Shown here: positions 1 through 64,000 of the stretch, one piece after another | Numbering within the stretch: position 1 is the first letter of the stretch | How the letters are laid out: each line of letters begins with the position of its first letter | Assembly: GCF_040144835.1 (NCBI RefSeq) | Contig: NZ_CP151632.1 | Coordinates: 1,240,001 to 1,304,000 of the forward strand | Direction of reading: 5' to 3' | DNA length: 64,000 bases | From: Microbacterium sp. LWS13-1.2 | GTDB lineage: Bacteria > Actinomycetota > Actinomycetes > Actinomycetales > Microbacteriaceae | Position numbers and translations under genes: made by a program | Notes under the pieces: model-generated | The model's input: the letters and a program-made list of their open reading frames with translations, nothing else | Databases searched by the model: none | What the model was told of the DNA's origin: nothing

Positions 1-423
1 TCCAGACCAGAGGGAATCGAACTTGCCCTCGTTGTCGATGCCGTCCGACATCCCCCACTCGCCCAGCAGGCGTGAGCCGTCGAGGTTCCAGTCGAATGTG
101 GCCTTATGGAGATCGAACTTCCCCACTCCGGCGACGAAGTATCCCGCTTCGTCGCGCAGCTGGCGGTAATAGGTTCCGGCGTCCAGTGGGAGGTCGTGAA
201 AGTTGTTCGGCACGGGAGTCGAGTCGTAGTCCAAGCCGGTCGCGAGGCAGGCGCGGGCCGGCGCGCACAGCGGCGACGGGGTCGTCGCGCGGCGGAACGT
301 CACTCCATGTTCCTGGAGCCGCCGGATGTTCGGGGTGCGCACGGGAAGCTCACCCAGCCCTTCGAGCCAGTCGAAGCGGTGCTGGTCAGCGATGACGAGC
401 AGCACGTTAGGTGCGGAAGTCAC
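1..423 (-). CDS. Sulfatase (formylglycine-dependent), 3' part beyond the window
   Basis: Only the first 141 codons are present; the gene runs off the left edge. It starts at a GTG preceded by an AGAAAGG ribosome binding site. The N-terminus has the sulfatase beta-strand and metal Asp (VLLVIADQH, D13) and the maturation motif CAPAR at residues 53-57. Cys53 would be converted to formylglycine by a sulfatase-modifying enzyme not encoded here. No signal peptide is visible, so the enzyme is probably cytoplasmic. It lies 55 bp downstream of the solute-binding protein gene on the same strand, with a hairpin between, and is probably in the same transcription unit. It is the fourth sulfatase of the locus. 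The substrate cannot be told from the fragment. Confidence 0.85.
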   Translation of the reverse strand, partial: MTSAPNVLLVIADQHRFDWLEGLGELPVRTPNIRRLQEHGVTFRRATTPSPLCAPARACLATGLDYDSTPVPNNFHDLPLDAGTYYRQLRDEAGYFVAGVGKFDLHKATFDWNLDGSRLLGEWGMSDGIDNEGKFDSLWSG

Positions 424-442
424 GGGGTGCCTTTCTCTTAGT

Positions 443-471
443 GCCCCTCGCCCGCTGGCCGGGCGAGGGGC
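443..471 (-). terminator. Strong intercistronic hairpin between solute-binding protein and sulfatase
   Basis: A perfect 12-bp stem (443-454 with 460-471) with a 5-nt loop sits just after the stop of the solute-binding protein gene. No clear U-tract follows on the minus strand. It may be a partial terminator or an mRNA 3'-end stabiliser that keeps the binding-protein message more abundant than the downstream sulfatase, a common arrangement in ABC operons. Confidence 0.6.
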
Positions 472-478
472 GCGTCCA

Positions 479-2020
479 TCATTCGCTGACGAATGCGGCC
501 TTCGCGTCGAGGTATCCCCGGGACGACAGCGTCAGCCCCTGGGCGGTGTCGGCCTGAACGACCTGACCGAGCACCTGAACGATATTGGCGGTGAACGCCT
601 CATCGGCGATGTACTCCGTCAGCGCCTCGAGCGCTTGCCGATACTCGTCGTCATCCGATGCCGCAACCAGGTCGTCGCGCAAGGTTGCGTACTCGTCGGT
701 CCAGAAATGCGAGGGGTTGCCTTCTCGCAGCGACGGCAGGGTATTCATCAGCGTGATCGGCCCTAGGCCGTTGAGACCATGCAGTGGCATGAAGGCCTGG
801 CCGAGATCGCCGGCGATCTGCTGCTGTCCGAAAGCCTGGGTTTCGATCGGATTGATCGTGGGCACCAGTCCCACTTCTTCCAGGTTGTTCCGCACTACTT
901 CGGCGACGCTCGTGTTGGAGGGAAGGCTGATGACGCTGATCGTCACGGCGGCACCGGCGGCACCGGCGTCTTCGAGCATCTGCTTCGCCTTCTCGGGGTC
1001 GTACTCGTACGCGTTCGCGAACTCATCCAGGTAGTCGGGTCCGTTCAGGTCCCAGAACTGGGTCGTCGCGACCGCGGAGTCGCCGAAGATCTGCTCGGCG
1101 ATACGTTCGCGGTCGATGGCGAAGTTGACGGCCTGCCGCGCTTCCTTGCTGTCGAACGGGGCCTGCGTGACGTCGATGCCGAACGGGTACACGCTGCCGG
1201 CGGTGTTCGCGATTGTGAATGCACTGTTGGAGCTGAGGGACTGCACATCGACCGGGTTCATGCCGATCGCGATCTGGGACCGGTCGCTGCGCACCGCGTT
1301 CAGCATCGCCGTGCTGTCGGTGATCACCGCGATTTCGATGCCATCGAGGTGAGGAGACTCGCCCCAGTAGTCGTCGTTCTTGGTCAGGATGATCTCAGAT
1401 CCCGGTGTCCAGCTCTCGAAGAGAAAGGGACCGGTGCCGACGACTTGCGAGCCATCGGCCAGTCCCGCCGCCGTCTCGGAGTCGAGGACGTAGGTCTGCT
1501 CGAAGAAATCGAAGATATTGGGAATCGGCGCCGCGAAGCTGATGACGAGCTCGGTGTCACTGACGACCTCGACGTCGGAGAACTGCTTGGCGATATAGCC
1601 GACCTGGGCGCTCGAGGCTGCGGACTGTTCGATTGAATACTTGACATCGTCCGCTGTCATGGGCCGCCCCGTGTGGAAAGTCACGTCGTCCCGAAGCGTG
1701 ACCTCCATTGAGAGGCCGTCGTCGGCGACGGACCATCCGGTCGCAAGCAGCGGCTGAGGCTCGCCCTCCTCGTCGAGGAGCGTCAGGGTCTCGAACACAT
1801 TCGATGCCCAGCTGGAGTTGCCGAGCCTGCCCGCCAGCACGTTGTTCGGCTGGGCGTCGGAACTCTGCGCGATGGTGAGTACCCCACCGTCGACGGGCTC
1901 GCCGGACGGGCCACCGGATTCCTCGAGGTCGACCGCCGACTGACAGCCACCCAGGGCGATCGCCAGGGCCGCCACCCCGGCGGTGACCGCGAGCCAAGGA
2001 CGCCGTGATTGCTTGAACAT
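479..2020 (-). CDS. ABC transporter solute-binding lipoprotein, family 5 (peptide/oligosaccharide type)
   Basis: The 513-aa protein has a lipoprotein signal: a basic N-terminus, a hydrophobic stretch and the lipobox LGGC with Cys26. It would be anchored on the outer face of the membrane. The body matches the SBP family 5 (DppA/OppA) fold, including an early YSIEQS segment and the VGTGPFLFESW and IAEQIF stretches typical of the family. Some members bind oligosaccharides, and with sulfatases and a GH3 enzyme next door the ligand is more likely a sulfated glycan fragment than a peptide. No permease or ATPase of this transporter is in the window; they would lie to the left. An ATG start is chosen with GGAGG-like purines upstream (2032-2027). 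The gene is transcribed divergently from the sulfatase at 2121. Confidence 0.85.
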   Translation of the reverse strand: MFKQSRRPWLAVTAGVAALAIALGGCQSAVDLEESGGPSGEPVDGGVLTIAQSSDAQPNNVLAGRLGNSSWASNVFETLTLLDEEGEPQPLLATGWSVADDGLSMEVTLRDDVTFHTGRPMTADDVKYSIEQSAASSAQVGYIAKQFSDVEVVSDTELVISFAAPIPNIFDFFEQTYVLDSETAAGLADGSQVVGTGPFLFESWTPGSEIILTKNDDYWGESPHLDGIEIAVITDSTAMLNAVRSDRSQIAIGMNPVDVQSLSSNSAFTIANTAGSVYPFGIDVTQAPFDSKEARQAVNFAIDRERIAEQIFGDSAVATTQFWDLNGPDYLDEFANAYEYDPEKAKQMLEDAGAAGAAVTISVISLPSNTSVAEVVRNNLEEVGLVPTINPIETQAFGQQQIAGDLGQAFMPLHGLNGLGPITLMNTLPSLREGNPSHFWTDEYATLRDDLVAASDDDEYRQALEALTEYIADEAFTANIVQVLGQVVQADTAQGLTLSSRGYLDAKAAFVSE

Positions 2021-2050
2021 CTTTGTTGCTCCTCCACGTTGAGAACTGCT

Positions 2051-2092
2051 GTGATTGCAAACCTAGCAAGTACTTAGTAGGTTTGCAATCAC
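2051..2092. promoter_or_regulatory. Large perfect inverted repeat (operator) in divergent promoter
   Basis: Arms GTGATTGCAAACCTA (2051-2065) and its exact complement (2078-2092) flank a 12-bp centre that contains the palindrome AAGTACTT. The element lies midway between the start codons of the solute-binding protein (2020, minus) and the sulfatase (2121, plus), where both promoters must be. A dimeric repressor or activator bound here could switch both sides of the locus together. The cognate regulator is not encoded nearby. Confidence 0.8.
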
Positions 2093-2120
2093 CGAGGACC
2101 GCCAGCGAAGGAGCAGGCCC

Positions 2121-3554
2121 ATGCAAGAGCGACGTCCAAACATCTTGTGGATCATGGCGGACGAACTGCGCGCCGACGCGTTGAGCTGCTACGGGAACAC
2201 GCATCCGGAGATCTCGACGCCACATATCGACGCCCTCGCCGCCCGGGGTGTGCTATTCGAGCGCGCATACACGTCGTCTCCCGTGTGCGTGCCCGCGCGG
2301 CAGGCGATGCTCGCGGGTCAGAGCCCGCTCGACTCGGGAGTGCTCAACAATGAGGGCTACACCCCCGCAGGATGGACCGAGCCCGAGATGTTCCCGGAAA
2401 CACTCGCTCAGGCCGGTTGGGCCACCCGCAACTTCGGCAAGGAGCACCTCCCTGGGGGACGGTCGCCCTGGCAATCCGATGACCACTCTGGCGCACATAT
2501 GGGTGACCTTCTCCAGGTCGCGCGGCAGCATGGTGCCGAGATCGTGCGAACACCCGAGATCGGCCACGTCATCTCCGCGCGCCTCCCGCAAGGAGTGCGA
2601 CTGGGATCCGAGGTCATCACGGAGTCGACGGTCAACTGTCTCGCCGATACTGACGCACCGTTCCTCGTGCGCGCGTCATTCGTACAGCCGCACAAACCGA
2701 TGGTCGTGCCAGAGCCCTGGGCCAGCCGCTACGCCGATCTCCACTTTGATGCTCCTCGCCGCCCCGACAACGCCCCGAACGCCTTCCAGCGCGCGTGGGG
2801 AGAGCTGACACAGGGCGCTGCGTTGAGCGATGAAGAGGCGCAACTGTCCTTCCAGCAGTACCACGCGTGCGTAGCCTGGTTGGACGACCAGGTCGGGCAG
2901 ATCATGACAGCGCTGGACGAGCACGGCCTCCGCGAGTCCACCATCGTGATCTTCACCACTGATCACGGTGCATCGCTGGGCGAAGACGGCGTCCTTGCCA
3001 AGCACACGTTCGCGCCTGAGAGTCATCGAGTGCCGCTGATCTTCTCCTGGCCGGGTGTGCTCCCGGAGAACACTCGGCGCGGCGACCTCACGGTCAGTGA
3101 GGACCTTGCGAACACCGTTCTCGGCCTTGCTGGCGTACAGCCACCCGCCAGCATGACGGGGCGCGACCTCTTCCGCGAAGGTGCCCCCGATCACGTCCTC
3201 TCTGCGATCGGCTACGGCGACGCGTCCAGCCGCGCGTTCCCCAACCGCGACGCCGGGAGCTGGAACGACGGAAGAGGGTGGCCGCAGCGCGTGTGCGTCC
3301 GCACCGAACGTTACCGACTGGATGTCACCACGCGACGCGGCGGACAGCTCGTCGCAGAGGAGGAGCGTGATGGCTTCTTCGCGGACACTCTGGTCGACCA
3401 GCAAGAACGGACCAACAGAATCGCGCTGCCCGAATATCAACGGATCATCGACGAAATGCTCGGCCTCGCCCTGAACGCCAGCGCCGCCATTCCCGAGCCG
3501 GACGTCCGCGCCGACCTGTTCGAGGCCACGCGCGCGGCGACGAAGGCGGTCTGA
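2121..3554 (+). CDS. Sulfatase, formylglycine-dependent (choline-sulfatase-like branch)
   Basis: This is a 477-aa type I sulfatase. N-terminal ILWIMADELR supplies metal-binding acids. CVPAR at residues 56-60 is the CxPxR maturation motif with Cys56 as catalytic nucleophile. The FTTDHG segment supplies the C-terminal metal Asp and His. There is no signal peptide, so desulfation would occur in the cytoplasm after uptake. The start has a good GAAGGAG ribosome binding site. It is first gene of a plus-strand operon with a second sulfatase 5 bp downstream and a GH3 enzyme overlapping that. The sequence resembles the choline-sulfatase/phosphonate monoester hydrolase branch, but its neighbours argue for a sulfated sugar. 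The exact regiospecificity is unknown. Confidence 0.88.
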   Translation: MQERRPNILWIMADELRADALSCYGNTHPEISTPHIDALAARGVLFERAYTSSPVCVPARQAMLAGQSPLDSGVLNNEGYTPAGWTEPEMFPETLAQAGWATRNFGKEHLPGGRSPWQSDDHSGAHMGDLLQVARQHGAEIVRTPEIGHVISARLPQGVRLGSEVITESTVNCLADTDAPFLVRASFVQPHKPMVVPEPWASRYADLHFDAPRRPDNAPNAFQRAWGELTQGAALSDEEAQLSFQQYHACVAWLDDQVGQIMTALDEHGLRESTIVIFTTDHGASLGEDGVLAKHTFAPESHRVPLIFSWPGVLPENTRRGDLTVSEDLANTVLGLAGVQPPASMTGRDLFREGAPDHVLSAIGYGDASSRAFPNRDAGSWNDGRGWPQRVCVRTERYRLDVTTRRGGQLVAEEERDGFFADTLVDQQERTNRIALPEYQRIIDEMLGLALNASAAIPEPDVRADLFEATRAATKAV

Positions 3555-3559
3555 GCGAA

Positions 3560-5218
3560 ATGGTCGTTGAGCGCCCGAACATCCTGTGGATCTCCACGCA
3601 CGATATCAATCCCGACCTGGGCTGCTACCGAGGCGTGTGGCCAACCGCCGATGCGGCGCGCACGCCCCACCTGGACGCGCTCGCGGCGGACGGCATCCGT
3701 TTCGACAACGCTTTCGCGACCACGCCGGTATGTGCGCCTTCACGCTCGGCGATCATGACAGGGTGCTTCCCGACGTCCATCGGAACGCACAATATGCGAT
3801 CCAAGTCGGTTCCCCCGCCGGAGGTCCGGCTGTTGAGCGAGTACCTGCGGATGGAGGGGTACTACGCGACCAACAACGTCTTCACCGACTTCCAGCTGGA
3901 GGTACCAGGGACCGCATTCGACGACTGCTCCGCAACCGCCCATTGGCGCAACCGTCCGGATCCCACCCAGCCGTTCTTCGCAGCGTTCCACGGCATGGCG
4001 ACGCACGAGTCGCAGATCTACCTCGACGACGACGCGTTCGCCGCACGGACCGCCGAGCTGCCGACCGAGCACCGCCACGATCCGCAGTCCGTTCAGGTCC
4101 CGCCGTACCACCTCGACACCGAGGTATTCCGCACCGCCTGGGCGCGCTACCACGACCTCATCAGCGTGATGGATGCCTGGGCCGGGCGGCTCCTCGCCGA
4201 GCTCGACGAGGACGGGCTCGCTGAGAACACCATCGTCGTCTTCTGGAGCGATCACGGGGCGGGATTCCCGCGTGCCAAGCGCTGGGCGACGGAAGCGGGG
4301 CTGCGCGTCCCCGTCATCGTGCGGTGGCCCGCGAGGATCGGCGGCGGGCGCTCACGAACCGACGTCATACACCTGGCAGATCTCGCACCCTCGATGCTTA
4401 GGATGGCCGGCGTCGACGTCCCGCCGCACATGCAGGCGCGACCGCTCTTCGACGCCGACGGAAGCGAGTGTGTTCAGGGCGCGTACGCCTACGGCGGCCG
4501 GGACCGCATGGACGAGCAACGGGACAGCACCCGTACCGTGCGCGACGAGCGCTACCGCTACATCCGCCACCGGCATCCGGATCGGCCGCCCATGCAGCAG
4601 CTCTACTTCGCGGAGAAGTTCCCGACATGGAAGCAGCTGCGTCAGTTCGTCAACGATGAGGCCCGCCAGCTCGCGGCAGGAGAGACACCAGACCGGATGA
4701 CCGGGCTCCAGCGCCGCACCACCGGCGCCTGCAAGCCTGTGCACGAGTTGTACGACATTTCGACCGACCCGTTCGAGACCGTCGATCTCGCTGACGACCC
4801 CGGTCACGCAGGCACGGTAGAGCGGCTCTCAGCTGCGCTCGACGAGTGGATTCGCGAGACGGGCGACGTCGGGCTCATCCCCGAGGAGGATCTGGTGCGC
4901 ACGTGGCGGCCCGAAGGTACGCGGCCTGTCACCTCCCCGCCCGAGATGGAGCCGGCCGACGACGGCACGCTCGCCCTTCGATGCGAGACGCCGGGCGCGC
5001 TCATCGGGTGGACAACCGATCCGCCTGGCCACGAGCTGCCTGCGCTCACGCTCCAGGAACGCATCTCGGGCGACCCGGAGGCCGATGACCGTGTGTGGCA
5101 CATCTACACCCGGCCCCTCCCCGCCGACCATCGACCCCGTTGGGCACGCGCCTGGCGGCTGGGTTTCCAGGGCAGCGATCAGGTGCTGCTACCGACCTCC
5201 TCACGATTGGGCAGATGA
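3560..5218 (+). CDS. Sulfatase, heparan N-sulfatase (sulfamidase)-like
   Basis: This 552-aa sulfatase has CAPSR at residues 58-62 (Cys58 nucleophile), N-terminal ILWISTHD and the metal motif SDHGAGF. The phrase MATHESQ in the FFAAFH stretch and the short SDHGAGFPRAKRW segment recall the SGSH (N-sulfoglucosamine sulfohydrolase)/S1_8-like branch, so an amino- or hydroxyl-linked sulfate on a hexosamine is plausible. This is family resemblance only. There is no signal peptide. The start lies 5 bp after the previous stop, implying translational coupling. The C-terminal 100 residues carry an extra Ig-like tail (CETPGALIGWTTD). The stop overlaps the GH3 start by 4 bp. Confidence 0.85.
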   Translation: MVVERPNILWISTHDINPDLGCYRGVWPTADAARTPHLDALAADGIRFDNAFATTPVCAPSRSAIMTGCFPTSIGTHNMRSKSVPPPEVRLLSEYLRMEGYYATNNVFTDFQLEVPGTAFDDCSATAHWRNRPDPTQPFFAAFHGMATHESQIYLDDDAFAARTAELPTEHRHDPQSVQVPPYHLDTEVFRTAWARYHDLISVMDAWAGRLLAELDEDGLAENTIVVFWSDHGAGFPRAKRWATEAGLRVPVIVRWPARIGGGRSRTDVIHLADLAPSMLRMAGVDVPPHMQARPLFDADGSECVQGAYAYGGRDRMDEQRDSTRTVRDERYRYIRHRHPDRPPMQQLYFAEKFPTWKQLRQFVNDEARQLAAGETPDRMTGLQRRTTGACKPVHELYDISTDPFETVDLADDPGHAGTVERLSAALDEWIRETGDVGLIPEEDLVRTWRPEGTRPVTSPPEMEPADDGTLALRCETPGALIGWTTDPPGHELPALTLQERISGDPEADDRVWHIYTRPLPADHRPRWARAWRLGFQGSDQVLLPTSSRLGR

Positions 5219-7680
5219 TGACCGACCCCACGACCACACCGCGCAGCGACGCCGGATCCGACTTCACCCGACTGGACGAGCTGGTGACGGCTCTGACCCT
5301 CGAAGAGAAGGTGCAGCTGCTCACGGGACGCGACTTCTGGACGACGTGGCCGATCGAGAGGATCGGACTGCGGCGAATTCTCGTCTCCGATGGCCCCAGC
5401 GGCGTGCGCGGCGAAGTGTGGGACGAGCGTTCACCCTCACTCAACCTGCCCTCCGCGACGGCGTTGTCGTCGTCGTGGGACCCCGACATCGCGCGCCGCT
5501 ACGGTGCCGCCTCGGCCGTGGAGGCGAGACGCAAAGGTGTGGACGTCGTACTCGGGCCCACGATCAACCTGCACCGCTCTCCGCTGGGTGGACGGCACTT
5601 CGAGGCGTTCAGCGAGGATCCGCTGCTCACCGCCCAGCTTGCCGCCGCCTACGTCGCAGGTGTCCAGGCGAACGGCGTCGGAGCGACCCCGAAGCACTAC
5701 GTCGCGAACGATTTCGAGTCCGACCGTTTCACCGCGGAGGTGCAGGTCGACGATCGCGCTCTCCGCGAGGTGTACCTCCGCGCGTTCGAGGACGCCATCA
5801 CGGAAGCCGGCGCGTGGCTTGTGATGAGCGCATACAACTCCATCAACGGAGCGACGGCCACCGAGAACGAGCTGCTGGAGACGCCGCTGAACTCGGAATG
5901 GGGTTTCGACGGTGTCGTCATCAGCGACTGGACGGCGGTGCGGAGCATCGAGAGCGCCAAACATTCGCAGGACCTCGTCATGCCTGGGCCGACGGGACCG
6001 TGGGGAGCGGCACTCGTCGAGGCTGTGCGCAATGGGAAAGTCGACGAGGCCGCGATTGACCGAAAGGTCCGCCGCATCCTGCACCTGGCAGATCGCGTCG
6101 GCGCACTGGAAGGCTTCGCCCCGGCGGTCGAGGCGCCCGCGCACGTCGAAGACGGCGTCGCCTTCGCCCGCGAGGCGGCCGCCGAAGGGTCGGTGCTGGT
6201 GAGGAACGACGGCCTGCTTCCGCTCGGCGCGGTGCAGCGCATCGCTGTCATCGGACAGAACGCACGCAATGCGCGCACCCAGGGTGGCGGCAGCGCGACG
6301 GTGATCCCCGAGCGGGTGGTGTCCCCGCTTGAGGGCATCAGCGGAAGCTTCCCGAATGCAGAGGTCACGTACTCGCTCGGCGCTGTGGCGCACGAGGGGC
6401 TCGCAGAGCTCGACCGCGCCGGGATGCGCAACCCGGTCACCGGTGGCAACGGGGCCCACGTCGACATGCTTGACGACGAGGGCAACGTGCTCTTCTCGGA
6501 GGAGCGGCTCGCCAGCGCGCTGGTCTACTTCGGCGGCGACGCGCCCATCGCTCGCATGTCGAAGCTCGTCTTCGAGACGGACTACACGCCCGCGGAGACC
6601 GGCGAACTGCGAATCGGCTTCGCATCCGTGGGGACCGGACGCATCCTCGTCGATGGCGAGCTTCTCGCAGAGGAGACTGCCATCCCCGCTGGGACGGATC
6701 TCGGCGCGGCACTCCTATCGCCGCCGGCGGTATCGGTGCCTCTGGCGCTCGTCGCCGGGGAGACCAGACGAATCCGGATCGAACTCGTACCCCGGCGCCG
6801 CGCGGACGGCCTCAGTCACGCGTTCAGCATCACCATCGGCACCGAGCCCGCCGAGATCGACGCCGAGACCCTGATCACCGAGGCGTCTCGCGCGGCAGCG
6901 GCGGCCGATGTCGCGGTGGTCGTCGTCGGCACGAACTCCCGGGTGGAGTCGGAGGGTTGCGACCGCACCGACCTCAAGCTGCCAGGCCGCCAAGACGACC
7001 TCGTCCGCGCAGTCATCGCCGCGAACACGCGCACGATCGTCGTCGTGAACTCCGGGTCGCCCGTCGAAATGCCCTGGCGCGAAGAGGCAGCGGGCATACT
7101 GCTGACCTACTTCGGCGGGCAGGAGTACGGAAGCGCGCTCGCCGACATCCTCAACGGCACCCGTGAGCCGGGTGGCCGACTTCCCACCACCTGGCCGGTC
7201 ACCATGGACGACGTGCCGGTGCTCGAGGTGACCCCCGTCAACGGTGTCCTCCGCTACGACGAGGGCATCCACATCGGCTACCGCGCCTGGCTCCGCGCGG
7301 ACACCCCACCGGCGTATCCCTTCGGGCACGGCCTCGGCTACACGACATGGGACCTGATCAGCGTGACAACCGACGGTTTCACCGGCGATCGTGCCGCGCT
7401 CCGTGTGCGCGTCGCCAACACAGGCGAGCGAGCCGGCAAGCACGTCGTGCAGGTGTATGCCGAGAAGCCAGACTCCACCGTCGACCGCCCGGTGCGGTGG
7501 CTCGTCGGCTTCGCCGCCGTGCGAGCGGACGCCGGCGCTACCGCTGAGATCCGAATCGACGTTCCGCAGCGATCGCTGGCCCACTGGGATGCCGGCTGGA
7601 GCTACGAGCCGGGCACCTACACCCTGCGCGTCGGATCCAGCGTCGCCGACCTGCCCCTCTCCGTCGTCGTCACACTCTGA
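5215..7680 (+). CDS. Glycoside hydrolase family 3 beta-glycosidase with PA14 insert
   Basis: I place the start at ATG 5215 (ATGA overlap with the sulfatase stop; 5218 is an equal choice), giving 821 aa. The N-terminal GH3 barrel carries the catalytic nucleophile in VISDW (about D238). The C-terminal GH3 domain is interrupted at about residues 405-560 by a PA14-like beta domain (FETDYTPAETGELRIGF). A fibronectin-III-like module ends the protein. There is no signal peptide. GH3 enzymes remove terminal beta-linked glucose, xylose or N-acetylglucosamine. Here the product of the neighbouring sulfatases is the natural candidate substrate. The tight overlap shows it belongs to the sulfatase operon. 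Confidence 0.9.
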   Translation: MMTDPTTTPRSDAGSDFTRLDELVTALTLEEKVQLLTGRDFWTTWPIERIGLRRILVSDGPSGVRGEVWDERSPSLNLPSATALSSSWDPDIARRYGAASAVEARRKGVDVVLGPTINLHRSPLGGRHFEAFSEDPLLTAQLAAAYVAGVQANGVGATPKHYVANDFESDRFTAEVQVDDRALREVYLRAFEDAITEAGAWLVMSAYNSINGATATENELLETPLNSEWGFDGVVISDWTAVRSIESAKHSQDLVMPGPTGPWGAALVEAVRNGKVDEAAIDRKVRRILHLADRVGALEGFAPAVEAPAHVEDGVAFAREAAAEGSVLVRNDGLLPLGAVQRIAVIGQNARNARTQGGGSATVIPERVVSPLEGISGSFPNAEVTYSLGAVAHEGLAELDRAGMRNPVTGGNGAHVDMLDDEGNVLFSEERLASALVYFGGDAPIARMSKLVFETDYTPAETGELRIGFASVGTGRILVDGELLAEETAIPAGTDLGAALLSPPAVSVPLALVAGETRRIRIELVPRRRADGLSHAFSITIGTEPAEIDAETLITEASRAAAAADVAVVVVGTNSRVESEGCDRTDLKLPGRQDDLVRAVIAANTRTIVVVNSGSPVEMPWREEAAGILLTYFGGQEYGSALADILNGTREPGGRLPTTWPVTMDDVPVLEVTPVNGVLRYDEGIHIGYRAWLRADTPPAYPFGHGLGYTTWDLISVTTDGFTGDRAALRVRVANTGERAGKHVVQVYAEKPDSTVDRPVRWLVGFAAVRADAGATAEIRIDVPQRSLAHWDAGWSYEPGTYTLRVGSSVADLPLSVVVTL

Positions 7681-7712
7681 CGACCGATCCGACTGAATCG
7701 AAGAGGACAATC

Positions 7713-9221
7713 ATGACTCGAACCAACATCATCTTCATCATGTCCGACGACCACGCCGCACATGCGATCTCGGCCTACGGCAGCCGCGTCAACCACACGC
7801 CGCACCTCGACCGGATCGCGGCGGAAGGGGTCCGGATGGACGCGGTGTTCTGCACCAACTCGATCTGCAGCCCCTCACGGGCCTCGATCCTGACCGGCAC
7901 GTACAGTCACGTGAACGGTGTGTCGTCGATCTGGACCGAGATGGACTACCGTGTGCCGACGTTCATCGATGTACTGCAGGCGAGCGGGTACAAGACCGCG
8001 ATGTTCGGCAAGTGGCACCTCGGAGAGCACGGCCAGTCACTGCCCCGCGGGTTCGACTCCTGGAAGGTGTTCCCCGGACAGGGAGATTACGTCGACCCGG
8101 AGATGATCGATGAGAACGGCGCCGCGGTGGTGCCCGGCTACGCGACGGACATCGTGACCGACCTCTCCATTGACTGGCTGGATGGCATCGGAGACGACGA
8201 CGCCTTCTGCATGCTGGTGCACCACAAAGCGCCGCACCGGCCGTGGGTGCCGGACGAGAGGCACAAGCACCTGTACGCCAACGGCAGCATTCCGGAGCCC
8301 GAGACCTTCTTCGACGATCTCGAGACCCGCAGCAAGGCGGTACGCGGCGTGCGCATGACGATCGCCGACGACATGGGCGCGGACGATCTGAAACAGGAGG
8401 TGCCCGAGCACCTGCGCGGTCCGGAGAACCGCGAGGCGCGCATGCGGTGGAAGTACCAGATATACATGCGCGACTACCTGCAGTGCATCCAGTCGATCGA
8501 CGACAACGTCGGCCGCCTCCTCGACTACCTGGACGAGAAAGGACTCGCCGAGAACACCCTCGTCGTCTACACATCCGATCAGGGGTTCTTCCTGGGCGAC
8601 CACGGCTGGTTCGACAAGCGGCTGATGTTCGATCAGTCGCTGCAGATGCCCATGCTGATGCGCTGGCCTGCGGCCATCGAGGCCGGCAGCCGGTGCGAGG
8701 CGATCATCACGAACGTCGACTTCGCTGCCACATTCCTGGAGATCTGCGGCATCGACGCCGATGAGGCGCTGCCCACATCGCAGGGGCGCAGCTTCCTCCC
8801 GCTGCTGCGCGGCCAACCGGTAGAGGACTGGCCGGATGCCGCGTACTACCGGTACTGGGAGCACGACGACCCCATCCACGCCGCACCTGCTCACTACGGC
8901 ATCCGCACCAACGACCACAAGCTCATCTACTATTACGGCGCCGGGCTCGGCGTACCCGGCGCCTCGAACGACGTGTTCGAGCCGGAATGGGAGCTCTACG
9001 ACCTGAAGGCCGACCCCACCGAGGTCCGAAACGTGGCAGACGACCCGGCGTACGCCGGGATCCGCGCGGAACTCGAGGCAAAGCTCGGCGAGTATCAGTC
9101 CCGCTACCAGGATGAGCCTTATCGCGGCCCGGACACCCCCCGGCCGGAGTGGGGGCCATACGACGCCGAGTTGTTCGAGCGGGTCGCACAGTACGTCGAG
9201 GACATCCGCGGCTCGAGCTGA
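7713..9221 (+). CDS. Sulfatase, N-acetylglucosamine-6-sulfatase-like
   Basis: This is a 502-aa type I sulfatase with IIFIMSDDH metal ligands near residues 9-14, CSPSR at residues 52-56 (Cys52 nucleophile), FGKWHLGEH with the active-site Lys and His, and TSDQGFFLGDHGWFDK carrying the second metal pair. The last phrase resembles the S1_11/glucosamine-6-sulfatase-like group, which acts on glycosaminoglycan or mucin sugars; this is similarity recalled, not tested. It starts 32 bp after the GH3 stop with an AGAGGA ribosome binding site, so it is probably the last gene of the operon. No signal peptide is present. Confidence 0.88.
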   Translation: MTRTNIIFIMSDDHAAHAISAYGSRVNHTPHLDRIAAEGVRMDAVFCTNSICSPSRASILTGTYSHVNGVSSIWTEMDYRVPTFIDVLQASGYKTAMFGKWHLGEHGQSLPRGFDSWKVFPGQGDYVDPEMIDENGAAVVPGYATDIVTDLSIDWLDGIGDDDAFCMLVHHKAPHRPWVPDERHKHLYANGSIPEPETFFDDLETRSKAVRGVRMTIADDMGADDLKQEVPEHLRGPENREARMRWKYQIYMRDYLQCIQSIDDNVGRLLDYLDEKGLAENTLVVYTSDQGFFLGDHGWFDKRLMFDQSLQMPMLMRWPAAIEAGSRCEAIITNVDFAATFLEICGIDADEALPTSQGRSFLPLLRGQPVEDWPDAAYYRYWEHDDPIHAAPAHYGIRTNDHKLIYYYGAGLGVPGASNDVFEPEWELYDLKADPTEVRNVADDPAYAGIRAELEAKLGEYQSRYQDEPYRGPDTPRPEWGPYDAELFERVAQYVEDIRGSS

Positions 9222-9357
9222 GACCGTGAGCAAGTAGATGCGCTCGTCCCCCGCACTCCGCGTCCCGTCGTCAGCGTCACGCGAAAAGGGTGATGGCTGC
9301 GCCCCCTTCCCCCTGCCACACTCGCGACATGGCGACTCACGAGGGGAAAGGGCGAGC

Positions 9358-10803
9358 ATGACGATCGAGGCGACAACAGGACTAGGGCTGACGACGCAAG
9401 AACTTGCCGAGGAATTGGCGCACGTCTCCACGCCGGACACTCTTACAACGCCCTTCGGAGAATTCGAGTTCTTCGACGGGGTTCCGAAACCCCAATCGGT
9501 GCAATCGATCTTCGACGGACTCGACCTCGTCCGCGGCATCACTGCATTCCTGAACACCGTTCCCGGCGCATCACTGGTCGCGATGCGGCGCGGACTGCGC
9601 ACGGCCGGGGTCGACTCCCCGGACAAGATCGGCTACACCGATCCGCGGTGCACCTCGACGCCCATCTTCCTCACCCCGAACACCGAGACCACGTACGGCG
9701 TGACGTTCCTCGACCTGAAGGCGTGGGGGCCAACGGTCATCGAAGCGCCGCCGCAGTCGCTGTGCGTCGTCGACGACTTCTGGTTCCGCTACGTCGCCGA
9801 CATGGGGATCGCCGGCCCCGACCGGGGCGCGGGCGGCAAGTTCCTCTTCCTGCCGCCGGGGTACGACGGCGAGCGACCTGACGGCTACTACATGTACGAG
9901 TCGCCGACGTTCACGAACTTCGTCGTGATCCGCGCCCTCGGCGGGGTGCCGGCCATCAAGCAGTCGCGCATCTACCGGCTCAGCGACGCCGCGGCGGCGC
10001 CCGAGAACACGTTCGTGAACATCGGCGAGCAGGCCATCAACACAGTCCACGCCAACGACTTCTCGTTCTTCGAAGAGGTCGGCCAACTCGTCACCGAAGA
10101 GCCGACGACCGCACTCGACCCTGAGCGCGCGGGCACGCTCGCCTCGCTCGGCATCCATCACGGCACGCCGTTCGCACCCGACGACCGCCTTCGCGGCATC
10201 CTCGACAATGCGGCCCAGATCGGCGCGGCGATGGCGCGAGCCACCCTCTACGCGGCCCGCGACCCCCAGTCGTTCCGCTGGGAGGGGTCGTCGTGGAAGG
10301 AGGGCTTCGTGGGCGGCAGCTACGAGTTTCTGAACGACGGTGCCCGCAACCTCAACGCCCGCACGCTCTTCCACTACGCCGCCACGGTGATCACGCCGGC
10401 GATGGCGCACGCGCAGGTCGGCGCCGGCTCGGCCTACATCTACACCGCCGAAGACGCCGACGGCGCCCTGCTCGATGGCGGCTCGACCTACACGCTGACC
10501 GTCCCGGCGAACGCGCCGGCCAAGAACTTCTGGGCGATCGACGCATACGACACCCAGACCCGGTCGCTGCTGCAGTCCACCGCCTACCCGGCCGTCTCGA
10601 GCCTGGCAGAGGACATCCAGGCGGAGGATGACGGATCCCACGTGCTCTGGTTCGGGCCGACGGCTCCGGAGGGCAAGGAGTCCAACTGGATCCCGACGCT
10701 GCCGGGCAAGTCGTGGTGGCCGCTGCTGCGGCTCTACGGCCCGCTCGAGCCGTGGTTCGACATGACGTGGCGCTTGCCCGAGATCACCCGCGTGCACGAC
10801 TGA
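9358..10803 (+). CDS. DUF1254/DUF1214 domain protein
   Basis: The 481-aa protein has an N-terminal DUF1254 part (TPNTETTYG, FLDLKAWGP) and a C-terminal DUF1214 part (YTLTVPANAPAKNFWAIDAYD). These domains often occur together and their biochemical role is unclear. I reject the longer frame from 9238 because ATG 9358 has the ribosome binding site GAGGGGA and the usual domain start. Unlike many relatives it has no evident signal peptide. It lies 136 bp after the sulfatase operon and upstream of a large LuxR regulator, which is the only functional hint. Confidence 0.8.
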   Translation: MTIEATTGLGLTTQELAEELAHVSTPDTLTTPFGEFEFFDGVPKPQSVQSIFDGLDLVRGITAFLNTVPGASLVAMRRGLRTAGVDSPDKIGYTDPRCTSTPIFLTPNTETTYGVTFLDLKAWGPTVIEAPPQSLCVVDDFWFRYVADMGIAGPDRGAGGKFLFLPPGYDGERPDGYYMYESPTFTNFVVIRALGGVPAIKQSRIYRLSDAAAAPENTFVNIGEQAINTVHANDFSFFEEVGQLVTEEPTTALDPERAGTLASLGIHHGTPFAPDDRLRGILDNAAQIGAAMARATLYAARDPQSFRWEGSSWKEGFVGGSYEFLNDGARNLNARTLFHYAATVITPAMAHAQVGAGSAYIYTAEDADGALLDGGSTYTLTVPANAPAKNFWAIDAYDTQTRSLLQSTAYPAVSSLAEDIQAEDDGSHVLWFGPTAPEGKESNWIPTLPGKSWWPLLRLYGPLEPWFDMTWRLPEITRVHD

Positions 10804-10826
10804 CGCGGTCGCCGCACCCACCTGAC

Positions 10827-10878
10827 CCGTCCCGCTCGCGGCACACCGCTCAGCCGTCACATATCGCGAGCGGGACGG
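10827..10878 (+). terminator. Long-stem hairpin after the DUF1254 gene
   Basis: Perfect 14-bp arms (10827-10840 and 10865-10878) enclose a 24-nt loop, 23 bp past the stop codon. It probably ends the DUF1254 transcript. It also lies just upstream of the GTG of the LuxR gene, so it could instead shape that gene's leader. Confidence 0.5.
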
Positions 10879-10900
10879 CGGCCCTGGCTAGGATGCACCC

Positions 10901-13138
10901 GTGTCCGAATCGAGCCATGAGGCCGCGTCATCCGTGCGAAGCCTCAGCAGCCATCTGCTGTCGACGAAGACATCGATCAGACCGCGACGCGCGGGCGCGG
11001 TCAGCCGGCGCAACGTGATCGACCGCGCGCGCGAGAGCGGCGCGAGCGTCGTCGCCGTCACCGCACCGGCCGGCTACGGCAAGTCGACGATGCTCGCGGA
11101 ATGGGCGGCCGTCGAGAGCCGGCCCGTGGCCTGGGCGACCGTCGACGAGTTCGACGACGACCCGGTGGCGCTGCTCACGCTGCTCGCCACGGCGGGCGGC
11201 CAGATCTCCCCGCGAGCGCGCGAGGTCTCGGAGGCGATGGGCGCCATGGGCGTAGGGGTTCTCGGCCGGTCCGCGCCGATGCTGGCGGAGGCGCTCGCCC
11301 AGGCGCCGGCACCGTTCGTGCTGTTCGTCGACGACGTGCATGCCGCGTCATCCGACGCGTGCCATGATGCGCTCGAACTCGTGCTGGCCGGCATCCCGGC
11401 GGGATCGCAGATCGTGCTCGCGAGCCGGCGCGAACAGCCGTACCTGGCGCGGCTTCGCGCAGACGGCGCGATGTTCGAGCTCGGCTCCGACGCCCTCCGC
11501 ATCGATGAGGAGGGCGCTCGTCGCATCTTCAAGGGCGCGAGCGTCACCGTGTCCGACGAGGCGCTGGCTGTCGCCGTCGATCGCTGTGAGGGATGGGCGA
11601 CCGGCCTCTACCTCTGTGCGCTGGCGACACGGGGCGGCTCGGATGTCGTGGCGATCACCGGCGGCGAGCGCTTCGTGGCGGACTACCTGTACGGCGAGGG
11701 TCTCGCCGGCCTCTCGGACGAGCTGCGGGACTTCCTGCGGCGCACGGCGGTGCTCGACCAGATGTCGGGCCCGCTGTGCGATGCGATGCTCCAGACAGAT
11801 GACTCGCACGCTCTCCTGCGCGATCTCGAGGCCCGGGGCGTCTTCCTCGTCGCGCTCGACGGCGAGCGCCGCTGGTTCCGCTATCACGCGCTGTTCCGCG
11901 AGTTCCTGCTGACGGAGCTGTCCCGAGTCGAGGCGTCCCGCATCGTCGGGCTGCATCTCCGCGCGGCAGAGTGGTTCGAACAGGCGGGACTGCCCGAGCG
12001 TGCGATCGAGCACCTGCTGGCCGCCGGTGAACGCACGCACGCCGGCGTGCTGGTCGCCCAGCTGGCGATGCCGGCCTACCAGAGCGGTCGCATCGCCGTG
12101 CTCGACCGATGGCTCGCCGCGCTCGGGCCGGCGACGATCGAAGCCTCGTCGGGCCTGATGGGCATCGCCGCGTGGACGGCCCTCCTTGCCGGCCAGTCCC
12201 CCGCCGCCGAGGAACGCGCGGCCACGCTCGAACGTGCGCGGCTGGTTTTCGCTACCGCGGACGAGGCGCTCGCGTTCGAGTCGTCGCGCGCGATGATCCG
12301 GATCGCGATGTGTCTCAGCGGTCCCTCTCGGCTTCTCACGGATGCCGAGCTCGCCGTGGCCAGTGAGCCCCTGTGGAGCCCGTGGCGGGCGCCGGCGCTG
12401 TACCTGCTCGGCACGGCGATCGTGCTCGTCGGCGACACGCCCGGCGCGGAGCGCGCGTTCACGGCATCCGTCGAGCGGGCCGCACAGGCGGGCAACACCG
12501 CCGCCCTCCTGCTCAGCGAATCGGAGCTGGCGGTGATCGCCCTGGACGGCGGGACGATCGAGGATGCCGCCCACCATGCCCGCGCCGCGATGAGCGTGGT
12601 CGACGACAACCACCTCGACGGCTATCCGACCGCGACCCTCGCCCTGGCGGTCAGTGCACGTGTCGCGCTGCGGCAGGGCGATGCCGCGGCGTCCCATCGC
12701 CTGCTCGCCCGCGCGATGCGGGCGCGCATCCACTGCAATCACGTGATGCCGTTCGTCGCCGTACGTGCCCGGCTGCAGCTGGCCAAGGTGTTCGCAGGGC
12801 TGGGCGATGCGGCTGCGGCGCGCCAGCTGCTCAAGGAGGCCGACGACCTGCTGCAGCGCTGCCCGCAGGTCGCGGCACTCGGCGCCGAGGTGACGGAGTT
12901 CCGGCAGTCCCTGGGCGACGGCTCCGGCACCGTGCTGGGACTCCCGCTCACACCGGCAGAGATGCGGCTCCTCCCCTACCTGCAGACGCACCTCATGATC
13001 GCCGAGATCGGCCAGCGCCTGTTCATCTCGCGGAACACGGCCAGCACCGAGGTGAAGTCGATCTACCGCAAGCTCGGCGCGACGACCCGTTCGGCGGCCG
13101 TGGAGCGTGCGATCGAGCTGGGGCTGCTGGGCGGCTGA
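10901..13138 (+). CDS. LuxR-family transcriptional regulator, large ATP-binding (MalT-type)
   Basis: This 745-aa protein has the layout of the LAL/MalT family. A P-loop APAGYGKST (Lys61) is followed by a Walker B-like LFVDDVHA near residue 145. A long helical TPR-like middle carries many Ala-Leu repeats. The C-terminal GerE/LuxR helix-turn-helix is at about residues 680-740 (LTPAEMRLLPYL, ISRNTASTEVKSIYRKLG). Such proteins activate transcription after binding an inducer, often a sugar, and ATP. A GTG start is used. The gene follows the DUF1254 gene and sits near the sulfated-glycan locus, so it could control either, but its target is not shown by the sequence. Confidence 0.88.
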   Translation: MSESSHEAASSVRSLSSHLLSTKTSIRPRRAGAVSRRNVIDRARESGASVVAVTAPAGYGKSTMLAEWAAVESRPVAWATVDEFDDDPVALLTLLATAGGQISPRAREVSEAMGAMGVGVLGRSAPMLAEALAQAPAPFVLFVDDVHAASSDACHDALELVLAGIPAGSQIVLASRREQPYLARLRADGAMFELGSDALRIDEEGARRIFKGASVTVSDEALAVAVDRCEGWATGLYLCALATRGGSDVVAITGGERFVADYLYGEGLAGLSDELRDFLRRTAVLDQMSGPLCDAMLQTDDSHALLRDLEARGVFLVALDGERRWFRYHALFREFLLTELSRVEASRIVGLHLRAAEWFEQAGLPERAIEHLLAAGERTHAGVLVAQLAMPAYQSGRIAVLDRWLAALGPATIEASSGLMGIAAWTALLAGQSPAAEERAATLERARLVFATADEALAFESSRAMIRIAMCLSGPSRLLTDAELAVASEPLWSPWRAPALYLLGTAIVLVGDTPGAERAFTASVERAAQAGNTAALLLSESELAVIALDGGTIEDAAHHARAAMSVVDDNHLDGYPTATLALAVSARVALRQGDAAASHRLLARAMRARIHCNHVMPFVAVRARLQLAKVFAGLGDAAAARQLLKEADDLLQRCPQVAALGAEVTEFRQSLGDGSGTVLGLPLTPAEMRLLPYLQTHLMIAEIGQRLFISRNTASTEVKSIYRKLGATTRSAAVERAIELGLLGG

Positions 13139-13157
13139 TCAGGCCACGCGTGCCCGC

Positions 13158-13466
13158 TCAGTAGAGGTCCAACTCGACGCCCAGTGCCGAGGCGACCTTC
13201 GATGACGCCTTGACGATGCACGCGCGCCCGACGAGCGGCATGACGCTGTCCAGCACTCCGACGACCTCCGACGCCTGCGCGCCGGCCGCGACGGCCTCAT
13301 CGACTTCGCGGTGGATGGATGCCTCGGCCGCCGACACGGCGATGAGCGCACCGAGCCGCACGAGCGCCCGGGTCTTCGCGTCTACCAGGGAGTCACTGGT
13401 CGCGGCGCGATCCTCCGGACCGGGGGCATCGATGCTCAGTCGCCGGAGGTGCTCCGTGTAGTCCAT
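13158..13466 (-). CDS. Carboxymuconolactone decarboxylase-like small protein
   Basis: A 102-aa all-helical protein starting at MDYTEHL (ATG 13466, ribosome binding site GAGAGG); a longer frame to 13559 lacks a comparable site. The segment from TRALVRLGALIAVSAAE on matches the carboxymuconolactone decarboxylase fold. The CxxC redox pair of AhpD-type members is absent, so peroxidase activity is unlikely. It is convergent with the LuxR gene, only 19 bp apart, and divergent from the DUF6325 gene, with a palindrome in the shared promoter region. Its substrate is unknown. Confidence 0.7.
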   Translation of the reverse strand: MDYTEHLRRLSIDAPGPEDRAATSDSLVDAKTRALVRLGALIAVSAAEASIHREVDEAVAAGAQASEVVGVLDSVMPLVGRACIVKASSKVASALGVELDLY

Positions 13467-13645
13467 ATCGACCCTCTCGGTCGCGTCCTTCGTGCCGCCG
13501 CCGTGGAGCGGCACGGCATCCGTGTCCAGTGAAGCAACGGGCGGTCGGCTCGGCGTCACACGATCCGTGTGATCTCTGACGGATGCCGTAGGGCGCCGTC
13601 GCCGCCCCGGTCACCGCCGTCGCGCGATCGCATCTGCCGAAGATC

Positions 13646-13662
13646 ACTCACCGTGGGTGAGT
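13646..13662. promoter_or_regulatory. Short palindrome ACTCACC-N3-GGTGAGT
   Basis: Seven-bp perfect arms with a 3-bp centre lie 52 bp upstream of the DUF6325 start, inside the divergent region shared with the carboxymuconolactone-type gene. This is operator-sized, but the binding regulator is unknown. Confidence 0.45.
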
Positions 13663-13713
13663 CGGTCGGCCGCGGCATCCGTCACCGTGGAGATTCCAGA
13701 GGAAGGACATCCC

Positions 13714-14172
13714 ATGACCGACCGCACCCTCGATGAACTCGGCCCCGTCGACTTCATCGTCGTCGAGTTCCCACCCGGACACGCCAGCTTCACCGGCGAG
13801 ATGGCGGCGGAGCTGCTCGCCCTCGTGAATGCCGGAACCATCCGCGTCATCGACATCCTCGTGCTCACGAAGGACGCCGACGGCTCCATCGAAGCGCTGG
13901 AGCTGTCGGAACTCGACGATCTCGGTCCACTGGTGCGCCTCGAGGCGGAACTCGCCGAACTCCTCGCCGCGGACGACGTCGCGCATCTCGCGGCCGCGAT
14001 GGACCCGGGCACGGTCGCAGGCGTGCTCGTCTACGAGAACCTGTGGAGCGCGGGCTTCGCCTCGGCCGCCCGCCGCGCGGGCGGCCAGCTCATCGCCGAC
14101 GGCCGTATCCCGATCCAGTCCATCATCGCCTCGATCGAGGCCGATGAGACCGCCATCCAGATAGGAGCCTGA
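13714..14172 (+). CDS. DUF6325 family protein
   Basis: A 152-aa acidic, helix-rich protein starting at MTDRTLDELG (ATG 13714, AGGAAGG ribosome binding site). The opening DELGPVDFIVVEFP and the later VYENLWSAGFASAARRAGG match the DUF6325 family of actinobacteria, which has no assigned activity. It is followed after 1 bp by a tiny Ala/Val-rich gene, a pairing likely to be co-translated. Confidence 0.75.
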   Translation: MTDRTLDELGPVDFIVVEFPPGHASFTGEMAAELLALVNAGTIRVIDILVLTKDADGSIEALELSELDDLGPLVRLEAELAELLAADDVAHLAAAMDPGTVAGVLVYENLWSAGFASAARRAGGQLIADGRIPIQSIIASIEADETAIQIGA

Positions 14173-14173
14173 C

Positions 14174-14377
14174 ATGCTCGGACGAAGAGTAGGACGCGTG
14201 GGAGTCATCGGGGCTCCGGTCGCCAAGGCGGCCGTCGTCGGCGCGGCTGTCACGCCCGGTCCCTCGCCGGTGGCGAAGGCCGCGGTCGTCGGGGCGGCCG
14301 TCACTCCCGGCCGCTCGCCCGTCGCCACGGCGGCCGTCGTGGGCGCCGTCGCGACGCCCCGGCGGCGCCGGATCTGA
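14174..14377 (+). CDS. Small Ala/Val-rich repeat protein
   Basis: A 67-aa protein built of about three near-identical units of the type PVAKAAVVGAAVTPG. It starts 1 bp after the DUF6325 stop and is followed at once by a terminator, so it is in a proper operon position. The unit is hydrophobic and Gly/Pro-broken, which could sit in a membrane or form a collar, but there is no clear transmembrane helix of standard length. The repeats are also evident in DNA, so recent slippage expansion is likely. I do not know its function. Confidence 0.6.
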   Translation: MLGRRVGRVGVIGAPVAKAAVVGAAVTPGPSPVAKAAVVGAAVTPGRSPVATAAVVGAVATPRRRRI

Positions 14378-14382
14378 AACAA

Positions 14383-14411
14383 CCCGGGCGCCTCGTAGCG
14401 AGACGCCCGGG
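14383..14411 (+). terminator. Hairpin terminator
   Basis: Arms CCCGGGCG-C-CTC and GAG-A-CGCCCGGG pair with one mismatch around a 5-nt loop, 6 bp after the stop of the small repeat gene. It also lies 25 bp beyond the stop of the convergent alcohol dehydrogenase gene and may serve both. Confidence 0.65.
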
Positions 14412-14436
14412 CTCATCCCGGTGCTGAGCGTCGCCG

Positions 14437-15498
14437 TCATCGCTCCGCGATGTGGGCGTGAGCGGTGCCGGCAGCGACATCCGCCGTGTCGTAGGTGAAG
14501 ACGAGCCGCGCCGGAACGGTGCCGGCAAGGACCTCGTCGACGGACGCGTTGACCTCGTCGAGCTCGCGTGTCTGCGTGATCACACGCGTGCGACCGGCCG
14601 CGTGGAGGTCGAACACCTCGACGAGGTCCTGTCGCGTTCCCACGATGGAGCCGATCACGCTGATGCCCTTGAGCACCGTGTCGAAGATCGGAATCGTCAA
14701 CGTGCCGTCGGCCGGCAGCGACACCAGCACCAATCGGCCGCCGCGGTTGAGGGCGTCGAACGCCTGCCGGAAGACGGTCGGTGCGACCGCGAGCATCACG
14801 GCGGCGTCTGCTCCGCCGAGGTCACGGATCGCCTGCACTGGATCGGTGGTCTTCGCATTCACGACGTGGTCGGCGCCCAGTTCGGACGCGAGCGCGAGCT
14901 TCTCCTCGGTGACATCGACCGCGATCACCTTCGCGCCGACGAGGCGCGCGTACTGCACGGCGAGATGACCGAGGCCGCCGACACCGAAGACCGCGACGGT
15001 CTCTCCCGGAATGATCCGGGCGTTCTTGATCGCCGCATACGTCGTGACGCCCGCGCACGTCAGCGGAGCGGCATCCAGTGGAGTGACGGCATCGGGAACC
15101 GGAACCGCGAAGCGCGGATCGGCCAGCATGTACTCGGCATAGCCGCCGTCCACGCCGTAGCCGTTGTTGTACTGCTGCTCGCAGAGGTTCTCGCGACCGT
15201 CGATGCAGTAGCGGCACTCGCCGCACGCGTGACCGAGCCACGGCATCGCCACGCGCTGTCCGAGCGTTCGACTGGTGACGCCGTCACCGAGCTGCTCGAT
15301 GATGCCCACGCCCTCGTGCCCCGGCACGAGCGGCAGCGGCGGCTTGACCGGCCAGTCTCCATGCATCGCATGGATGTCGGTGTGGCAGAGCCCGCAGGCC
15401 TCGAGCCGCACCAGGACCTGTCCGTGCCCTGGCTCGGGAATCGGCCGCTCCTCGATCTGCGCGGCTGCTCCGAACTCTCGGACGACTGCTGCCCTCAT
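14437..15498 (-). CDS. adhP: Zinc-dependent alcohol dehydrogenase
   Basis: This 353-aa medium-chain dehydrogenase oxidises primary alcohols or reduces aldehydes with NAD(H). Zn ligands are visible: C38-H39 in CGLCHTDIH, the GHEGVG stretch, and the structural-Zn cluster CGECRYC with a fourth Cys in ENLCE. The Rossmann motif GVGGLGHLAVQYA follows. The long open frame to 16428 is misleading. MRAAVVREF at 15498 has a GGAGGAG ribosome binding site. A DosR-like box lies 62 bp upstream, which fits fermentative NADH re-oxidation under low oxygen. Confidence 0.9.
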   Translation of the reverse strand: MRAAVVREFGAAAQIEERPIPEPGHGQVLVRLEACGLCHTDIHAMHGDWPVKPPLPLVPGHEGVGIIEQLGDGVTSRTLGQRVAMPWLGHACGECRYCIDGRENLCEQQYNNGYGVDGGYAEYMLADPRFAVPVPDAVTPLDAAPLTCAGVTTYAAIKNARIIPGETVAVFGVGGLGHLAVQYARLVGAKVIAVDVTEEKLALASELGADHVVNAKTTDPVQAIRDLGGADAAVMLAVAPTVFRQAFDALNRGGRLVLVSLPADGTLTIPIFDTVLKGISVIGSIVGTRQDLVEVFDLHAAGRTRVITQTRELDEVNASVDEVLAGTVPARLVFTYDTADVAAGTAHAHIAER

Positions 15499-15559
15499 GA
15501 CTGTCTCCTCCATCGAATCGGTACGTCCTCCAGTCTTCGCCGCCGCATCGGACGCTGCC

Positions 15560-15573
15560 GGGACGTAAGTCCC
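15560..15573 (-). promoter_or_regulatory. DosR-box-like site upstream of adhP
   Basis: GGGAC-GTAA-GTCCC, perfect in both half-sites, 62 bp upstream of the adhP start. It matches the core of the mycobacterial DosR box (GGGAC-N4-GTCCC) and recurs near the devS/devR genes in this window. Confidence 0.7.
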
Positions 15574-15629
15574 GCAGGCTCGCCAGGCGCGAGAGGCGAC
15601 AAGCACCACGATGCGTGGCCGACGACGAG

Positions 15630-16298
15630 CTACAGCCGGGAGATGCCCATCCCGACGATGAGAAGGCCGATCACGACGAGGATGGCGCTGGTCAGCAGGC
15701 CGCCGTTGGTCTCCATCCACAGATGCGCCGCAACCAGGCGCGGCTGCATCCGGGTCGGTGAGGCGGCCGTCACGATGATCGGAAAGGCGACGGTGGATGC
15801 CGCGACCACGGTGTAAATGATCACCGGGATGATCGCGACACGGACCGAGCCGGCGTCGGCATAAAGGGTCAGGCCGGCGGCCAGGGCGAGCACGACGCCC
15901 TTGGGGCGGAGATTGAGGATGAAGCCCAGCCCCAGCGCCGACCAGGCGCCCATCTTCGCCTCGGCGCGCATCCACTTCGGAGTCGTCGCCGCCACCCCGC
16001 TCCGGCGCCGACGGAACCACGAGAGCACGCCGAGCAGCATCGCCGCGACTCCTAGCGCGATCTCCACGATGGCGACGGCGGTGTCGGGCTGCCGGTCGGT
16101 GCGCGAGGTGGGGAGCACGCTCGCGAACAGCGCCGCAATGGAGACCGTCAGCACGATGCCGACGACCCAGCCGATGAGAAACGGCACCGCCGAGCGGGAC
16201 CGGTTCGGAGACAGCAGGATGAGGATCGTCGTCACGATGGGGACGGAGCTGATGGCGACCGCGGTCGCGATGATCAGCAGGTGACCGATAGTCGACAC
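15630..16298 (-). CDS. GAP (Sap) family six-helix membrane protein
   Basis: A 222-aa integral membrane protein with about six hydrophobic helices (for example IGHLLIIATAVAISSVP, VPFLIGWVVGIVLTV, LTSAILVVIGLLIVG). The pattern fits the GAP/Sap family, whose mycobacterial members help export glycopeptidolipid or sulfolipid. The fold is distantly LysE-like. I choose GTG 16298 (VSTIGHLL) because GGGAAGG precedes it; the frame could extend to 16433. It lies upstream of adhP on the same strand with a 131-bp gap, so co-transcription is uncertain. The transported molecule is unknown. Confidence 0.7.
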   Translation of the reverse strand: MSTIGHLLIIATAVAISSVPIVTTILILLSPNRSRSAVPFLIGWVVGIVLTVSIAALFASVLPTSRTDRQPDTAVAIVEIALGVAAMLLGVLSWFRRRRSGVAATTPKWMRAEAKMGAWSALGLGFILNLRPKGVVLALAAGLTLYADAGSVRVAIIPVIIYTVVAASTVAFPIIVTAASPTRMQPRLVAAHLWMETNGGLLTSAILVVIGLLIVGMGISRL

Positions 16299-16606
16299 GA
16301 CCGCCCTTCCCAGCCCTGGTCCGTGAGACAGGCCCCTCACCGAAGTGAAGCACAGATGGACAATGAAATGCCGCTTGGGAATTGTCATCACCCGTTCGTG
16401 GTGAAGTGTCACGAGTATCCGAGAGCATTTCATTCGCCCCGAATTGCCTCCCGCAGTTTCATTGACACCGGATCGAAGCCGGGAGTAGGCATGGTCCGTA
16501 CCGTCGTCGGCGAACCTCGCAAGAGTCCGCCGCCGACCGAATCGGACCCTGGGGGGTCCTCGACGGCAGGGGAAACTGAAGATGGCTTACGGCGGAGAGC
16601 ACGAAG
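16299..16606. other. Divergent promoter region, GAP gene / glutamate decarboxylase
   Basis: This 308-bp gap holds no gene. It has two inverted repeats: AATGAAATGC (16362-16371) with its complement at 16425-16434, and GGACCC-N4-GGGTCC at 16544-16559, 48 bp before the decarboxylase start. The second has the halves of a DosR box turned inside out and does not match that box. It may bind another regulator. Confidence 0.45.
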
Positions 16607-18001
16607 ATGCTGCATAAGAAGGATGACGTCCGCGATGAGCTGCTCGATGAGGTCTTCGCATCGGGAGACCTCTCGGTGTCGCTGCCGAAGTACCGCATGC
16701 CCGAGAAGGAGCATCTCGCACGCCACGCGTACCAGGTCGTCGTCGACGAACTGATGCTCGACGGCAACTCGCGTCAGAACCTCGCGACGTTCTGCCAGAC
16801 CTGGCTCGAGCCCGAGATCCGGTCGATCATGGCCGACACGCTCGACAAGAACATGGTCGACAAGGACGAGTATCCGCAGACGGCCGAGATCGAGGCGCGC
16901 TGCGTCCACATCCTCGCCGATCTCTGGAACTCGCCCGAGGCGCAGAACACGCTCGGCACGTCGACCACCGGCTCGAGCGAGGCCGCGATGCTCGGCGGCA
17001 TGGCGCTGCTGTGGAATTGGCGCGCCCGACGGCGCGAGGCCGGCAAGCCGACCGACAAGCCGAACCTCATCTGCGGACCGGTGCAGGTGTGCTGGCACAA
17101 GTTCGCCCGGTACTGGGATGTCGAACTGCGTGAGATCCCGATGGAGGGCGACCGCTTCATCATGAACGCCGACGAGGTGATCAAGCGGGTCGACGAGAAC
17201 ACCATCGGCGTCGTCCCGACGCTCGGCGTCACGTTCACCGGCCAGTACGAGCCCGTGCACGACGTGAGCGATGCACTCGACAAGCTACAGGCAGACACCG
17301 GGCTCGACATCCCGATCCACGTCGACGGCGCGAGCGGCGGCTTCATCGCCCCGTTCACCGTGCCCGAGCTGGTGTGGGACTTCCGCCTGCCGCGGGTGAA
17401 GTCCATCAACACGTCGGGACACAAGTTCGGCCTGGCCCCGCTCGGAGTGGGATGGATCGTCTGGCGGGATGCCGCGGAGCTACCCGAAGACCTGATCTTC
17501 AATGTCAACTACCTCGGTGGCAACATGCCGACATTCGCCCTGAACTTCTCGCGCCCTGGCGGTCAGATCGTCGCGCAGTACTACAACTTCCTGCGTCTCG
17601 GACGCGAGGGCTACCGCAAGGTGCACGAGTCGTGCCACGACACGTCGATGTACCTCGCGGAGGAGATCCGCAAGCTCGGCCACTTCGACATCATCAACAA
17701 CGGGGGCGCCGAGTCCGGCATCCCGGCCGTGTCGTGGAAGCTCAAGGAGGGCGTCGATCATCCGTTCACGCTGTTCGACCTCGCCGACCGGCTGCGCACG
17801 CGCGGCTGGCAGGTGCCCGCGTACACCATGCCGGCCGATCGACAGGACCTTCCCGTGCAGCGGATCCTGGTGCGGCAGGGCTTCGGGCGTGATGAGGCGT
17901 CGCTTCTCATGGCCGACTACCGTGCGGCGATCGAGCACTTCGACAAGCACCCGATCGTCAACTCCATGACCGAAGAGGAAGCCGGCAGCTTCCACCACTG
18001 A
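16607..18001 (+). CDS. gadB: Glutamate decarboxylase
   Basis: The 464-aa PLP enzyme converts glutamate to GABA and CO2, consuming a proton in the cytoplasm. The Schiff-base lysine is in SGHKFG (K273), preceded by the PLP-Asp region [24 protein letters not shown] near residue 125 is typical of group II glutamate decarboxylases. Length and motifs match GadB. The bacterial C-terminal His region ends in FHH. No GABA antiporter gene is adjacent. It stands alone between the GAP gene and the PPOX gene, followed by a strong terminator. Acid resistance or a GABA shunt are the usual roles. Confidence 0.93.
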
Positions 18002-18011
18002 CGGACGTCGT

Positions 18012-18043
18012 GCCTGGCGGACGCCCGAGCGCGTCCGCCAGGC
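18012..18043 (+). terminator. Hairpin terminator after glutamate decarboxylase
   Basis: Perfect 13-bp stem (18012-18024 with 18031-18043), 6-nt loop, 10 bp past the stop codon. Confidence 0.8.
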
Positions 18044-18067
18044 GACCACCCCGACTCCACAATCCGC

Positions 18068-18081
18068 GGGACCTTGGGCCC
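18068..18081 (+). promoter_or_regulatory. DosR-box-like site upstream of the PPOX gene
   Basis: GGGAC-CTTG-GGCCC, one mismatch from the GGGAC-N4-GTCCC core, 75 bp upstream of the PPOX-fold gene start. Confidence 0.55.
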
Positions 18082-18155
18082 CCTCGTCCGCGGCGGCATG
18101 GGATTCGCTGGGGCTGGGGCCGCGATGCGGCGATCAGACCGGTGGAGGTGACGTC

Positions 18156-18608
18156 ATGGGCGGGACGAGCAACGACGCGATTTCGACGCTGACCGAAGAG
18201 GAGTGCTGGGACCTGCTGGCACGGCACGAACTGGGCCGGCTTGCCGTGGCGGTGAACAGCGAGCCGGACATCTTCCCCATCAACTATGTGGTCGACGGGC
18301 CCCGCGTGCTTTTTCGCACTGCTCCCGGCTCGAAGCTCGCCGAGCTCTCGGCCAACCCTCGCGTCGCGTTCGAAGTCGACGAGCACGACGACACCTTCGG
18401 CGCGAGCGTCGTGCTGAAGGGCGTCGCCACGCGACTGGAGCTGCAGCGTGAGATCGACCTCGCCGACGCTCTCCCCCTCACCCCCTGGACACCTACGCTC
18501 AAGTACCGCTGGATGCGGATCACGCCGGTCTCGATCACAGGTCGACGTTTCCATCGCGGACCCGAGCCGGACCGCTACGCCGCGTCATCGGGCGACGCCT
18601 GGACCTGA
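18156..18608 (+). CDS. Pyridoxamine-5'-phosphate-oxidase-fold flavoprotein
   Basis: A 150-aa split-barrel protein of the PPOX family. Markers are the helix LTEEECWDLLARHELGRLAV, the strand IFPINYVVDG and the cofactor loop FRTAPGSKLAEL. Such proteins bind FMN or F420. Relatives are members of the mycobacterial DosR regulon. The start has a GGTGGAGGTGA ribosome binding site. It lies between a DosR-like box and the sensor-kinase gene, so a redox role tied to that system is likely; the substrate is unknown. Confidence 0.8.
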   Translation: MGGTSNDAISTLTEEECWDLLARHELGRLAVAVNSEPDIFPINYVVDGPRVLFRTAPGSKLAELSANPRVAFEVDEHDDTFGASVVLKGVATRLELQREIDLADALPLTPWTPTLKYRWMRITPVSITGRRFHRGPEPDRYAASSGDAWT

Positions 18609-18664
18609 CGCCGCGCGGGGCGGATTCCGGTGCGAGCCGGACGACGTCGTCCTTCGGTCTCGTC

Positions 18665-18678
18665 GGGTCGAAGGTCCC
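18665..18678 (+). promoter_or_regulatory. DosR-box-like site upstream of the sensor kinase
   Basis: GGGTC-GAAG-GTCCC; its complement GGGACCTTCGACCC is identical to two other sites in the window (25604 and 30252). It lies 114 bp upstream of the kinase start, suggesting autoregulation. A perfect palindrome GGACGACGTCGTCC centred exactly 26 bp upstream (18639-18652) has the wrong internal spacing for the same box. Confidence 0.6.
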
Positions 18679-18791
18679 GGCGGGGCCGGTGAGCAAGCGC
18701 CGACCGGTTCCGGACAGCTGCGCGCACGGGCACTGGCGGTGTGGCGCGCCCGGCCCTACGTTGGCCGTAACGGCAGTGGAGGAGGACCACA

Positions 18792-20519
18792 GTGGTCGAG
18801 CCCGGCTCGCTGTCATTTCCCGACGGACCTCGCTCTGAGCTCGAAGACGCAATCAGCGCCTTGGTTGCGCAGAGCGCGAAGGTGATGAGAACGCAGGGCC
18901 GCCTGCGGGCACTGCTGCGCGCCAATCAGGCCGTCGTCGAGCAGAGCGACCTCACGCTCGTGCTCCGCAGCATCATCGAGGCGGCCGTCGAGCTGGTCGA
19001 TGCGCGGTACGGAGCGATGGGCGTCATCAGTCCCGAGCGCGACGCGCTGGAGCAGTTCATCTATGTCGGCCTGTCGGAAGAGGATGCCGCGGCGATCGGG
19101 CATCTGCCTGAGGGGCGCGGCCTCCTCGGTGCGCTGATCACCGACTCCCGGCCGATCCTCCTGGCGGAGATGGAGGGCGATCCCCGCGCCGCCGGCTTCC
19201 CTCCCCATCATCCCCCGATGCATTCGTTCCTCGGTGTGGCCGTCCGCGTCGGCGACGAGGTCTTCGGAAATCTCTACCTGACGAATCACCGCGACGGCGG
19301 CTTCAGCGAAGAGGATGAACAGCTGCTGGAAGCACTCGCAGCGACGGCGGGGTTCGCGATCGGGAACGCGCGGCTCCTCGCGGAAGCAAAAGTCCGCGCG
19401 CACTGGATGACGGCGGCGGCCGAGCTGTCCGCCGCCATCCTGTCGACCTCGACAACCACCGCCCTGGATCTCCTCGTGACACGGGTGCGCGAGGTCTCCG
19501 GGGCCGAGCAGGTCACCATCCTCCTGCCGACTGAGGACGATGGCCGGTTCCGTGTCGCCGCGACGAACGGCGAGGCGGAAGCCGTCCTGCGCGCCACGGA
19601 GATCGACCCCAGCACGGTGTTCGCCGGCCGGGTGCTCGACGACCCTCGGCCGCACACGCAGCCGCGACGGCCCATCGACGCAGACGACCCGCTTCTCATC
19701 GTCCGGGAGGGAGTGAGTGGTCCGGTGATGGCGATCCCGTTGCAGAACGGGCCGCTGTTCTGGGGAGTGATGTGCATCTCTCGCAGTCCCGACGACAGCC
19801 GGTTCTCACCGGCTGAGACAGAGGGGGCCGTCGACCTCAGCTCGCGAGCGATCCTCGCGCTCGAGCTCGCGCGCGCCGGCGAGGAGGCCCAGCGCGCGCT
19901 CCTCGCCGACGATCGACGGCGGATCGCGCGCGACCTGCACGATCACGTCATCCAGCAGCTCTTCGGTGCCGGACTCGGCCTACAGGCCCTCGCCAGCAGC
20001 GTCGGTCCGGGCCCAGCGGCGGACGGAATCAGCGACACGATCGACCAGTTGGACGACGCGATCGCCCAGATCAGAACCGTCATCTTCGCGCTCTCGCACC
20101 GCGACGACACGTCCGTTCGCCATCGCGTCCTCGATGTGGTCGGCGAGGTCTCGAGCGGGGCGCGCCGGCCGCCCGCTATCCGATTCAACGGTCCGGTCGA
20201 CCTCCTCGTCCGCGACGAGCTGGCAACCGACGTCGTCGCCGTCGCCCGCGAGCTCCTCTGCAACTCGATCCGCCATGCTCAGGCGGACCACGTTTCGCTC
20301 GACGTCACGGCGTCCGACGACAAGGTCACCGTCGTCGTCGAAGACGACGGTGGAGGAATCCCCGCGGACGCCGCACTCAGCGGACTGGACAACCTCCGCC
20401 AGCGCGCAGAGCAGCGGCGGGGCGCCTTCGCCGTGGAGTCCTCGCCCACCGGTACGACGGTTCGCTGGATCGCCCCGACCGGGTCGGCATCCGGCACCAG
20501 CCTGAAGGAGAGCGGATGA
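18792..20519 (+). CDS. devS: GAF-domain sensor histidine kinase, DosS/DevS type
   Basis: This 575-aa kinase has two GAF domains (about residues 55-195 and 220-360), a HisKA_3 dimerisation helix with phospho-acceptor His383 in ARDLHDHVIQQLF, and a C-terminal ATPase with LLCNSIRHA (N box) and EDDGGGIP (G box). The order matches mycobacterial DosS/DosT. GAF-A contains FPPHHPPMHSFLG (His139/His140), the same neighbourhood as the haem-ligand histidine of DosS, so haem-based oxygen, CO or NO sensing is plausible but not proven. There are no membrane helices, so it is cytosolic. GTG start. Its stop overlaps the response-regulator start (ATGA), so the two are coupled. Confidence 0.9.
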   Translation: MVEPGSLSFPDGPRSELEDAISALVAQSAKVMRTQGRLRALLRANQAVVEQSDLTLVLRSIIEAAVELVDARYGAMGVISPERDALEQFIYVGLSEEDAAAIGHLPEGRGLLGALITDSRPILLAEMEGDPRAAGFPPHHPPMHSFLGVAVRVGDEVFGNLYLTNHRDGGFSEEDEQLLEALAATAGFAIGNARLLAEAKVRAHWMTAAAELSAAILSTSTTTALDLLVTRVREVSGAEQVTILLPTEDDGRFRVAATNGEAEAVLRATEIDPSTVFAGRVLDDPRPHTQPRRPIDADDPLLIVREGVSGPVMAIPLQNGPLFWGVMCISRSPDDSRFSPAETEGAVDLSSRAILALELARAGEEAQRALLADDRRRIARDLHDHVIQQLFGAGLGLQALASSVGPGPAADGISDTIDQLDDAIAQIRTVIFALSHRDDTSVRHRVLDVVGEVSSGARRPPAIRFNGPVDLLVRDELATDVVAVARELLCNSIRHAQADHVSLDVTASDDKVTVVVEDDGGGIPADAALSGLDNLRQRAEQRRGAFAVESSPTGTTVRWIAPTGSASGTSLKESG

Positions 20520-21151
20520 TCACCGTCTTCCTCGTCGACGACCACGAGATCGTCCGCCGCGGACTTGCGGGGCTCGTCGGCGCGCAGCCCGACATGGAAG
20601 TGATCGGCGAAGCCGGCACGGCGCGTCAGTCCCTGGGCAGGATCGAGGCGACCAAGCCCGACGTGGCGGTGCTCGATGTGCGGCTGCCCGACGGCAGCGG
20701 CATCGACGTCTGCCGGGACGTGCGCTCGCGTCTGCCGTCGGTGGCGTGCTTGATCCTCACTGCCTACGACGACGACACCGCCGTCTCGGCCGCGGTGCTG
20801 GCGGGTGCAGCCGGCTATGTACTGAAGAACATCGGCGGATCCGGCCTGGTGGATGCGATCCGCGCGGTGGCCGGCGGGCGCACTCTGCTCGACCCGGACG
20901 CCGTGACGCGTGCGAAGGCGGGCATGCACGATCGAGCGGACGAGGATCCGCGTCTGGGCTCACTGGGGCTGCGGGAGCGGCAGACGCTCAAGCTGATCGC
21001 CGACGGTCTGACGAACCGGCAGATCGGCGAACGGCTCGGCATCGCGGAGAAGACGGTGAAGAACTACGTCTCGTCGATGCTGAGCAAGCTCGGTCTGGAG
21101 CGCCGGACCCAGGCCGCGATCTTCCAGCTCGAGCACCCCGATCCGGACTAG
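20516..21151 (+). CDS. devR: NarL/FixJ-type response regulator, DosR/DevR type
   Basis: The 211-aa regulator has a receiver domain with phospho-acceptor D54 (VLDVRLPDGSG), the same number as in M. tuberculosis DosR. Conserved DDHE is at the N-terminus, and the linker and GerE helix-turn-helix follow. The recognition helix region AEKTVKNYVSSMLSKLGLERRTQAA.. is nearly that of DosR, which explains why DosR-like boxes occur around it. It overlaps the kinase gene by 4 bp and forms a two-gene operon. It should bind the GGGAC-N4-GTCCC sites listed here; this is inferred from the recognition helix. Confidence 0.92.
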   Translation: MITVFLVDDHEIVRRGLAGLVGAQPDMEVIGEAGTARQSLGRIEATKPDVAVLDVRLPDGSGIDVCRDVRSRLPSVACLILTAYDDDTAVSAAVLAGAAGYVLKNIGGSGLVDAIRAVAGGRTLLDPDAVTRAKAGMHDRADEDPRLGSLGLRERQTLKLIADGLTNRQIGERLGIAEKTVKNYVSSMLSKLGLERRTQAAIFQLEHPDPD

Positions 21152-21190
21152 CGCCGTATTCCGCCCCGTGTGCCGGACACCGCCATGAGC

Positions 21191-22090
21191 TTAGAGCGCC
21201 TGTTGCGATCCTGAGCCCGGACCGTCCGCCGAGGCGGCAGACGGCGTGAGATCCCGCTCGATCCTCCCCGCCCGCACCGGCGGCACGACGCACACCGGGC
21301 AGTCCGCCCTCCACAGCACCTCCTGCGCGACCGAGCCGAGCAGCGTTCCGGCCAGTACTCCCCTGCGATGCGTCCCGATGAGCAGCAGAGACGATCTCGA
21401 GGCGAATCGGAGAAGGGCCGCAGATCGACTGTCGCGGATCAGCTCCTTCGTGACCGAGAGGGTGGGGCGCCGGCGCGCCACCTCTCGGGCGGTGTCGTCG
21501 AGTATCCGACGGTGTCCATCGATCACCACCGCCGGGTCCACCGTGAGCGCGGTGCCGTAGTCGAAGGTGGGGCTGGGCATCAGCCACGAATGCACCAGGC
21601 GCAGCCCCGTCCCTGTCGTGCTCGCTTCCCCGATGCCGAAGTCCAGTGCAGCGTCCGAGGAATCGTCGTCCGCGATGCCCACCGTCACGGGATCACCGCC
21701 CTCGGTCCACCCGGCAGGAACGATGCACACCGGCGTCTGGACACGCAGGCTCAGACGCAGCGGTGTCCAGCCGTTCGCGGCGGCTCGTATCGGGTGCCCG
21801 GTGTGGATCCCGATCACGACGAGGTCCGCTCCTTGCGCGGCCTCCGCGAGCGACGCGGTCACCTCCCCGTCGAGGCGATGCAGTTCGACCTCGAGGCCGG
21901 GAATGCGCTCCCGCAGGGCGGCCTCCGCCTCCGCGAGGCGCTCGACGCCCGGAGTGCGGTCCTTCGTCGAAGGCGAGGCCACCAGGACGACATCGACCTT
22001 GGTCATCCCGCGAGCCGAACGCGCCGCCGTCCAGTTGAGCGCCGAGACCGCCGCGGGGCTGCCGTCATAGCCGAGGACGATGCGTTCCAT
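21191..22090 (-). CDS. Universal stress protein, tandem USP domains
   Basis: The 299-aa protein has two USP domains (residues 1-130 and 135-280). The second has the ATP-binding loop GTHRRGVLAGTLLGS followed by VLWRADCPVCVVP. Tandem USPs of this size are hallmark DosR-regulon products in mycobacteria (dormancy, ATP sensing). The start MERIVLGYDGS at 22090 has GGGAG upstream; the open frame to 22270 is not used. It is convergent with the response regulator and divergent from the SDR gene, with a perfect DosR-like box 70 bp upstream. Confidence 0.9.
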   Translation of the reverse strand: MERIVLGYDGSPAAVSALNWTAARSARGMTKVDVVLVASPSTKDRTPGVERLAEAEAALRERIPGLEVELHRLDGEVTASLAEAAQGADLVVIGIHTGHPIRAAANGWTPLRLSLRVQTPVCIVPAGWTEGGDPVTVGIADDDSSDAALDFGIGEASTTGTGLRLVHSWLMPSPTFDYGTALTVDPAVVIDGHRRILDDTAREVARRRPTLSVTKELIRDSRSAALLRFASRSSLLLIGTHRRGVLAGTLLGSVAQEVLWRADCPVCVVPPVRAGRIERDLTPSAASADGPGSGSQQAL

Positions 22091-22159
22091 GGGAGTCTCC
22101 CTTCCCCGGTGCCGGAGTGGCTCCTCTCTTGAACGTAGCCAGGCCGATCTCGCGGGGCC

Positions 22160-22173
22160 GGGACGTAGGTCCC
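22160..22173. promoter_or_regulatory. DosR-box-like site between usp and SDR genes
   Basis: GGGAC-GTAG-GTCCC with both half-sites perfect. It is 70 bp upstream of the stress-protein gene and 96 bp upstream of the SDR gene, so one site could serve both directions. Confidence 0.7.
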
Positions 22174-22198
22174 GCCGTGCGGACGCCCGCCGCCGCCA

Positions 22199-22230
22199 CG
22201 CAGGACCAAAGCCCCGCGAATGGTCCTGCG
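22199..22230 (+). promoter_or_regulatory. Inverted repeat upstream of the SDR gene
   Basis: Perfect 10-bp arms CGCAGGACCA and complement (22221-22230) with a 12-nt centre, ending 38 bp before the SDR start. It may be an operator or a leader hairpin. Confidence 0.4.
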
Positions 22231-22268
22231 GACGCGGTCGACTGTGGGGACAGGGAGAGGACGACATC

Positions 22269-23021
22269 ATGTCTCATGTGGCGAACCGTTTCACCGGATG
22301 CACCATCATCGTCACGGGCGGAGGGGCGGGCATCGGCAGGGCCACGGTCGAGCGACTCGTCGCAGAGGGTGGTCGAGTCGTCGCGGTCGACGTGTCGGCG
22401 GACCGCCTGACCGCCCTGACCGACGAGGTCCAGGGCGACGTCACGACCGTCGCCGCCGACATCACCGATCCGGCGTCGACCGCTCGGATCCTGGATGCCG
22501 CCGGACCGAGGATCGACGGGCTTGCGAACGTCGCGGGGATCATGGACGGCTTCGAACCGACCGCCGAGATCGCCGACGCGACATGGGATCGTGTGCTGGC
22601 CGTGAATCTGACGGCCATGATGCGGCTGACGCGCGCCGTGCTCCCTCCGATGCTCGTGCGGGGCATGGGAAGCATCGTCAACGTCGGCTCCGAGGCGGGT
22701 CAGCGCGGCTCCGCCGCCGGCACGCCGTACACGACGTCGAAGCACGCCGTGAACGGATTCTCCAAGAGCACCGCGTTCTTCTACACGCCGAAGGGCATCC
22801 GCTGCAACGCCGTCGCGCCCGGACCCGTCGCAACCAGCATCGAAGCGCCGTTCCACTCCGAGTGGGCCGGAGAACGTCTCGGACCGCTGTTCCAGACCAA
22901 TATCCCGCGCGTCGCTCGTCCCGAGGAGCTCGCCGCCGCCATCACCTGGCTGCTGAGCGACGACGCGTCGAATGTGTCGGGCGCCATCCTCTCGGTCGAC
23001 GGCGGCTGGGCCTCGATCTGA
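22269..23021 (+). CDS. Short-chain dehydrogenase/reductase
   Basis: The 250-aa SDR has the cofactor motif TGGGAGIG (residues 16-23), the NVAG strand, and the catalytic pair Y154-TTS-K158 after a serine-containing strand. The D in VVAVDVS suggests NAD(H) preference. The ending SGAILSVDGGWAS is typical of classical SDRs. The start at 22269 has GGGAGAGGA upstream; the longer frame from 22080 runs through the promoter. Its substrate is unknown. Location beside the DosR-like box links it to the low-oxygen set. Confidence 0.88.
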   Translation: MSHVANRFTGCTIIVTGGGAGIGRATVERLVAEGGRVVAVDVSADRLTALTDEVQGDVTTVAADITDPASTARILDAAGPRIDGLANVAGIMDGFEPTAEIADATWDRVLAVNLTAMMRLTRAVLPPMLVRGMGSIVNVGSEAGQRGSAAGTPYTTSKHAVNGFSKSTAFFYTPKGIRCNAVAPGPVATSIEAPFHSEWAGERLGPLFQTNIPRVARPEELAAAITWLLSDDASNVSGAILSVDGGWASI

Positions 23022-23042
23022 CCACCCGCCTCCGGGCGATCA

Positions 23043-23078
23043 CGACCACGACCACGAGTGCGGCCGTGGTCGTGGTCG
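23043..23078. terminator. Bidirectional terminator between SDR and PEP synthase
   Basis: Perfect 14-bp stem of alternating CGACCACG repeats (23043-23056 with 23065-23078), 8-nt loop, placed between two convergent stops. Confidence 0.85.
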
Positions 23079-23086
23079 GCTGCGTG

Positions 23087-25471
23087 TCAGACCTTGACCG
23101 CGGAGAGTTCCGCCAGCCGCAGCCATGTCTCGACGATGGCGTCGGCGTTGAGCGACATCGAATCGATGCCGCGTGCCAGCAGCCACTCGGCCAGGTCGGG
23201 GTGGTCCGAGGGACCTTGGCCGCAGATCCCGATGTACTTGCCCCGCCGTGTGCACGCTTCGATGGCGCGTTCGAGCAGATCGAGCACCGCCGGGTCGCGC
23301 TCGTCGAAGGACGCGGCGACCAGGGCGGAGTCGCGGTCGACGCCGAGGGTCAGCTGGGTCAGGTCGTTGGAGCCGATGGAGAACCCGTCGAAGTGATCGA
23401 GGAAGGCATCCGCCAGCAGCGCGTTGGAGGGGATCTCGCACATCATCACGACCTCGAGCCCGTTCTCGCCACGGCGAAGGCCGTTCTCCGCGAGGAGGGC
23501 GACGGTCGCCGCAGCCTCGTCGACGGTGCGGACGAACGGGATCATGATCTTGAGATTCGTGAGCCCCATCCGATCGCGGACGTGGCGCAGCGCCTCGCAC
23601 TCCATATCGAAGCAGGCACGGAAGCTCGGGGTCGTGTAGCGGGATGCCCCGCGCCATCCGAGCATCGGATTCTCTTCGTGGGGTTCGAAGAGGTCACCGC
23701 CGAGAAGACCGGCGTACTCGTTGGTCTTGAAGTCGCTCATCCGGACGATGACAGGTTTTGGCGCGAACGCGGCGGCGATGGTCGAGACGCCCTCCGCCAC
23801 CCTCTGGACGAAGAAGTCACGGGGTGAGGGGTAGGCGGCCGTCCGCTGCGCGACCTCGCTCTTCAGCGGTTCCGCCAGCAAATCGAACTCGGCGAGCGCA
23901 CGCGGGTGGATGCCGATCGCGCGGTTGATGATGAACTCCAGCCGCGCGAGGCCGACGCCGCGGTTGGGCAGCTGCGCAAGAGTGAACGCCTGGTCGGGCA
24001 CGCCGACGTTCAGCATGAGGTCCACCGCGAGCTCTGGGATCCGATCCAGCGGGGTCTCTTCGATGGCGTAATCGAGGATGCCTCGGTACACGAGCCCGTC
24101 ATCGCCCTCCGAACAGGCCACGGTCACGCCGGTCCCGTCGGTCAGCGTCTCTGTTCCCGTCCCCGTTCCCACGACGGCGGGGATCCCCAGCTCGCGCGCG
24201 ACGATGGCGGCGTGACAGGTCCGGCCGCCGCTGTCGGTGACGATCGCCGAAGCCATCCTCATGATCGGCTCCCAGTCGGGGTCGGTGCGGTCGGCCACCA
24301 GCACGTCGCCAGTCTGGAAGAGATGCATCAGGCTGAGGTCGTGCATCACCCGCACCGGGCCGTGGCCGATCTTCTCACCGACGGCGCGACCGGCTGCGAG
24401 CACATCGCCACGCGCTCGCAGCACGTAGCGGCGCAGCACACTGCTGTCTCTCCGGGTGACGACGGTCTCAGGCCGGGCCTGAACGATGTACAGCGAGCCG
24501 TCCACGCCGTCGAGCGCCCATTCGATATCCATCGGGTGGCCGTAGTGGGATTCGATGGCGAGGGCGCCGCGCGCCAGCTCCTCGACCTGCTCGTCCGTGA
24601 GGCTGAATCGCGAACGGTCGCCGGCGGCGACGTCGGTGAGGACCGTGCTGTCGCCGACTCGCGTGCCTGCCGCATATCGGAGCGCGACCGCCTTGGTCCC
24701 CAGCTCACGGCGGAGGATCGACGGCCGCGCCGCGCGGAGAGCCGGCTTGTAGACGTAGAACTCGTCGGGATTCACGGCCCCCTGCACCACGGTCTCGCCC
24801 AGACCGTAGGCGCCCGTGATGAAGACGACATCGTCGAAGCCGGACTCGGTGTCGATCGTGAACATCACGCCCGAAGCCCCGACATCGGATCGAACCATGA
24901 GCTGCACGCCGGCGGAGATCGCGATGTCGTCCTCGTCGAATCCCCGTTGCGCCCGATAGACCAGCGCACGATCGGTGTAGAGCGAGGCGAAGACGCCTCG
25001 GATGGCCTCGAGCACGTTCTCGATGCCGTCGATGTTGAGGAACGTCTCCTGCTGTCCTGCGAAGGAGGCGTCGGGCAGGTCTTCCGCCGTCGCAGAGGAT
25101 CGCACCGCCCAGGTGACCTGGTCGGGATGGGCCTGCTCGGCGACCAGCGTCGCGTACGCCGCGCGGATGTCGTCGTTCAGGCCGGCCGGGAACGGCTGAC
25201 CCTCGATCCAGGTGCGGATGCGCGCCGCCACCACCGCGAGTTCACGGACGTCGCTGGTATCCAGGTCCGCCAGCTGGGCGCGGATCCGTGCCGAGAGGTC
25301 GCCGTGCGCGAGGAAGGCGCGGTACGCGTCAGCAGTCGTCGCGAAGCCCCCTGGGACACGGACGCCCGCACTGTGGATACGCGAGACCATCTCGCCGAGC
25401 GATGCGTTCTTGCCACCGACTCGTGGCAGGTCCGACATCGTGATGTCTCGGAACCAGAGCAGATTGGACAT
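23087..25471 (-). CDS. ppsA: Phosphoenolpyruvate synthase (pyruvate, water dikinase)
   Basis: The 794-aa enzyme makes PEP from pyruvate with ATP giving AMP and Pi. It has an N-terminal ATP-grasp nucleotidyl domain ([23 protein letters not shown]), a phospho-His swivelling domain with [16 protein letters not shown] (His420), and a C-terminal PEP-binding barrel ([15 protein letters not shown]) ending in the Cys region [11 protein letters not shown]. The order fits PpsA rather than PpdK. In mycobacterial DosR regulons a PEP-synthase-like gene is also a member. It is divergent from the flavodoxin gene, and two DosR-like boxes lie between. Confidence 0.93.
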
Positions 25472-25603
25472 GTCGTGCGTCTCCTATGACTAGAGCCGTG
25501 AGCCGAGCGCGGGAGGAGGCGGCCAGAAGCCGAACCCGACCGCGGCGCGATCACAGCGTGTGCGCTCCTGAGGCCATGCTCTTCACGCGCCCACGGGAGC
25601 GCA

Positions 25604-25617
25604 GGGTCGAAGGTCCC
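25604..25617. promoter_or_regulatory. DosR-box-like site 1 between ppsA and flavodoxin genes
   Basis: GGGTC-GAAG-GTCCC, identical on the other strand to the site at 30252, 133 bp upstream of ppsA and 84 bp upstream of the flavodoxin gene. Confidence 0.6.
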
Positions 25618-25629
25618 GCCGCGGACGGC

Positions 25630-25643
25630 GGGACGTTCGGCCC
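25630..25643 (+). promoter_or_regulatory. DosR-box-like site 2 upstream of the flavodoxin gene
   Basis: GGGAC-GTTC-GGCCC, one mismatch from the core, centred exactly 26 bp after site 1 and 58 bp before the flavodoxin start. Paired boxes are usual at strongly DosR-controlled promoters. Confidence 0.5.
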
Positions 25644-25700
25644 AGTCATCGCCGAGCCGATCGAAGAGTCTGGGTGCATCAACGACGGAAGGAGCGGACG

Positions 25701-26225
25701 GTGAACGCACTGATCGTGTACGAGTCGATGTTCGGGAACACGCGCAAGCTCGCGGAGGCGATGGCAGGGGCGCTGGAGACGACGGGGGCCGACGTCACCG
25801 TCTCACCCGCCTGCGAGGCACCGGCCGACCTGAGCGACTACACGCTGGTCATCGTCGGAGCGCCCACCCACGCGCACAGCCTCCCCCGGCCGAAGTCTCG
25901 TGCCGAGGCCGTGGAGTGGGCGGTCGATCCGACGAAGAAGCTGAGCCTCGAGGAGACGGCCCGCTCAACGGGAGTGCGCGAGTGGCTCGAAGGGATCATG
26001 CTCGTCGGCAACCCCCGATTCGCCGTGTTCTCGACGCGAGCCGACATACCTCGGATCTTCTCGGGGGATGCGACCGCGGCGATCAGGAAGGGGCTCCGCC
26101 GCCGTCTCGCCGACGCCGACGCCCACGCCGACTTCCTCGTCGGTCTGGACAACCGGCTCCTCGAGGGCGAGGAGGGTCGGGCGAGCGAGTGGGCCGGCGG
26201 ACTGGTCGCCGTGCCCAGCGCATAA
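25701..26225 (+). CDS. Flavodoxin-like protein
   Basis: A 174-aa flavodoxin-fold protein starting at GTG 25701 with an AAGGAG ribosome binding site. The FMN-phosphate loop is ESMFGNTRKLAEA (residues 8-20), and the IVGAPTHAHSL strand-loop stacks on the flavin. It should be a cytoplasmic FMN electron carrier or an FMN-dependent reductase; the partner is not evident. Two DosR-like boxes precede it, and it may start a transcript running into the CPBP and ATPase genes (81-bp gap). Confidence 0.85.
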   Translation: MNALIVYESMFGNTRKLAEAMAGALETTGADVTVSPACEAPADLSDYTLVIVGAPTHAHSLPRPKSRAEAVEWAVDPTKKLSLEETARSTGVREWLEGIMLVGNPRFAVFSTRADIPRIFSGDATAAIRKGLRRRLADADAHADFLVGLDNRLLEGEEGRASEWAGGLVAVPSA

Positions 26226-26305
26226 CGGCGGCGGCATCATGAGCACGCTGCGTGCACTCGGCATCCTGCGTCGCCCTGCCCGCCCCACGCGGTGACGGAC
26301 GTCGG

Positions 26306-27331
26306 ATGAGCGCGTACGGCACGATCGAGCGCGGTGCGGCCGCGCGAACGGTCGCGTTCGCGACCATCGCGTTCGGGATCTCGTGGAGCCTGTGGTTCCT
26401 GCATCCGGTCGTCGCTCACGACCAGAGCCTCGCACTCACTCTGGACCAGCTCGCGACCTTCGGGCCGGCGGTCGCGGCATTGCTGGTGGCCGGCCACCGG
26501 GTCGCCGCCGGCGGCACGGATGCTCAGCCCCCGCGACTGCGCGTCATCGTCGCGGCGCTCGCAACTCTGACCGTCACTGTGCTGCTCCTCTCCCCGCGAT
26601 GGGCGGATGTGTCATCCCCGATGTCGGCCGCGCTGCTGGTCCTGCTGATCACGACTCCCGCAGCGCTGGTCTGGATCTCGGGAAGCCGCAACCCTCGTTT
26701 CGCGAAGCTGCTGTCCAGCATCCTGTCGCCGCGTTCGCCGTGGTGGACCTACCTCGTCGCCGTCCTGCTGTTCCCCGTGGCGAGCGCGCTGGGCAGCGGC
26801 CTGGTCACCCTGCTCGGCGCGGACGTCGGCTCGCAGCCGCTGGTGCTCGCGGAGGGATCGTGGACCGGCATCCTGATCGTCTTCGGCGTCACTCTGCTCT
26901 TCGGCGGGCCGCTCGGCGAGGAGATCGGATGGCGCGGATGGCTGCTTCCGACGTTGCAGGCGCGCCTGAGCCCGTTCCTCGCCAGCCTGATCGTGGGTGC
27001 CGTCTGGGGACTCTGGCACCTCCCGCTGCACCTGCGAGGCGTGTACGACGCCGGCATGGGCACGGGTCCGGCAGGCTTCGCCCTCCGCGTCGCCAGCAGC
27101 TGCCTGCTCGCGGTGATCTTCACCTGGCTGTACAACCGGTCGCGCGGCGGCCTGCTCGTCGTGATCCTGCTGCACACCTCGGTGAACAACACCTCGGGAT
27201 ACTGGCTGCCGGTGAATATCGGTCTCACGGCGGTGCTGCTCGTCATCGCCACCCTCATGGTGGTCACCGACCGGATGTACGTCCGTCCCCCGCAGGCGTC
27301 GCAACGCCGCAGCACCTGGATCCCGGCATGA
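26306..27331 (+). CDS. CPBP family intramembrane metalloprotease
   Basis: A 341-aa polytopic membrane protein with about eight helices. The CPBP/Abi motifs are complete: GEEIGWRGW (E205, E206, R210), WGLWHLPLH (H238, H242) and LLHTSVNN (H290, N294), which form the membrane-embedded active site. Substrates of bacterial members are mostly unknown. The start MSAYGTIERG is chosen over the upstream frame from 26252. Its stop overlaps the ATPase start by 4 bp (ATGA), so the pair is coupled, perhaps for processing or quality control of the pump. Confidence 0.88.
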   Translation: MSAYGTIERGAAARTVAFATIAFGISWSLWFLHPVVAHDQSLALTLDQLATFGPAVAALLVAGHRVAAGGTDAQPPRLRVIVAALATLTVTVLLLSPRWADVSSPMSAALLVLLITTPAALVWISGSRNPRFAKLLSSILSPRSPWWTYLVAVLLFPVASALGSGLVTLLGADVGSQPLVLAEGSWTGILIVFGVTLLFGGPLGEEIGWRGWLLPTLQARLSPFLASLIVGAVWGLWHLPLHLRGVYDAGMGTGPAGFALRVASSCLLAVIFTWLYNRSRGGLLVVILLHTSVNNTSGYWLPVNIGLTAVLLVIATLMVVTDRMYVRPPQASQRRSTWIPA

Positions 27332-30216
27332 CCGGGCACGAGCATCACGGCCCTCACGAAGGGCGAAGGCCTGCGGCGGAGGCTTCGACGCGGCCATCCT
27401 CGCCGGAGGCGTATCTCCTGGACGAAGACGAGGTGCTCGCACGCTACGGCACGCGCCGTGAAGGACTCACGTCGGAAGAGGTCATGGCACTCCGAGCCGA
27501 GTACGGCGACAATGTGATCGTCCGCGTGCACACGGAGCCGCTGGCGCTACGGTTCCTCCGCCAGTTCAAGGACTGGATGATCGTGCTGCTACTCGTCTGC
27601 GCCGCCATCACGGCATACCTGGGTGATTTGCTGACATCCGGGGTGCTCGTGCTGCTGGTCCTGCTCAACACATCGATCGGGTTCTTCCAGGAGTACCGCT
27701 CGGGCAAGACGATGGAGGCTCTGCAGCATCTGTCGCTCTCCCGCAGTCAGGTGCTCCGGGACGGAACCCTCACCGAACTCGACTCGACAGAGCTGGTCGT
27801 CGGCGATGTCGTCCGCCTGACGGAGGGCGCTTCGGTGCCGGCGGACACACGACTGATCGAGGCGAGCGCGTTCGCCACCAACGAGTTCGCCCTCACCGGC
27901 GAGAGCGATCCGACCCGCAAGTACACCCACCGCATCGCGACCGACGTCATGGTCGCCGAGAGACACAACGTCGCGCACGCCGGCACCACCGTGGCGACCG
28001 GCGAGGCAGTGGGGGTTGTGGTCGCCACCGGAACCCACTCGGAGCTCGGGCGCATCGCACAGCTCGCCGACGCGGCGCCGCAGACGCTGAGCCCCCTCCA
28101 GCGCGAGATGGGTCACATCGGCAGAGTGATCACCTACGCCACGTTCACCCTGGCACTCGTTCTCCTGGTGGTCGCGGTGTGGGCAGATCTGCCCCTGCAC
28201 GAGGCGGTGCTCTTCACCGTCGGATTCGCCAGCGCCGTGATACCCCAGGGCCTTCCGGCCGAGGTAAACACCGCTCTGGCGCAGGCAGCCTCGAGCCTCG
28301 CCGCTCGCAACGCGCTCGTGAAGCGATTGAGCGCCGTCGAGACGCTCGGCTCCACCCAGGTGATCTGCACCGACAAGACCGGAACGCTCACCAAGAACGA
28401 GATGACCGTCACCGGACTCGTGGCGGCCGGTCAGGAGTACATCGTTCGCGGGACCGGCTATGAGCCCGCCGGCGATGTCGAGTGGGCAGCCGACGCCGAC
28501 GCCGAGACACCACGCGATCGCGCCCGCCTCGTCGGCTTCCTCCGCGCGGGCGTGCTGGCCAGCAACGCCCGCCTGCTTCCCCCCGACGAGAAGCACCCGG
28601 CCTGGCATATCCTCGGCGACCCGACGGAGGCAGCGCTCCTCACCGTCGCCGCCAAGGCCGGCATCGACGTCCCCCGCGAGCGCCGGGAGCAGCGCAAGGT
28701 GCGCGAGTTCCCCTTCGATTCGTCGCGCAAGCTGATGACGGCCGTCCGCGAATCTCCCGACGGCACCCTGACCGCCTGGGTCAAGGGCGCGCCGGAGGCG
28801 GTCGTCGCGCGGGCCAGCCACATCGACGATGGCGGCGGCATCCGTCCCCTCACCGATGCCGACAGAGATGCCTTCCTCGCGCTCCACATCGCACGATCCG
28901 ACCGCGGTCTGCGCAACCTCGCCTACGCCTCGCGCGCGGCGACGCCTGCCGACGTGGCCGCGGTCGACCCGCTGGCCGTCGAGACGGGTCTGGTGCTCCT
29001 GGGGCTCGTCTCGATGGTCGACCCCATCCGCGATGAGGTTCCCGATGCGATGCGGCGTGCCATCGACGCCCGCGTCAAGGTGAACATCATCACCGGGGAC
29101 TTCTCCCGTACGGCTGAGGCGATCGCCCGCCAGGCGGGACTCGATCACGACCACGCGCTGACGGTCGTCACCGAAGACGAGCTGCGCCTCATGCGCGACG
29201 ACGAGGTGCTCTCCCGGGCGCTCGCGGGCGGCACCGTGTTCAGCCGCGTGGACCCCACCGACAAGACACGTATCGTCGATCTGGTCAAGAAGTCCGGTCG
29301 GATCGTGGCTGTCACGGGTGATGGCATCAACGACGCCCCGGCTCTTCGGCACGCCAGCATCGGCGTCGCCATGGGCGCGTCGGGCACCGACGTCGCGAAA
29401 GAGGCAGCCGAGATCGTCCTGCTCGACGACAGCTTCTCGACCTTGGTCGGCGCCGTCGAACAGGGGCGCGTGATCTACGCCAACATCAGCAAGGGCGTGA
29501 TCAGCTGTCTCACGTCGAACGCCGCCGAGCTCGTCGTCAACATCGTGAGCCTCGTCCTCGCCACGGTCGCGGGTCTGCCACTCGCGATCAACGTCATGCA
29601 GATCCTCGCCATCGATCTGCTGGGCGAGCTGCTGCCCATCGCCGCGTTGGGGCGCGATCCCGAGGAGGGCTCGGTAATGAAGCACGCACCGCGAGACCCG
29701 AAATCGCACATCGTCGGGCTGCGCAGCATCGGCAACCTGATGTACGCGGGTTCGATCATCGGCGTGCTGGCGATCGGCAACTATCTGCTGTTCTTCCAGC
29801 GAGAAGGGTCGTTCCCCTTCGCCGGGCCCGTCGATGCCTCACTGGTAGCACCGGCGACCACGATGACCTACGTCACGGTGCTCGTGTGCCAGTTCTTCAA
29901 CATCACGCAGCGGCGCAGCGAGCGCGGGCTGTTCACGCGCTACATCTTCTCCAACCCCACCTACTGGCTCGCCTGCGTCGCGGGCATCGGCATCATGCTC
30001 GCCATCGTCTACGTGCCCTGGCTGCAGACGGCGTTCCGCACCGGCCCGCTCGACGCGACGGACTGGGCCCTCGTGCTGCTCGCCGCTCTGATCTTCGTCG
30101 CGATCCGCGAGGCCGGACTCGCGCTGCGCAGACACGATCGCTGTGCGCGCGGACCGCGACCGACTCACGGCGAGCGCGGGCGTGCGGCCCGCGAGATCCG
30201 ACCGGCCAGCACCTAG
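27328..30216 (+). CDS. P-type cation-transporting ATPase (P2 type, CtpF-like)
   Basis: The 962-aa pump has the full P2-ATPase layout: an N-terminal cation-ATPase domain (ARYGTRREGLTSEEV), actuator TGES near residue 190, phosphorylation site CTDKTGTLT (D349), nucleotide domain KGAPEAVVARA, hinge GDGINDAPAL and six C-terminal helices. The membrane motif normally PEGLPA reads PQGLPA here (Gln307 for Glu), and that Glu is a cation ligand in Ca2+ and Na+ pumps, so ion choice may differ. CtpF, a relative, is in the mycobacterial DosR regulon. I do not name the ion. Confidence 0.88.
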   Translation: MTGHEHHGPHEGRRPAAEASTRPSSPEAYLLDEDEVLARYGTRREGLTSEEVMALRAEYGDNVIVRVHTEPLALRFLRQFKDWMIVLLLVCAAITAYLGDLLTSGVLVLLVLLNTSIGFFQEYRSGKTMEALQHLSLSRSQVLRDGTLTELDSTELVVGDVVRLTEGASVPADTRLIEASAFATNEFALTGESDPTRKYTHRIATDVMVAERHNVAHAGTTVATGEAVGVVVATGTHSELGRIAQLADAAPQTLSPLQREMGHIGRVITYATFTLALVLLVVAVWADLPLHEAVLFTVGFASAVIPQGLPAEVNTALAQAASSLAARNALVKRLSAVETLGSTQVICTDKTGTLTKNEMTVTGLVAAGQEYIVRGTGYEPAGDVEWAADADAETPRDRARLVGFLRAGVLASNARLLPPDEKHPAWHILGDPTEAALLTVAAKAGIDVPRERREQRKVREFPFDSSRKLMTAVRESPDGTLTAWVKGAPEAVVARASHIDDGGGIRPLTDADRDAFLALHIARSDRGLRNLAYASRAATPADVAAVDPLAVETGLVLLGLVSMVDPIRDEVPDAMRRAIDARVKVNIITGDFSRTAEAIARQAGLDHDHALTVVTEDELRLMRDDEVLSRALAGGTVFSRVDPTDKTRIVDLVKKSGRIVAVTGDGINDAPALRHASIGVAMGASGTDVAKEAAEIVLLDDSFSTLVGAVEQGRVIYANISKGVISCLTSNAAELVVNIVSLVLATVAGLPLAINVMQILAIDLLGELLPIAALGRDPEEGSVMKHAPRDPKSHIVGLRSIGNLMYAGSIIGVLAIGNYLLFFQREGSFPFAGPVDASLVAPATTMTYVTVLVCQFFNITQRRSERGLFTRYIFSNPTYWLACVAGIGIMLAIVYVPWLQTAFRTGPLDATDWALVLLAALIFVAIREAGLALRRHDRCARGPRPTHGERGRAAREIRPAST

Positions 30217-30251
30217 TCCGGATCGGGCAGGGTGGCGGCTCGCGAAGGATC

Positions 30252-30265
30252 GGGACCTTCGACCC
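30252..30265 (+). promoter_or_regulatory. DosR-box-like site after the ATPase gene
   Basis: GGGAC-CTTC-GACCC, the same 14-mer as the complements of the sites at 18665 and 25604. It lies 36 bp after the ATPase stop with no annotated gene downstream on the plus strand. Confidence 0.5.
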
Positions 30266-30449
30266 TGTTCGCCGGCGGGATCCGGGAGTGGACTGGGTTC
30301 GACGGAATGAGGTTGGACAGGTCGACGGACGACAAGCACGGTGTGGAGCGGGGTCAGAGGTGGACGCCATGCGCGACCTCCCCCGTTCTCTCCGAGGGCG
30401 TCGAGGACTTCGGTGTCCTGGGCGCGGCGCGATGCGCACCTCGACGACT

Positions 30450-30477
30450 TGTGCGGCATCCGGGGGGATGCCGCACA
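30450..30477 (+). terminator. Hairpin in the ATPase/LysR convergent gap
   Basis: Perfect 12-bp stem around a GGGG loop; could end the ATPase transcript or a short RNA started at the box at 30252. Confidence 0.5.
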
Positions 30478-30577
30478 GGTCGCAACTCCGGCATGAAGGC
30501 GCGGCTGCGGCGACCGGCTGCACTGGCGGCCGCTGACCGGCTGTACTGGCGGCCGCTGAGGACGCCGGCCGATCGCG

Positions 30578-31501
30578 TCACGCCAGGCGGGTGGTCGCCT
30601 CCGGCCGCGCTGCCAGGGTGGCGGCGGTGCGGACGATCGTCTGCTGCATGACCTCGACCGCCGGTGTGGGGGCGATGTCGGCGACACGCGCGATGCTGAT
30701 CGTGCGCGTGAGCGTCGGCTCCGTGAGACGCACCGCCCGCAGCCCCTTGCGCTCGATCATCACCATCGCCGGGACGATGGCGACGCCGATCCCGCGCTCC
30801 ACGAACCGGAGCACGGCATCCATCTCCGCGCCTTCGATGACCGCGCGGGGCCACAGCCCCGCCGCCTCGAAGGCGGCATCGGTCGTGCTGCGGAGGTCAT
30901 ACGTCGGGCTGAAGGCGACCTGCGGCAGATCGGCGACCTCACGGAGCGTGATGCTGTCATGCGAGGCCAGCGGCGGTGCGTCGCCGGACGAGATGACGAC
31001 GAGCTCCTCGAGCAGAAGGGGGGTCACGGTGAATCTCTCGGTGGATGACCCGCCCGACGTCGTGACCAGCGCGAGGTCCAGCTCGCCGCCGGCGAGAGCG
31101 TCGAGCAGCCCACGCGATCCTCGTTCCGTGATGTGCAGCTCGATCGCGGGGTGCGCGGCGTGGAACGCCCCCAGCACCTCGGCGACCAGGCTGATGCAGA
31201 GTGTCGGCGTGGCGCCGAGGCGCACACGCCCGCGCCGCAGCCCGGCCAGCGCATTGAGCTCCCGGCGGACGGATTCCGCGTCGGCGAGCATGCGGCGCGC
31301 CAACGGGAGGAGCGACTCACCGGCCGAGGTGAGCGTGCTGCCCGCGCGCGCACGGTGGAACAGCTCCGCGCCGAGATCCTGCTCGAGCGTGCCGATCTGA
31401 CGGCTGAGGGACGGCTGAGCGAGGTGCAGCTGCTCGGCGGCCCGCGTGAAGTTGCCGAGCTCGGCCACGCTGACGAAGGCGCGGAGCTGTTCGAGATTCA
31501 C
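30578..31501 (-). CDS. LysR-family transcriptional regulator
   Basis: The 307-aa protein has a textbook LysR winged helix-turn-helix at residues 1-60 (LRAFVSVAELGNFTRAAEQLHLAQPSLS..) and a periplasmic-binding-like effector domain after residue 90. It is divergent from the flavoprotein gene, the classical arrangement for a LysR regulator and its target. A perfect palindrome abuts the start codon and should be its autoregulatory binding site. The effector is unknown. Confidence 0.92.
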   Translation of the reverse strand: MNLEQLRAFVSVAELGNFTRAAEQLHLAQPSLSRQIGTLEQDLGAELFHRARAGSTLTSAGESLLPLARRMLADAESVRRELNALAGLRRGRVRLGATPTLCISLVAEVLGAFHAAHPAIELHITERGSRGLLDALAGGELDLALVTTSGGSSTERFTVTPLLLEELVVISSGDAPPLASHDSITLREVADLPQVAFSPTYDLRSTTDAAFEAAGLWPRAVIEGAEMDAVLRFVERGIGVAIVPAMVMIERKGLRAVRLTEPTLTRTISIARVADIAPTPAVEVMQQTIVRTAATLAARPEATTRLA

Positions 31502-31505
31502 GTTT

Positions 31506-31522
31506 CATAGCATAATGCTATG
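31506..31522. promoter_or_regulatory. LysR-type operator palindrome
   Basis: CATAGCAT-A-ATGCTATG has perfect 8-bp arms and begins 5 bp upstream of the LysR start codon. It contains the ATA-N9-TAT shape of LysR boxes. Binding here would cover the regulator's own promoter and lie 57 bp from the flavoprotein start. Confidence 0.75.
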
Positions 31523-31578
31523 GATACGAACAGAAAGATGCATTGGAGTAATCGTCTCGATGTTCTTACCGTTAAGCC

Positions 31579-33312
31579 GTGAGTACTTCCGAGCGCCAGC
31601 TTTCCACCACCGTCCTCGTCATCGGCACCGGGGGTTCCGGACTCCGCGCAGCCATCGAACTCGCCGAGGCAGGGGTCGACGTCATCACCCTCGGCAAGCG
31701 TCCCAAATCGGACGCCCACACCTCCCTGGCCGCTGGTGGCATCAACGCCGCCCTCGGCACCATGGATGCCGACGACAGCTGGCAGCAGCATGCGGCCGAC
31801 ACGCTGAAGGAGAGCTATCTGCTCGCCAACCCCCACACCGTCGAGGTCGTCACCTCGGGCGCCTCCCGCGGCATCGAGGACCTCGAGCGGTACGGCATGC
31901 CGTTCGCCCGCGAGGACGACGGACGCATCTCGCAGCGATTCTTCGGCGCGCACACGTACCGTCGCACCGCGTTCGCGGGCGACTACACCGGACTGGAGAT
32001 CCAGCGCACCCTCATCAACCGCGCGGCTCAGCTGCAGGTGCCCATCCTCGACACCGTGTACGTCACGCGCATCCTCGTCAACGACGACGGCGCGGTCTTC
32101 GGCGCATACGGCTTCGACCTCGAGGACGGCACGCGCTACCTCATCCACGCGGATGCCGTGATCCTCGCGGCGGGCGGACACAACCGGATCTGGCGGCGCA
32201 CCTCCTCGCGACGCGACGAGAACACCGGCGACTCGTTCCGTCTCGCCGTCGAAGCCGGCGGCCGCCTGCGCGACCCGGAGCTCGTCCAGTTCCACCCGAG
32301 CGGCATCATCGAACCCGAGAACGCGGCGGGCACCCTCATCTCGGAGGCGGCACGCGGCGAAGGCGGCATCCTGCGCAACGGCCTCGGCGAGCGCTTCATG
32401 CACCGCTACGACCCGGAGCGGCTCGAGCTCTCCACACGCGACCGTGTCGCACTGGCCTGCTACACCGAGATCAAGGAGGGGCGCGGCACCCCGAACGGCG
32501 GCGTGTGGCTGGATGTCTCGCACCTGCCGCGCGAGACGATCATGACCCGTCTGCCTCGCGTGTACCAGACGATGCTCGAGCTGCAGATGCTCGACATCAC
32601 CCAGGAGCCGATCGAGATCGCGCCCACCGCCCACTACTCGATGGGCGGCGTCTGGGTGCGCTCCTCGGATCACTCCACCGACGTCCCCGGTCTCTACGCC
32701 ATCGGCGAGGCCTCCTCGGGCCTGCACGGCGCGAACCGCCTGGGCGGAAACTCGCTGATCGAGCTCCTCGTGTTCGGGCGCATCGTCGGGCGGGCCGCCG
32801 CGGACTACTCCGCGTCGCTGCCGGCACAGCGTCGTTCCGCGTCCGCGGTGGCCGCGGCTCGCTCGGAGATCTCCGACCTGCTCACCGCGTCGGGGACCGA
32901 GAACGTGCGCGCGCTGCAGCGTGCCATCCGCGACACGATGACCGAGCACGCCGGGGTGGTGCGTGACGAGCAGGGCCTTCTGACCGGTCTCGCGGAGCTC
33001 GACGCCATCGAGGCACGCATGGCCGACATCGGCGTGCACCCCGACATCGCGGGCTACCACGACCTCGCCCACGCGTTCGACCTGAAGTCGGCGGCTCTCG
33101 CCGCACGCGCGACCCTCGAAGCGGCGCTCGAACGCCGCGAGACCCGCGGCTGCCACAACCGCAGTGACTTCCCCGACATCGACCCGGAGCTGCAGGTCAA
33201 CCTCGTCTGGTCGCCGACGACCGGTGTCGTCCGCGAGCCGATTCCCCAGATCCCGGCCGAGATCGCGGCGCTCATGCGCGAGGTGTCGGTCGCCGGGAAG
33301 CTCGTCGAGTAG
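31579..33312 (+). CDS. FAD-dependent fumarate reductase/succinate dehydrogenase flavoprotein-like oxidoreductase
   Basis: The 577-aa flavoprotein belongs to the SdhA/FrdA/NadB family. It has the FAD Rossmann motif VIGTGGSGLRAAIE, the SLAAGGINAALG stretch around the covalent-FAD position, substrate motif QFHPSGI, active-site Arg region EAARGEGGIL, HYSMGGV and GLHGANRLGGNSL. There is no iron-sulfur or membrane-anchor subunit next door, so it may act alone as a soluble fumarate reductase or aspartate-oxidase-like enzyme. GTG start with a weak ribosome binding site. Its divergent LysR neighbour probably controls it. Confidence 0.85.
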   Translation: MSTSERQLSTTVLVIGTGGSGLRAAIELAEAGVDVITLGKRPKSDAHTSLAAGGINAALGTMDADDSWQQHAADTLKESYLLANPHTVEVVTSGASRGIEDLERYGMPFAREDDGRISQRFFGAHTYRRTAFAGDYTGLEIQRTLINRAAQLQVPILDTVYVTRILVNDDGAVFGAYGFDLEDGTRYLIHADAVILAAGGHNRIWRRTSSRRDENTGDSFRLAVEAGGRLRDPELVQFHPSGIIEPENAAGTLISEAARGEGGILRNGLGERFMHRYDPERLELSTRDRVALACYTEIKEGRGTPNGGVWLDVSHLPRETIMTRLPRVYQTMLELQMLDITQEPIEIAPTAHYSMGGVWVRSSDHSTDVPGLYAIGEASSGLHGANRLGGNSLIELLVFGRIVGRAAADYSASLPAQRRSASAVAAARSEISDLLTASGTENVRALQRAIRDTMTEHAGVVRDEQGLLTGLAELDAIEARMADIGVHPDIAGYHDLAHAFDLKSAALAARATLEAALERRETRGCHNRSDFPDIDPELQVNLVWSPTTGVVREPIPQIPAEIAALMREVSVAGKLVE

Positions 33313-33451
33313 CGCCGTACGGCGGCCACCGCGGCACGCCTCCACTCTTCACACCCGCAGCGTCAGGGGAACTCTCGGTCAGCTGTAGCCCGTTCGCTGA
33401 CATGCTGCAACCCCCAGAGGTGTCTGGAGGGCATGCGAGTAGAAAGGCAGA

Positions 33452-33805
33452 GTGAAGAGAGTGACGTACGCGGGAAGCGAATTCGTGACCGGGGATGACA
33501 TCGCGTCGGCACTGCTCAGCTGCGGTCGGGCGCTGGCGGAGGCCGGCGAGGCCGAGGCCGTGACAGTTCCGTCATGGGAGGAGGGCGGCACGATCACCGG
33601 GGTGATGATACTCATCGGCCCGGCGAGCCAGATCGTCGTCCAAGACGCCCATGTCGACGCGGATGAACTCGTCGACGCCACCGCCGTAGCGCGGCTGAGC
33701 GCGATCGAGCGCCGCCTGAGGCCGGTTGCGGCCTTCGACGTCGACGGCCGGACTGACGGCTGGGACGGCGACAACCGCAGTCAGGCCTGGGACGGCGAGA
33801 TCTGA
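33452..33805 (+). CDS. Conserved hypothetical protein
   Basis: A 117-aa protein from a GTG with GAAAGG upstream. Its first 75 residues alternate strands and helices (VTGDDIASALLSCGRALAEAG, TVPSWEEGGTITGVMILIG) like a small alpha/beta domain. The C-terminal tail is Asp/Gly/Trp-rich (DGWDGD, AWDGEI). I do not recognise the family. It is monocistronic, followed by a terminator. Codon use matches its neighbours, so it is likely a real gene. Confidence 0.65.
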   Translation: MKRVTYAGSEFVTGDDIASALLSCGRALAEAGEAEAVTVPSWEEGGTITGVMILIGPASQIVVQDAHVDADELVDATAVARLSAIERRLRPVAAFDVDGRTDGWDGDNRSQAWDGEI

Positions 33806-33828
33806 CGACCGGAGATCTGACGGCTTGA

Positions 33829-33857
33829 GCATCCCGCTCCCGCAGCGAGCGGGACGC
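33829..33857 (+). terminator. Hairpin terminator
   Basis: Arms GCATCCCGCTC and GAGCGGGACGC pair with one mismatch, 24 bp after the stop of the hypothetical gene and before the convergent VOC gene. Confidence 0.65.
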
Positions 33858-33904
33858 CGACGCGTGCGAAGGCACGGACGATGCGGTGCGCCGTCGACCA
33901 CACG

Positions 33905-34333
33905 CTACTGCAGACAGAATTCGTTGCCCTCGGGGTCCCTCATCTGGAAGTAGGTCTCGGGCCACGGACCCCAGGTCTGGTCGACCAGGCGCACGACCTC
34001 GGCCCCCAGGGCGACGAGTCGATCCTTCTCGGCGTCGAGCTCTTCGCGCGTCGGATGCCGGCCGGGTGTGGCGCTGATGTCGAGATGCAGCCGGTTGCGC
34101 CCGTGTTTCGCGTCGTCGGCGTGGTGGAAGAACAGCCTCGGTCCCACACCTTCGGGATCCTCGGCCAAGCCGCGCTTGGCGAGGTCCGTCTCCGTCAGTC
34201 CGGCGGCGAGCAGCTCGTCCTTCAGCGGGTCGTCCCAGGTGGCCTCGGGATAGCCGAACACGGCGGCCCAGAAGCGGGCGAGCGCCGGAGGATCGTCGGC
34301 GTAGAACGTGATGTTCCCGAGTTTGCCGGCCAT
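33905..34333 (-). CDS. VOC (glyoxalase/bleomycin-resistance-like) family protein
   Basis: A 142-aa VOC-fold protein starting at MAGKLGNITFYADDP (ATG 34333, GAGAGAGG upstream). Two beta-alpha-beta-beta-beta units are visible: FYADDPPALARFWAAVFG and the second half ending in QMRDPEGNEFCLQ. NRLHLDIS provides a metal-ligand-like His. It resembles the glyoxalase-like domain group with no assigned substrate. It is downstream of dnaE2 on the same strand but separated by 67 bp. Confidence 0.82.
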   Translation of the reverse strand: MAGKLGNITFYADDPPALARFWAAVFGYPEATWDDPLKDELLAAGLTETDLAKRGLAEDPEGVGPRLFFHHADDAKHGRNRLHLDISATPGRHPTREELDAEKDRLVALGAEVVRLVDQTWGPWPETYFQMRDPEGNEFCLQ

Positions 34334-34400
34334 GACGACCTCTCTCCCGCGGCGTCGGCGCCGCGACATCCGTCACGCTAGCCCTCCCCCCTGACACGCC

Positions 34401-37400
34401 TCAGCGGAAGTCCCTCGCGCGGTGCTGCACGCCCACACGGAGGTCTTCGAACCGGTCGGCGATGAGGTTCGTCACCCCCTCGGCCGAACGCTCCAGAATG
34501 CCGCGGGCGATGAGCGCCGGCGAATCGCGCACGACCCGGCGATACCTGTTCCAGACCCCGAGCGAGCACACGACGTTCACAAGGCCATGCTCGTCCTCGA
34601 GGTTGAGGAAGGTGATTCCGGATGCCGTGGCCGGCCGCTGCCGGTGGGTCACGAGTCCGGCGACCTCGACGCGGCGACCGACCTCGTGGCTGCGCAGTTC
34701 GCGAGACGTCAGGACGCCGCGACCGTCGAGCCCGGAGCGGTAGTGCGTCAGCGGGTGGTCGTCGGTCGAGATGCCGGTGGCCCAGAGGTCGGCGGCCAGC
34801 CGCTCGTAGCTGGTGGGATCGGTGAACAGCGGCGGCTGCACCGCGATAAGGGAGTCCGGCAGGAACTCGGGGCGATCCTGCGCTGCGGATCCGGCCAGCC
34901 AGATCGCCTCGCGCCGGCTGAGGCCGAGGCACTCGAACGCCCCCGCGGTGGCGAGCGCCTCGACCTGCGTCGCCGTGATGCTGGTGCGCCGCACCAGGTC
35001 GCGCTGGTCGCGGAAAAGGCCACCGGCCTCGCGTGCCGCGACGATGCGCTGCGCGACGGTCGCGCCGATCCCCTTGACCCCGGCGAGGCCGAGTCGCACC
35101 GCGTACCCGCCGTCGCGCCGATGCGTCGCCGACTCGTCGGGTGCGTCGAGGTCGAAGAGCCCGACCGGCGGCTGGTCGCGTTCGAGGCAGGAGTCCATGC
35201 CGGTGGGCTCCGCTCGTTGAGCGGAGGGCGCTCTAGCGCCCGCAGACGAAGCGCCCCGGGCATCCGCAGACCTCGGGTCGAGGTCGTCCGCGTGCTCGCT
35301 GCGTTTCGTCTCTGCGTTTCGACTCGCAAGCCCGCTCAACGACCGAGAGGCCGGCTCCACGCCCTCGAGCACGGCCTCGGCGCCCGACAGGTGCAGGTCG
35401 GGGCGACGCACCTCGACCCCGTGGTGGCGTGCGTCGCCCACGAGGGTCGCCGGCGAGTAGAAGCCCATCGGCTGTGCCCGCAGCAGTCCGGTGAGGAACG
35501 CCGCCGGGTAATGCAGCTTGATCCACGAGCTGGCGTACACGAGCAGTGCGAACGACAGCGAGTGCGACTCGGCGAATCCGAAGTTCGCGAACGCCTGGAT
35601 CTTGGCGTAGATCGCGTCGGCCTCCTCGCCCACGAGTCCGTTCTCGGCCATGCCCGCGTACAGCTTCTCTTTCAGCGAATCGATGCGCTCCACTCCGCGC
35701 TTCGATCCCATAGCCCGTCGCAGCAGGTCGGCGTCCTCGCCGGTGAGCCCGCCGACGGCCATGCCCATCTGCATGAGCTGCTCCTGAAACACCGGGATGC
35801 CGAGCGTGCGCTCGAGCACCGGCACGAGCTTGGGGTGGGCGTAGGTCACCTTCTCCTGCCCGAGCTTGCGCTTGACGAACGGATGCACGGCCCCGCCCTG
35901 GATGGGCCCGGGGCGGATGAGCGCGATCTCGATGACGAGGTCGTAGAACCGCCGCGGCTGCAGGCGCGGCAGGAGTCCCATCTGCGCACGCGACTCGACC
36001 TGGAAGACGCCGATCGAGTCGGCGCGGCACAGCATGTCGTAGACCGCCTTCTCCTCCTTCGGGATCGTCGACAGCTCCCAGTCCTCCCCCGTCGAGGCGC
36101 GGATCATGTCGAAGCAGTACTGCAGGGCCGCCAGCATCCCGAGCCCCAGCAGGTCGAACTTCACGAGCCCCATCCAGGCGGCGTCGTCCTTGTCCCACTG
36201 GATCACCGTGCGGTTCTCCATGCGGGCGTGCTCGATCGGCACGACCTCGCCCACCGGCCGGTCGGTGAGCACCATGCCGCCGGAGTGGATGCCGAGATGC
36301 CGCGGCGCCTTGAGGAGCTCGGACGCGAACTCGAGCACCTGATCGGGGATGTCGTGGCCGGCGCCCGTCTCCAGGAGCGCCCCCCACCCTTCGATCTGCT
36401 TCGACCAGGCGTCCTGCTGCCCCGGCGAATGCCCCAGCGCCTTGGCCATGTCGCGCACGGCGTTCTTGGGCCGGTACTGGATGACGTTCGCGACCTGCGC
36501 GGCGCGGTCGCGCCCGTACTCCTGGTAGACCCACTGGATGATCTCTTCCCGACGATCGGAGTCGAAGTCGACGTCGATGTCGGGCTCCTCCTCGCGCAGG
36601 CTCGACAGGAACCGCTCGAAGGGCAGGTCGTAGCCGATCGCGTCGACCGCCGTGATATCGAGCAGATAGCAGATCGCACTATTGGCCGCCGACCCCCGCC
36701 CTTGACACAGGATGCCGCGGCGCCGCGCCTCCTGGACGATGCCGTGCACGATCAGGAAGTAACCGGGGAAGTCCTTCAGCTCGATGACACCGAGCTCCTT
36801 CTCGATGCGCGCCCGGTTCTCCTCGGTCAGGTGGGGGTACTTGCGCGGCACGGCATCCCACACGAGCTTGCGCAGCCACGACATCGGCGTGTGCCCCTCG
36901 GGCACCTTCTGCTTCGGCAGCGCGGGCTTGGCCTTGCGCAGCGGAAAGGCGAGCTCGTCGGCGAGCGTCACGGTGCGGGCGACGGCATCCGGGAACCTCA
37001 CGAAGCGCTCCGCCATCTCGGCGCCCGACCGCAGGTGCGCCCCGGCGTGGGCCGGAAGCCAGCCGTCGAGCTCGTCGAGTCCGCGGTTGGCACGCACCGC
37101 CGCGACGGCCGCGGCGAGCAGCTGCCTCTTCGGGACCGCGTAGTGCACGTTGTTCGTCGCCAGCAGCGGCAGCCCGCGCTCGCGCGCGAGCCCCGCGAGC
37201 ACGTCATTGTCGCGGGTGTCGAGCGGGTTGCCGTGGTCGATGAGCTCGACGTGGACGGCGTCGCGCCCGAACAGCGTCACGAGGCGGTCGAGCTCGTGAG
37301 CCGCGGCATCCGCCCCCGCCTTCCCCGGCGCGGATGCCAGCGCGCGGCGCACGGCGCCCTTGCGACAGCCGGTGAGCACCGCCCACTCCCCCGCCGCCTG

Positions 37401-37943
37401 CTCGGCGAGCTCGTCGAGGCCGTAGACCGGACGCCCCTTCTCGGCCCCCTGCAGCTGCGCGTGCGTGATCGCGCCGGCCAGCCGGTGGTAGCCCTCCTCG
37501 CCGCGGGCGAGCACGAGCAGATGCGCGCCGGCCGGGTCGGGCTCACCGTTCTGCGGCTTCGGCAGCTCGAGCGACAGCTCGGCGCCGAACACGGTCTTCA
37601 GCTGCAGCGCCTCGACGGCCTCGGCGAACCGGACGATGCCGTAGAAGCCGTCGTGGTCGGTGATCGCGAGGGCGTGCAGTCCCAGGCGCTCGGCCTCTTC
37701 GGCGAGCTCCTCCGGAGAGGAGGCGCCGTCGAGGAACGAGTACGACGAGTGCGCGTGCAGCTCGGCGTACGGGATGGCGTCTGCCGGACGCTCGATCTCG
37801 GGTGCGACATACGGCCCGCGCTTATGCGACCACGCCGGGCTGTCACCGCCGTCCGCACCGACCGGCGGTGCCTCGGGCCTGCGACGGCCGCTCAGCACGC
37901 GCTCCATCTCGGACCACGGAACGCCCGGGTTGTTGAAGCCCAT
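34401..37943 (-). CDS. dnaE2: Error-prone DNA polymerase III alpha subunit DnaE2
   Basis: The 1180-aa polymerase has an N-terminal PHP domain (ELHAHSSYSFLDGA, ITDHDG at about residues 60-105). The polymerase core has catalytic acids in DIDVDFDSD (about 454-462), followed by the fingers, an HhH motif (AGVKGIGATVAQRI) and a C-terminal OB fold. It does translesion synthesis and induced mutagenesis with ImuA'/ImuB. The start MGFNNPGVPWSEME is typical of DnaE2. Residues of about 865-912 are a family-alien stretch encoded by a repeat element (35207-35350) kept in frame. An array of repeats separates it from imuB. Confidence 0.95.
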   Translation of the reverse strand: MGFNNPGVPWSEMERVLSGRRRPEAPPVGADGGDSPAWSHKRGPYVAPEIERPADAIPYAELHAHSSYSFLDGASSPEELAEEAERLGLHALAITDHDGFYGIVRFAEAVEALQLKTVFGAELSLELPKPQNGEPDPAGAHLLVLARGEEGYHRLAGAITHAQLQGAEKGRPVYGLDELAEQAAGEWAVLTGCRKGAVRRALASAPGKAGADAAAHELDRLVTLFGRDAVHVELIDHGNPLDTRDNDVLAGLARERGLPLLATNNVHYAVPKRQLLAAAVAAVRANRGLDELDGWLPAHAGAHLRSGAEMAERFVRFPDAVARTVTLADELAFPLRKAKPALPKQKVPEGHTPMSWLRKLVWDAVPRKYPHLTEENRARIEKELGVIELKDFPGYFLIVHGIVQEARRRGILCQGRGSAANSAICYLLDITAVDAIGYDLPFERFLSSLREEEPDIDVDFDSDRREEIIQWVYQEYGRDRAAQVANVIQYRPKNAVRDMAKALGHSPGQQDAWSKQIEGWGALLETGAGHDIPDQVLEFASELLKAPRHLGIHSGGMVLTDRPVGEVVPIEHARMENRTVIQWDKDDAAWMGLVKFDLLGLGMLAALQYCFDMIRASTGEDWELSTIPKEEKAVYDMLCRADSIGVFQVESRAQMGLLPRLQPRRFYDLVIEIALIRPGPIQGGAVHPFVKRKLGQEKVTYAHPKLVPVLERTLGIPVFQEQLMQMGMAVGGLTGEDADLLRRAMGSKRGVERIDSLKEKLYAGMAENGLVGEEADAIYAKIQAFANFGFAESHSLSFALLVYASSWIKLHYPAAFLTGLLRAQPMGFYSPATLVGDARHHGVEVRRPDLHLSGAEAVLEGVEPASRSLSGLASRNAETKRSEHADDLDPRSADARGASSAGARAPSAQRAEPTGMDSCLERDQPPVGLFDLDAPDESATHRRDGGYAVRLGLAGVKGIGATVAQRIVAAREAGGLFRDQRDLVRRTSITATQVEALATAGAFECLGLSRREAIWLAGSAAQDRPEFLPDSLIAVQPPLFTDPTSYERLAADLWATGISTDDHPLTHYRSGLDGRGVLTSRELRSHEVGRRVEVAGLVTHRQRPATASGITFLNLEDEHGLVNVVCSLGVWNRYRRVVRDSPALIARGILERSAEGVTNLIADRFEDLRVGVQHRARDFR
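35207..35350. repeat. Palindromic repeat element inserted in frame in dnaE2
   Basis: The stretch begins with CGCTCGTTGAGCGG and ends with CTCAACGACCGAG. Its 3' half, from TTTCGTCTCTGCG on, nearly matches the units of the array at 37962-38716. It encodes the Ser/Arg/Ala-rich peptide RSLSGLASRNAETKR and following residues. The frame of dnaE2 is preserved through it. Confidence 0.8.
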
Positions 37944-37961
37944 CAGCCCTCACCACGATCC

Positions 37962-38716
37962 CGGTCGTTGAGCGAGCGCAGCGAGACGAAACGCGCCGCA
38001 TCGACGCCGTTCGTCGGCCCGGGGCGTTTCGTCTCTGCGTTTCGACTCGCAAGCTCGCTCAACGACCGGGACAACGATCTCGGTCGTTGAGCGAGGGAGC
38101 GCCAGCGACCGAGACGAAACGCCTCGAATCTCACTGCTACGCCCGGCCCGGGACGTCTCGTCTCTGCGTTTCGACTCGCAAGCTCGCTCAACGACCGGGA
38201 CAACGATCTCGGTCGTTGAGCGAGGGAGCGCCAGCGACCGAGACGAAACGCCTCGAATCTCACTGCTACGCCCGGCCCGGAACGTCTCGTCTCTGCGTTT
38301 CGACTCGCAAGCTCGCTCAACGACCGGGACAACGATCTCGGTCGTTGAGCGAGGGAGCGCCAGCGACCGAGACGAAACGCCTCGAACCTCACTGCTACGC
38401 CCGGCCCGGAACGTCTCGTCTCTGCCTTTCGACTCGCAAGCTCGCTCAACGACCGGGACAACGATCTCGGTCGTTGAGCGAGGGAGCGCCAGCGACCGAG
38501 ACGAAACGCCTCGAATCTCACTGCTACGCCCGGCCCGGGACGTCTCGTCTCTGCCTTTCGACTCGCAAGCTCGCTCAACGACCGGGACAACGATCTCGGT
38601 CGTTGAGCGAGGGAGCGCCAGCGACCGAGACGAAACGCCTCGAACCTCACTGCTACGCCCGGCCCGGGACGTCTCGTCTCTGCGTTTCGACTCGCAAGCT
38701 CGCTCAACGACCGGGA
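37962..38716. repeat. Tandem array of six palindromic repeat units between imuB and dnaE2
   Basis: Units start at 37962, 38081, 38210, 38339, 38468 and 38597. The middle four are exactly 129 bp and almost identical; the first (119 bp) has a divergent centre and the last is cut at about 120 bp. Each unit starts CGGTCGTTGAGCGAG and ends CTCGCTCAACGACCG, so its ends are complementary and each can form a long hairpin. Because 129 is a multiple of three, spurious open frames run through. It fills the whole 783-bp gap (37944-38726) of the mutasome operon. No gene is visible in it. Confidence 0.92.
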
Positions 38717-38726
38717 AGCAGGCCCG

Positions 38727-40658
38727 CTAGTCATAGGTGGCCTCCGCGGTCCACGCGTCGCCGTCGCACACCAGCAGCCACGCCGATCCGTCGGCGTCGA
38801 CGACCTGGAACCGGTACGCACGCCGCGAGCGCGCGGCATCCCATCCCCGCTCGACCACGGGCCACGGCCCCGCCCAGGCCTCGATCGCCCGCCGGCGCCC
38901 GCTCTCGATGAAGAACGCGGGGACGGCTGCGACGTTGCCCCGCTCGTCGACATCGACCAGCTCGCCCCCGAGCGCGCGCACGTCGACCGGCACCGGATCG
39001 GCGAACACCGTCGTCGGCAGCGGATCGGGCAGACTCCCCGGCCATGGACGCGCGCGCTGCGCCGCGAGGCCGCCGGCGCCTGTCGTTTGCCGGTCGCGCT
39101 CGTCGCGGTCACCCCAGGGCACGAGCACCTGGCGCTCCGCCAGCCATCGCCCGCCGCCGATCGCGGGGGTCAGCACACCCCGGTGCCCGAGCATCGCCTG
39201 CACGCGCGACAGCGCATGGTGCACCCGCTCCTCGGGGCCGCCCCCGAACAGCGCGGGGGCGTGATGGGATGCCGCGTCCACAGTCTCGGGCGAGATCCGC
39301 ACCAGGGCGACCCCACTGCGCAGCCCGCGCCCCGCGGCGTCCCCGGTGCCGACGTCTTCGGCGAGCTGCCACCGCACGCGGTCGACGACCGCGGCGGCAT
39401 CGAACGAGCCGGGATGCAGCCACACCCGCTCGCTGCGCTCCCCGCGGTCGCCGACGAGCTCGACCCGCAGCTCGGTGCAGACGAGATCCACCGCGCCCAG
39501 ACCCGCGACGAAGTCGTCGGCGGTGACGCGCATGGCGAACGCCACCTGGTCGGCGATCTCGAGCGGCGGCTCGAACGCGACCTCGCGCTGCAGCTCGGGC
39601 GGCGGCGTGCGCGGCTGCACCGGCCGCGAGTCGTGCCCCGCGGCGAGGGCGTGCAGCCGGACGCCCCGCTCGCCGAACCGCTCGCGCACGCGGTCGGGCT
39701 CCATCGCGGCGAACCCGCCGAGCGTCTGCACGCCCAGCCGCGCGAGGAGTCCCACGAGGTCCGCTGCATCCTTCGTCCCGGCTGCGCCCGCGCCGATCAT
39801 CGCCGACGCGTCGAGCACGGCGACCGACAGCGGCGCGAGGAACCCCGCCGCCCCACCGGCGGGCACGACGAAGACCGGGTCGTCGGCGCTCGTGCCGCCG
39901 CGCGCCGCCTGCTCCGCGGTGAACGGGCCGTCGGCGATCCCCGCCCGGACTCCGTCGAGGCCGGCATCGCGCAGCGCGCCGATCAGCATGCGGGCGGCCT
40001 CGGTCTCGCCGCCGTAGTACCGCGCCGGGCCGCGGGCGCGCAGTGCGCACAGTCCCGGCCGCACCAGCTGGACGCCGGGCGCCCGCTCCTCGATCAGCGA
40101 CACGATGGGCGCGAACGCGCGGTGATCGCGCGCGGCATCCGCGTTCACCAGCTTCAACCCCGGGCATCGCGCCTGCGCATCGCGCCGTCGCTGCCCGCGG
40201 CGCACCCCCTCGGCGCGCGCGGACGCCGAGCATGCGACGACGAGATTGCGCTCGATGACGGCGATCGGATGCCGCGACCTGTGCTCCGCGCCCGACGGCG
40301 ACCCACCAGACGCGGCCGCTCCAGAACCGGCCGCGCCCGGCAGCGCCGCGCCAGACACTGCCCCGCCAGACGACGCCGCGCCAGGCAGCGCCGCGCCAGG
40401 TAGCGCCCCGCCCGACGGCGACCTGCCGGACCGAGCGCCCCGCCTTGTACCTGCCCGCGCCTCCGGACCCGCGCCCAGCCGATCGCCCGTGTCACGCTGC
40501 TCCGCGACCTCGTCCGACTCGGAGCCCGGCCGCTTCCCGGAGACGGCCGGCCGCGAGCCCGGCCGCTGCGCAGCCGCACCCGCCTCCCGCTCGAGAGCCG
40601 TGACCGGCCAGTCGGGAAACCACAGCACGAGGCTCCGAACGGGCGTTCCCGGCGTCAT
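38727..40658 (-). CDS. imuB: Y-family polymerase-like mutasome protein ImuB
   Basis: The 643-aa protein begins LVLWFPDWPV, where active Y-family polymerases have the first catalytic acids; as in other ImuB proteins most are lost, so it is a scaffold linking DnaE2 and the beta clamp. The helix AEGVRRGQRRRDAQARCP and the little-finger and C-terminal parts match ImuB. Residues of about 28-129 are a low-complexity insertion (repeats of GAALPGAA type) between the first strand and PIAVIERNLVVACS, absent from usual family members. ATG 40658 is 1 bp after the imuA' stop. Downstream lies the repeat array. Confidence 0.9.
   Translation of the reverse strand: MTPGTPVRSLVLWFPDWPVTALEREAGAAAQRPGSRPAVSGKRPGSESDEVAEQRDTGDRLGAGPEARAGTRRGARSGRSPSGGALPGAALPGAASSGGAVSGAALPGAAGSGAAASGGSPSGAEHRSRHPIAVIERNLVVACSASARAEGVRRGQRRRDAQARCPGLKLVNADAARDHRAFAPIVSLIEERAPGVQLVRPGLCALRARGPARYYGGETEAARMLIGALRDAGLDGVRAGIADGPFTAEQAARGGTSADDPVFVVPAGGAAGFLAPLSVAVLDASAMIGAGAAGTKDAADLVGLLARLGVQTLGGFAAMEPDRVRERFGERGVRLHALAAGHDSRPVQPRTPPPELQREVAFEPPLEIADQVAFAMRVTADDFVAGLGAVDLVCTELRVELVGDRGERSERVWLHPGSFDAAAVVDRVRWQLAEDVGTGDAAGRGLRSGVALVRISPETVDAASHHAPALFGGGPEERVHHALSRVQAMLGHRGVLTPAIGGGRWLAERQVLVPWGDRDERDRQTTGAGGLAAQRARPWPGSLPDPLPTTVFADPVPVDVRALGGELVDVDERGNVAAVPAFFIESGRRRAIEAWAGPWPVVERGWDAARSRRAYRFQVVDADGSAWLLVCDGDAWTAEATYD
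40288..40430. repeat. Low-complexity direct repeats inside imuB
   Basis: Short GC-rich units such as GACGCCGCGCCAGGCAGC recur several times, bounded by two copies of CCCGACGGCGACC (40291 and 40411). They encode the Gly/Ala/Pro/Ser-rich insertion, consistent with slippage expansion. Confidence 0.65.
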
Positions 40659-40659
40659 G

Positions 40660-41508
40660 TCACCCCACCGCCCTGACCCGATGACCGAGCGAGACCTCGT
40701 ACGCCGAGGCGGCGGCCGGATGCAGCGACTCGACAGGACGCATCCGCTCGGGCGCGGCGGAGACGTGGCCCGCCGCATCCGGGAGCATCACGCGAGCTCG
40801 CCGGGATCGCGGCCAGCGGCGGCTCGAGGAGGTGAGCGTCACCTCGCGACCCGAGAGATAGCCGTGCCCGCGGCCGACGCCCTCCCATGCCGGCTCACCC
40901 ACCTCGATCACGGCCTCGGCCTGCGGCCACGGCCCCTGCACGAGCAGCACCGCACCGCGATCGCGCAGCCGCGCCGCCAAGCGGGAGATCTCGCCGTCGG
41001 CGGCGCGCCCGGACGGACGCACCGCGACCACCGGCAGCACCTCGGCGACGGTCGAGGTCACCGCGAGCCAGCGCGCCCCCGGATCGGGGATGAGCACGAG
41101 CCGCGACAGATCGACCCCCAGCCCCTCGGCCGCCTCGGCGCCGAGCCGCGGCATCCCGACCACACCGCACCAGGACCCGGACTGCGACGGCTGGGCGAGC
41201 AGCGCCAGCAGCACCGACGTCGACCGCGGGAGGGAGTAGGCCGATCCGGGACGCAGGCCGCCCCCGGGAAGCAGCGAGGCGAGGGCGGGATGCACCGGCA
41301 GCACCGGCGCGTCGAGCCGGCGTCCCTGCACCCGCTCGAGCTGAGCGCGCAGCTGTGCGACGGTGTTGGTCGATCCTTGGCCCATGCCCGCGTCTGCCGA
41401 AGCTGTTCTCCCCGCGCGGAGGGCGGCAGGCTCGGGGGCCGTCGGCTCATGCCCGACGGTCTCGTGCACGTGCTGTGCCGTGAGCTGCACGATCGCCCCC
41501 ATTCCCAC
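40660..41508 (-). CDS. imuA: Mutasome accessory protein ImuA' (RecA-like, no P-loop)
   Basis: The 282-aa protein has the weak RecA-like pattern of actinobacterial ImuA': an N-terminal helix with TVAQLRAQLERVQG, then LPGGGLRPGSAYSL, GVVGMPRLGAEAAEGLGVDLSRL and GAVLLVQGPWPQ. No Walker A Lys is present, as in ImuA'. It interacts with ImuB in DNA-damage mutagenesis. First gene of the operon. The GTG at 41508 lies only 3 bp from the LexA box, so the message may be leaderless or the true start may be a later Met (41502 or 41385). Confidence 0.82.
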   Translation of the reverse strand: MGMGAIVQLTAQHVHETVGHEPTAPEPAALRAGRTASADAGMGQGSTNTVAQLRAQLERVQGRRLDAPVLPVHPALASLLPGGGLRPGSAYSLPRSTSVLLALLAQPSQSGSWCGVVGMPRLGAEAAEGLGVDLSRLVLIPDPGARWLAVTSTVAEVLPVVAVRPSGRAADGEISRLAARLRDRGAVLLVQGPWPQAEAVIEVGEPAWEGVGRGHGYLSGREVTLTSSSRRWPRSRRARVMLPDAAGHVSAAPERMRPVESLHPAAASAYEVSLGHRVRAVG

Positions 41509-41511
41509 ATT

Positions 41512-41529
41512 CTAGAACAGATGTTCTAG
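41512..41529 (-). promoter_or_regulatory. LexA (SOS) box of the mutasome operon
   Basis: CTAGAACAGATGTTCTAG has perfect 8-bp arms and contains GAAC-N4-GTTC, the core of the Gram-positive LexA box. It lies just upstream of imuA'. LexA control of imuA'-imuB-dnaE2 is established in actinobacteria. Confidence 0.9.
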
Positions 41530-41628
41530 TCATTCAACCGCTGGGAACGAGCGTACCTTCCACTTCCGACAGTTATGTTCGATTCCACCACCCGTTCCAC
41601 CGCGAACGCAGCGTGTAGCCTCAGGGCC

Positions 41629-42435
41629 ATGAGCGAACCGAGGATCCCACGGAAGGCCTACGAACAAGAGCTCCGTCGCCTGCAGGCTCGACTCGTCGAC
41701 ATGCAGGCATGGGTGCAATCCAGCGGAGCGCGCATCGTGGTGATCTTCGAGGGGCGCGATGCCGCCGGCAAGGGATCCACGATCAAACGCGTATCGGAGT
41801 ATCTCAACCCGCGCGTCACCCGCATCGTCGCTCTGCCGACGCCGACCGAACGCGAGCGAACCCAGTGGTACTTCCAGCGCTATGTGCCTCACCTGCCGGC
41901 CGCCGGCGAGATCGTGCTGATGGATCGCTCCTGGTACAACCGCGCCGGCGTGGAACACGTCATGGGCTACTGCACGAACGCCGAGTACCACCGCTTCCTC
42001 CACCAGGCGCCCATCTTCGAGCGCATGCTCGTCGAAGACGGCATCCTTCTCCTCAAGTACTGGTTCAGCGTGTCGGCCGCCGAACAACTGCGACGGTTCC
42101 GCTCTCGCGCCGACGACCCGACACGACGGTGGAAACTCAGCCCCAACGACGTGCTGTCGATCACGAAATGGGAGGACTACTCCCGCGCGAAAGACAGCAT
42201 GTTCGTGCACACCGACATCCCGGAGGCGCCCTGGCACGAAGTGCCATCGGTGGACAAGCGCCGCAGCCGGATCAACATGATGTCGCATCTGCTCTCGCGC
42301 ATACCGTACGAAGTCATCGAGTGTGACGAGGTCGTCATCCCGCCGCAGGCCCCCTCGCACGGATACGAACGACCGCCGCGCAATCTCGAGAACTATGTTC
42401 CCGACGTCGCGTCCACACTCCTCGACGAGAGCTGA
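41629..42435 (+). CDS. ppk2: Polyphosphate kinase 2 family protein
   Basis: The 268-aa PPK2 has Walker A GRDAAGKGST (residues 42-51), the lid and Walker B region LMDRSWYNRAGVEHVMG, and family phrase FHPTRRWKLSP-like RRWKLSPNDV. It transfers phosphate between polyphosphate and nucleotides (class I type, usually GDP or ADP). Start MSEPRIPRK at 41629; a longer frame from 41575 lacks a ribosome binding site, and the chosen one is also weak. It is divergent from the mutasome and convergent with the HNH gene. Confidence 0.9.
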   Translation: MSEPRIPRKAYEQELRRLQARLVDMQAWVQSSGARIVVIFEGRDAAGKGSTIKRVSEYLNPRVTRIVALPTPTERERTQWYFQRYVPHLPAAGEIVLMDRSWYNRAGVEHVMGYCTNAEYHRFLHQAPIFERMLVEDGILLLKYWFSVSAAEQLRRFRSRADDPTRRWKLSPNDVLSITKWEDYSRAKDSMFVHTDIPEAPWHEVPSVDKRRSRINMMSHLLSRIPYEVIECDEVVIPPQAPSHGYERPPRNLENYVPDVASTLLDES

Positions 42436-42486
42436 CCCGCCGGCGCATCCAGCGGCGCGCTCTTGCCCGCGCACTCCGCCCGAGGA

Positions 42487-42984
42487 TCACGCCGCCAGTG
42501 CGAGATACGGCTCCCACCGCGGATCGGTCCGCTCGGTGCCCCGCACGGTCCACTGTCCGCCACGCGGCGGGCGCGGGAGGAAGCGCAGCTCCCAGTTCAT
42601 CTCCTGCGGTGTGCGATCGCCCTTGATGTTGTTGCAGCGCAGGCAGCACGCGACGAGGTTCTCCCACGAGTCCGCTCCGCCGCGCGAGCGCGGAAGCACG
42701 TGGTCGATCGTCGACGCCGCCTTGCCGCAGTAGCCGCAACGGTGGTTGTCACGCCGCAGCACGCCGCGCCGCGTCACCGGCACATGGCGACCTCCCGGCA
42801 CCCGCACATAGCGGGTCAGAATGATCACGGCGGGGCGCTCGTACGAGCGTCTGGTGCCCCACACCGGATCTGTCTCGGTGTGTTCCACGACGGTGGCCTT
42901 CTCGTTCATCACGAGCACGAGCGCCCGTTTGAACGACACGACCGCGAGCGGTTCGTAGCCCGCATTCAGCACCAGAGTGCGCAT
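42487..42984 (-). CDS. HNH endonuclease family protein
   Basis: The 165-aa protein has an N-terminal conserved part (MRTLVLNAGYEPLAVVSFKRA) and a C-terminal HNH domain with Zn cysteines CGYC and CLRC and the catalytic run TIDHVLPRSRGG followed by NLVACC and NN. It is a widespread single-copy actinobacterial HNH protein; its role is not well defined and it is not associated here with a methylase or phage genes. GAGAGGA ribosome binding site. Confidence 0.88.
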   Translation of the reverse strand: MRTLVLNAGYEPLAVVSFKRALVLVMNEKATVVEHTETDPVWGTRRSYERPAVIILTRYVRVPGGRHVPVTRRGVLRRDNHRCGYCGKAASTIDHVLPRSRGGADSWENLVACCLRCNNIKGDRTPQEMNWELRFLPRPPRGGQWTVRGTERTDPRWEPYLALAA

Positions 42985-43060
42985 TGATCATCCTCTCGAA
43001 TGGCCGGGACGGCTTCTCGGTTATTCGACATGCGACGATCAAGGGCGCAGGGGCATGAAA

Positions 43061-43087
43061 AAGGCGCTGTCTTATAGACAGCGCCTT
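43061..43087 (-). terminator. Rho-independent terminator upstream of the HNH gene
   Basis: Perfect 12-bp stem AAGGCGCTGTCT (43061-43072) with 43076-43087, 3-nt loop. On the minus strand the stem runs into CCTTTTTC, a real U-tract. It ends a transcript before the HNH promoter. Confidence 0.85.
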
Positions 43088-43182
43088 GGCGCCACGGCAA
43101 TGCCGCGGCATCCACTCGTGCAATGCCGAAGGACGAGGCGTCCAAGCGCATCCATGGTTCGGATGCGTGGTGTGCAGCCCAT
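43072..43182 (-). CDS. Possible 36-aa small protein or small RNA
   Basis: An ATG at 43182 with GGAGGGAG six bases upstream opens a 36-codon frame (MGCTPRIRTMDALGR.., Cys- and Arg-rich) whose TAA falls in the loop of the terminator. A TAGCCT -10-like box lies about 35 bp upstream. Third-position G/C is only about 60 %, well below the neighbours, so a small RNA that merely contains a frame is equally likely. No family recognised. Confidence 0.3.
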   Translation of the reverse strand: MGCTPRIRTMDALGRLVLRHCTSGCRGIAVAPRRCL

Positions 43183-43280
43183 CGGCTCCCTCCGCTCTCT
43201 CAGCGTCGGGATTCAGGCTAACGCACCCAGCGGACACCGGGGCGGTGAAGCCGGTGAACGATGGCGGGCGTGTCGAACAA

Positions 43281-43316
43281 CGAATGCCCACTCCCTTGAA
43301 GGGCAGTGGGCATTCG
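43281..43316 (-). terminator. Terminator of the M23 peptidase gene
   Basis: Arms CGAATGCCCACT (43281-43292) and complement (43305-43316), with inner CCCTT/AAGGG pairing, 26 bp past the stop codon; TTGTTC follows on the minus strand. Confidence 0.8.
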
Positions 43317-43342
43317 CGGTGATGCGATCGCAGGGATCAGCG

Positions 43343-44254
43343 TCAGCCGGCGTTGGCCTGCAGCCACGCCCAGGGATCGACGACCGAGCCGTTGATGTGG
43401 ACCTCGAAGTGCAGGTGGTTCGCCGTGGAGCTTCCGGTGCTGCCCACGAGGCCGATCAGCTGGCCAGCTTCGACGGTCTGGCCGACCGAGACTTGACGGC
43501 TGCCGTACGTCATGTGCCCGTAGAGGGTGTTCACCTGCTGACCGCCGATGACATGGTCGATCGAGATTCCGACGCCGTAGCCGCCGTAGCTCTCCTGCGA
43601 CACCTTGACGACGCCGGCAGCAGCCGCATAGATCGGGGTGCCCTGGGGCGCGAGCAGGTCGACGCCCTGGTGGTAGCCCGAGTCCCAAAGGCCGCGACCC
43701 TTGGTGAAGTTGAGGATCGGCCAGCGCACTTCGCCGGTTCCGGGCGAGGTGAGGGCGATGTTGATCGGAACGGACGAGCGCGATGAGGTCGACGCGAGCT
43801 TCGCGACCTGACGGGCGCGTTCGGCCGCAGCCTCCTCTGCCTTCTTCTTGTCGATCTCTTCGGCGGTGGTGGCCGCGTAGCTCTCGCGCGACAGCTCGCT
43901 CGCGTTCGCATCGGATGCCGCGACGAACGTCTGCGCGTCATCGACCGCCATCTGCTGAAGGGTGACGGCCTCTTCAGGGCCGGCTCCGGCAGTCGCGGCG
44001 AACGCGGGGATGGCCACCGTCGCGACGAGTCCGCCCACCATCGTCAGCACGACAAGGCTGCGCAGCGGCTTGGCCACGCGCCCCTTGGTCGACGGTGCGG
44101 ATGATGAGGTCGCGCGCGCGGTCGTCGGCTTGGACTTCGCGGGCGGCACGGCTCGGGAGCGTCGCACGGGGGTCTTCCGGTTGCGCTCACGACGGTTGGG
44201 GTCCGTCGCCGCATGCTCGGGCACGATCGCGTGCGAATCTATCTCTTCAGCCAA
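43343..44254 (-). CDS. M23 family metallopeptidase (peptidoglycan hydrolase), membrane-anchored or secreted
   Basis: The 303-aa protein starts at TTG 44254, chosen because GGAGGA lies 6 bp upstream; open frame extends to 44365 without such a site. A long basic N-terminus precedes a hydrophobic segment (LRSLVVLTMVGGLVATVAIPAFAATA, shown in part) that acts as signal or anchor ending AFA-A. A coiled region rich in Glu/Lys/Ala follows, then the M23 lysostaphin-type domain with YHQGVDLLAPQGTP and HLHFEVH metal ligands. It should cut peptidoglycan cross-links outside the cell. A long structured leader precedes it. Confidence 0.88.
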   Translation of the reverse strand: MAEEIDSHAIVPEHAATDPNRRERNRKTPVRRSRAVPPAKSKPTTARATSSSAPSTKGRVAKPLRSLVVLTMVGGLVATVAIPAFAATAGAGPEEAVTLQQMAVDDAQTFVAASDANASELSRESYAATTAEEIDKKKAEEAAAERARQVAKLASTSSRSSVPINIALTSPGTGEVRWPILNFTKGRGLWDSGYHQGVDLLAPQGTPIYAAAAGVVKVSQESYGGYGVGISIDHVIGGQQVNTLYGHMTYGSRQVSVGQTVEAGQLIGLVGSTGSSTANHLHFEVHINGSVVDPWAWLQANAG

Positions 44255-44440
44255 ACTTGGTCCTCCGGCGCCTCTGCGCCGAGGCGCCTGGCTCGTCAGC
44301 ACTCGATGTCGGGGCACGATGTGCGGGCTGCACCGCGTGGACGACGAGCCGGTGAGGCAATCCATGCGGGGTCCGGTCGGCGGGCTTCTCGCCTGGTGGA
44401 CTTCTTGAGGCTACCCGAAGGTCACGTTTATGTCACGCTC
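44255..44440 (-). promoter_or_regulatory. Structured long leader of the M23 gene (possible riboswitch)
   Basis: The 315-bp gap to dtxR contains a direct repeat GTGAC-N6-GTGAC (minus strand, 44436-44421) and then a foldable leader. GGCTCGTC (44290-44297) pairs with GACGAGCC (44343-44350), and a perfect 8-bp hairpin (44267-44274 with 44281-44288) directly abuts the GGAGGA ribosome binding site. Cell-wall hydrolase genes of actinobacteria are often controlled by the c-di-AMP (ydaO) riboswitch. I cannot confirm its consensus here. Confidence 0.35.
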
Positions 44441-44508
44441 CACGCCTGGCAATCTCCGCACAGTGCATTTACGGATGCCGCGGGCGCAGGAAGCGCCGTC
44501 ATTCCGCA

Positions 44509-44575
44509 AGGGGCTCGGCCCGGCATCCGCTTTCCCTCAGCGAGGGGCTCGGCCCGGCATCCGCTTTCCTCAGCG
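44509..44575. repeat. 34/33-bp tandem duplication at the dtxR 3' end
   Basis: Copy A 44509-44542 and copy B 44543-44575 share AGGGGCTCGGCCCGGCATCC and following bases, differing by one base in length. Copy B includes the dtxR stop codon (44570-44572). Confidence 0.8.
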
Positions 44576-45271
44576 GGTCTCGTCGACGAGGAAGATGTGC
44601 GACGCGATCTCGACCGGAAGCTCGAGGCCCTCGTCGTTGCCCTGCATCTGCACGAGCACGTAGCCCTCGTTGTAGCGGTAGTCGCCCACGGCGCCCGGCA
44701 CGACGCCGGCGCCCTTGAGCTGCTGCAGCAGCTCGGGGTCGACCTGCGCGGGCTCGGCGAGGCGGCGCACCGTGCCGGTGATCGGCTCGCCGGCGTCATT
44801 CAGCCGGCGCACCAGCCCCACAACACCCTGCTCGAAGCCGTTCGTCGGCACATCGCCGAGCTGGTCGAGCCCGGGGATGGGGTTGCCGTACGGCGACTCG
44901 GTGGGGTGGCCGAGCAACTCGACGAGCCGGCGCTCCACCTGCTCGCTCATGACGTGCTCCCAGCGGCAGGCCTCTTCGTGCACGTAGGCCCAGTCCAGCC
45001 CGATGACATCGGACAGCAGGCGCTCGGCGAGCCGATGCTTGCGCATGACGTCGACGGCCTTCTGCCGGCCGGCGGCGGTGAGCTCGAGGGAACGGTCCTC
45101 AGAGACGACGACGAGCCCGTCGCGCTCCATACGGCCGATGGTCTGCGACACCGTGGGGCCCGAGTGCCCGAGGCGCTCCGAGATCCGTGCCCGCAGCGGC
45201 ACGATGTTCTCCTCTTCGAGCTCGAGGATCGTGCGCAGGTACATCTCAGTGGTGTCGATCAGATCGGTCAT
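44570..45271 (-). CDS. dtxR: DtxR/IdeR-type iron-dependent regulator
   Basis: The 233-aa repressor starts at MTDLIDTTEMYL (45271); the longer frame is not used. It has an N-terminal winged helix (residues 1-70), a dimer domain and an SH3-like C-terminus. All metal ligands of DtxR sit at identical numbers: H79, E83, H98, C102, E105 and H106. With bound Fe2+ or Mn2+ it should repress iron uptake genes. It is single and divergent from the DUF5655 gene. A 33-bp duplication spans its stop codon. Confidence 0.93.
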   Translation of the reverse strand: MTDLIDTTEMYLRTILELEEENIVPLRARISERLGHSGPTVSQTIGRMERDGLVVVSEDRSLELTAAGRQKAVDVMRKHRLAERLLSDVIGLDWAYVHEEACRWEHVMSEQVERRLVELLGHPTESPYGNPIPGLDQLGDVPTNGFEQGVVGLVRRLNDAGEPITGTVRRLAEPAQVDPELLQQLKGAGVVPGAVGDYRYNEGYVLVQMQGNDEGLELPVEIASHIFLVDETR

Positions 45272-45411
45272 CGCGGTGTCCTCAGTGTTGTCAAGGGGCT
45301 GAGGACAGCCTATCCTCTGCCCCCGATGCCCAGGCCGGCCCCCGGGGAGTCCTCCGCCGAGTTCGAGCTGCCAGTGCTGGAGGACCGGGACCGTCGGAAT
45401 AGTGTTGCGCC

Positions 45412-45777
45412 ATGACTCAGCCGATGCCCGGGGAAGAGTTCTTCGCCCCCGACGAGAAGGCCGTCTCGATCTACCGCGCGCTCGCCCGGCCGCTCGTCGG
45501 ACTCGAAGGCGTCGAGGTCGTGGTGTCGAAGAGCCAGGTGGCATTCCGAGCCCGTCGAGGATTCGCCTACGCGTGGGCACCCGAACGTTACGTGAAGAGT
45601 GACGTGCCAGTAGTCGTGTCCATCGCGCTTCGGGAGGAACTGCGCTCCCCTCGATTCAAGGAGGTCTCTCATCCGTCGTCGTCGACGTGGATGCACCATC
45701 TGGAACTGCGCACGGTGAAGGATGTCGATCGCGAGCTGATCACCTGGATGGAGCGCGCCTATGAAGAGGCTCGCTAG
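45412..45777 (+). CDS. DUF5655 domain protein
   Basis: A 121-aa protein with KAVSIYRALARPLVGLEGVEV, the strand VSKSQVAFRARRGFAYAW, and HHLELRTVKDVDRELITWMERAY at the end, the pattern of DUF5655. This domain is often fused to or near nucleic-acid proteins, but its activity is unknown. It stands alone, divergent from dtxR. Confidence 0.78.
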   Translation: MTQPMPGEEFFAPDEKAVSIYRALARPLVGLEGVEVVVSKSQVAFRARRGFAYAWAPERYVKSDVPVVVSIALREELRSPRFKEVSHPSSSTWMHHLELRTVKDVDRELITWMERAYEEAR

Positions 45778-45900
45778 CGTTCTTGCGCATCTCCACTGAT
45801 CGACACCCGCACCGCGGCGGGCCTGTTGGACGATGCGTGAGCGCGCCGCCGCGGCCGGACGCACTCGTCGCGGCATCCAGTCCCCGTCCGGTCCTCCCCC

Positions 45901-45987
45901 ACAGGTCAACCGCCCTTCCACAGGTCAACCGCCCTTCCACAGGAGGTTCCGACGTCCGTTCTCCTGTAGAGGCGCGGTTGACCTGTT
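45901..45987. repeat. Palindromic repeat (GGTTGACCTGT family), copy 1
   Basis: Ends ACAGGTCAACCGC and GCGGTTGACCTGT are complementary, and inner CAGGAGG/TCTCCTG parts also pair. The left arm is duplicated (45901-45919 and 45920-45938). Confidence 0.8.
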
Positions 45988-46072
45988 GACGGAAGCACGC
46001 ACACGGCCCAGTTCGCTACCATCGGGCCAATCCAGACGCGAAGCAGGTGCAGCGTCCCACTTGATCCTGCGA

Positions 46073-46140
46073 AACAGGTCGATCACGCTTCTAGAAGAAA
46101 CTCGCGCACCCACCACGTGTAAAGGCGCGGTTGACCTGTC
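46073..46140. repeat. Palindromic repeat, copy 2 (diverged)
   Basis: Left arm AACAGGTCGATCACGC and right arm GCGCGGTTGACCTGT flank a centre unlike the others. Confidence 0.6.
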
Positions 46141-46173
46141 GGCGAAGGAAGACCGCGCTCGGTCGCACGTGCC

Positions 46174-47007
46174 TCACACCGCCCGATGAAGCCCCTGCGC
46201 GACCGCGCGCATGATGAGGTCCTGCACCTCATGCCAGCGTTCGATCACCTGCACGTAGGTCACTCGGATCACGTGATAGCCGAGCAGCATCAGCGCAGCG
46301 TCGTGCGCGACATCCTCGGCTCGCTGCAGACCGACGTGGTGCCCGCCGTCGATCTGCACGACGAGACGGTCACCGATCAGGAAGTCGACGCGGTGCCCCT
46401 GGATCCAGATCTGGCAGCGAACCGGATGCCGCAGCCATTTGAGACGCACGGCGAAGAGCGTCTCCAGCCCCGAGTCCGAGAACGGGCCCGCCGCATTGAG
46501 CACCCGGCGCGCCGCGGGTCGCAGGCTCAAGCGCGCGAGTTCGCCCTTCGCCACCAGCCCGTTGTTGAGCGCGGACTCCCACACTGCCAGTGCCCGCTCG
46601 TATGGCTGACAGCTCGCCACGATGACGAGCGTGTTCAGGATGCTGTCCTCCAGCGCACCGGGGGCGCGTGGCTCGGCGGGAACCGACCAGTGCACCGTGG
46701 CCTTGCCGTCGGGCAGGTTCAACCGTGACGCGGTGGGAGGCACACCGACGTGCGCCCCGAATTCCCCCAGCACCCAGAGACCGAGCCGCTTCGCGCGGGT
46801 GACACACGTCAGCACGACACCTGCTCGGGCCGCCGCGAGGAGATACGGGTCGGCATCCCCGACTGCCACCCATCCGCGCCGAGGACTCGTGAGCCGTCCG
46901 TCAGCCAGCGCCGCGGCGATCGCGTGCCGGCTCGTGCCTGCGTCCACGAGCGCGGTCGTGCGGACAACCCCGCCGAGGTCTTTCACTTCGTCCCGGAGAT
47001 CTGCCAT
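46174..47007 (-). CDS. DUF559 domain protein (Vsr-like endonuclease fold), AbiEi-like N-terminus
   Basis: A 277-aa protein starting at MADLRDEVKDLGG (47007). The N-terminal winged-helix (VVRTTALVDAGTSRHAIAAALADG, PRRGWVAVG) recalls AbiEi-type antitoxin and transcription-factor domains. The C-terminal PD-(D/E)xK-like DUF559 domain has VDFLIGDRLVVQIDGGHHVG and the final HDAALMLLGYHVIRVT. Such genes are common in Microbacterium genomes as singletons. The nuclease pattern suggests DNA binding or repair, but the function is unproven. It is bracketed by palindromic repeats on both sides (two and three copies). Confidence 0.8.
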   Translation of the reverse strand: MADLRDEVKDLGGVVRTTALVDAGTSRHAIAAALADGRLTSPRRGWVAVGDADPYLLAAARAGVVLTCVTRAKRLGLWVLGEFGAHVGVPPTASRLNLPDGKATVHWSVPAEPRAPGALEDSILNTLVIVASCQPYERALAVWESALNNGLVAKGELARLSLRPAARRVLNAAGPFSDSGLETLFAVRLKWLRHPVRCQIWIQGHRVDFLIGDRLVVQIDGGHHVGLQRAEDVAHDAALMLLGYHVIRVTYVQVIERWHEVQDLIMRAVAQGLHRAV

Positions 47008-47112
47008 CCCCGCAGAGTCTCGGATCCTCAAGGGCTCGACCGTCGGCCACGGCTGTTTTCGGGACAACTCGGCCCGACAGCATCCGTTCGCCCCTCTGTG
47101 GAGGCGGCGGCG

Positions 47113-47182
47113 AACAGGTCAACCGCGCTTCCACAGGAGGTCTGCGGCGCAGTTCTCCTGTAGCGGGCCGGTTGGCCTGTTG
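47113..47182. repeat. Palindromic repeat, copy 3
   Basis: AACAGGTCAACCGCGCTTCC at the left and GGCCGGTTGGCCTGTTG at the right; inner CAGGAGG/TTCTCCTG can pair. Confidence 0.8.
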
Positions 47183-47265
47183 CACGCAGGTGCCGGGCCC
47201 TCGGAGGTCGCGCCGCGCCAGATGCCGCCGGTTCACACGTGAGTGGCGACAACGCCACCCCGTTC

Positions 47266-47339
47266 GACAGGACAACCGCGCGTCCGCAGGACATCTGCGG
47301 CCCCGGTTCTCCTGGAGAAGGCCGGTTGACCTGTGCGAC
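47266..47339. repeat. Palindromic repeat, copy 4
   Basis: GACAGGACAACCGCGCGTCC at the left and GGCCGGTTGACCTGTGC at the right, slightly diverged. Confidence 0.75.
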
Positions 47340-47448
47340 GACGGGTGCCGACAATACTCACGACGACGGACGCCGACACCCGCGACGACGGATGCCGGCA
47401 CGCTCGACGACGGGTGCCGACACCCGCGACGACGGATACCCGCACCGC
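47336..47448. repeat. 22-bp tandem repeats
   Basis: Five units starting CGACGACGG at 47336, 47361, 47383, 47405 and 47427; the last three spacings are exactly 22 bp and each continues with a variant of TGCCGACACCCG. Confidence 0.8.
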
Positions 47449-47499
47449 TCCGTATCCCGCCCCCTCACCCGCGACTGGTGACACCTCCCGCTCGCCGTT

Positions 47500-47572
47500 C
47501 AACAGGTCAACCGCGCTTCCGCAGGAGATCCGCGCCCCCGGTTCTCCTGTGGAGGGCCGGTTGACCTGTTGA
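47500..47572. repeat. Palindromic repeat, copy 5
   Basis: Best-preserved copy: CAACAGGTCAACCGCGCTTC at the left, GGGCCGGTTGACCTGTTGA at the right, inner GCAGGAGA/GTTCTCCTG. Confidence 0.85.
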
Positions 47573-47665
47573 AGACGTGGCGGAGGCCCGGCGGGCGCCG
47601 CGCGATCCCGAGCCGCAGCGTCACAGGCTGTCACGGGGACGGGGCGCCGGCGCGCGGCTCTCTAG

Positions 47666-49443
<1,778 letters not shown>

Positions 49444-49549
49444 CGGTCGGCACCCCCTTCTTCGCCGGGTCCCGAGTGCGATTTCGCCGGCGCTGTGAGT
49501 CTACGCACGGCCTTCCCATGCGCTGCGGACCACCCTAGTTGCAAAAGTT

Positions 49550-49567
49550 ACTTACTTGATTGTAAGT
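49550..49567. promoter_or_regulatory. TetR-type operator between tetR and the ABC/GH3 operon
   Basis: ACTTAC-TTGATT-GTAAGT has perfect 6-bp arms in an A/T-rich patch (49540-49570) that stands out from the GC-rich surroundings. It is 107 bp upstream of the TetR start and 76 bp before the binding-protein gene, the expected place for a TetR site. Confidence 0.75.
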
Positions 49568-49642
49568 TGATCCGGCAATCACCCTGACGCCGTCGTCACT
49601 TGCGGGAGACACGACGTCGTGCTCACACATCAAGGAGAAGCA

Positions 49643-51295
49643 ATGAGGCTCAGAACAACGTTCGCCGCCGTCGGTGTCGCCGCGGCGCTGGTGCTCACCG
49701 GCTGCGCCGGTGGGGGTGGCAACGACGCCGACTCCGCCGGAGCGGCGCTCACGATCGCCAAGCCCGACGGCGCGATCACCACCGAGTCGAACAACCCGTA
49801 CCTGGGCGACTCGTCCGCCTCGAAGTACGCCTACGGCAAGGTCATCTTCGAATCCCTCGCACTCGTCAACCCGACCGGCGACCTCGGCACCACACCGTGG
49901 CTGGCCGAGTCCGTGACGTGGAACGACGACTACACCCAGCTCACCGCGGTCGCCCGCAGCGGCGTGACCTGGAGCGACGGCGAGGAGTTCACCGCCGACG
50001 ACATCGCGTTCTCCTTCAATCAGGTGCTCGACGGCAAGCTCAACGACACCAACGCACTCGACATCAAGAGTGTGAACGTCGACGGCGACACCGTCACCAT
50101 CGACTTCAACAGCTCGAAGTACACACAGCAGGCCCGCGTGCTGCACTTCCAGATCGTGCCCGAGCACATCTGGAGCGAGATCGAGGACCCGAACACCGAC
50201 CCTCTCACCGGCGAGGGCCAGGTCGTGGGCACCGGACCGTACGTGCTCGACTCGTGGACGACCGAGTCGGTCACCCTCACCGCGAACCCCGACTACTGGG
50301 GCGGCGAGCTGGCCGTGCCCGAGCTGCACTACGTCTCCTACGGCGACAACGCGGCCCTCACGACCGCGCTCGCCACCGGCGAGGCGGACTGGGCGCAGGC
50401 GTTCATCCCCCAGATCGAAGACAGCTACCTGTCGGCCGATCCCGACAACAAGTTCCTCGCGTCGCCCACCGCGGGCGCTGGAACGCTGTTCATGAACCTG
50501 CAGACCAAGCCGTTCAACGACCCGGCACTCCGTCAGGCGCTCGCCTGGACGATCGACCGTCAAGCCTACGTCGACATCGCGCGCGAAGGCGCGAGCGAGG
50601 TGGTCTGGAGCGTCACCGGTCTCGGCACGCTGCTGGATGACGAGGTCCTTCCCGAGTACGCCGGACAGAACTACTCGGTCGACGTCGACAAGGCCCGCGC
50701 GATCCTCACCGACGCCGGCTACACCTGGGACGGCGACGCGCTCATCGACCCGGACGGAGAGCCGGTCTCGTTCTCCATCTCGGTCCCCGCGGGCTGGAGC
50801 GACTGGAACACCGAGCAGGCGCTCATCGCCGAGGAGCTCAAGGAAGGCCTCGGCATCGACGTCAAGGTCGACCAGCCCGACTGGGGCGGCTGGGATGCTG
50901 CACGCCAGGAGGGCACTTTCCAGGCGATCATCCACTGGCTCGAGGACACCGGCAACGCGTACGGCCTGTACACGTCCACGATGGACCCGAAGTGGATCGT
51001 CGACGGCAAGGCTGCGTTCAACTTCGGCCGCTTCGACGACCCCGCGGTCACCGACGCGCTGAACACCTACGCGAACGCGTCGTCGGACGCCGATCGTGAA
51101 GCCGCTCTCGCGGTGATGCAGACGGCGTTCGTCGAGAACGTGCCGGCGATCCCGCTCGGCGCGCACCCGCTCCTGGGCGAGTTCAACACGCGCAACTACG
51201 TCGGATGGCCGTCGGAGGACGACCAGTACGCCTCGGCCGACCCGACGCAGCCCGCGATCGTGCAGATCCTCACGCAGCTGCAGCCCGCCGAATGA
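49643..51295 (+). CDS. ABC transporter solute-binding lipoprotein, family 5
   Basis: The 550-aa lipoprotein (lipobox LTGC, Cys21) starts at ATG 49643 with AAGGAG; a frame from 49619 is not used. It has SBP-5 features: VTWNDDYTQLT, WSDGEEFTADDIAFSFNQ, GTGPYVLDSW and AYVDIAREGAS. It would capture substrate outside the cell for the following ATPases and permeases. Relatives import cello-oligosaccharides or other beta-glucans in actinobacteria and archaea, and the terminal GH3 gene supports a beta-glucoside ligand. Confidence 0.9.
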   Translation: MRLRTTFAAVGVAAALVLTGCAGGGGNDADSAGAALTIAKPDGAITTESNNPYLGDSSASKYAYGKVIFESLALVNPTGDLGTTPWLAESVTWNDDYTQLTAVARSGVTWSDGEEFTADDIAFSFNQVLDGKLNDTNALDIKSVNVDGDTVTIDFNSSKYTQQARVLHFQIVPEHIWSEIEDPNTDPLTGEGQVVGTGPYVLDSWTTESVTLTANPDYWGGELAVPELHYVSYGDNAALTTALATGEADWAQAFIPQIEDSYLSADPDNKFLASPTAGAGTLFMNLQTKPFNDPALRQALAWTIDRQAYVDIAREGASEVVWSVTGLGTLLDDEVLPEYAGQNYSVDVDKARAILTDAGYTWDGDALIDPDGEPVSFSISVPAGWSDWNTEQALIAEELKEGLGIDVKVDQPDWGGWDAARQEGTFQAIIHWLEDTGNAYGLYTSTMDPKWIVDGKAAFNFGRFDDPAVTDALNTYANASSDADREAALAVMQTAFVENVPAIPLGAHPLLGEFNTRNYVGWPSEDDQYASADPTQPAIVQILTQLQPAE

Positions 51296-51370
51296 CACAC
51301 CGCAGGCGGGGCGGATGCGCAGCATCCGTCCCGCCTGCACGTCAGCCCTCACGAAAGCGAACCAGCACCG

Positions 51371-52195
51371 ATGAGCGAATCGCTGCTCTCCGTCCACGAC
51401 TTCTCGATCGTCTACGACGTCGATCCCCCGGTACGGGCGGTCAAGAACGTCACCCTCGAACTCCAGCGCGGTGAGATCCTCGGACTCGCCGGCGAGAGCG
51501 GATGCGGCAAGACGACCCTCGCCTACGGCGTCCAGCGCCTGCTCAAGCCCCCGGCCGTGATCACGAGCGGCTCCGTCGTCTTCCACGACGCGACCGGCGA
51601 GGACGTCGACATCAACAGCCTCGAGGCCGAGGAGATGCGCCGCTTCCGCTGGGACAAGATCTCGATGGTCTTCCAGGGCGCGATGAACTCGCTGAACCCG
51701 GTCGCGACCATCGGCTCCCAGCTGGAGGACGTCTTCGAGGTCCACCGCCCCGCTCTCTCCCGCTCGCAGCGGCGCGAGGCCGTCGTCGAACTGCTCGAGA
51801 TCGTCAAGGTCGGCGCGCAGCGCTACCGCTCGTACCCGCACGAGCTGTCCGGCGGCATGCGACAGCGCGTCATGATCGCGATGGCGCTCGCGCTTCGCCC
51901 CCAGCTCATGGTCATGGACGAGCCGACCACCGCCCTCGACGTGCTCGTGCAGCGCGAGATCCTGCGTCAGATCTCGCACCTGCGTCACGAGTTCGGATTC
52001 TCGGTGATCTTCATCACCCACGACCTGCCGTTGCTGCTCGAGATCAGCGACCGCATCGCGATCATGCGCGACGGCGAGATCGTCGAGCTCGACACCGCGG
52101 AGCGGATCTGGACCGACCCCCAGGACGAGTACACCCGTACGTTGCTGGCCTCGTTCCCCAGACTCACCGGCGAGAGAGGGGTGGTCCACCGATGA
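51371..52195 (+). CDS. ABC transporter ATP-binding protein (OppD/DppD-like)
   Basis: The 274-aa ATPase has Walker A GESGCGKTT (residues 41-49), the signature LSGGMRQRV, Walker B LMVMDEPTTALD and a switch His in ITHDLP. It pairs with the next gene as a heterodimeric motor for the two permeases. 75 bp after the binding-protein stop; its stop overlaps the next start (ATGA). Confidence 0.93.
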   Translation: MSESLLSVHDFSIVYDVDPPVRAVKNVTLELQRGEILGLAGESGCGKTTLAYGVQRLLKPPAVITSGSVVFHDATGEDVDINSLEAEEMRRFRWDKISMVFQGAMNSLNPVATIGSQLEDVFEVHRPALSRSQRREAVVELLEIVKVGAQRYRSYPHELSGGMRQRVMIAMALALRPQLMVMDEPTTALDVLVQREILRQISHLRHEFGFSVIFITHDLPLLLEISDRIAIMRDGEIVELDTAERIWTDPQDEYTRTLLASFPRLTGERGVVHR

Positions 52196-53001
52196 CCGTC
52201 CTCGAGTTCGACGGCGTCACGAAGGTGTACTCCGTGCGCGGCGCCGGCCAGGTGAAAGCGCTCGACGACGTGAGCTTCACGCTCCGCTCCGGCCAGACGA
52301 TCGGCCTCGTCGGCCAGTCCGGAAGCGGCAAGTCGACCATCGCGAAGATCCTCACCCAGCTCGAGACGCCTACGAGCGGCGAGGTGCGTCTCGACGGCGA
52401 GCCGATCCCCCGTCGGGGCAAGGGCCTGCGTGCGTACCGTCAGCAGCTGCGGATGGTGTTCCAGGACCCCTTCGCGTCGCTGAATCCGTACCACTCGATC
52501 CGCTACGCCATCCAGCGGCCCCTCCAGCTCGACGACGTCGTCCCGAAGGGCCAGCTCGACGACGAGGTGCGTCGGCTCCTCAGCCGCGTGCGGCTCGACG
52601 CCGACGCGGTGATCGACCGCCGGCCGCACGAGCTCTCGGGGGGTCAGCGCCAGCGCGTCGCGATCGCCCGGGCCCTGGCATCCCGCCCGAAGCTGCTGGT
52701 GGCCGACGAGCCCGTCTCGATGCTCGACGTGTCGATCCGCCTCGGGGTGCTCAACCTGCTCGCGGATCTGCAGCGCGAGGAGGGGCTGGGAGTGCTCTAC
52801 ATCACGCACGACCTCGCCACCGCCCGGCACTTCAGCGACGAGATCCTCGTGCTCAACCAGGGGCGGGTCGTCGAACGCGGACCCGCCGACGACGTGATCC
52901 TGCGTCCCGACAACCCGTACACCCAGGAGCTGCGCGCCGCATCTCCCGATCCCGACACCTACTTCGCGCACGCAGCCGGCATCCTCGGAGGTGAGAAGTG
53001 A
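52192..53001 (+). CDS. ABC transporter ATP-binding protein (OppF/DppF-like)
   Basis: The 269-aa ATPase has Walker A GQSGSGKST (residues 41-49), LSGGQRQRV signature, LLVADEPVSMLD and ITHDLATA. The C-terminal tail with DNPYTQELRAASPDPD is typical of OppF. The true start is ATG 52192 within a longer open frame. It overlaps the previous stop and the next start by 4 bp each. Confidence 0.93.
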   Translation: MTVLEFDGVTKVYSVRGAGQVKALDDVSFTLRSGQTIGLVGQSGSGKSTIAKILTQLETPTSGEVRLDGEPIPRRGKGLRAYRQQLRMVFQDPFASLNPYHSIRYAIQRPLQLDDVVPKGQLDDEVRRLLSRVRLDADAVIDRRPHELSGGQRQRVAIARALASRPKLLVADEPVSMLDVSIRLGVLNLLADLQREEGLGVLYITHDLATARHFSDEILVLNQGRVVERGPADDVILRPDNPYTQELRAASPDPDTYFAHAAGILGGEK

Positions 53002-54077
53002 GCGCCGTCGCCCCCCAGCTGCCAACTCCGGGCTTCGACGCGATCGAGGAGGGCACGACCGCGACCAGTGCCGTCAAGGGCCGCACCCGCGTCCCCTGGC
53101 GCTTCCTCGGCAACCGCGCCCTGTTCTACCTGTTCACGCTCTGGGCTGCCATCACGATCAACTTCTTCCTGCCGCGCCTGATGAAGGGCGACGCGGTGAG
53201 CGCGTACCTCGCGCGCAACCGCAACGTCACGCCCGAGGCGGCGGAGGCTCTGCGCGCCCTGCTCGGAATGGATACCGACACCTCGCTCTGGCAGCAGTAC
53301 GTCGATTACTGGGGCCTCCTTCTCCGCGGCGACCTCGGCATCTCGCTGCTGCACGGCATGCGGCCGGTGACCGAGGTGGTCGGCCAGTCCCTGATCTGGA
53401 CGGTCGGCCTCGTCGGCTTCGCGACGCTCCTCGCTTTCGCGATCGGCACCATCGGCGGCGCCATCGTCGGCTGGCGCCGAGGCAGCCGACTCGACGTCCT
53501 CATCCCCATCACCACTTTCTTCAGCACCATCCCCTACTTCTGGCTGGGTCTGCTGGCGATCTCGGTCTTCTCGGTCGCGCTCGGGTGGTTCCCGATCGGC
53601 AAGGCCTACGGCGTCGGCGTGGCGCCGGAGTGGTCGTGGGAGTTCATCGGCGACGTGCTCCATCACGGCTTCCTCCCCGCGGCGACGATCGTCATCGCCT
53701 CGCTCGGCGGCTGGATGCTGGGCATGCGGAACATGATGCTCACGGTGCTCGACGAGGACTACGTCACCGTCGCGCAGGCCAAGGGCATGCCCAACGACCG
53801 GGTGCTCTGGCGCTATGCCGCTCGCAACGCCGTGCTCCCCCAGATCCAGAGCTTCGCGCTGGCGCTCGGCTTCATCGTCGGCGGCACGATCGTGATGGAA
53901 GTGGTGTTCAGCTATCCCGGCGTCGGCAAGCTCCTGCTGGACGCCACCAACGCGAAGGACTACGCCCTGATGCAGGGGGTGTTCCTCGTGCTCACGATCT
54001 CGGTGCTGCTGGCGAACCTCCTCGCCGACGTCGCCTACGCGTTCCTCGACCCGCGCACGCGCCAGACGGAGGCCTGA
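52998..54077 (+). CDS. ABC transporter permease (DppB/OppB-like)
   Basis: The 359-aa membrane protein has an N-terminal helix (NRALFYLFTLWAAITINFFLP), an extracellular loop and five further helices. The ATPase-coupling EAA-like loop is DYVTVAQAKGMPNDRVLWRYA. GTG start overlaps the OppF-like stop. It forms the translocation pore with the next gene. Confidence 0.92.
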   Translation: MSAVAPQLPTPGFDAIEEGTTATSAVKGRTRVPWRFLGNRALFYLFTLWAAITINFFLPRLMKGDAVSAYLARNRNVTPEAAEALRALLGMDTDTSLWQQYVDYWGLLLRGDLGISLLHGMRPVTEVVGQSLIWTVGLVGFATLLAFAIGTIGGAIVGWRRGSRLDVLIPITTFFSTIPYFWLGLLAISVFSVALGWFPIGKAYGVGVAPEWSWEFIGDVLHHGFLPAATIVIASLGGWMLGMRNMMLTVLDEDYVTVAQAKGMPNDRVLWRYAARNAVLPQIQSFALALGFIVGGTIVMEVVFSYPGVGKLLLDATNAKDYALMQGVFLVLTISVLLANLLADVAYAFLDPRTRQTEA

Positions 54078-54079
54078 GC

Positions 54080-55132
54080 ATGAACACGATCGTCAACGAC
54101 ACGACAGCGCAGCGTCCGACGAACACGCCGGCGACGGCCACCGTCCGCAGCCCCGCCCCGGCCGGCAAGGTGCCGGGCAAGCCGACCTTCTGGTCCAAGC
54201 TGGGCGCCGCATTCGCGATGTTCCGCAACAGGAAGTCGATCACGGGCCTGTCGATCCTCGGGTTCTTCGTGCTCGTCGCGATCTTCGCCGATGTGCTGGC
54301 CCCGTACTCCCCCACGAAGGTCGACAACACGGCGCGCTTCCAGCCGCCGTCGGCGGAGCACTGGCTGGGCACGACGCACATCGGCGAGGACGTGTTGAGC
54401 CAAGTCATCCACGGCACCCGCGGTGTCATCGTGGTGGGCTTCCTGGCAGCGATCATCGCCACGGTCATCGCGATCGTCGTCGGTGTGCTGTCGGGCTACC
54501 TGCGCGGGTGGCGCAGCGAGGGCCTGTCAGCTCTCACGAACGTCTTCCTCGTGATCCCCGGCATCCCGTTGATCATCATCGTGGCGTCGATGTTCGAGGA
54601 TCCGCCCCTCATCCTCGTCGCGGGAGTACTGGGCCTCATCGGCTGGGCCTGGGGCGCGCGCGTGCTGCGCGCCCAGACGATGTCGCTGCGCAGTCGGGAC
54701 TTCGTGCAGGCCGCCCGGGCCAACGGCGAACCCCTGCGACGGATCATCGCCGTCGAGATGCTCCCGAACCTCATGGCGCTGATCGCCGCGAGCTTCGTGG
54801 GCACCGTGACCGCAGCGATCATCGGCCTCACGACCCTGTCGTACATCGGCATCATCCCGGTGACGACCTACAACTGGGGCACGATCCTCAACTGGGCGAG
54901 CGCGCAGGGCGCCTTCCGCCAGGGCCAGTGGTGGTGGTTCCTGCCTCCGGGCCTGTGCATCGCCGCCATCGGCGTGGCTCTCTCGCTGATCAACTTCGGC
55001 ATCGACGAGTACGTCAACCCGCGCCTGCGGTCCGCCGGTGAGCGCGCCCGCGCCATGAAGAAGAAGGGCATGAACGTGAACGACACCGTCACCGTCGTGC
55101 GCACCGACATGAAGACGCAGGAGGACGCGTGA
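54080..55132 (+). CDS. ABC transporter permease (DppC/OppC-like)
   Basis: The 350-aa permease has an N-terminal soluble tail rich in Thr/Pro, the helix ITGLSILGFFVLVAIFAD, the family phrase HWLGTTHIGEDVLSQVIHGTR, and coupling loop DFVQAARANGEPLRRII. Start ATG 54080 is 2 bp after the previous stop; the open frame from 52991 is not real. The stop overlaps the GH3 start. Confidence 0.92.
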   Translation: MNTIVNDTTAQRPTNTPATATVRSPAPAGKVPGKPTFWSKLGAAFAMFRNRKSITGLSILGFFVLVAIFADVLAPYSPTKVDNTARFQPPSAEHWLGTTHIGEDVLSQVIHGTRGVIVVGFLAAIIATVIAIVVGVLSGYLRGWRSEGLSALTNVFLVIPGIPLIIIVASMFEDPPLILVAGVLGLIGWAWGARVLRAQTMSLRSRDFVQAARANGEPLRRIIAVEMLPNLMALIAASFVGTVTAAIIGLTTLSYIGIIPVTTYNWGTILNWASAQGAFRQGQWWWFLPPGLCIAAIGVALSLINFGIDEYVNPRLRSAGERARAMKKKGMNVNDTVTVVRTDMKTQEDA

Positions 55133-57471
55133 CCACCGCGACCAGTCCCGCGTACCTCGACGTCTCGCTCCCGGTCGCCGACCGCATCGCCGATCTCCTG
55201 GGCCGCATGACGGCAGAGGAGAAGATCGGCCAGATGCTGCAGCTCGACGCGCGCGAAGATCTCGAGGATCAGGTCGTGCGCATGCACGCCGGGTCGATCC
55301 TGCACCCCTCGCCCGAGAAGGTGCTGCGCGCCCGCGAGCTCACCTTGCAGACGCGCCTGCGGATCCCGCTCCTCGTCGCCGAGGACTGCATCCACGGCCA
55401 TTCCTTCTGGGAGGGCGCGACGATCTATCCGACCCAGCTCGGCATGGCGGCGTCGTGGGATGCCGGACTGGCCGAGCGCGTCGCACGCGCGACCGCGGTC
55501 GAGGTGTCGGCCACCGGCATCCACTGGACCTTCTCGCCGGTGCTCTGCATCGCGCGGGATCTCCGCTGGGGCCGGGTCGACGAGACATTCGGCGAGGATC
55601 CGTTCCTCATCGGCGAGCTCGCATCGGCGATGGTGCGCGGCTATCAGGGTGGTGGCCTCGACGACCCCACCGCGATCCTCGCGACGGCCAAGCACTTCGC
55701 CGGCTACTCCGAGACCCAGGGCGGCCGCGATGCGAGCGAGGCCGACATCTCGCAGCGCAAGCTCCGCTCGTGGTTCCTGCCGCCGTTCGAGCGGGTGGCG
55801 AAAGAGGGATGCCGCACCTTCATGCTCGGATACCAGAGCATCGACGGCGTGCCCATCACGGTCAACGACTGGCTGCTCAACGACGTGCTGCGCGGCGAGT
55901 GGGGATACACCGGCACCCTCATCACCGACTGGGACAACGTCGGGCGCATGGTGTGGGAGCAGAAGGTGCAGCCCGATTACGCGCACGCCGCCGCTGCCGC
56001 CGTGCTCGCCGGCAACGACATGATCATGACCACGCCCGGCTTCTTCCAGGGCGCACTCGATGCGCTGCGGCACGGCCTCATGACCGAGGAAGCCCTCGAC
56101 CGCGCGGTGACCCGCATCCTGCTGCTCAAGTTCGAGTTCGGCCTCTTCGAAGACCCGCGTCTGCCCGACCGCGAGCGCATCGCGGCGGCGGTCGGCTCGG
56201 CCGAGCACACCGCGCTCAACCTCGAGGCGGCACGTCGATCCCTCGTGCTGCTGCGCAACGACGGCACGCTGCCGCTCGCCGGCGGCGTGACGGCGGACGA
56301 ATCCGGACGCGTCCGGGTCGCGGCATCCGGCCCCCGCCGCATCGCTGTCGTCGGCCCCCTCGCCGACGATGCGCAGACGCAGCTGGGCGACTGGGCCGGA
56401 TCATCCGGCCAGGTGGACTGGATCCCCGACGGCCACCCCCGCGGGATGATCACGACGGTGCTCGACGGCCTGCGCGCGCATGCCCCCGCGGACTGGGAGA
56501 TCCGGCACGCGCGCGGTGCCGACATCCTCACCCTCGAAGAGGACCCCGAGGGCGCGTTCTTCCCCGACGGGCAGCCTCGGCCCCAGGTCGTCGTGCCGAG
56601 CCCGCCGGACGCGGCGCTCATCGCGGAGGCGGTGGCCGCGGCCGAGGGTGCCGACTACGTCGTCGCCGTGGTCGGGGATCGCATCGAGCTGGTCGGCGAA
56701 GGCCGATCGACTGCGACGCTCGAGCTCGTCGGCGGCCAGCTCGCCCTGCTCGAGGCGCTCGCCGGCACCGGCACCCCGCTGGTGGTGGTGCTGCTCGCAT
56801 CGAAGCCGCACGTCCTGCCGCAGACGGTGATGGATGCCGCGGCCCTGATGTGGGCTGCGAACCCCGGAATGCAGGGCGGTCAGGCTGTGGCGGAGTTGCT
56901 GCTGGGGCTCATCGAGCCGACCGGTCGCCTGCCGATCTCGTTCGCCCGCCACGCCGGCCAGTTGCCGATCTACTACAACCGGATCCGCGGCCAGCACGGC
57001 GACCGCTACGCCGATCTGACGCAGAGTCCCGCCTTCGCGTTCGGCGAGGGCCTGTCGTACTCGACGGTGGAGTACTCGGGCCTGCGGATGGTGGATCCCG
57101 CGCCGGACCGCGAGGGCACGGTGCGCGCGCTGGTCGAGCTGCGCAACAGGGGCGAACGCCCCGCGCACGAGGTCGTGCAGGTCTACGTGCGCGACCCCTT
57201 GGCATCTGTCAGCTGGGCCGACAAGGAGCTCAAGGCCTATCGGCACGTCGATCTGCAGCCCGGCGAGACTGCCACGGTCGAGCTGTCGCTGCCGGTGGCC
57301 GACTGCACGATCGTGGATGCCGCCGGCAGGCGCCTCGTCGAGGCCGGGGAGTTCGAGCTGCTGGTCGGCCCGTCCTCACGCGAAGATGCCCTCCTCAGCG
57401 CCCGATTCCAGGTCGCGGACGCCGCGGCAACGTCGACCTCGTCCGACCGACGCGCCGTCGAGCACCGCTGA
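55129..57471 (+). CDS. Glycoside hydrolase family 3 beta-glucosidase
   Basis: The 780-aa enzyme starts at GTG 55129, overlapping the permease stop by 4 bp. It has BglX-like GH3 structure: TAEEKIGQMLQLDARE, KHFAGYSETQGGRD, nucleophile Asp in LITDWDN (D267), a C-terminal GH3 domain and a fibronectin-III tail (RNRGERPAHEVVQVYVRDP). No signal peptide, so it cleaves imported glucosides in the cytoplasm. It closes the TetR-controlled operon. It has little similarity in domain layout (no PA14) to the GH3 at 5215, so the two are not recent duplicates. Confidence 0.93.
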   Translation: MTTATSPAYLDVSLPVADRIADLLGRMTAEEKIGQMLQLDAREDLEDQVVRMHAGSILHPSPEKVLRARELTLQTRLRIPLLVAEDCIHGHSFWEGATIYPTQLGMAASWDAGLAERVARATAVEVSATGIHWTFSPVLCIARDLRWGRVDETFGEDPFLIGELASAMVRGYQGGGLDDPTAILATAKHFAGYSETQGGRDASEADISQRKLRSWFLPPFERVAKEGCRTFMLGYQSIDGVPITVNDWLLNDVLRGEWGYTGTLITDWDNVGRMVWEQKVQPDYAHAAAAAVLAGNDMIMTTPGFFQGALDALRHGLMTEEALDRAVTRILLLKFEFGLFEDPRLPDRERIAAAVGSAEHTALNLEAARRSLVLLRNDGTLPLAGGVTADESGRVRVAASGPRRIAVVGPLADDAQTQLGDWAGSSGQVDWIPDGHPRGMITTVLDGLRAHAPADWEIRHARGADILTLEEDPEGAFFPDGQPRPQVVVPSPPDAALIAEAVAAAEGADYVVAVVGDRIELVGEGRSTATLELVGGQLALLEALAGTGTPLVVVLLASKPHVLPQTVMDAAALMWAANPGMQGGQAVAELLLGLIEPTGRLPISFARHAGQLPIYYNRIRGQHGDRYADLTQSPAFAFGEGLSYSTVEYSGLRMVDPAPDREGTVRALVELRNRGERPAHEVVQVYVRDPLASVSWADKELKAYRHVDLQPGETATVELSLPVADCTIVDAAGRRLVEAGEFELLVGPSSREDALLSARFQVADAAATSTSSDRRAVEHR

Positions 57472-57484
57472 CGCCGACGCGAGA

Positions 57485-57525
57485 GGGTGGATCACCGCTG
57501 CGCTGCGGGCAGCGGTGATCCACCC
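57485..57525. terminator. Bidirectional terminator between the GH3 and DUF3027 genes
   Basis: A perfect 17-bp stem GGGTGGATCACCGCTGC (57485-57501) with 57509-57525, 7-nt loop, 13 bp after the GH3 stop and 27 bp from the convergent gene's stop. Confidence 0.9.
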
Positions 57526-57552
57526 TGTCGTCGTGCTCCGAGGGGCCAGGCC

Positions 57553-58431
57553 TCACGACTCGTCGGCGTCGTCCTCTTCTGAGTCCTCGTCGTCCGAGTC
57601 GTCGTCCGAGTCGTCCTCGTCGGACTCCTCGTCGTCGTCGAGGTCGTCGGACTCGTCGTCATCATCGCGGTCGTCGTCGAAGTCGTCGTCCTCTTCGTCG
57701 TCCTCGTCGAAGTCGTCATCCTCGTCGGAGTCGTCGGCGTCCTCGTCATCGTCGGCACCGGCCTCGGCGAGCTCGTCGATGTCGACCCCGTCGACGTCGC
57801 CGGCGTGGAGGATGGACGATCCGTCGTCGTCGAAGTCCGACGCATCGAGGTCATCGACGTCGTCGAGGTCTTCGTCCTCGTCGTCCTCGTCATCCTCGGC
57901 GTGGGCGGCCTCGGCCAGCGCCGCCTGCGCGGCGTGGTAGTCGGCGAGGCGCACGGCCCACGGCACCCAGTCCGGCGCGAGCAGCGCGCCGTCGCCCGGC
58001 AGAAGCTCGACCTCGAGCACGGTGGGCTCGGCATCGTCGACGCGCGCGAGGCTCACGGTCCAGAACCACCCCGGGTAGCCCGAGAGGCGGTTCGCGAACC
58101 GGAGCGAGACGACTCCTCCGGCTTCCACGCGATAGTCCGCGGGTTCGCCGATCGACGTCTCGGGAGTGATCTCGCGCAGCGCCGCGAGCGCGAGGTCGTG
58201 AGCGGCGAGCAGCTGCGGATCGGGCTCGATGACGGCAGCCTCGTCCGGCTCGACGACGGCAGCCTCGTCCGGCTCGACGACGTCGGCCTCGTCGGGCTCG
58301 ACGACGGCAGCCTCGTCCGAGGCAGCGGATGCGGCATCCGTCACTGCGGACTCGTCAGATGGCGCGTCAGAGGCGGCGTCCGCTGCGGCGACGACGTCGG
58401 CAGGATCGGCCGGATCAGGCGTCGAGCTCAT
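57553..58431 (-). CDS. DUF3027 domain protein with long acidic tail
   Basis: The 292-aa protein has an N-terminal repeat stretch of VVEPDEA units (residues about 42-68), a central DUF3027 domain (residues 70-175; GYPGWFWTVSLARVDD, LLPGDGALLAPDWVPWAVRL) and about 110 C-terminal residues that are mostly Asp and Glu. The function of DUF3027 is unknown; the acidic tail could mimic nucleic acid. Its start overlaps the end of the cold-shock gene by 17 bp, so the pair is co-translated. The GAC/GAG tracts make this stretch prone to slippage. Confidence 0.85.
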   Translation of the reverse strand: MSSTPDPADPADVVAAADAASDAPSDESAVTDAASAASDEAAVVEPDEADVVEPDEAAVVEPDEAAVIEPDPQLLAAHDLALAALREITPETSIGEPADYRVEAGGVVSLRFANRLSGYPGWFWTVSLARVDDAEPTVLEVELLPGDGALLAPDWVPWAVRLADYHAAQAALAEAAHAEDDEDDEDEDLDDVDDLDASDFDDDGSSILHAGDVDGVDIDELAEAGADDDEDADDSDEDDDFDEDDEEDDDFDDDRDDDDESDDLDDDEESDEDDSDDDSDDEDSEEDDADES

Positions 58432-58798
58432 CAGCCACCTTGCGCAGCACGGCGGCGACCTTCTTGGCGTGCGCGCCGCTCGGGTATCGGCCGTGGCGGA
58501 GGTCGCCGCCGATGCCGTCGAGCAGCTTCATGAGGTCCTCGATGATGATCGCCATGTCGTCGGCGGGCTTGCGGGAGCGCTTGGCGAGGCTCACCGGGGC
58601 CTCGAGCACGCGCACCGACAGCGCCTGCGGGCCGCGCTTGCCGTCGGCGATGCCGTACTCGAGCCGCGTGCCGGCCTTGGGTGCGGGCGTGCCGGGAGGC
58701 AGGGCGGTGGCGTGCAGGAAGACGTCCTGACCGTCTTCAGAGGTGATGAAGCCGAACCCCTTCTCCTCGTCGTAGAACCTGACCTTGCCGGTGGGCAT
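58415..58798 (-). CDS. Cold-shock domain protein with C-terminal extension
   Basis: The 127-aa protein starts at MPTGKVRFYDEEKG (58798); the longer frame is spurious. Cold-shock domain with RNP1 KGFGFI and RNP2 VFLH in residues 1-65, then a helical extension of about 60 residues (DMAIIIEDLMKLLDGIGG) of the actinobacterial long CspB-like type. It binds single-stranded nucleic acid. It is upstream of and overlaps the DUF3027 gene. Confidence 0.92.
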   Translation of the reverse strand: MPTGKVRFYDEEKGFGFITSEDGQDVFLHATALPPGTPAPKAGTRLEYGIADGKRGPQALSVRVLEAPVSLAKRSRKPADDMAIIIEDLMKLLDGIGGDLRHGRYPSGAHAKKVAAVLRKVADELDA

Positions 58799-58942
58799 CG
58801 AAACCTCGCTGGATCGGTCGCCGCGAACACCGCGGCGAAACAGAGCATGACAAAAGCGGGGTCTTCCAACCCCGGTACCCAGCCTAACGGACCGGTGCAC
58901 ATTCGGATCGTGGCGCCGACGCCAGCGAGTAGGCTGGAGCGG

Positions 58943-59206
58943 ATGAGCACAAACCCTGCCGGCGACGTTCCCGTCCGCCGCATCGACCGCATCCTGGCCT
59001 TCATGTCGCTGGGCCTGCTCGTGCTCTCGATCCTGAGCTTCTTCGCGATCATGATCGCGTCCGCCGCCGGCGCCGACATGAGCACCGGCGTCTGGCCCCT
59101 CGTGGGCGTGCTGGTGTACGTCGCTCCTCTCGTGGCGTTCGCACTGCTGCTCGCGGTCTTGATCATGAGCTTCGTGCGGAGGGCTCGAGCCAACCGAGGA
59201 GGCTGA
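58943..59206 (+). CDS. Small two-helix membrane protein
   Basis: An 87-aa protein starting at MSTNPAGDVPVRR with two transmembrane helices (FMSLGLLVLSILSFFAIMI and LVGVLVYVAPLVAFALLL) and a basic C-terminus (RRARANRGG). Conserved in Microbacteriaceae beside the helicase genes as far as I recall; function unknown. Five bases separate it from the next gene, so probably one operon. Confidence 0.7.
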   Translation: MSTNPAGDVPVRRIDRILAFMSLGLLVLSILSFFAIMIASAAGADMSTGVWPLVGVLVYVAPLVAFALLLAVLIMSFVRRARANRGG

Positions 59207-59211
59207 CACGC

Positions 59212-60933
59212 TTGGTCTCCGACGCGCGCGCTCTTGCGACGCGGCTCGCCGAACTCGGTGACGCCGCGCTCGCCCGGACGCTCGCGGCGCGCGGCGTCTC
59301 GGCACAGAGCGGCTGGCACGACTTCTTCGACGCGGCCGAGGGGCTCCTCGATCCCACGTCGGTCGACCGCGCGCTGACGCATCTCGACCGGCGCGACCTC
59401 ATCGCCCTGCACACCGGAGCGGGTCCGCTCGACGGCGCGCCCGCGCGTCTCGCGCTCGTCGATGCGGAGGGCATCGCCTACACGGCGGTCGTCGAGCGGG
59501 TCGCTGCGGCCGCCGACGCGACTCCGAACGCCTTCCGCCCCGTCCTCGCACCCGCCGACCCGGTGCCGGCCGAGCCGCGCGCCGCCGCGGCCGCCGCCGA
59601 GCGTGCGTTCACGACCGCCGGCTCGCTCGCCGACATCCTGCTGGCGTGCCTGCACGCTCCGCTCGCACGCACGGGGGCCGGACCGATCAGCGCAGTGGAC
59701 CGCCGGCGGCTGACGGATGCCGGCGCCATCGAGTTCGCCGAGGACCTCGAAGACCTACTCGCCTCCGCCGCCGACGCGGGACTCGCGGACGCCCGCGAAC
59801 GCGAGTGGACCGTCACCGACGCGGGCGAGCAGTGGCTCGAGGCCCCGACGCCGGAGCGCTGGGAGACCATCGCCGAGGGGTTCCGCGCCGCGCTGCCCGA
59901 CGGGCTGCGCACCCCGGCGCACGGCTTCCTCGTGCCCGACGCGTGGCCCGACATCTACCCGCTCGACCCGGAGTGGCCGGCACGCGCCGACAGGCTGCGC
60001 CGCATCGGCGTGCGCTGGGGGTTGTTCGGCAGGGACGACCCCGCCGCCGAGTTCGCTTGGACCACGGCGCTGCGGGCCGGCGAGCCTGCGGATGCCGGCA
60101 CCATGGCCGCCTACCTCCCCGCCGAGATCGACCGTGTCTATCTGCAGGCCGACCTCACGGCGATCGCGCCGGGTCCGCTCGCGCCCGCCCTCGACCTGCG
60201 CCTGCGTTCCATCGCCGTGCGCGAGTCCCGCGCGCAGGCGTCGACGTACCGGTTCACCGCGGCGTCGGTGGGCGCTGGCATGACCGAGGGCGAGACCGCC
60301 GATTCGATGCGCGCCTTCCTCGCCGAACTGTCGCTGACCGGCATCCCTCAGCCGCTCGACTACCTCATCGAGAGCACGGCCGCACGCCACGGGCTCGTGC
60401 GCGTGAGCACGGACCACCTCACCGGGCGCACGCGCGTGGAGAGCTCCGACCCCGGCCTCCTCGACGCGATCGCGATCGACCAGGCACTGCGCCCGCTGGG
60501 CCTCATCGCCGACAGCGGCCTGCTCACGTCGCGGGTGGCTCGCGACGCCGTCTACTGGAGCCTCGCCGACGCGCGCTACCCGGTGGTCGCGCTCGACGCG
60601 GACGGTGCGGCCGAGTCGGTCCACCGCCGGGCCGCGGTCGCGCCGTCCGTGCCCCCGGCGGCTCCGGAGGCGACGTATGCCCGCCTGATCCGCACGCTGC
60701 GGGGCGGGCACGGCACTCAGGGCGAGGCGGGCTGGCTCGAACGCGAGCTCGAGCAGGCCGTGCGCGCCCGCGCCGAGATCCTGGTGGTCGTGCGGATGCC
60801 GGACGGCTCGGAGCGCTCGTTCGTGCTGGAGGCGGCCGGCCTCGGCGGCGGACGCCTGCGCGGGCGGGATCGCGCCGCGGACATCGAGCGCACCCTCCCG
60901 GTGTCGAGCATCGTGAGCGTCGGCGCGGCGTGA
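59212..60933 (+). CDS. Helicase-associated domain protein (Helicase_C_3 type)
   Basis: The 573-aa protein has no helicase motifs of its own. The N-terminal helical part (ALATRLAELGDAALARTLAARG) and the C-terminal XPB/Ssl2-like domain (FLAELSLTGIPQPLDYLIES, VESSDPGLLDAI) match the actinobacterial partner of XPB helicase, as in mycobacterial Rv0862c beside ercc3. It uses a TTG start with AGGAGG upstream. Probably works with the next gene in DNA repair. Confidence 0.85.
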   Translation: MVSDARALATRLAELGDAALARTLAARGVSAQSGWHDFFDAAEGLLDPTSVDRALTHLDRRDLIALHTGAGPLDGAPARLALVDAEGIAYTAVVERVAAAADATPNAFRPVLAPADPVPAEPRAAAAAAERAFTTAGSLADILLACLHAPLARTGAGPISAVDRRRLTDAGAIEFAEDLEDLLASAADAGLADAREREWTVTDAGEQWLEAPTPERWETIAEGFRAALPDGLRTPAHGFLVPDAWPDIYPLDPEWPARADRLRRIGVRWGLFGRDDPAAEFAWTTALRAGEPADAGTMAAYLPAEIDRVYLQADLTAIAPGPLAPALDLRLRSIAVRESRAQASTYRFTAASVGAGMTEGETADSMRAFLAELSLTGIPQPLDYLIESTAARHGLVRVSTDHLTGRTRVESSDPGLLDAIAIDQALRPLGLIADSGLLTSRVARDAVYWSLADARYPVVALDADGAAESVHRRAAVAPSVPPAAPEATYARLIRTLRGGHGTQGEAGWLERELEQAVRARAEILVVVRMPDGSERSFVLEAAGLGGGRLRGRDRAADIERTLPVSSIVSVGAA

Positions 60934-60984
60934 GTCCATCCAGGGTGCGCCGGTCGCCGGCGAGCCCCGGTAGACTGGCACGTT

Positions 60985-62625
60985 ATGGCTGACGGCCCCC
61001 TCATCGTCCAGAGCGACCGCACGGTTCTCCTCGAGGTCGCGCACCCCGATGCGGAGAGCGCGCGGCACGAACTCGCGATCTTCGCCGAGCTCGAACGCGC
61101 CCCCGAGCACATCCACACGTACCGCATCACCCGGCTCGGGCTGTGGAACGCACGGGCGGCCGGTCACGACGCGGGTGACATGCTCGCAACGCTCGATCGC
61201 TGGTCGCGCTTCCCGGTGCCGCCGTCGGTGTCGATCGACATCTCCGAGACGGTGGGCCGCTACGGGCGCTTGGTGATCGAACGCAACGAAGAGGGCGAGC
61301 TCATCCTCCGATCGACGGATGCCGCGGTCCTGGCCGAGGTGTCCAAGAACAAGCGCATCCAGCCGCTGCTGATCGGCCGCCCCTCCCCCGACGCCTTCGT
61401 CATCGACGCGTGGGCGCGCGGCCACATCAAGCAGGAGCTGCTGAAGATCGGCTGGCCCGCCGAGGACCTCGCGGGGTACACGCCGGGCACGCCGCACCCG
61501 ATCGACCTCGCGGAGGACGGCTGGCACCTGCGGCCGTACCAGCGGCAGGCCGTCGACATCTTCACGCAGGGCGGGTCGGGCGTCGTCGTGCTGCCCTGTG
61601 GCGCCGGCAAGACTCTCGTCGGCGCGGCGGCGATGGCCGACACCAAGACCACGACCCTCATCCTCGTGACGAACACCGTCAGCGCCCGGCAGTGGCGCGA
61701 CGAGCTGCTCAAGCGCACGTCGCTCACCGCCGAGGAGATCGGCGAGTACTCCGGTCAGGCCAAGGAGGTCAAGCCGGTCACGATCGCGACGTATCAGATC
61801 CTCACCGCCAAGCGGAAGGGGCAGTACGCCCACCTCGCCCTCCTCGACGCCCTCGACTGGGGCCTCATCGTGTACGACGAGGTGCACCTGCTGCCCGCGC
61901 CCGTGTTCAAGCTCACCGCCGACCTGCAGGCGCGGCGGCGGCTCGGGCTCACCGCGACGCTCGTGCGCGAGGACGGCCGCGAGGGCGACGTGTTCAGCCT
62001 CATCGGGCCCAAGCGGTTCGACGCGCCATGGAAGGAGATCGAGGCTCAGGGCTTCATCTCGCCGGCCGTCTGCTACGAGGTGCGGGTCGACCTGCCTGCC
62101 GGCGACCGCCTCGAGTATGCCGCGGCCGCCGACGACGAGCGGTACCGCCTCGCAGCAACCGCGCCCGCCAAGATCGGCGTGGTCCGCGACCTGGTGGCGC
62201 GCCACGAGGGCGAGCGCATCCTCATCATCGGCCAGTACCTGGACCAGATCGACGTGCTCGCCGAAGCTCTGAACGCCCCCAAGATCACGGGCCAGACCCC
62301 GATCGACGAGCGGGAGCAGCTGTACCAGGCGTTCCGCGTCGGCGAGATCTCGGTGCTGGTGGTGTCGAAGGTGGCGAACTTCTCGATCGACCTCCCCGAG
62401 GCATCCGTCGCCATCCAGGTATCGGGGTCGTTCGGCTCGCGCCAGGAGGAGGCGCAGCGGCTCGGACGCCTGCTGCGTCCCAAGCAGTCGAACCACACGG
62501 CGAGCTTCTACACGCTGATCGCCCGCGACACCGTCGACCAGGACTTCGCTCAGAACCGGCAGCGGTTCCTCGCCGAGCAGGGCTACGCCTACACGATCCT
62601 CGACGCGCACTCACTCGCGGCCTGA
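60985..62625 (+). CDS. DNA repair helicase XPB
   Basis: The 546-aa SF2 helicase has the N-terminal damage-recognition domain (PLIVQSDRTVLLEV), Walker A LPCGAGKTL (K209), DEVH box (D298), SAT-like motif LTATLVREDG and motif VI QEEAQRLGRLLRPK. It unwinds DNA from 3' to 5'. Bacterial and archaeal XPB lack transcription-factor partners; nucleotide-excision functions are inferred. 51 bp after its partner gene. Confidence 0.95.
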   Translation: MADGPLIVQSDRTVLLEVAHPDAESARHELAIFAELERAPEHIHTYRITRLGLWNARAAGHDAGDMLATLDRWSRFPVPPSVSIDISETVGRYGRLVIERNEEGELILRSTDAAVLAEVSKNKRIQPLLIGRPSPDAFVIDAWARGHIKQELLKIGWPAEDLAGYTPGTPHPIDLAEDGWHLRPYQRQAVDIFTQGGSGVVVLPCGAGKTLVGAAAMADTKTTTLILVTNTVSARQWRDELLKRTSLTAEEIGEYSGQAKEVKPVTIATYQILTAKRKGQYAHLALLDALDWGLIVYDEVHLLPAPVFKLTADLQARRRLGLTATLVREDGREGDVFSLIGPKRFDAPWKEIEAQGFISPAVCYEVRVDLPAGDRLEYAAAADDERYRLAATAPAKIGVVRDLVARHEGERILIIGQYLDQIDVLAEALNAPKITGQTPIDEREQLYQAFRVGEISVLVVSKVANFSIDLPEASVAIQVSGSFGSRQEEAQRLGRLLRPKQSNHTASFYTLIARDTVDQDFAQNRQRFLAEQGYAYTILDAHSLAA

Positions 62626-62639
62626 CACCCAGAGAACGC

Positions 62640-62678
62640 CGAACGGCCCGGCGGTGCGATGCAGCGCCGGGCCGTTCG
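62640..62678. terminator. Bidirectional terminator after the XPB gene
   Basis: Perfect 14-bp stem CGAACGGCCCGGCG (62640-62653) with 62665-62678, 11-nt loop, between the convergent helicase and nucleotidase genes. Confidence 0.88.
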
Positions 62679-62685
62679 TCCGCGC

Positions 62686-64000
62686 TTACTGCTGGATGAT
62701 GCGGTCGAGCGTTCCGGGCGCGTACGGGCTGTTCGCGCTGAGGTACGCAGCGAACGCGTCGATGTCGAGCCCGCCGTAGTACACGTTGCCCGCCGCCAGG
62801 AACGTCGGGAACCCATCGCCGCCGCCCGCGAGGAAGTTGTTCGTCACGACGCGATACACCGTCGTGTCGACCAACGGCTCGCCGTTCAGCGTGACCGTGC
62901 CGAGCGTGGTGCCGGAGTACGTGTAGGCGAAGCCCTCGCTCACCTGCAGGATCTTCGGCTGGGCGGTGTTCGGGCCGCTCCACTGCTGCACCAGCAGCTC
63001 CTTGATCTGGGCACCGGTGAGGTCCAGCGACACGAGGTAGTTGTTGAACGGCTGCACGTTGAACGCCTCCTCGTAGGTGACGTCACCCGGCGCTTCGCCC
63101 CACGCCGACGCACTGTAGGTGAGATCGGTGCGGATCCCGCCGGGGTTCATCAGCGCGATCTGCGGTGCGGCGTACGGCCCGATGACGCTCGGGTCGGCCA
63201 GCTGGGCGTCGGCGATCAGATCTCCGAGCGCCGACTCGCCGCCCGCGTTGGGCACGCGGTTGATGTCCGACGCGATCGAACCGATCACCTCGCTCGCGAT
63301 CGGCGCGACCAGTTCCTTGTACTTTGCGATCAGATCGGTCTCGGCCGGGTCCTTGTCCACGTTGCGCGTCACGAGCATGTTCTCGCTCGTGACAGACGTG
63401 CGCACGATGTCCTGCGTGCGGCGGTCGTACGAGAGATTCGTCTCGGTGTACAGGCGCCCGAACGAGGAGGCGGACGTGACCATGCGGCTCTGGCCCGCGG
63501 GGTCCGGGATGTTGCAGACGTACGGCGCGTGGGTGTGCCCCGACACGATCAGGTCGATCGCCGGATCGAGGTTCTGAGCGATGGGGATGATCGGGCTGTT
63601 CGCCGCGATCTCCGCCCCGTTGCCGCAGGCCGCGTTGTAGGCGGCGCTCGACGGAGGTGTGCCGCCCTGGTGGATCAGCACGACGATCGCGTTCACGCCT
63701 TGGGCCCGGAGCACCGGCACCAGGGCGTTCGCGGTTTCCACCTCGTCCTTGAAGTCCAGGCCGGCCACACCGGAAGCGGTGACGATGTCGGGGGTCTCCT
63801 CGAGCGTCATGCCGATGAAGCCGATCTTGGCTCCTCGCACATTCTCGATGGAGTACGCGGGGAGGATCGTCTCGTTCGTCCCGTCGTAGACGACGTTCGC
63901 CGCGAGGAAGTCGAAATCGGCCCCGGCGAAGGAGCCGTCCGGGCACGAGTTCTGGTTGTTCGCGCCGTCGCCGTCGTCGATGCAGCCGCCGTTCGCCATG
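62686..64000 (-). CDS. Bifunctional metallophosphatase/5'-nucleotidase, 5' part beyond the window
   Basis: At least 438 residues of the C-terminal part are present; the Met at 63999 is internal, and the N-terminal signal peptide and first metal motifs lie to the right. Visible parts are a metallophosphatase end with VSGHTHAPYVCNIP, then the 5'-nucleotidase C-terminal substrate domain with MNPGGIRTDL, NVQPFNNYLVSLDL and NFLAGGGDGFP. Such enzymes are secreted and dephosphorylate nucleotides or sugar nucleotides for phosphate and nucleoside supply. The protein ends with no cell-wall sorting signal. Confidence 0.9.
   Translation of the reverse strand, partial: MANGGCIDDGDGANNQNSCPDGSFAGADFDFLAANVVYDGTNETILPAYSIENVRGAKIGFIGMTLEETPDIVTASGVAGLDFKDEVETANALVPVLRAQGVNAIVVLIHQGGTPPSSAAYNAACGNGAEIAANSPIIPIAQNLDPAIDLIVSGHTHAPYVCNIPDPAGQSRMVTSASSFGRLYTETNLSYDRRTQDIVRTSVTSENMLVTRNVDKDPAETDLIAKYKELVAPIASEVIGSIASDINRVPNAGGESALGDLIADAQLADPSVIGPYAAPQIALMNPGGIRTDLTYSASAWGEAPGDVTYEEAFNVQPFNNYLVSLDLTGAQIKELLVQQWSGPNTAQPKILQVSEGFAYTYSGTTLGTVTLNGEPLVDTTVYRVVTNNFLAGGGDGFPTFLAAGNVYYGGLDIDAFAAYLSANSPYAPGTLDRIIQQ

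Follow-up and report, generated by a model that had tools for sequence, protein, structure and literature searches.

Reported targets of the response regulator DosR in mycobacteria include universal stress protein (USP), PPOX and tgs1 genes, and Rv1997 is among the targets in a 21-gene list (PMC2867773). Outside mycobacteria, the nearest described system that we found is OsdKR of Streptomyces coelicolor. OsdR binds sites of the type described below in vitro, and an EMSA-positive region at SCO5978/5979 holds GGGACCTTCGGCCC; USPs, zinc dehydrogenases, a PPOX protein and pyruvate phosphate dikinase are among the targets predicted for OsdR (PMC5069765). PolR of Microlunatus phosphovorus is given as 76% identical to DevR, and its reported site is the direct repeat GTTCACnnnnnGTTCaC (PMC6754071). 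A literature search found no report of a DosR-type regulon in the Microbacteriaceae.

We describe here a locus within a 64-kb stretch of a Microbacterium genome (the window) that very probably forms the central part of a DosS/DosR (OsdK/OsdR) regulon in this genus, with a predicted O2-responsive haem kinase and boxes through which DosR would activate genes of the island. Its distribution was followed in a sample of 149 Microbacterium-genus genomes, 45 with dosS and 104 without.

Gene content of the locus

Pfam and NCBIfam matches at 14437-30265 identify DosS, DosR, a tandem USP, a PPOX protein, PEP synthase and a cation P-type ATPase, whose domains match the gene list of the first-pass annotation (a DosS/DosR-like pair, tandem USP, PPOX, PEP synthase and CtpF-type ATPase). 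Genes beyond that list encode a zinc alcohol dehydrogenase (ADH), an SfLAP protein, glutamate decarboxylase, a short-chain dehydrogenase (SDR), a flavodoxin and a CAAX-type protease (Table 1). The ATPase start overlaps the stop of the CAAX protease gene, and Rfam and tRNA scans of the 64-kb window gave no matches. The neighbours of the pair had also been taken as relatives of mycobacterial DosR targets, which holds for the USP, the PPOX protein and the ATPase, the last by way of Rv1997 (ctpF). It is not supported for PEP synthase: the 21-gene list (PMC2867773) has no Rv number known to denote such a gene.

Table 1. Genes and palindromic boxes of the Microbacterium locus, in window coordinates
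Feature	Position	Strand	Basis or location
Zinc alcohol dehydrogenase	14437..15498	-	Pfam PF00107/PF08240; start codon chosen from sequence
Box GGGACGTAAGTCCC	15560..15573	.	upstream of ADH
Glutamate decarboxylase	16607..18001	+	NCBIfam TIGR01788
Box GGGACCTTGGGCCC	18068..18081	+	upstream of PPOX gene
PPOX (pyridoxamine oxidase-like) protein	18156..18608	+	Pfam PF12900
Box GGGACCTTCGACCC	18665..18678	-	upstream of dosSR, 113 bp before GTG start
DosS/DosT-type sensor histidine kinase	18792..20519	+	Pfam: two GAF, HisKA_3, HATPase_c
DosR/DevR-type response regulator, 211 aa	20516..21151	+	PDB sequence search
Tandem universal stress protein	21191..22090	-	Pfam Usp, two stretches
Box GGGACGTAGGTCCC	22160..22173	.	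between divergent USP and SDR genes
Short-chain dehydrogenase (SDR)	22269..23021	+	Pfam adh_short
PEP synthase	23087..25471	-	NCBIfam PEP_synth
Box GGGACCTTCGACCC	25604..25617	-	upstream of PEP synthase
Box GGGACGTTCGGCCC	25630..25643	+	upstream of flavodoxin operon
Flavodoxin	25701..26225	+	Pfam Flavodoxin_5/1; ORF open from 25674, start candidates
CPBP/CAAX-type membrane protease	26252..27331	+	Pfam PF02517
Cation P-type ATPase (CtpF-like)	27328..30216	+	Pfam E1-E2_ATPase, NCBIfam P-type families; start ATG 27328
Box GGGACCTTCGACCC	30252..30265	+	intergenic, with the ATPase and lysR genes converging on it

DosR is a NarL-type response regulator closest to DevR. Its best PDB match is DevR 3c3w (E 1.5e-68), which leads the next, VraR (4e-41), by about 90 bits; 112 of 206 residues (54%) are identical to M. 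tuberculosis DevR, and D54, T198 and the recognition-helix core AEKTVKNYVS are kept. The best PDB matches of DosS are DosT (2vzw) and DevS GAF domains. A GAF-A domain with proximal His and distal Tyr, a second GAF, HisKA_3 and an ATPase domain are all present, and haem binding is predicted from the haem-type His140, the ligand tyrosine Tyr162 and the DosT-type Gly77; H383 is also found. Among 77 aligned DosS sequences, that of the window included, the haem-type His occurs in 76, the Tyr in all 77 and the Gly in 76, with one gap. In a DosS tree, the rows named Microbacterium need five label changes, which may reflect either transfer or old paralogy. The gene has a single full-length match in the genome; the two others, at 23% identity (E 2.3e-5) and 37% identity (E 6.8e-5), are to short stretches of a single distant ORF, and no second sensor completing a pair like DosS and DosT of M. 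tuberculosis was found in the genome.

Palindromic boxes in the window and the genome

Seven palindromic boxes of the form GGGAC-N4-GNCCC, each 14 bp, surround the DosS/DosR pair, and GGGNC-N4-GNCCC palindromes stand upstream of the regulator and of stress genes. The first-pass annotation had described seven GGGAC-N4-GWCCC sites in the gaps; seven sites are indeed there, of which five fit that pattern while those at 18068 and 25630 end in GGCCC, and GGGACCTTCGACCC does occur three times as claimed. All seven lie outside called genes in a region (14437-31501) of which only 9.5% is outside genes. The strict pattern GGGACNTNNGNCCC yields nine strand-matches (seven places) in the 64-kb window against 0.31 expected, with none of 100 shuffles reaching nine, and seven places in 14437-30265 against a shuffle mean of 0.08 and maximum of 2 (300 shuffles), figures that are optimistic because the pattern was drawn from the sites themselves. 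With a matrix built from 13 clustered genome sites, these seven included, the boxes score at least 15.2 and the next-best site in the window 11.9. No box was found upstream of glutamate decarboxylase itself (no matrix score of at least 6 in 16433-16607), and a -10 element TANNNT, sought 10-40 nt behind each box, was found for the USP only.

A whole-genome scan, proposed in the first-pass annotation as the place where its reading could fail, did not go against it: 13 of the 26 strict places fall in two clusters amounting to 0.65% of the genome, and the other 13, nine of them inside called genes, are about as many as the 11 given by the reversed pattern as background. At a distance of 204 kb from the island of the window there is a second one with boxes; four of its seven strong sites run into the termini of ORFs when these are called at their longest. 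USP genes are near the regulator, where the USP is boxed, and in the second island. In two relatives, genes resembling those of both islands are grouped around dosS. The locus is therefore not the compact, self-contained island that it had been thought to be.

Downstream of the 30252 box is a hairpin (30445..30482; 17-nt arms, 94% complementary), possibly a terminator, and the predicted fold of 30280-30577 is more stable than that of shuffled sequence (z -4.3). A DosR-driven small RNA, DrrS/MTS1338, is described in the literature, and this box was considered by analogy as a small-RNA promoter. The gap after the ATPase gene is not conserved at full length in the 148 other genomes, 29 of which give short partial matches only, and genome G109 has no box after its ATPase gene, so the idea remains a weak lead. 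The locus is flanked by LysR and a MalT-type regulator. Of the 149 genomes, 14 encode the left-flank protein (E up to 1e-150) and 61 the flanking LysR (E up to 1e-90), which lies 6.9 kb from dosS in genome G105 and far from it in G109; a search of the 149 genomes with LysR and the MalT-type regulator found no clean empty insertion site.

Association of boxes with dosS in the genus

The 45 genomes with dosS contain 210 box matches (mean 4.7; reversed control 45, mean 1.0), and the 104 without it contain 77 (mean 0.74; reversed control 92, mean 0.88). With dosS as a proxy for the sensor/regulator pair, box abundance follows the presence of the pair (Mann-Whitney p 1.6e-16, or 3.6e-16 without this genome, kinship being ignored in the statistic). 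Exceptions are three dosS-positive genomes without any box and two dosS-negative genomes with three or more.

Placement is also conserved. Within 18 dosS-positive genomes, 61 of 92 boxes lie no more than 15 kb from dosS (61 of 93 once the omitted genome G029 is added), and 20 of 79 relatives have a box in the 300 bp that precede dosS (0/79 in both controls), the other 59 having none of the pattern used. PEP synthase loci of at least 80% identity are boxed in five of five cases, four of them near dosS, whereas more distant copies are boxed in 0 of 25; a second copy, 71% identical, is at G000:C1:2043804-2046176. ADH relatives (at least 67% identity) carry a box in 15 of 21 cases in dosS-positive genomes, at -69 to -75 in nine of the 15, and in neither of two cases in dosS-negative genomes; six of the 21 have none. 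A box lies between the USP and SDR genes in G109 and before the USP gene in genome G012. The co-occurrence of dosS and boxes in the genus, together with the PEP synthase loci, ties the boxes to DosSR. By GC3-based gene calling, 144 of 238 matrix matches in relatives' loci are intergenic against 20% of bases, but this calling is unreliable; boxes were located instead by their distance from genes related to those of the window.

Discussion

The first-pass reading of a DosR-type regulon is well supported, by best matches to DevR, DosT and DevS and by box numbers that track dosS in the genus. As predicted from sequence, DosS would bind O2 in a DosT-type haem pocket, and a fall in O2 (or binding of NO or CO) would lead it to phosphorylate DosR. 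Phosphorylated DosR would recognize the palindromes, which precede start codons by 30-132 bp, and would activate its own dosSR genes together with those for the tandem USP, SDR, PPOX protein and zinc ADH, the island's PEP synthase as an additional copy of that gene, the flavodoxin-CAAX-ATPase operon, and also the second island.

That the boxes are functionless GC palindromes driven by composition is hardly credible. The GGGAC-N4-GWCCC pattern with up to one mismatch shows no excess in the whole window (18 against 23.0; 83 of 100 shuffles reach 18), and one of 20 column-permuted matrices gave 240 matches in relatives' loci against 238 for the real matrix; the permuted median was nevertheless 60, and the strict-pattern excess, the reversed-pattern controls, the confinement of all seven boxes to gaps and the PEP synthase loci speak against chance. 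The boxes could instead be the sites of a different NarL/LuxR-family regulator and happen to cluster near DosSR, which would control other genes. Orthology alone does not fix a binding site, because the direct repeat reported for PolR, a DevR relative, is a different sequence (PMC6754071), and roughly one in three boxes counted in dosS-positive genomes is away from dosS. We consider this improbable, given that the box excess is confined to dosS-positive genomes, that most counted boxes are close to the gene, that the recognition-helix core is that of DevR, and that the EMSA-positive SCO5978/5979 region contains the same core.

The nature of the signal invites more caution, since the haem-pocket residues are the one basis for predicting low oxygen. 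It is unlikely, yet by no means far-fetched, that DosR controls the boxes in response to redox state or to NO and CO rather than to falling O2: some authors hold that DosS of M. tuberculosis senses redox state, and both DosS and DosT respond to NO and CO (PMC4082495, PMC5069765). Against this, Glu87 of DosS, linked to autooxidation, is replaced here by Gly, the residue of DosT and of all 76 aligned sequences with a letter at that position; the point is weakened in that O2 sensing is not proved by pocket residues alone, and a review finds the oxidation data conflicting (PMC4082495).

Taking the locus as part of an oxygen-responsive DosS/DosR regulon, we suggest tentatively, and with some doubt, that Dos in Microbacterium might be an accessory module in which sensor, regulator, boxed promoters and Dos-dedicated gene copies (an additional PEP synthase, for example) come and go jointly, the dormancy programme being added or removed as a unit and sometimes split into islands. 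The tuberculosis dormancy switch is extended to a genus with dosS in 45 of the 149 genomes sampled, and Microbacterium provides a natural presence/absence series for following how boxes are gained and lost, which targets are chosen and how a single sensor may respond to O2 outside mycobacteria.

Comparison with known systems

The locus shares with OsdK/OsdR a pair of DosS/DosR type, regulator genes with boxes around them and predicted USP, zinc dehydrogenase and PPOX targets, and pyruvate phosphate dikinase under OsdR parallels PEP synthase here. The S. coelicolor sequence GGGACCTTCGGCCC also occurs in the Microbacterium genome, at C1:1474396 and 3878428, whereas the Streptomyces consensus is AGGGCCGATCGGCCCT and the Microbacterium forms are mostly like GGGACCTTCGACCC. 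Nitrate reductase and developmental genes are absent among the annotated Microbacterium island genes, and kinase precedes regulator, in contrast to the osdR-osdK operon of Streptomyces (PMC5069765).

With mycobacterial DosS-DosT/DosR, the system has in common a 54% identical DosR with the same helix core, a haem-type GAF sensor and relatives of the reported targets USP, PPOX, tgs1 and Rv1997/ctpF. M. tuberculosis has both DosS and DosT, whereas the system here has one sensor, DosT-type at the Glu87/Gly85 position. The islands add ADH, SDR, PEP synthase and flavodoxin to the mycobacterial set, and, unlike the mycobacterial regulon, show no small heat-shock or nitroreductase domains among their annotated proteins. 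PolS-PolR likewise combines a two-GAF DevS-like kinase with a DevR-like regulator and proposed oxygen sensing, but its site (GTTCACnnnnnGTTCaC) differs from the Microbacterium box and its targets concern poly-P and phosphate (PMC6754071). The Microbacterium island thus looks like a system of the known DosSR/OsdKR type rather than a new kind of system.

A DosSR regulon core and its regulators

The region at 14437-30265 is well supported as the core of a real DosSR regulon in a Microbacterium. The first-pass annotation had proposed a regulon of this type, and its proposal is borne out by a DevR-like DosR, a DosT/DevS-like GAF-A domain in DosS, and boxes (palindromic 14-mers of the GGGAC-N4-GNCCC type) that are tied to dosS across the genus. 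The window is positions 1240001-1304000 of a genome (G000) that is a single contig (C1) of 4.33 Mb and holds only one full-length dosS. We found no account of a DosR/DevR regulon in Microbacterium or Microbacteriaceae in the open-licence literature.

Features of the two boxed islands (window positions unless C1 is named)
Feature	Position	Content
Sensor kinase (DosS)	18792-20519
Response regulator (DosR)	20516-21151
Neighbours of DosS/DosR	14437-30265	zinc ADH, SfLAP-type membrane protein, glutamate decarboxylase, PPOX protein, tandem USP, SDR, PEP synthase, flavodoxin, CAAX-type protease, cation P-type ATPase
14-mers matching GGGACNTNNGNCCC	15560, 18068, 18665, 22160, 25604, 25630, 30252
Second island (L027, L028)	C1:1473036-1488454	ArsA-like ATPase, P-type ATPase, ABC1-type kinase, TM2 protein, short WS/DGAT protein, GH65 enzyme, beta-CASP protein, USP

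DosR aligns with DevR over residues 1-206 without gaps (112/206 identical, E 1.5e-68), the second-best match being VraR (E 4e-41), and it keeps the AEKTVKNYVS segment, D54 and T198. K179, K182 and N183 of the DevR recognition helix contact bases. The best structure matches of the DosS GAF-A domain are DosT and DevS. His149 and Tyr171 are described for DosS, and Glu87 of DosS corresponds to Gly85 in DosT, in PMC4082495; the counterparts in the window DosS are His140, Tyr162 and Gly77. Across 77 aligned sequences, the window's included, the histidine occurs in 76, the tyrosine in all 77 and the glycine in 76, with one gap. We infer that oxygen is the signal for DosS, and the steps of activation likewise.

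Among the best 80 of 571 relatives, the named ones nearest to the window DosS are from Microbacterium, at 73% and 60% identity, which makes this genus the most likely source. In the DosS tree, named Microbacterium sequences fall in several places, with five label changes, and dosS is matched twice in each of two sampled genomes (G001 and G023); either old paralogy or transfer would account for these patterns.

Boxes in the window and genome

The strict pattern GGGACNTNNGNCCC is matched by seven 14-mers in the window, all outside gene calls, as is 9.5% of 14437-31501. Shuffles of the region (n=300) gave a mean of 0.08 and a maximum of 2 against these seven, with a pattern that was itself derived from the sites. 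Seven sites of the form GGGAC-N4-GWCCC had been claimed; five fit exactly and two do not, and the exact 14-mer said to be common to three is indeed present at three (GGGACCTTCGACCC). Allowing up to one mismatch, that form shows no excess over the whole window (18 observed versus 23). With a matrix built from 13 clustered sites, the seven window boxes among them, these boxes score at least 15.2 and the next-best window site 11.9.

Genome-wide, GGGACNTNNGNCCC occurs at 26 places (28 strand rows, versus 11 for the reversed pattern), and two clusters (1255560-1270265 and 1474304-1487665), which add up to about 28 kb (0.65% of the genome), hold 13 of them. The 13 unclustered places are close in number to the reversed control, and nine lie within called genes. 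The other four are at 502522, 1372547, 3221884 (GGGACCTTCGACCC, ahead of a 144-aa ORF without a Pfam match) and 3878428 (L030:6428; GGGACCTTCGGCCC). The last is within the long N-terminal region of a sigma-70 plus zf-HC2 ORF, and this ORF may really start downstream of the box. With the tighter GGGACNTTNGNCCC, the genome has 13 rows versus 0 for the control.

Within the island, the SfLAP membrane protein and glutamate decarboxylase genes (15630-18001) lack a box of their own, and each is matched in only one of 85 loci searched. In the gap at 30217-30577, a DosR-type box occurs together with a strong hairpin and a tandem repeat of 23 bp; the gap is not conserved at full length in the genus, and is possibly a Dos-driven transcript or a relic. 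Left of the island, at 3560-9221, a GH3 glycosidase lies between two sulfatases, a possible sulfated-glycan utilisation cluster.

Linkage of boxes to dosS in the genus

Of 149 genomes sampled from the genus, 45 carry dosS (E up to 1e-30). GGGACNTTNGNCCC gives 210 rows versus 45 reversed in these, and 77 versus 92 in the 104 lacking dosS, perfect palindromes perhaps being counted double. The two groups differ at p 1.6e-16 (Mann-Whitney, uncorrected for kinship; 3.6e-16 without G000). Exceptions are three dosS-bearing genomes without any row and two of the 104 with three or more. In 18 other dosS-bearing genomes for which every box was placed, 61 of the 92 boxes are no more than 15 kb from dosS (61/93 on adding G029, whose single box is on a different contig from dosS).

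Loci from genome contigs were searched for a box at -300 to +30, with the reversed pattern and the pattern inside the gene as controls; matches below 35% identity were dropped, as were, except for dosS, starts past residue 45. A box precedes dosS at 20 of 79 usable loci, ADH at 8/11, USP at 4/8, SDR at 3/4, PEP synthase at 3/5, flavodoxin at 7/13 and PPOX at 8/33. For these genes the reversed pattern occurs once each before ADH and flavodoxin, and the only box inside a gene is one in PPOX. The low count for DosR (2/66, both controls 0) is expected because DosR lies inside an operon.

In a genus-wide set of 30 PEP synthase loci (from 52 matches), all five at 80% identity or more, a line chosen after the result was seen, are boxed (G000, G012, G086 and G109 near dosS; G112 away from it). 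None of the 25 below it is boxed or near dosS, in a set that omits a few lower-identity copies near dosS, of which that of G144 is boxed. A second PEP synthase in G000 (C1:2043804-2046176) is 71% identical to the island copy. Among 30 ADH loci (from 45 matches), those at 67% identity or more are boxed in 15 of 21 cases in dosS-bearing genomes (at -69 to -75 in nine of these 15) and in neither of two where dosS is absent; seven more distant loci have none.

A second boxed island

The description of the island as self-contained does not hold, as G000 has a second boxed island with seven sites of matrix score at least 17. Four of these (15084, 16930, 19484 and 22991 of the joined stretch) overlap the ends of ORFs, which were taken at their longest with uncurated start codons. 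In two other genomes (G105 and G144), counterparts of both islands' genes surround dosS, with boxes, and the regulon in G000 is therefore split in two islands. The WS/DGAT gene (L027:16312-16896), whose product has only 194 aa and an incomplete catalytic domain, is possibly degraded.

Relation to known systems

We take Rv1997 to be ctpF. Rv1997 is among 21 documented DosR genes (PMC2867773), and DosR is reported to control tgs1 in M. tuberculosis as well as USP and PPOX genes in M. avium (PMC11876180). The reported site of PolR from Microlunatus differs from the box found here, which is a caution (PMC6754071). In EMSA, S. coelicolor OsdR binds its own predicted sites and also DevR target promoters from M. 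tuberculosis, and the EMSA-positive SCO5978/SCO5979 region contains CGGGACCTTCGGCCCT; among the targets predicted for OsdR are USPs, zinc dehydrogenases, a PPOX protein and pyruvate phosphate dikinase (PMC5069765). The DosSR regulon of this Microbacterium belongs to a kind that is already known, of which it is a new member.
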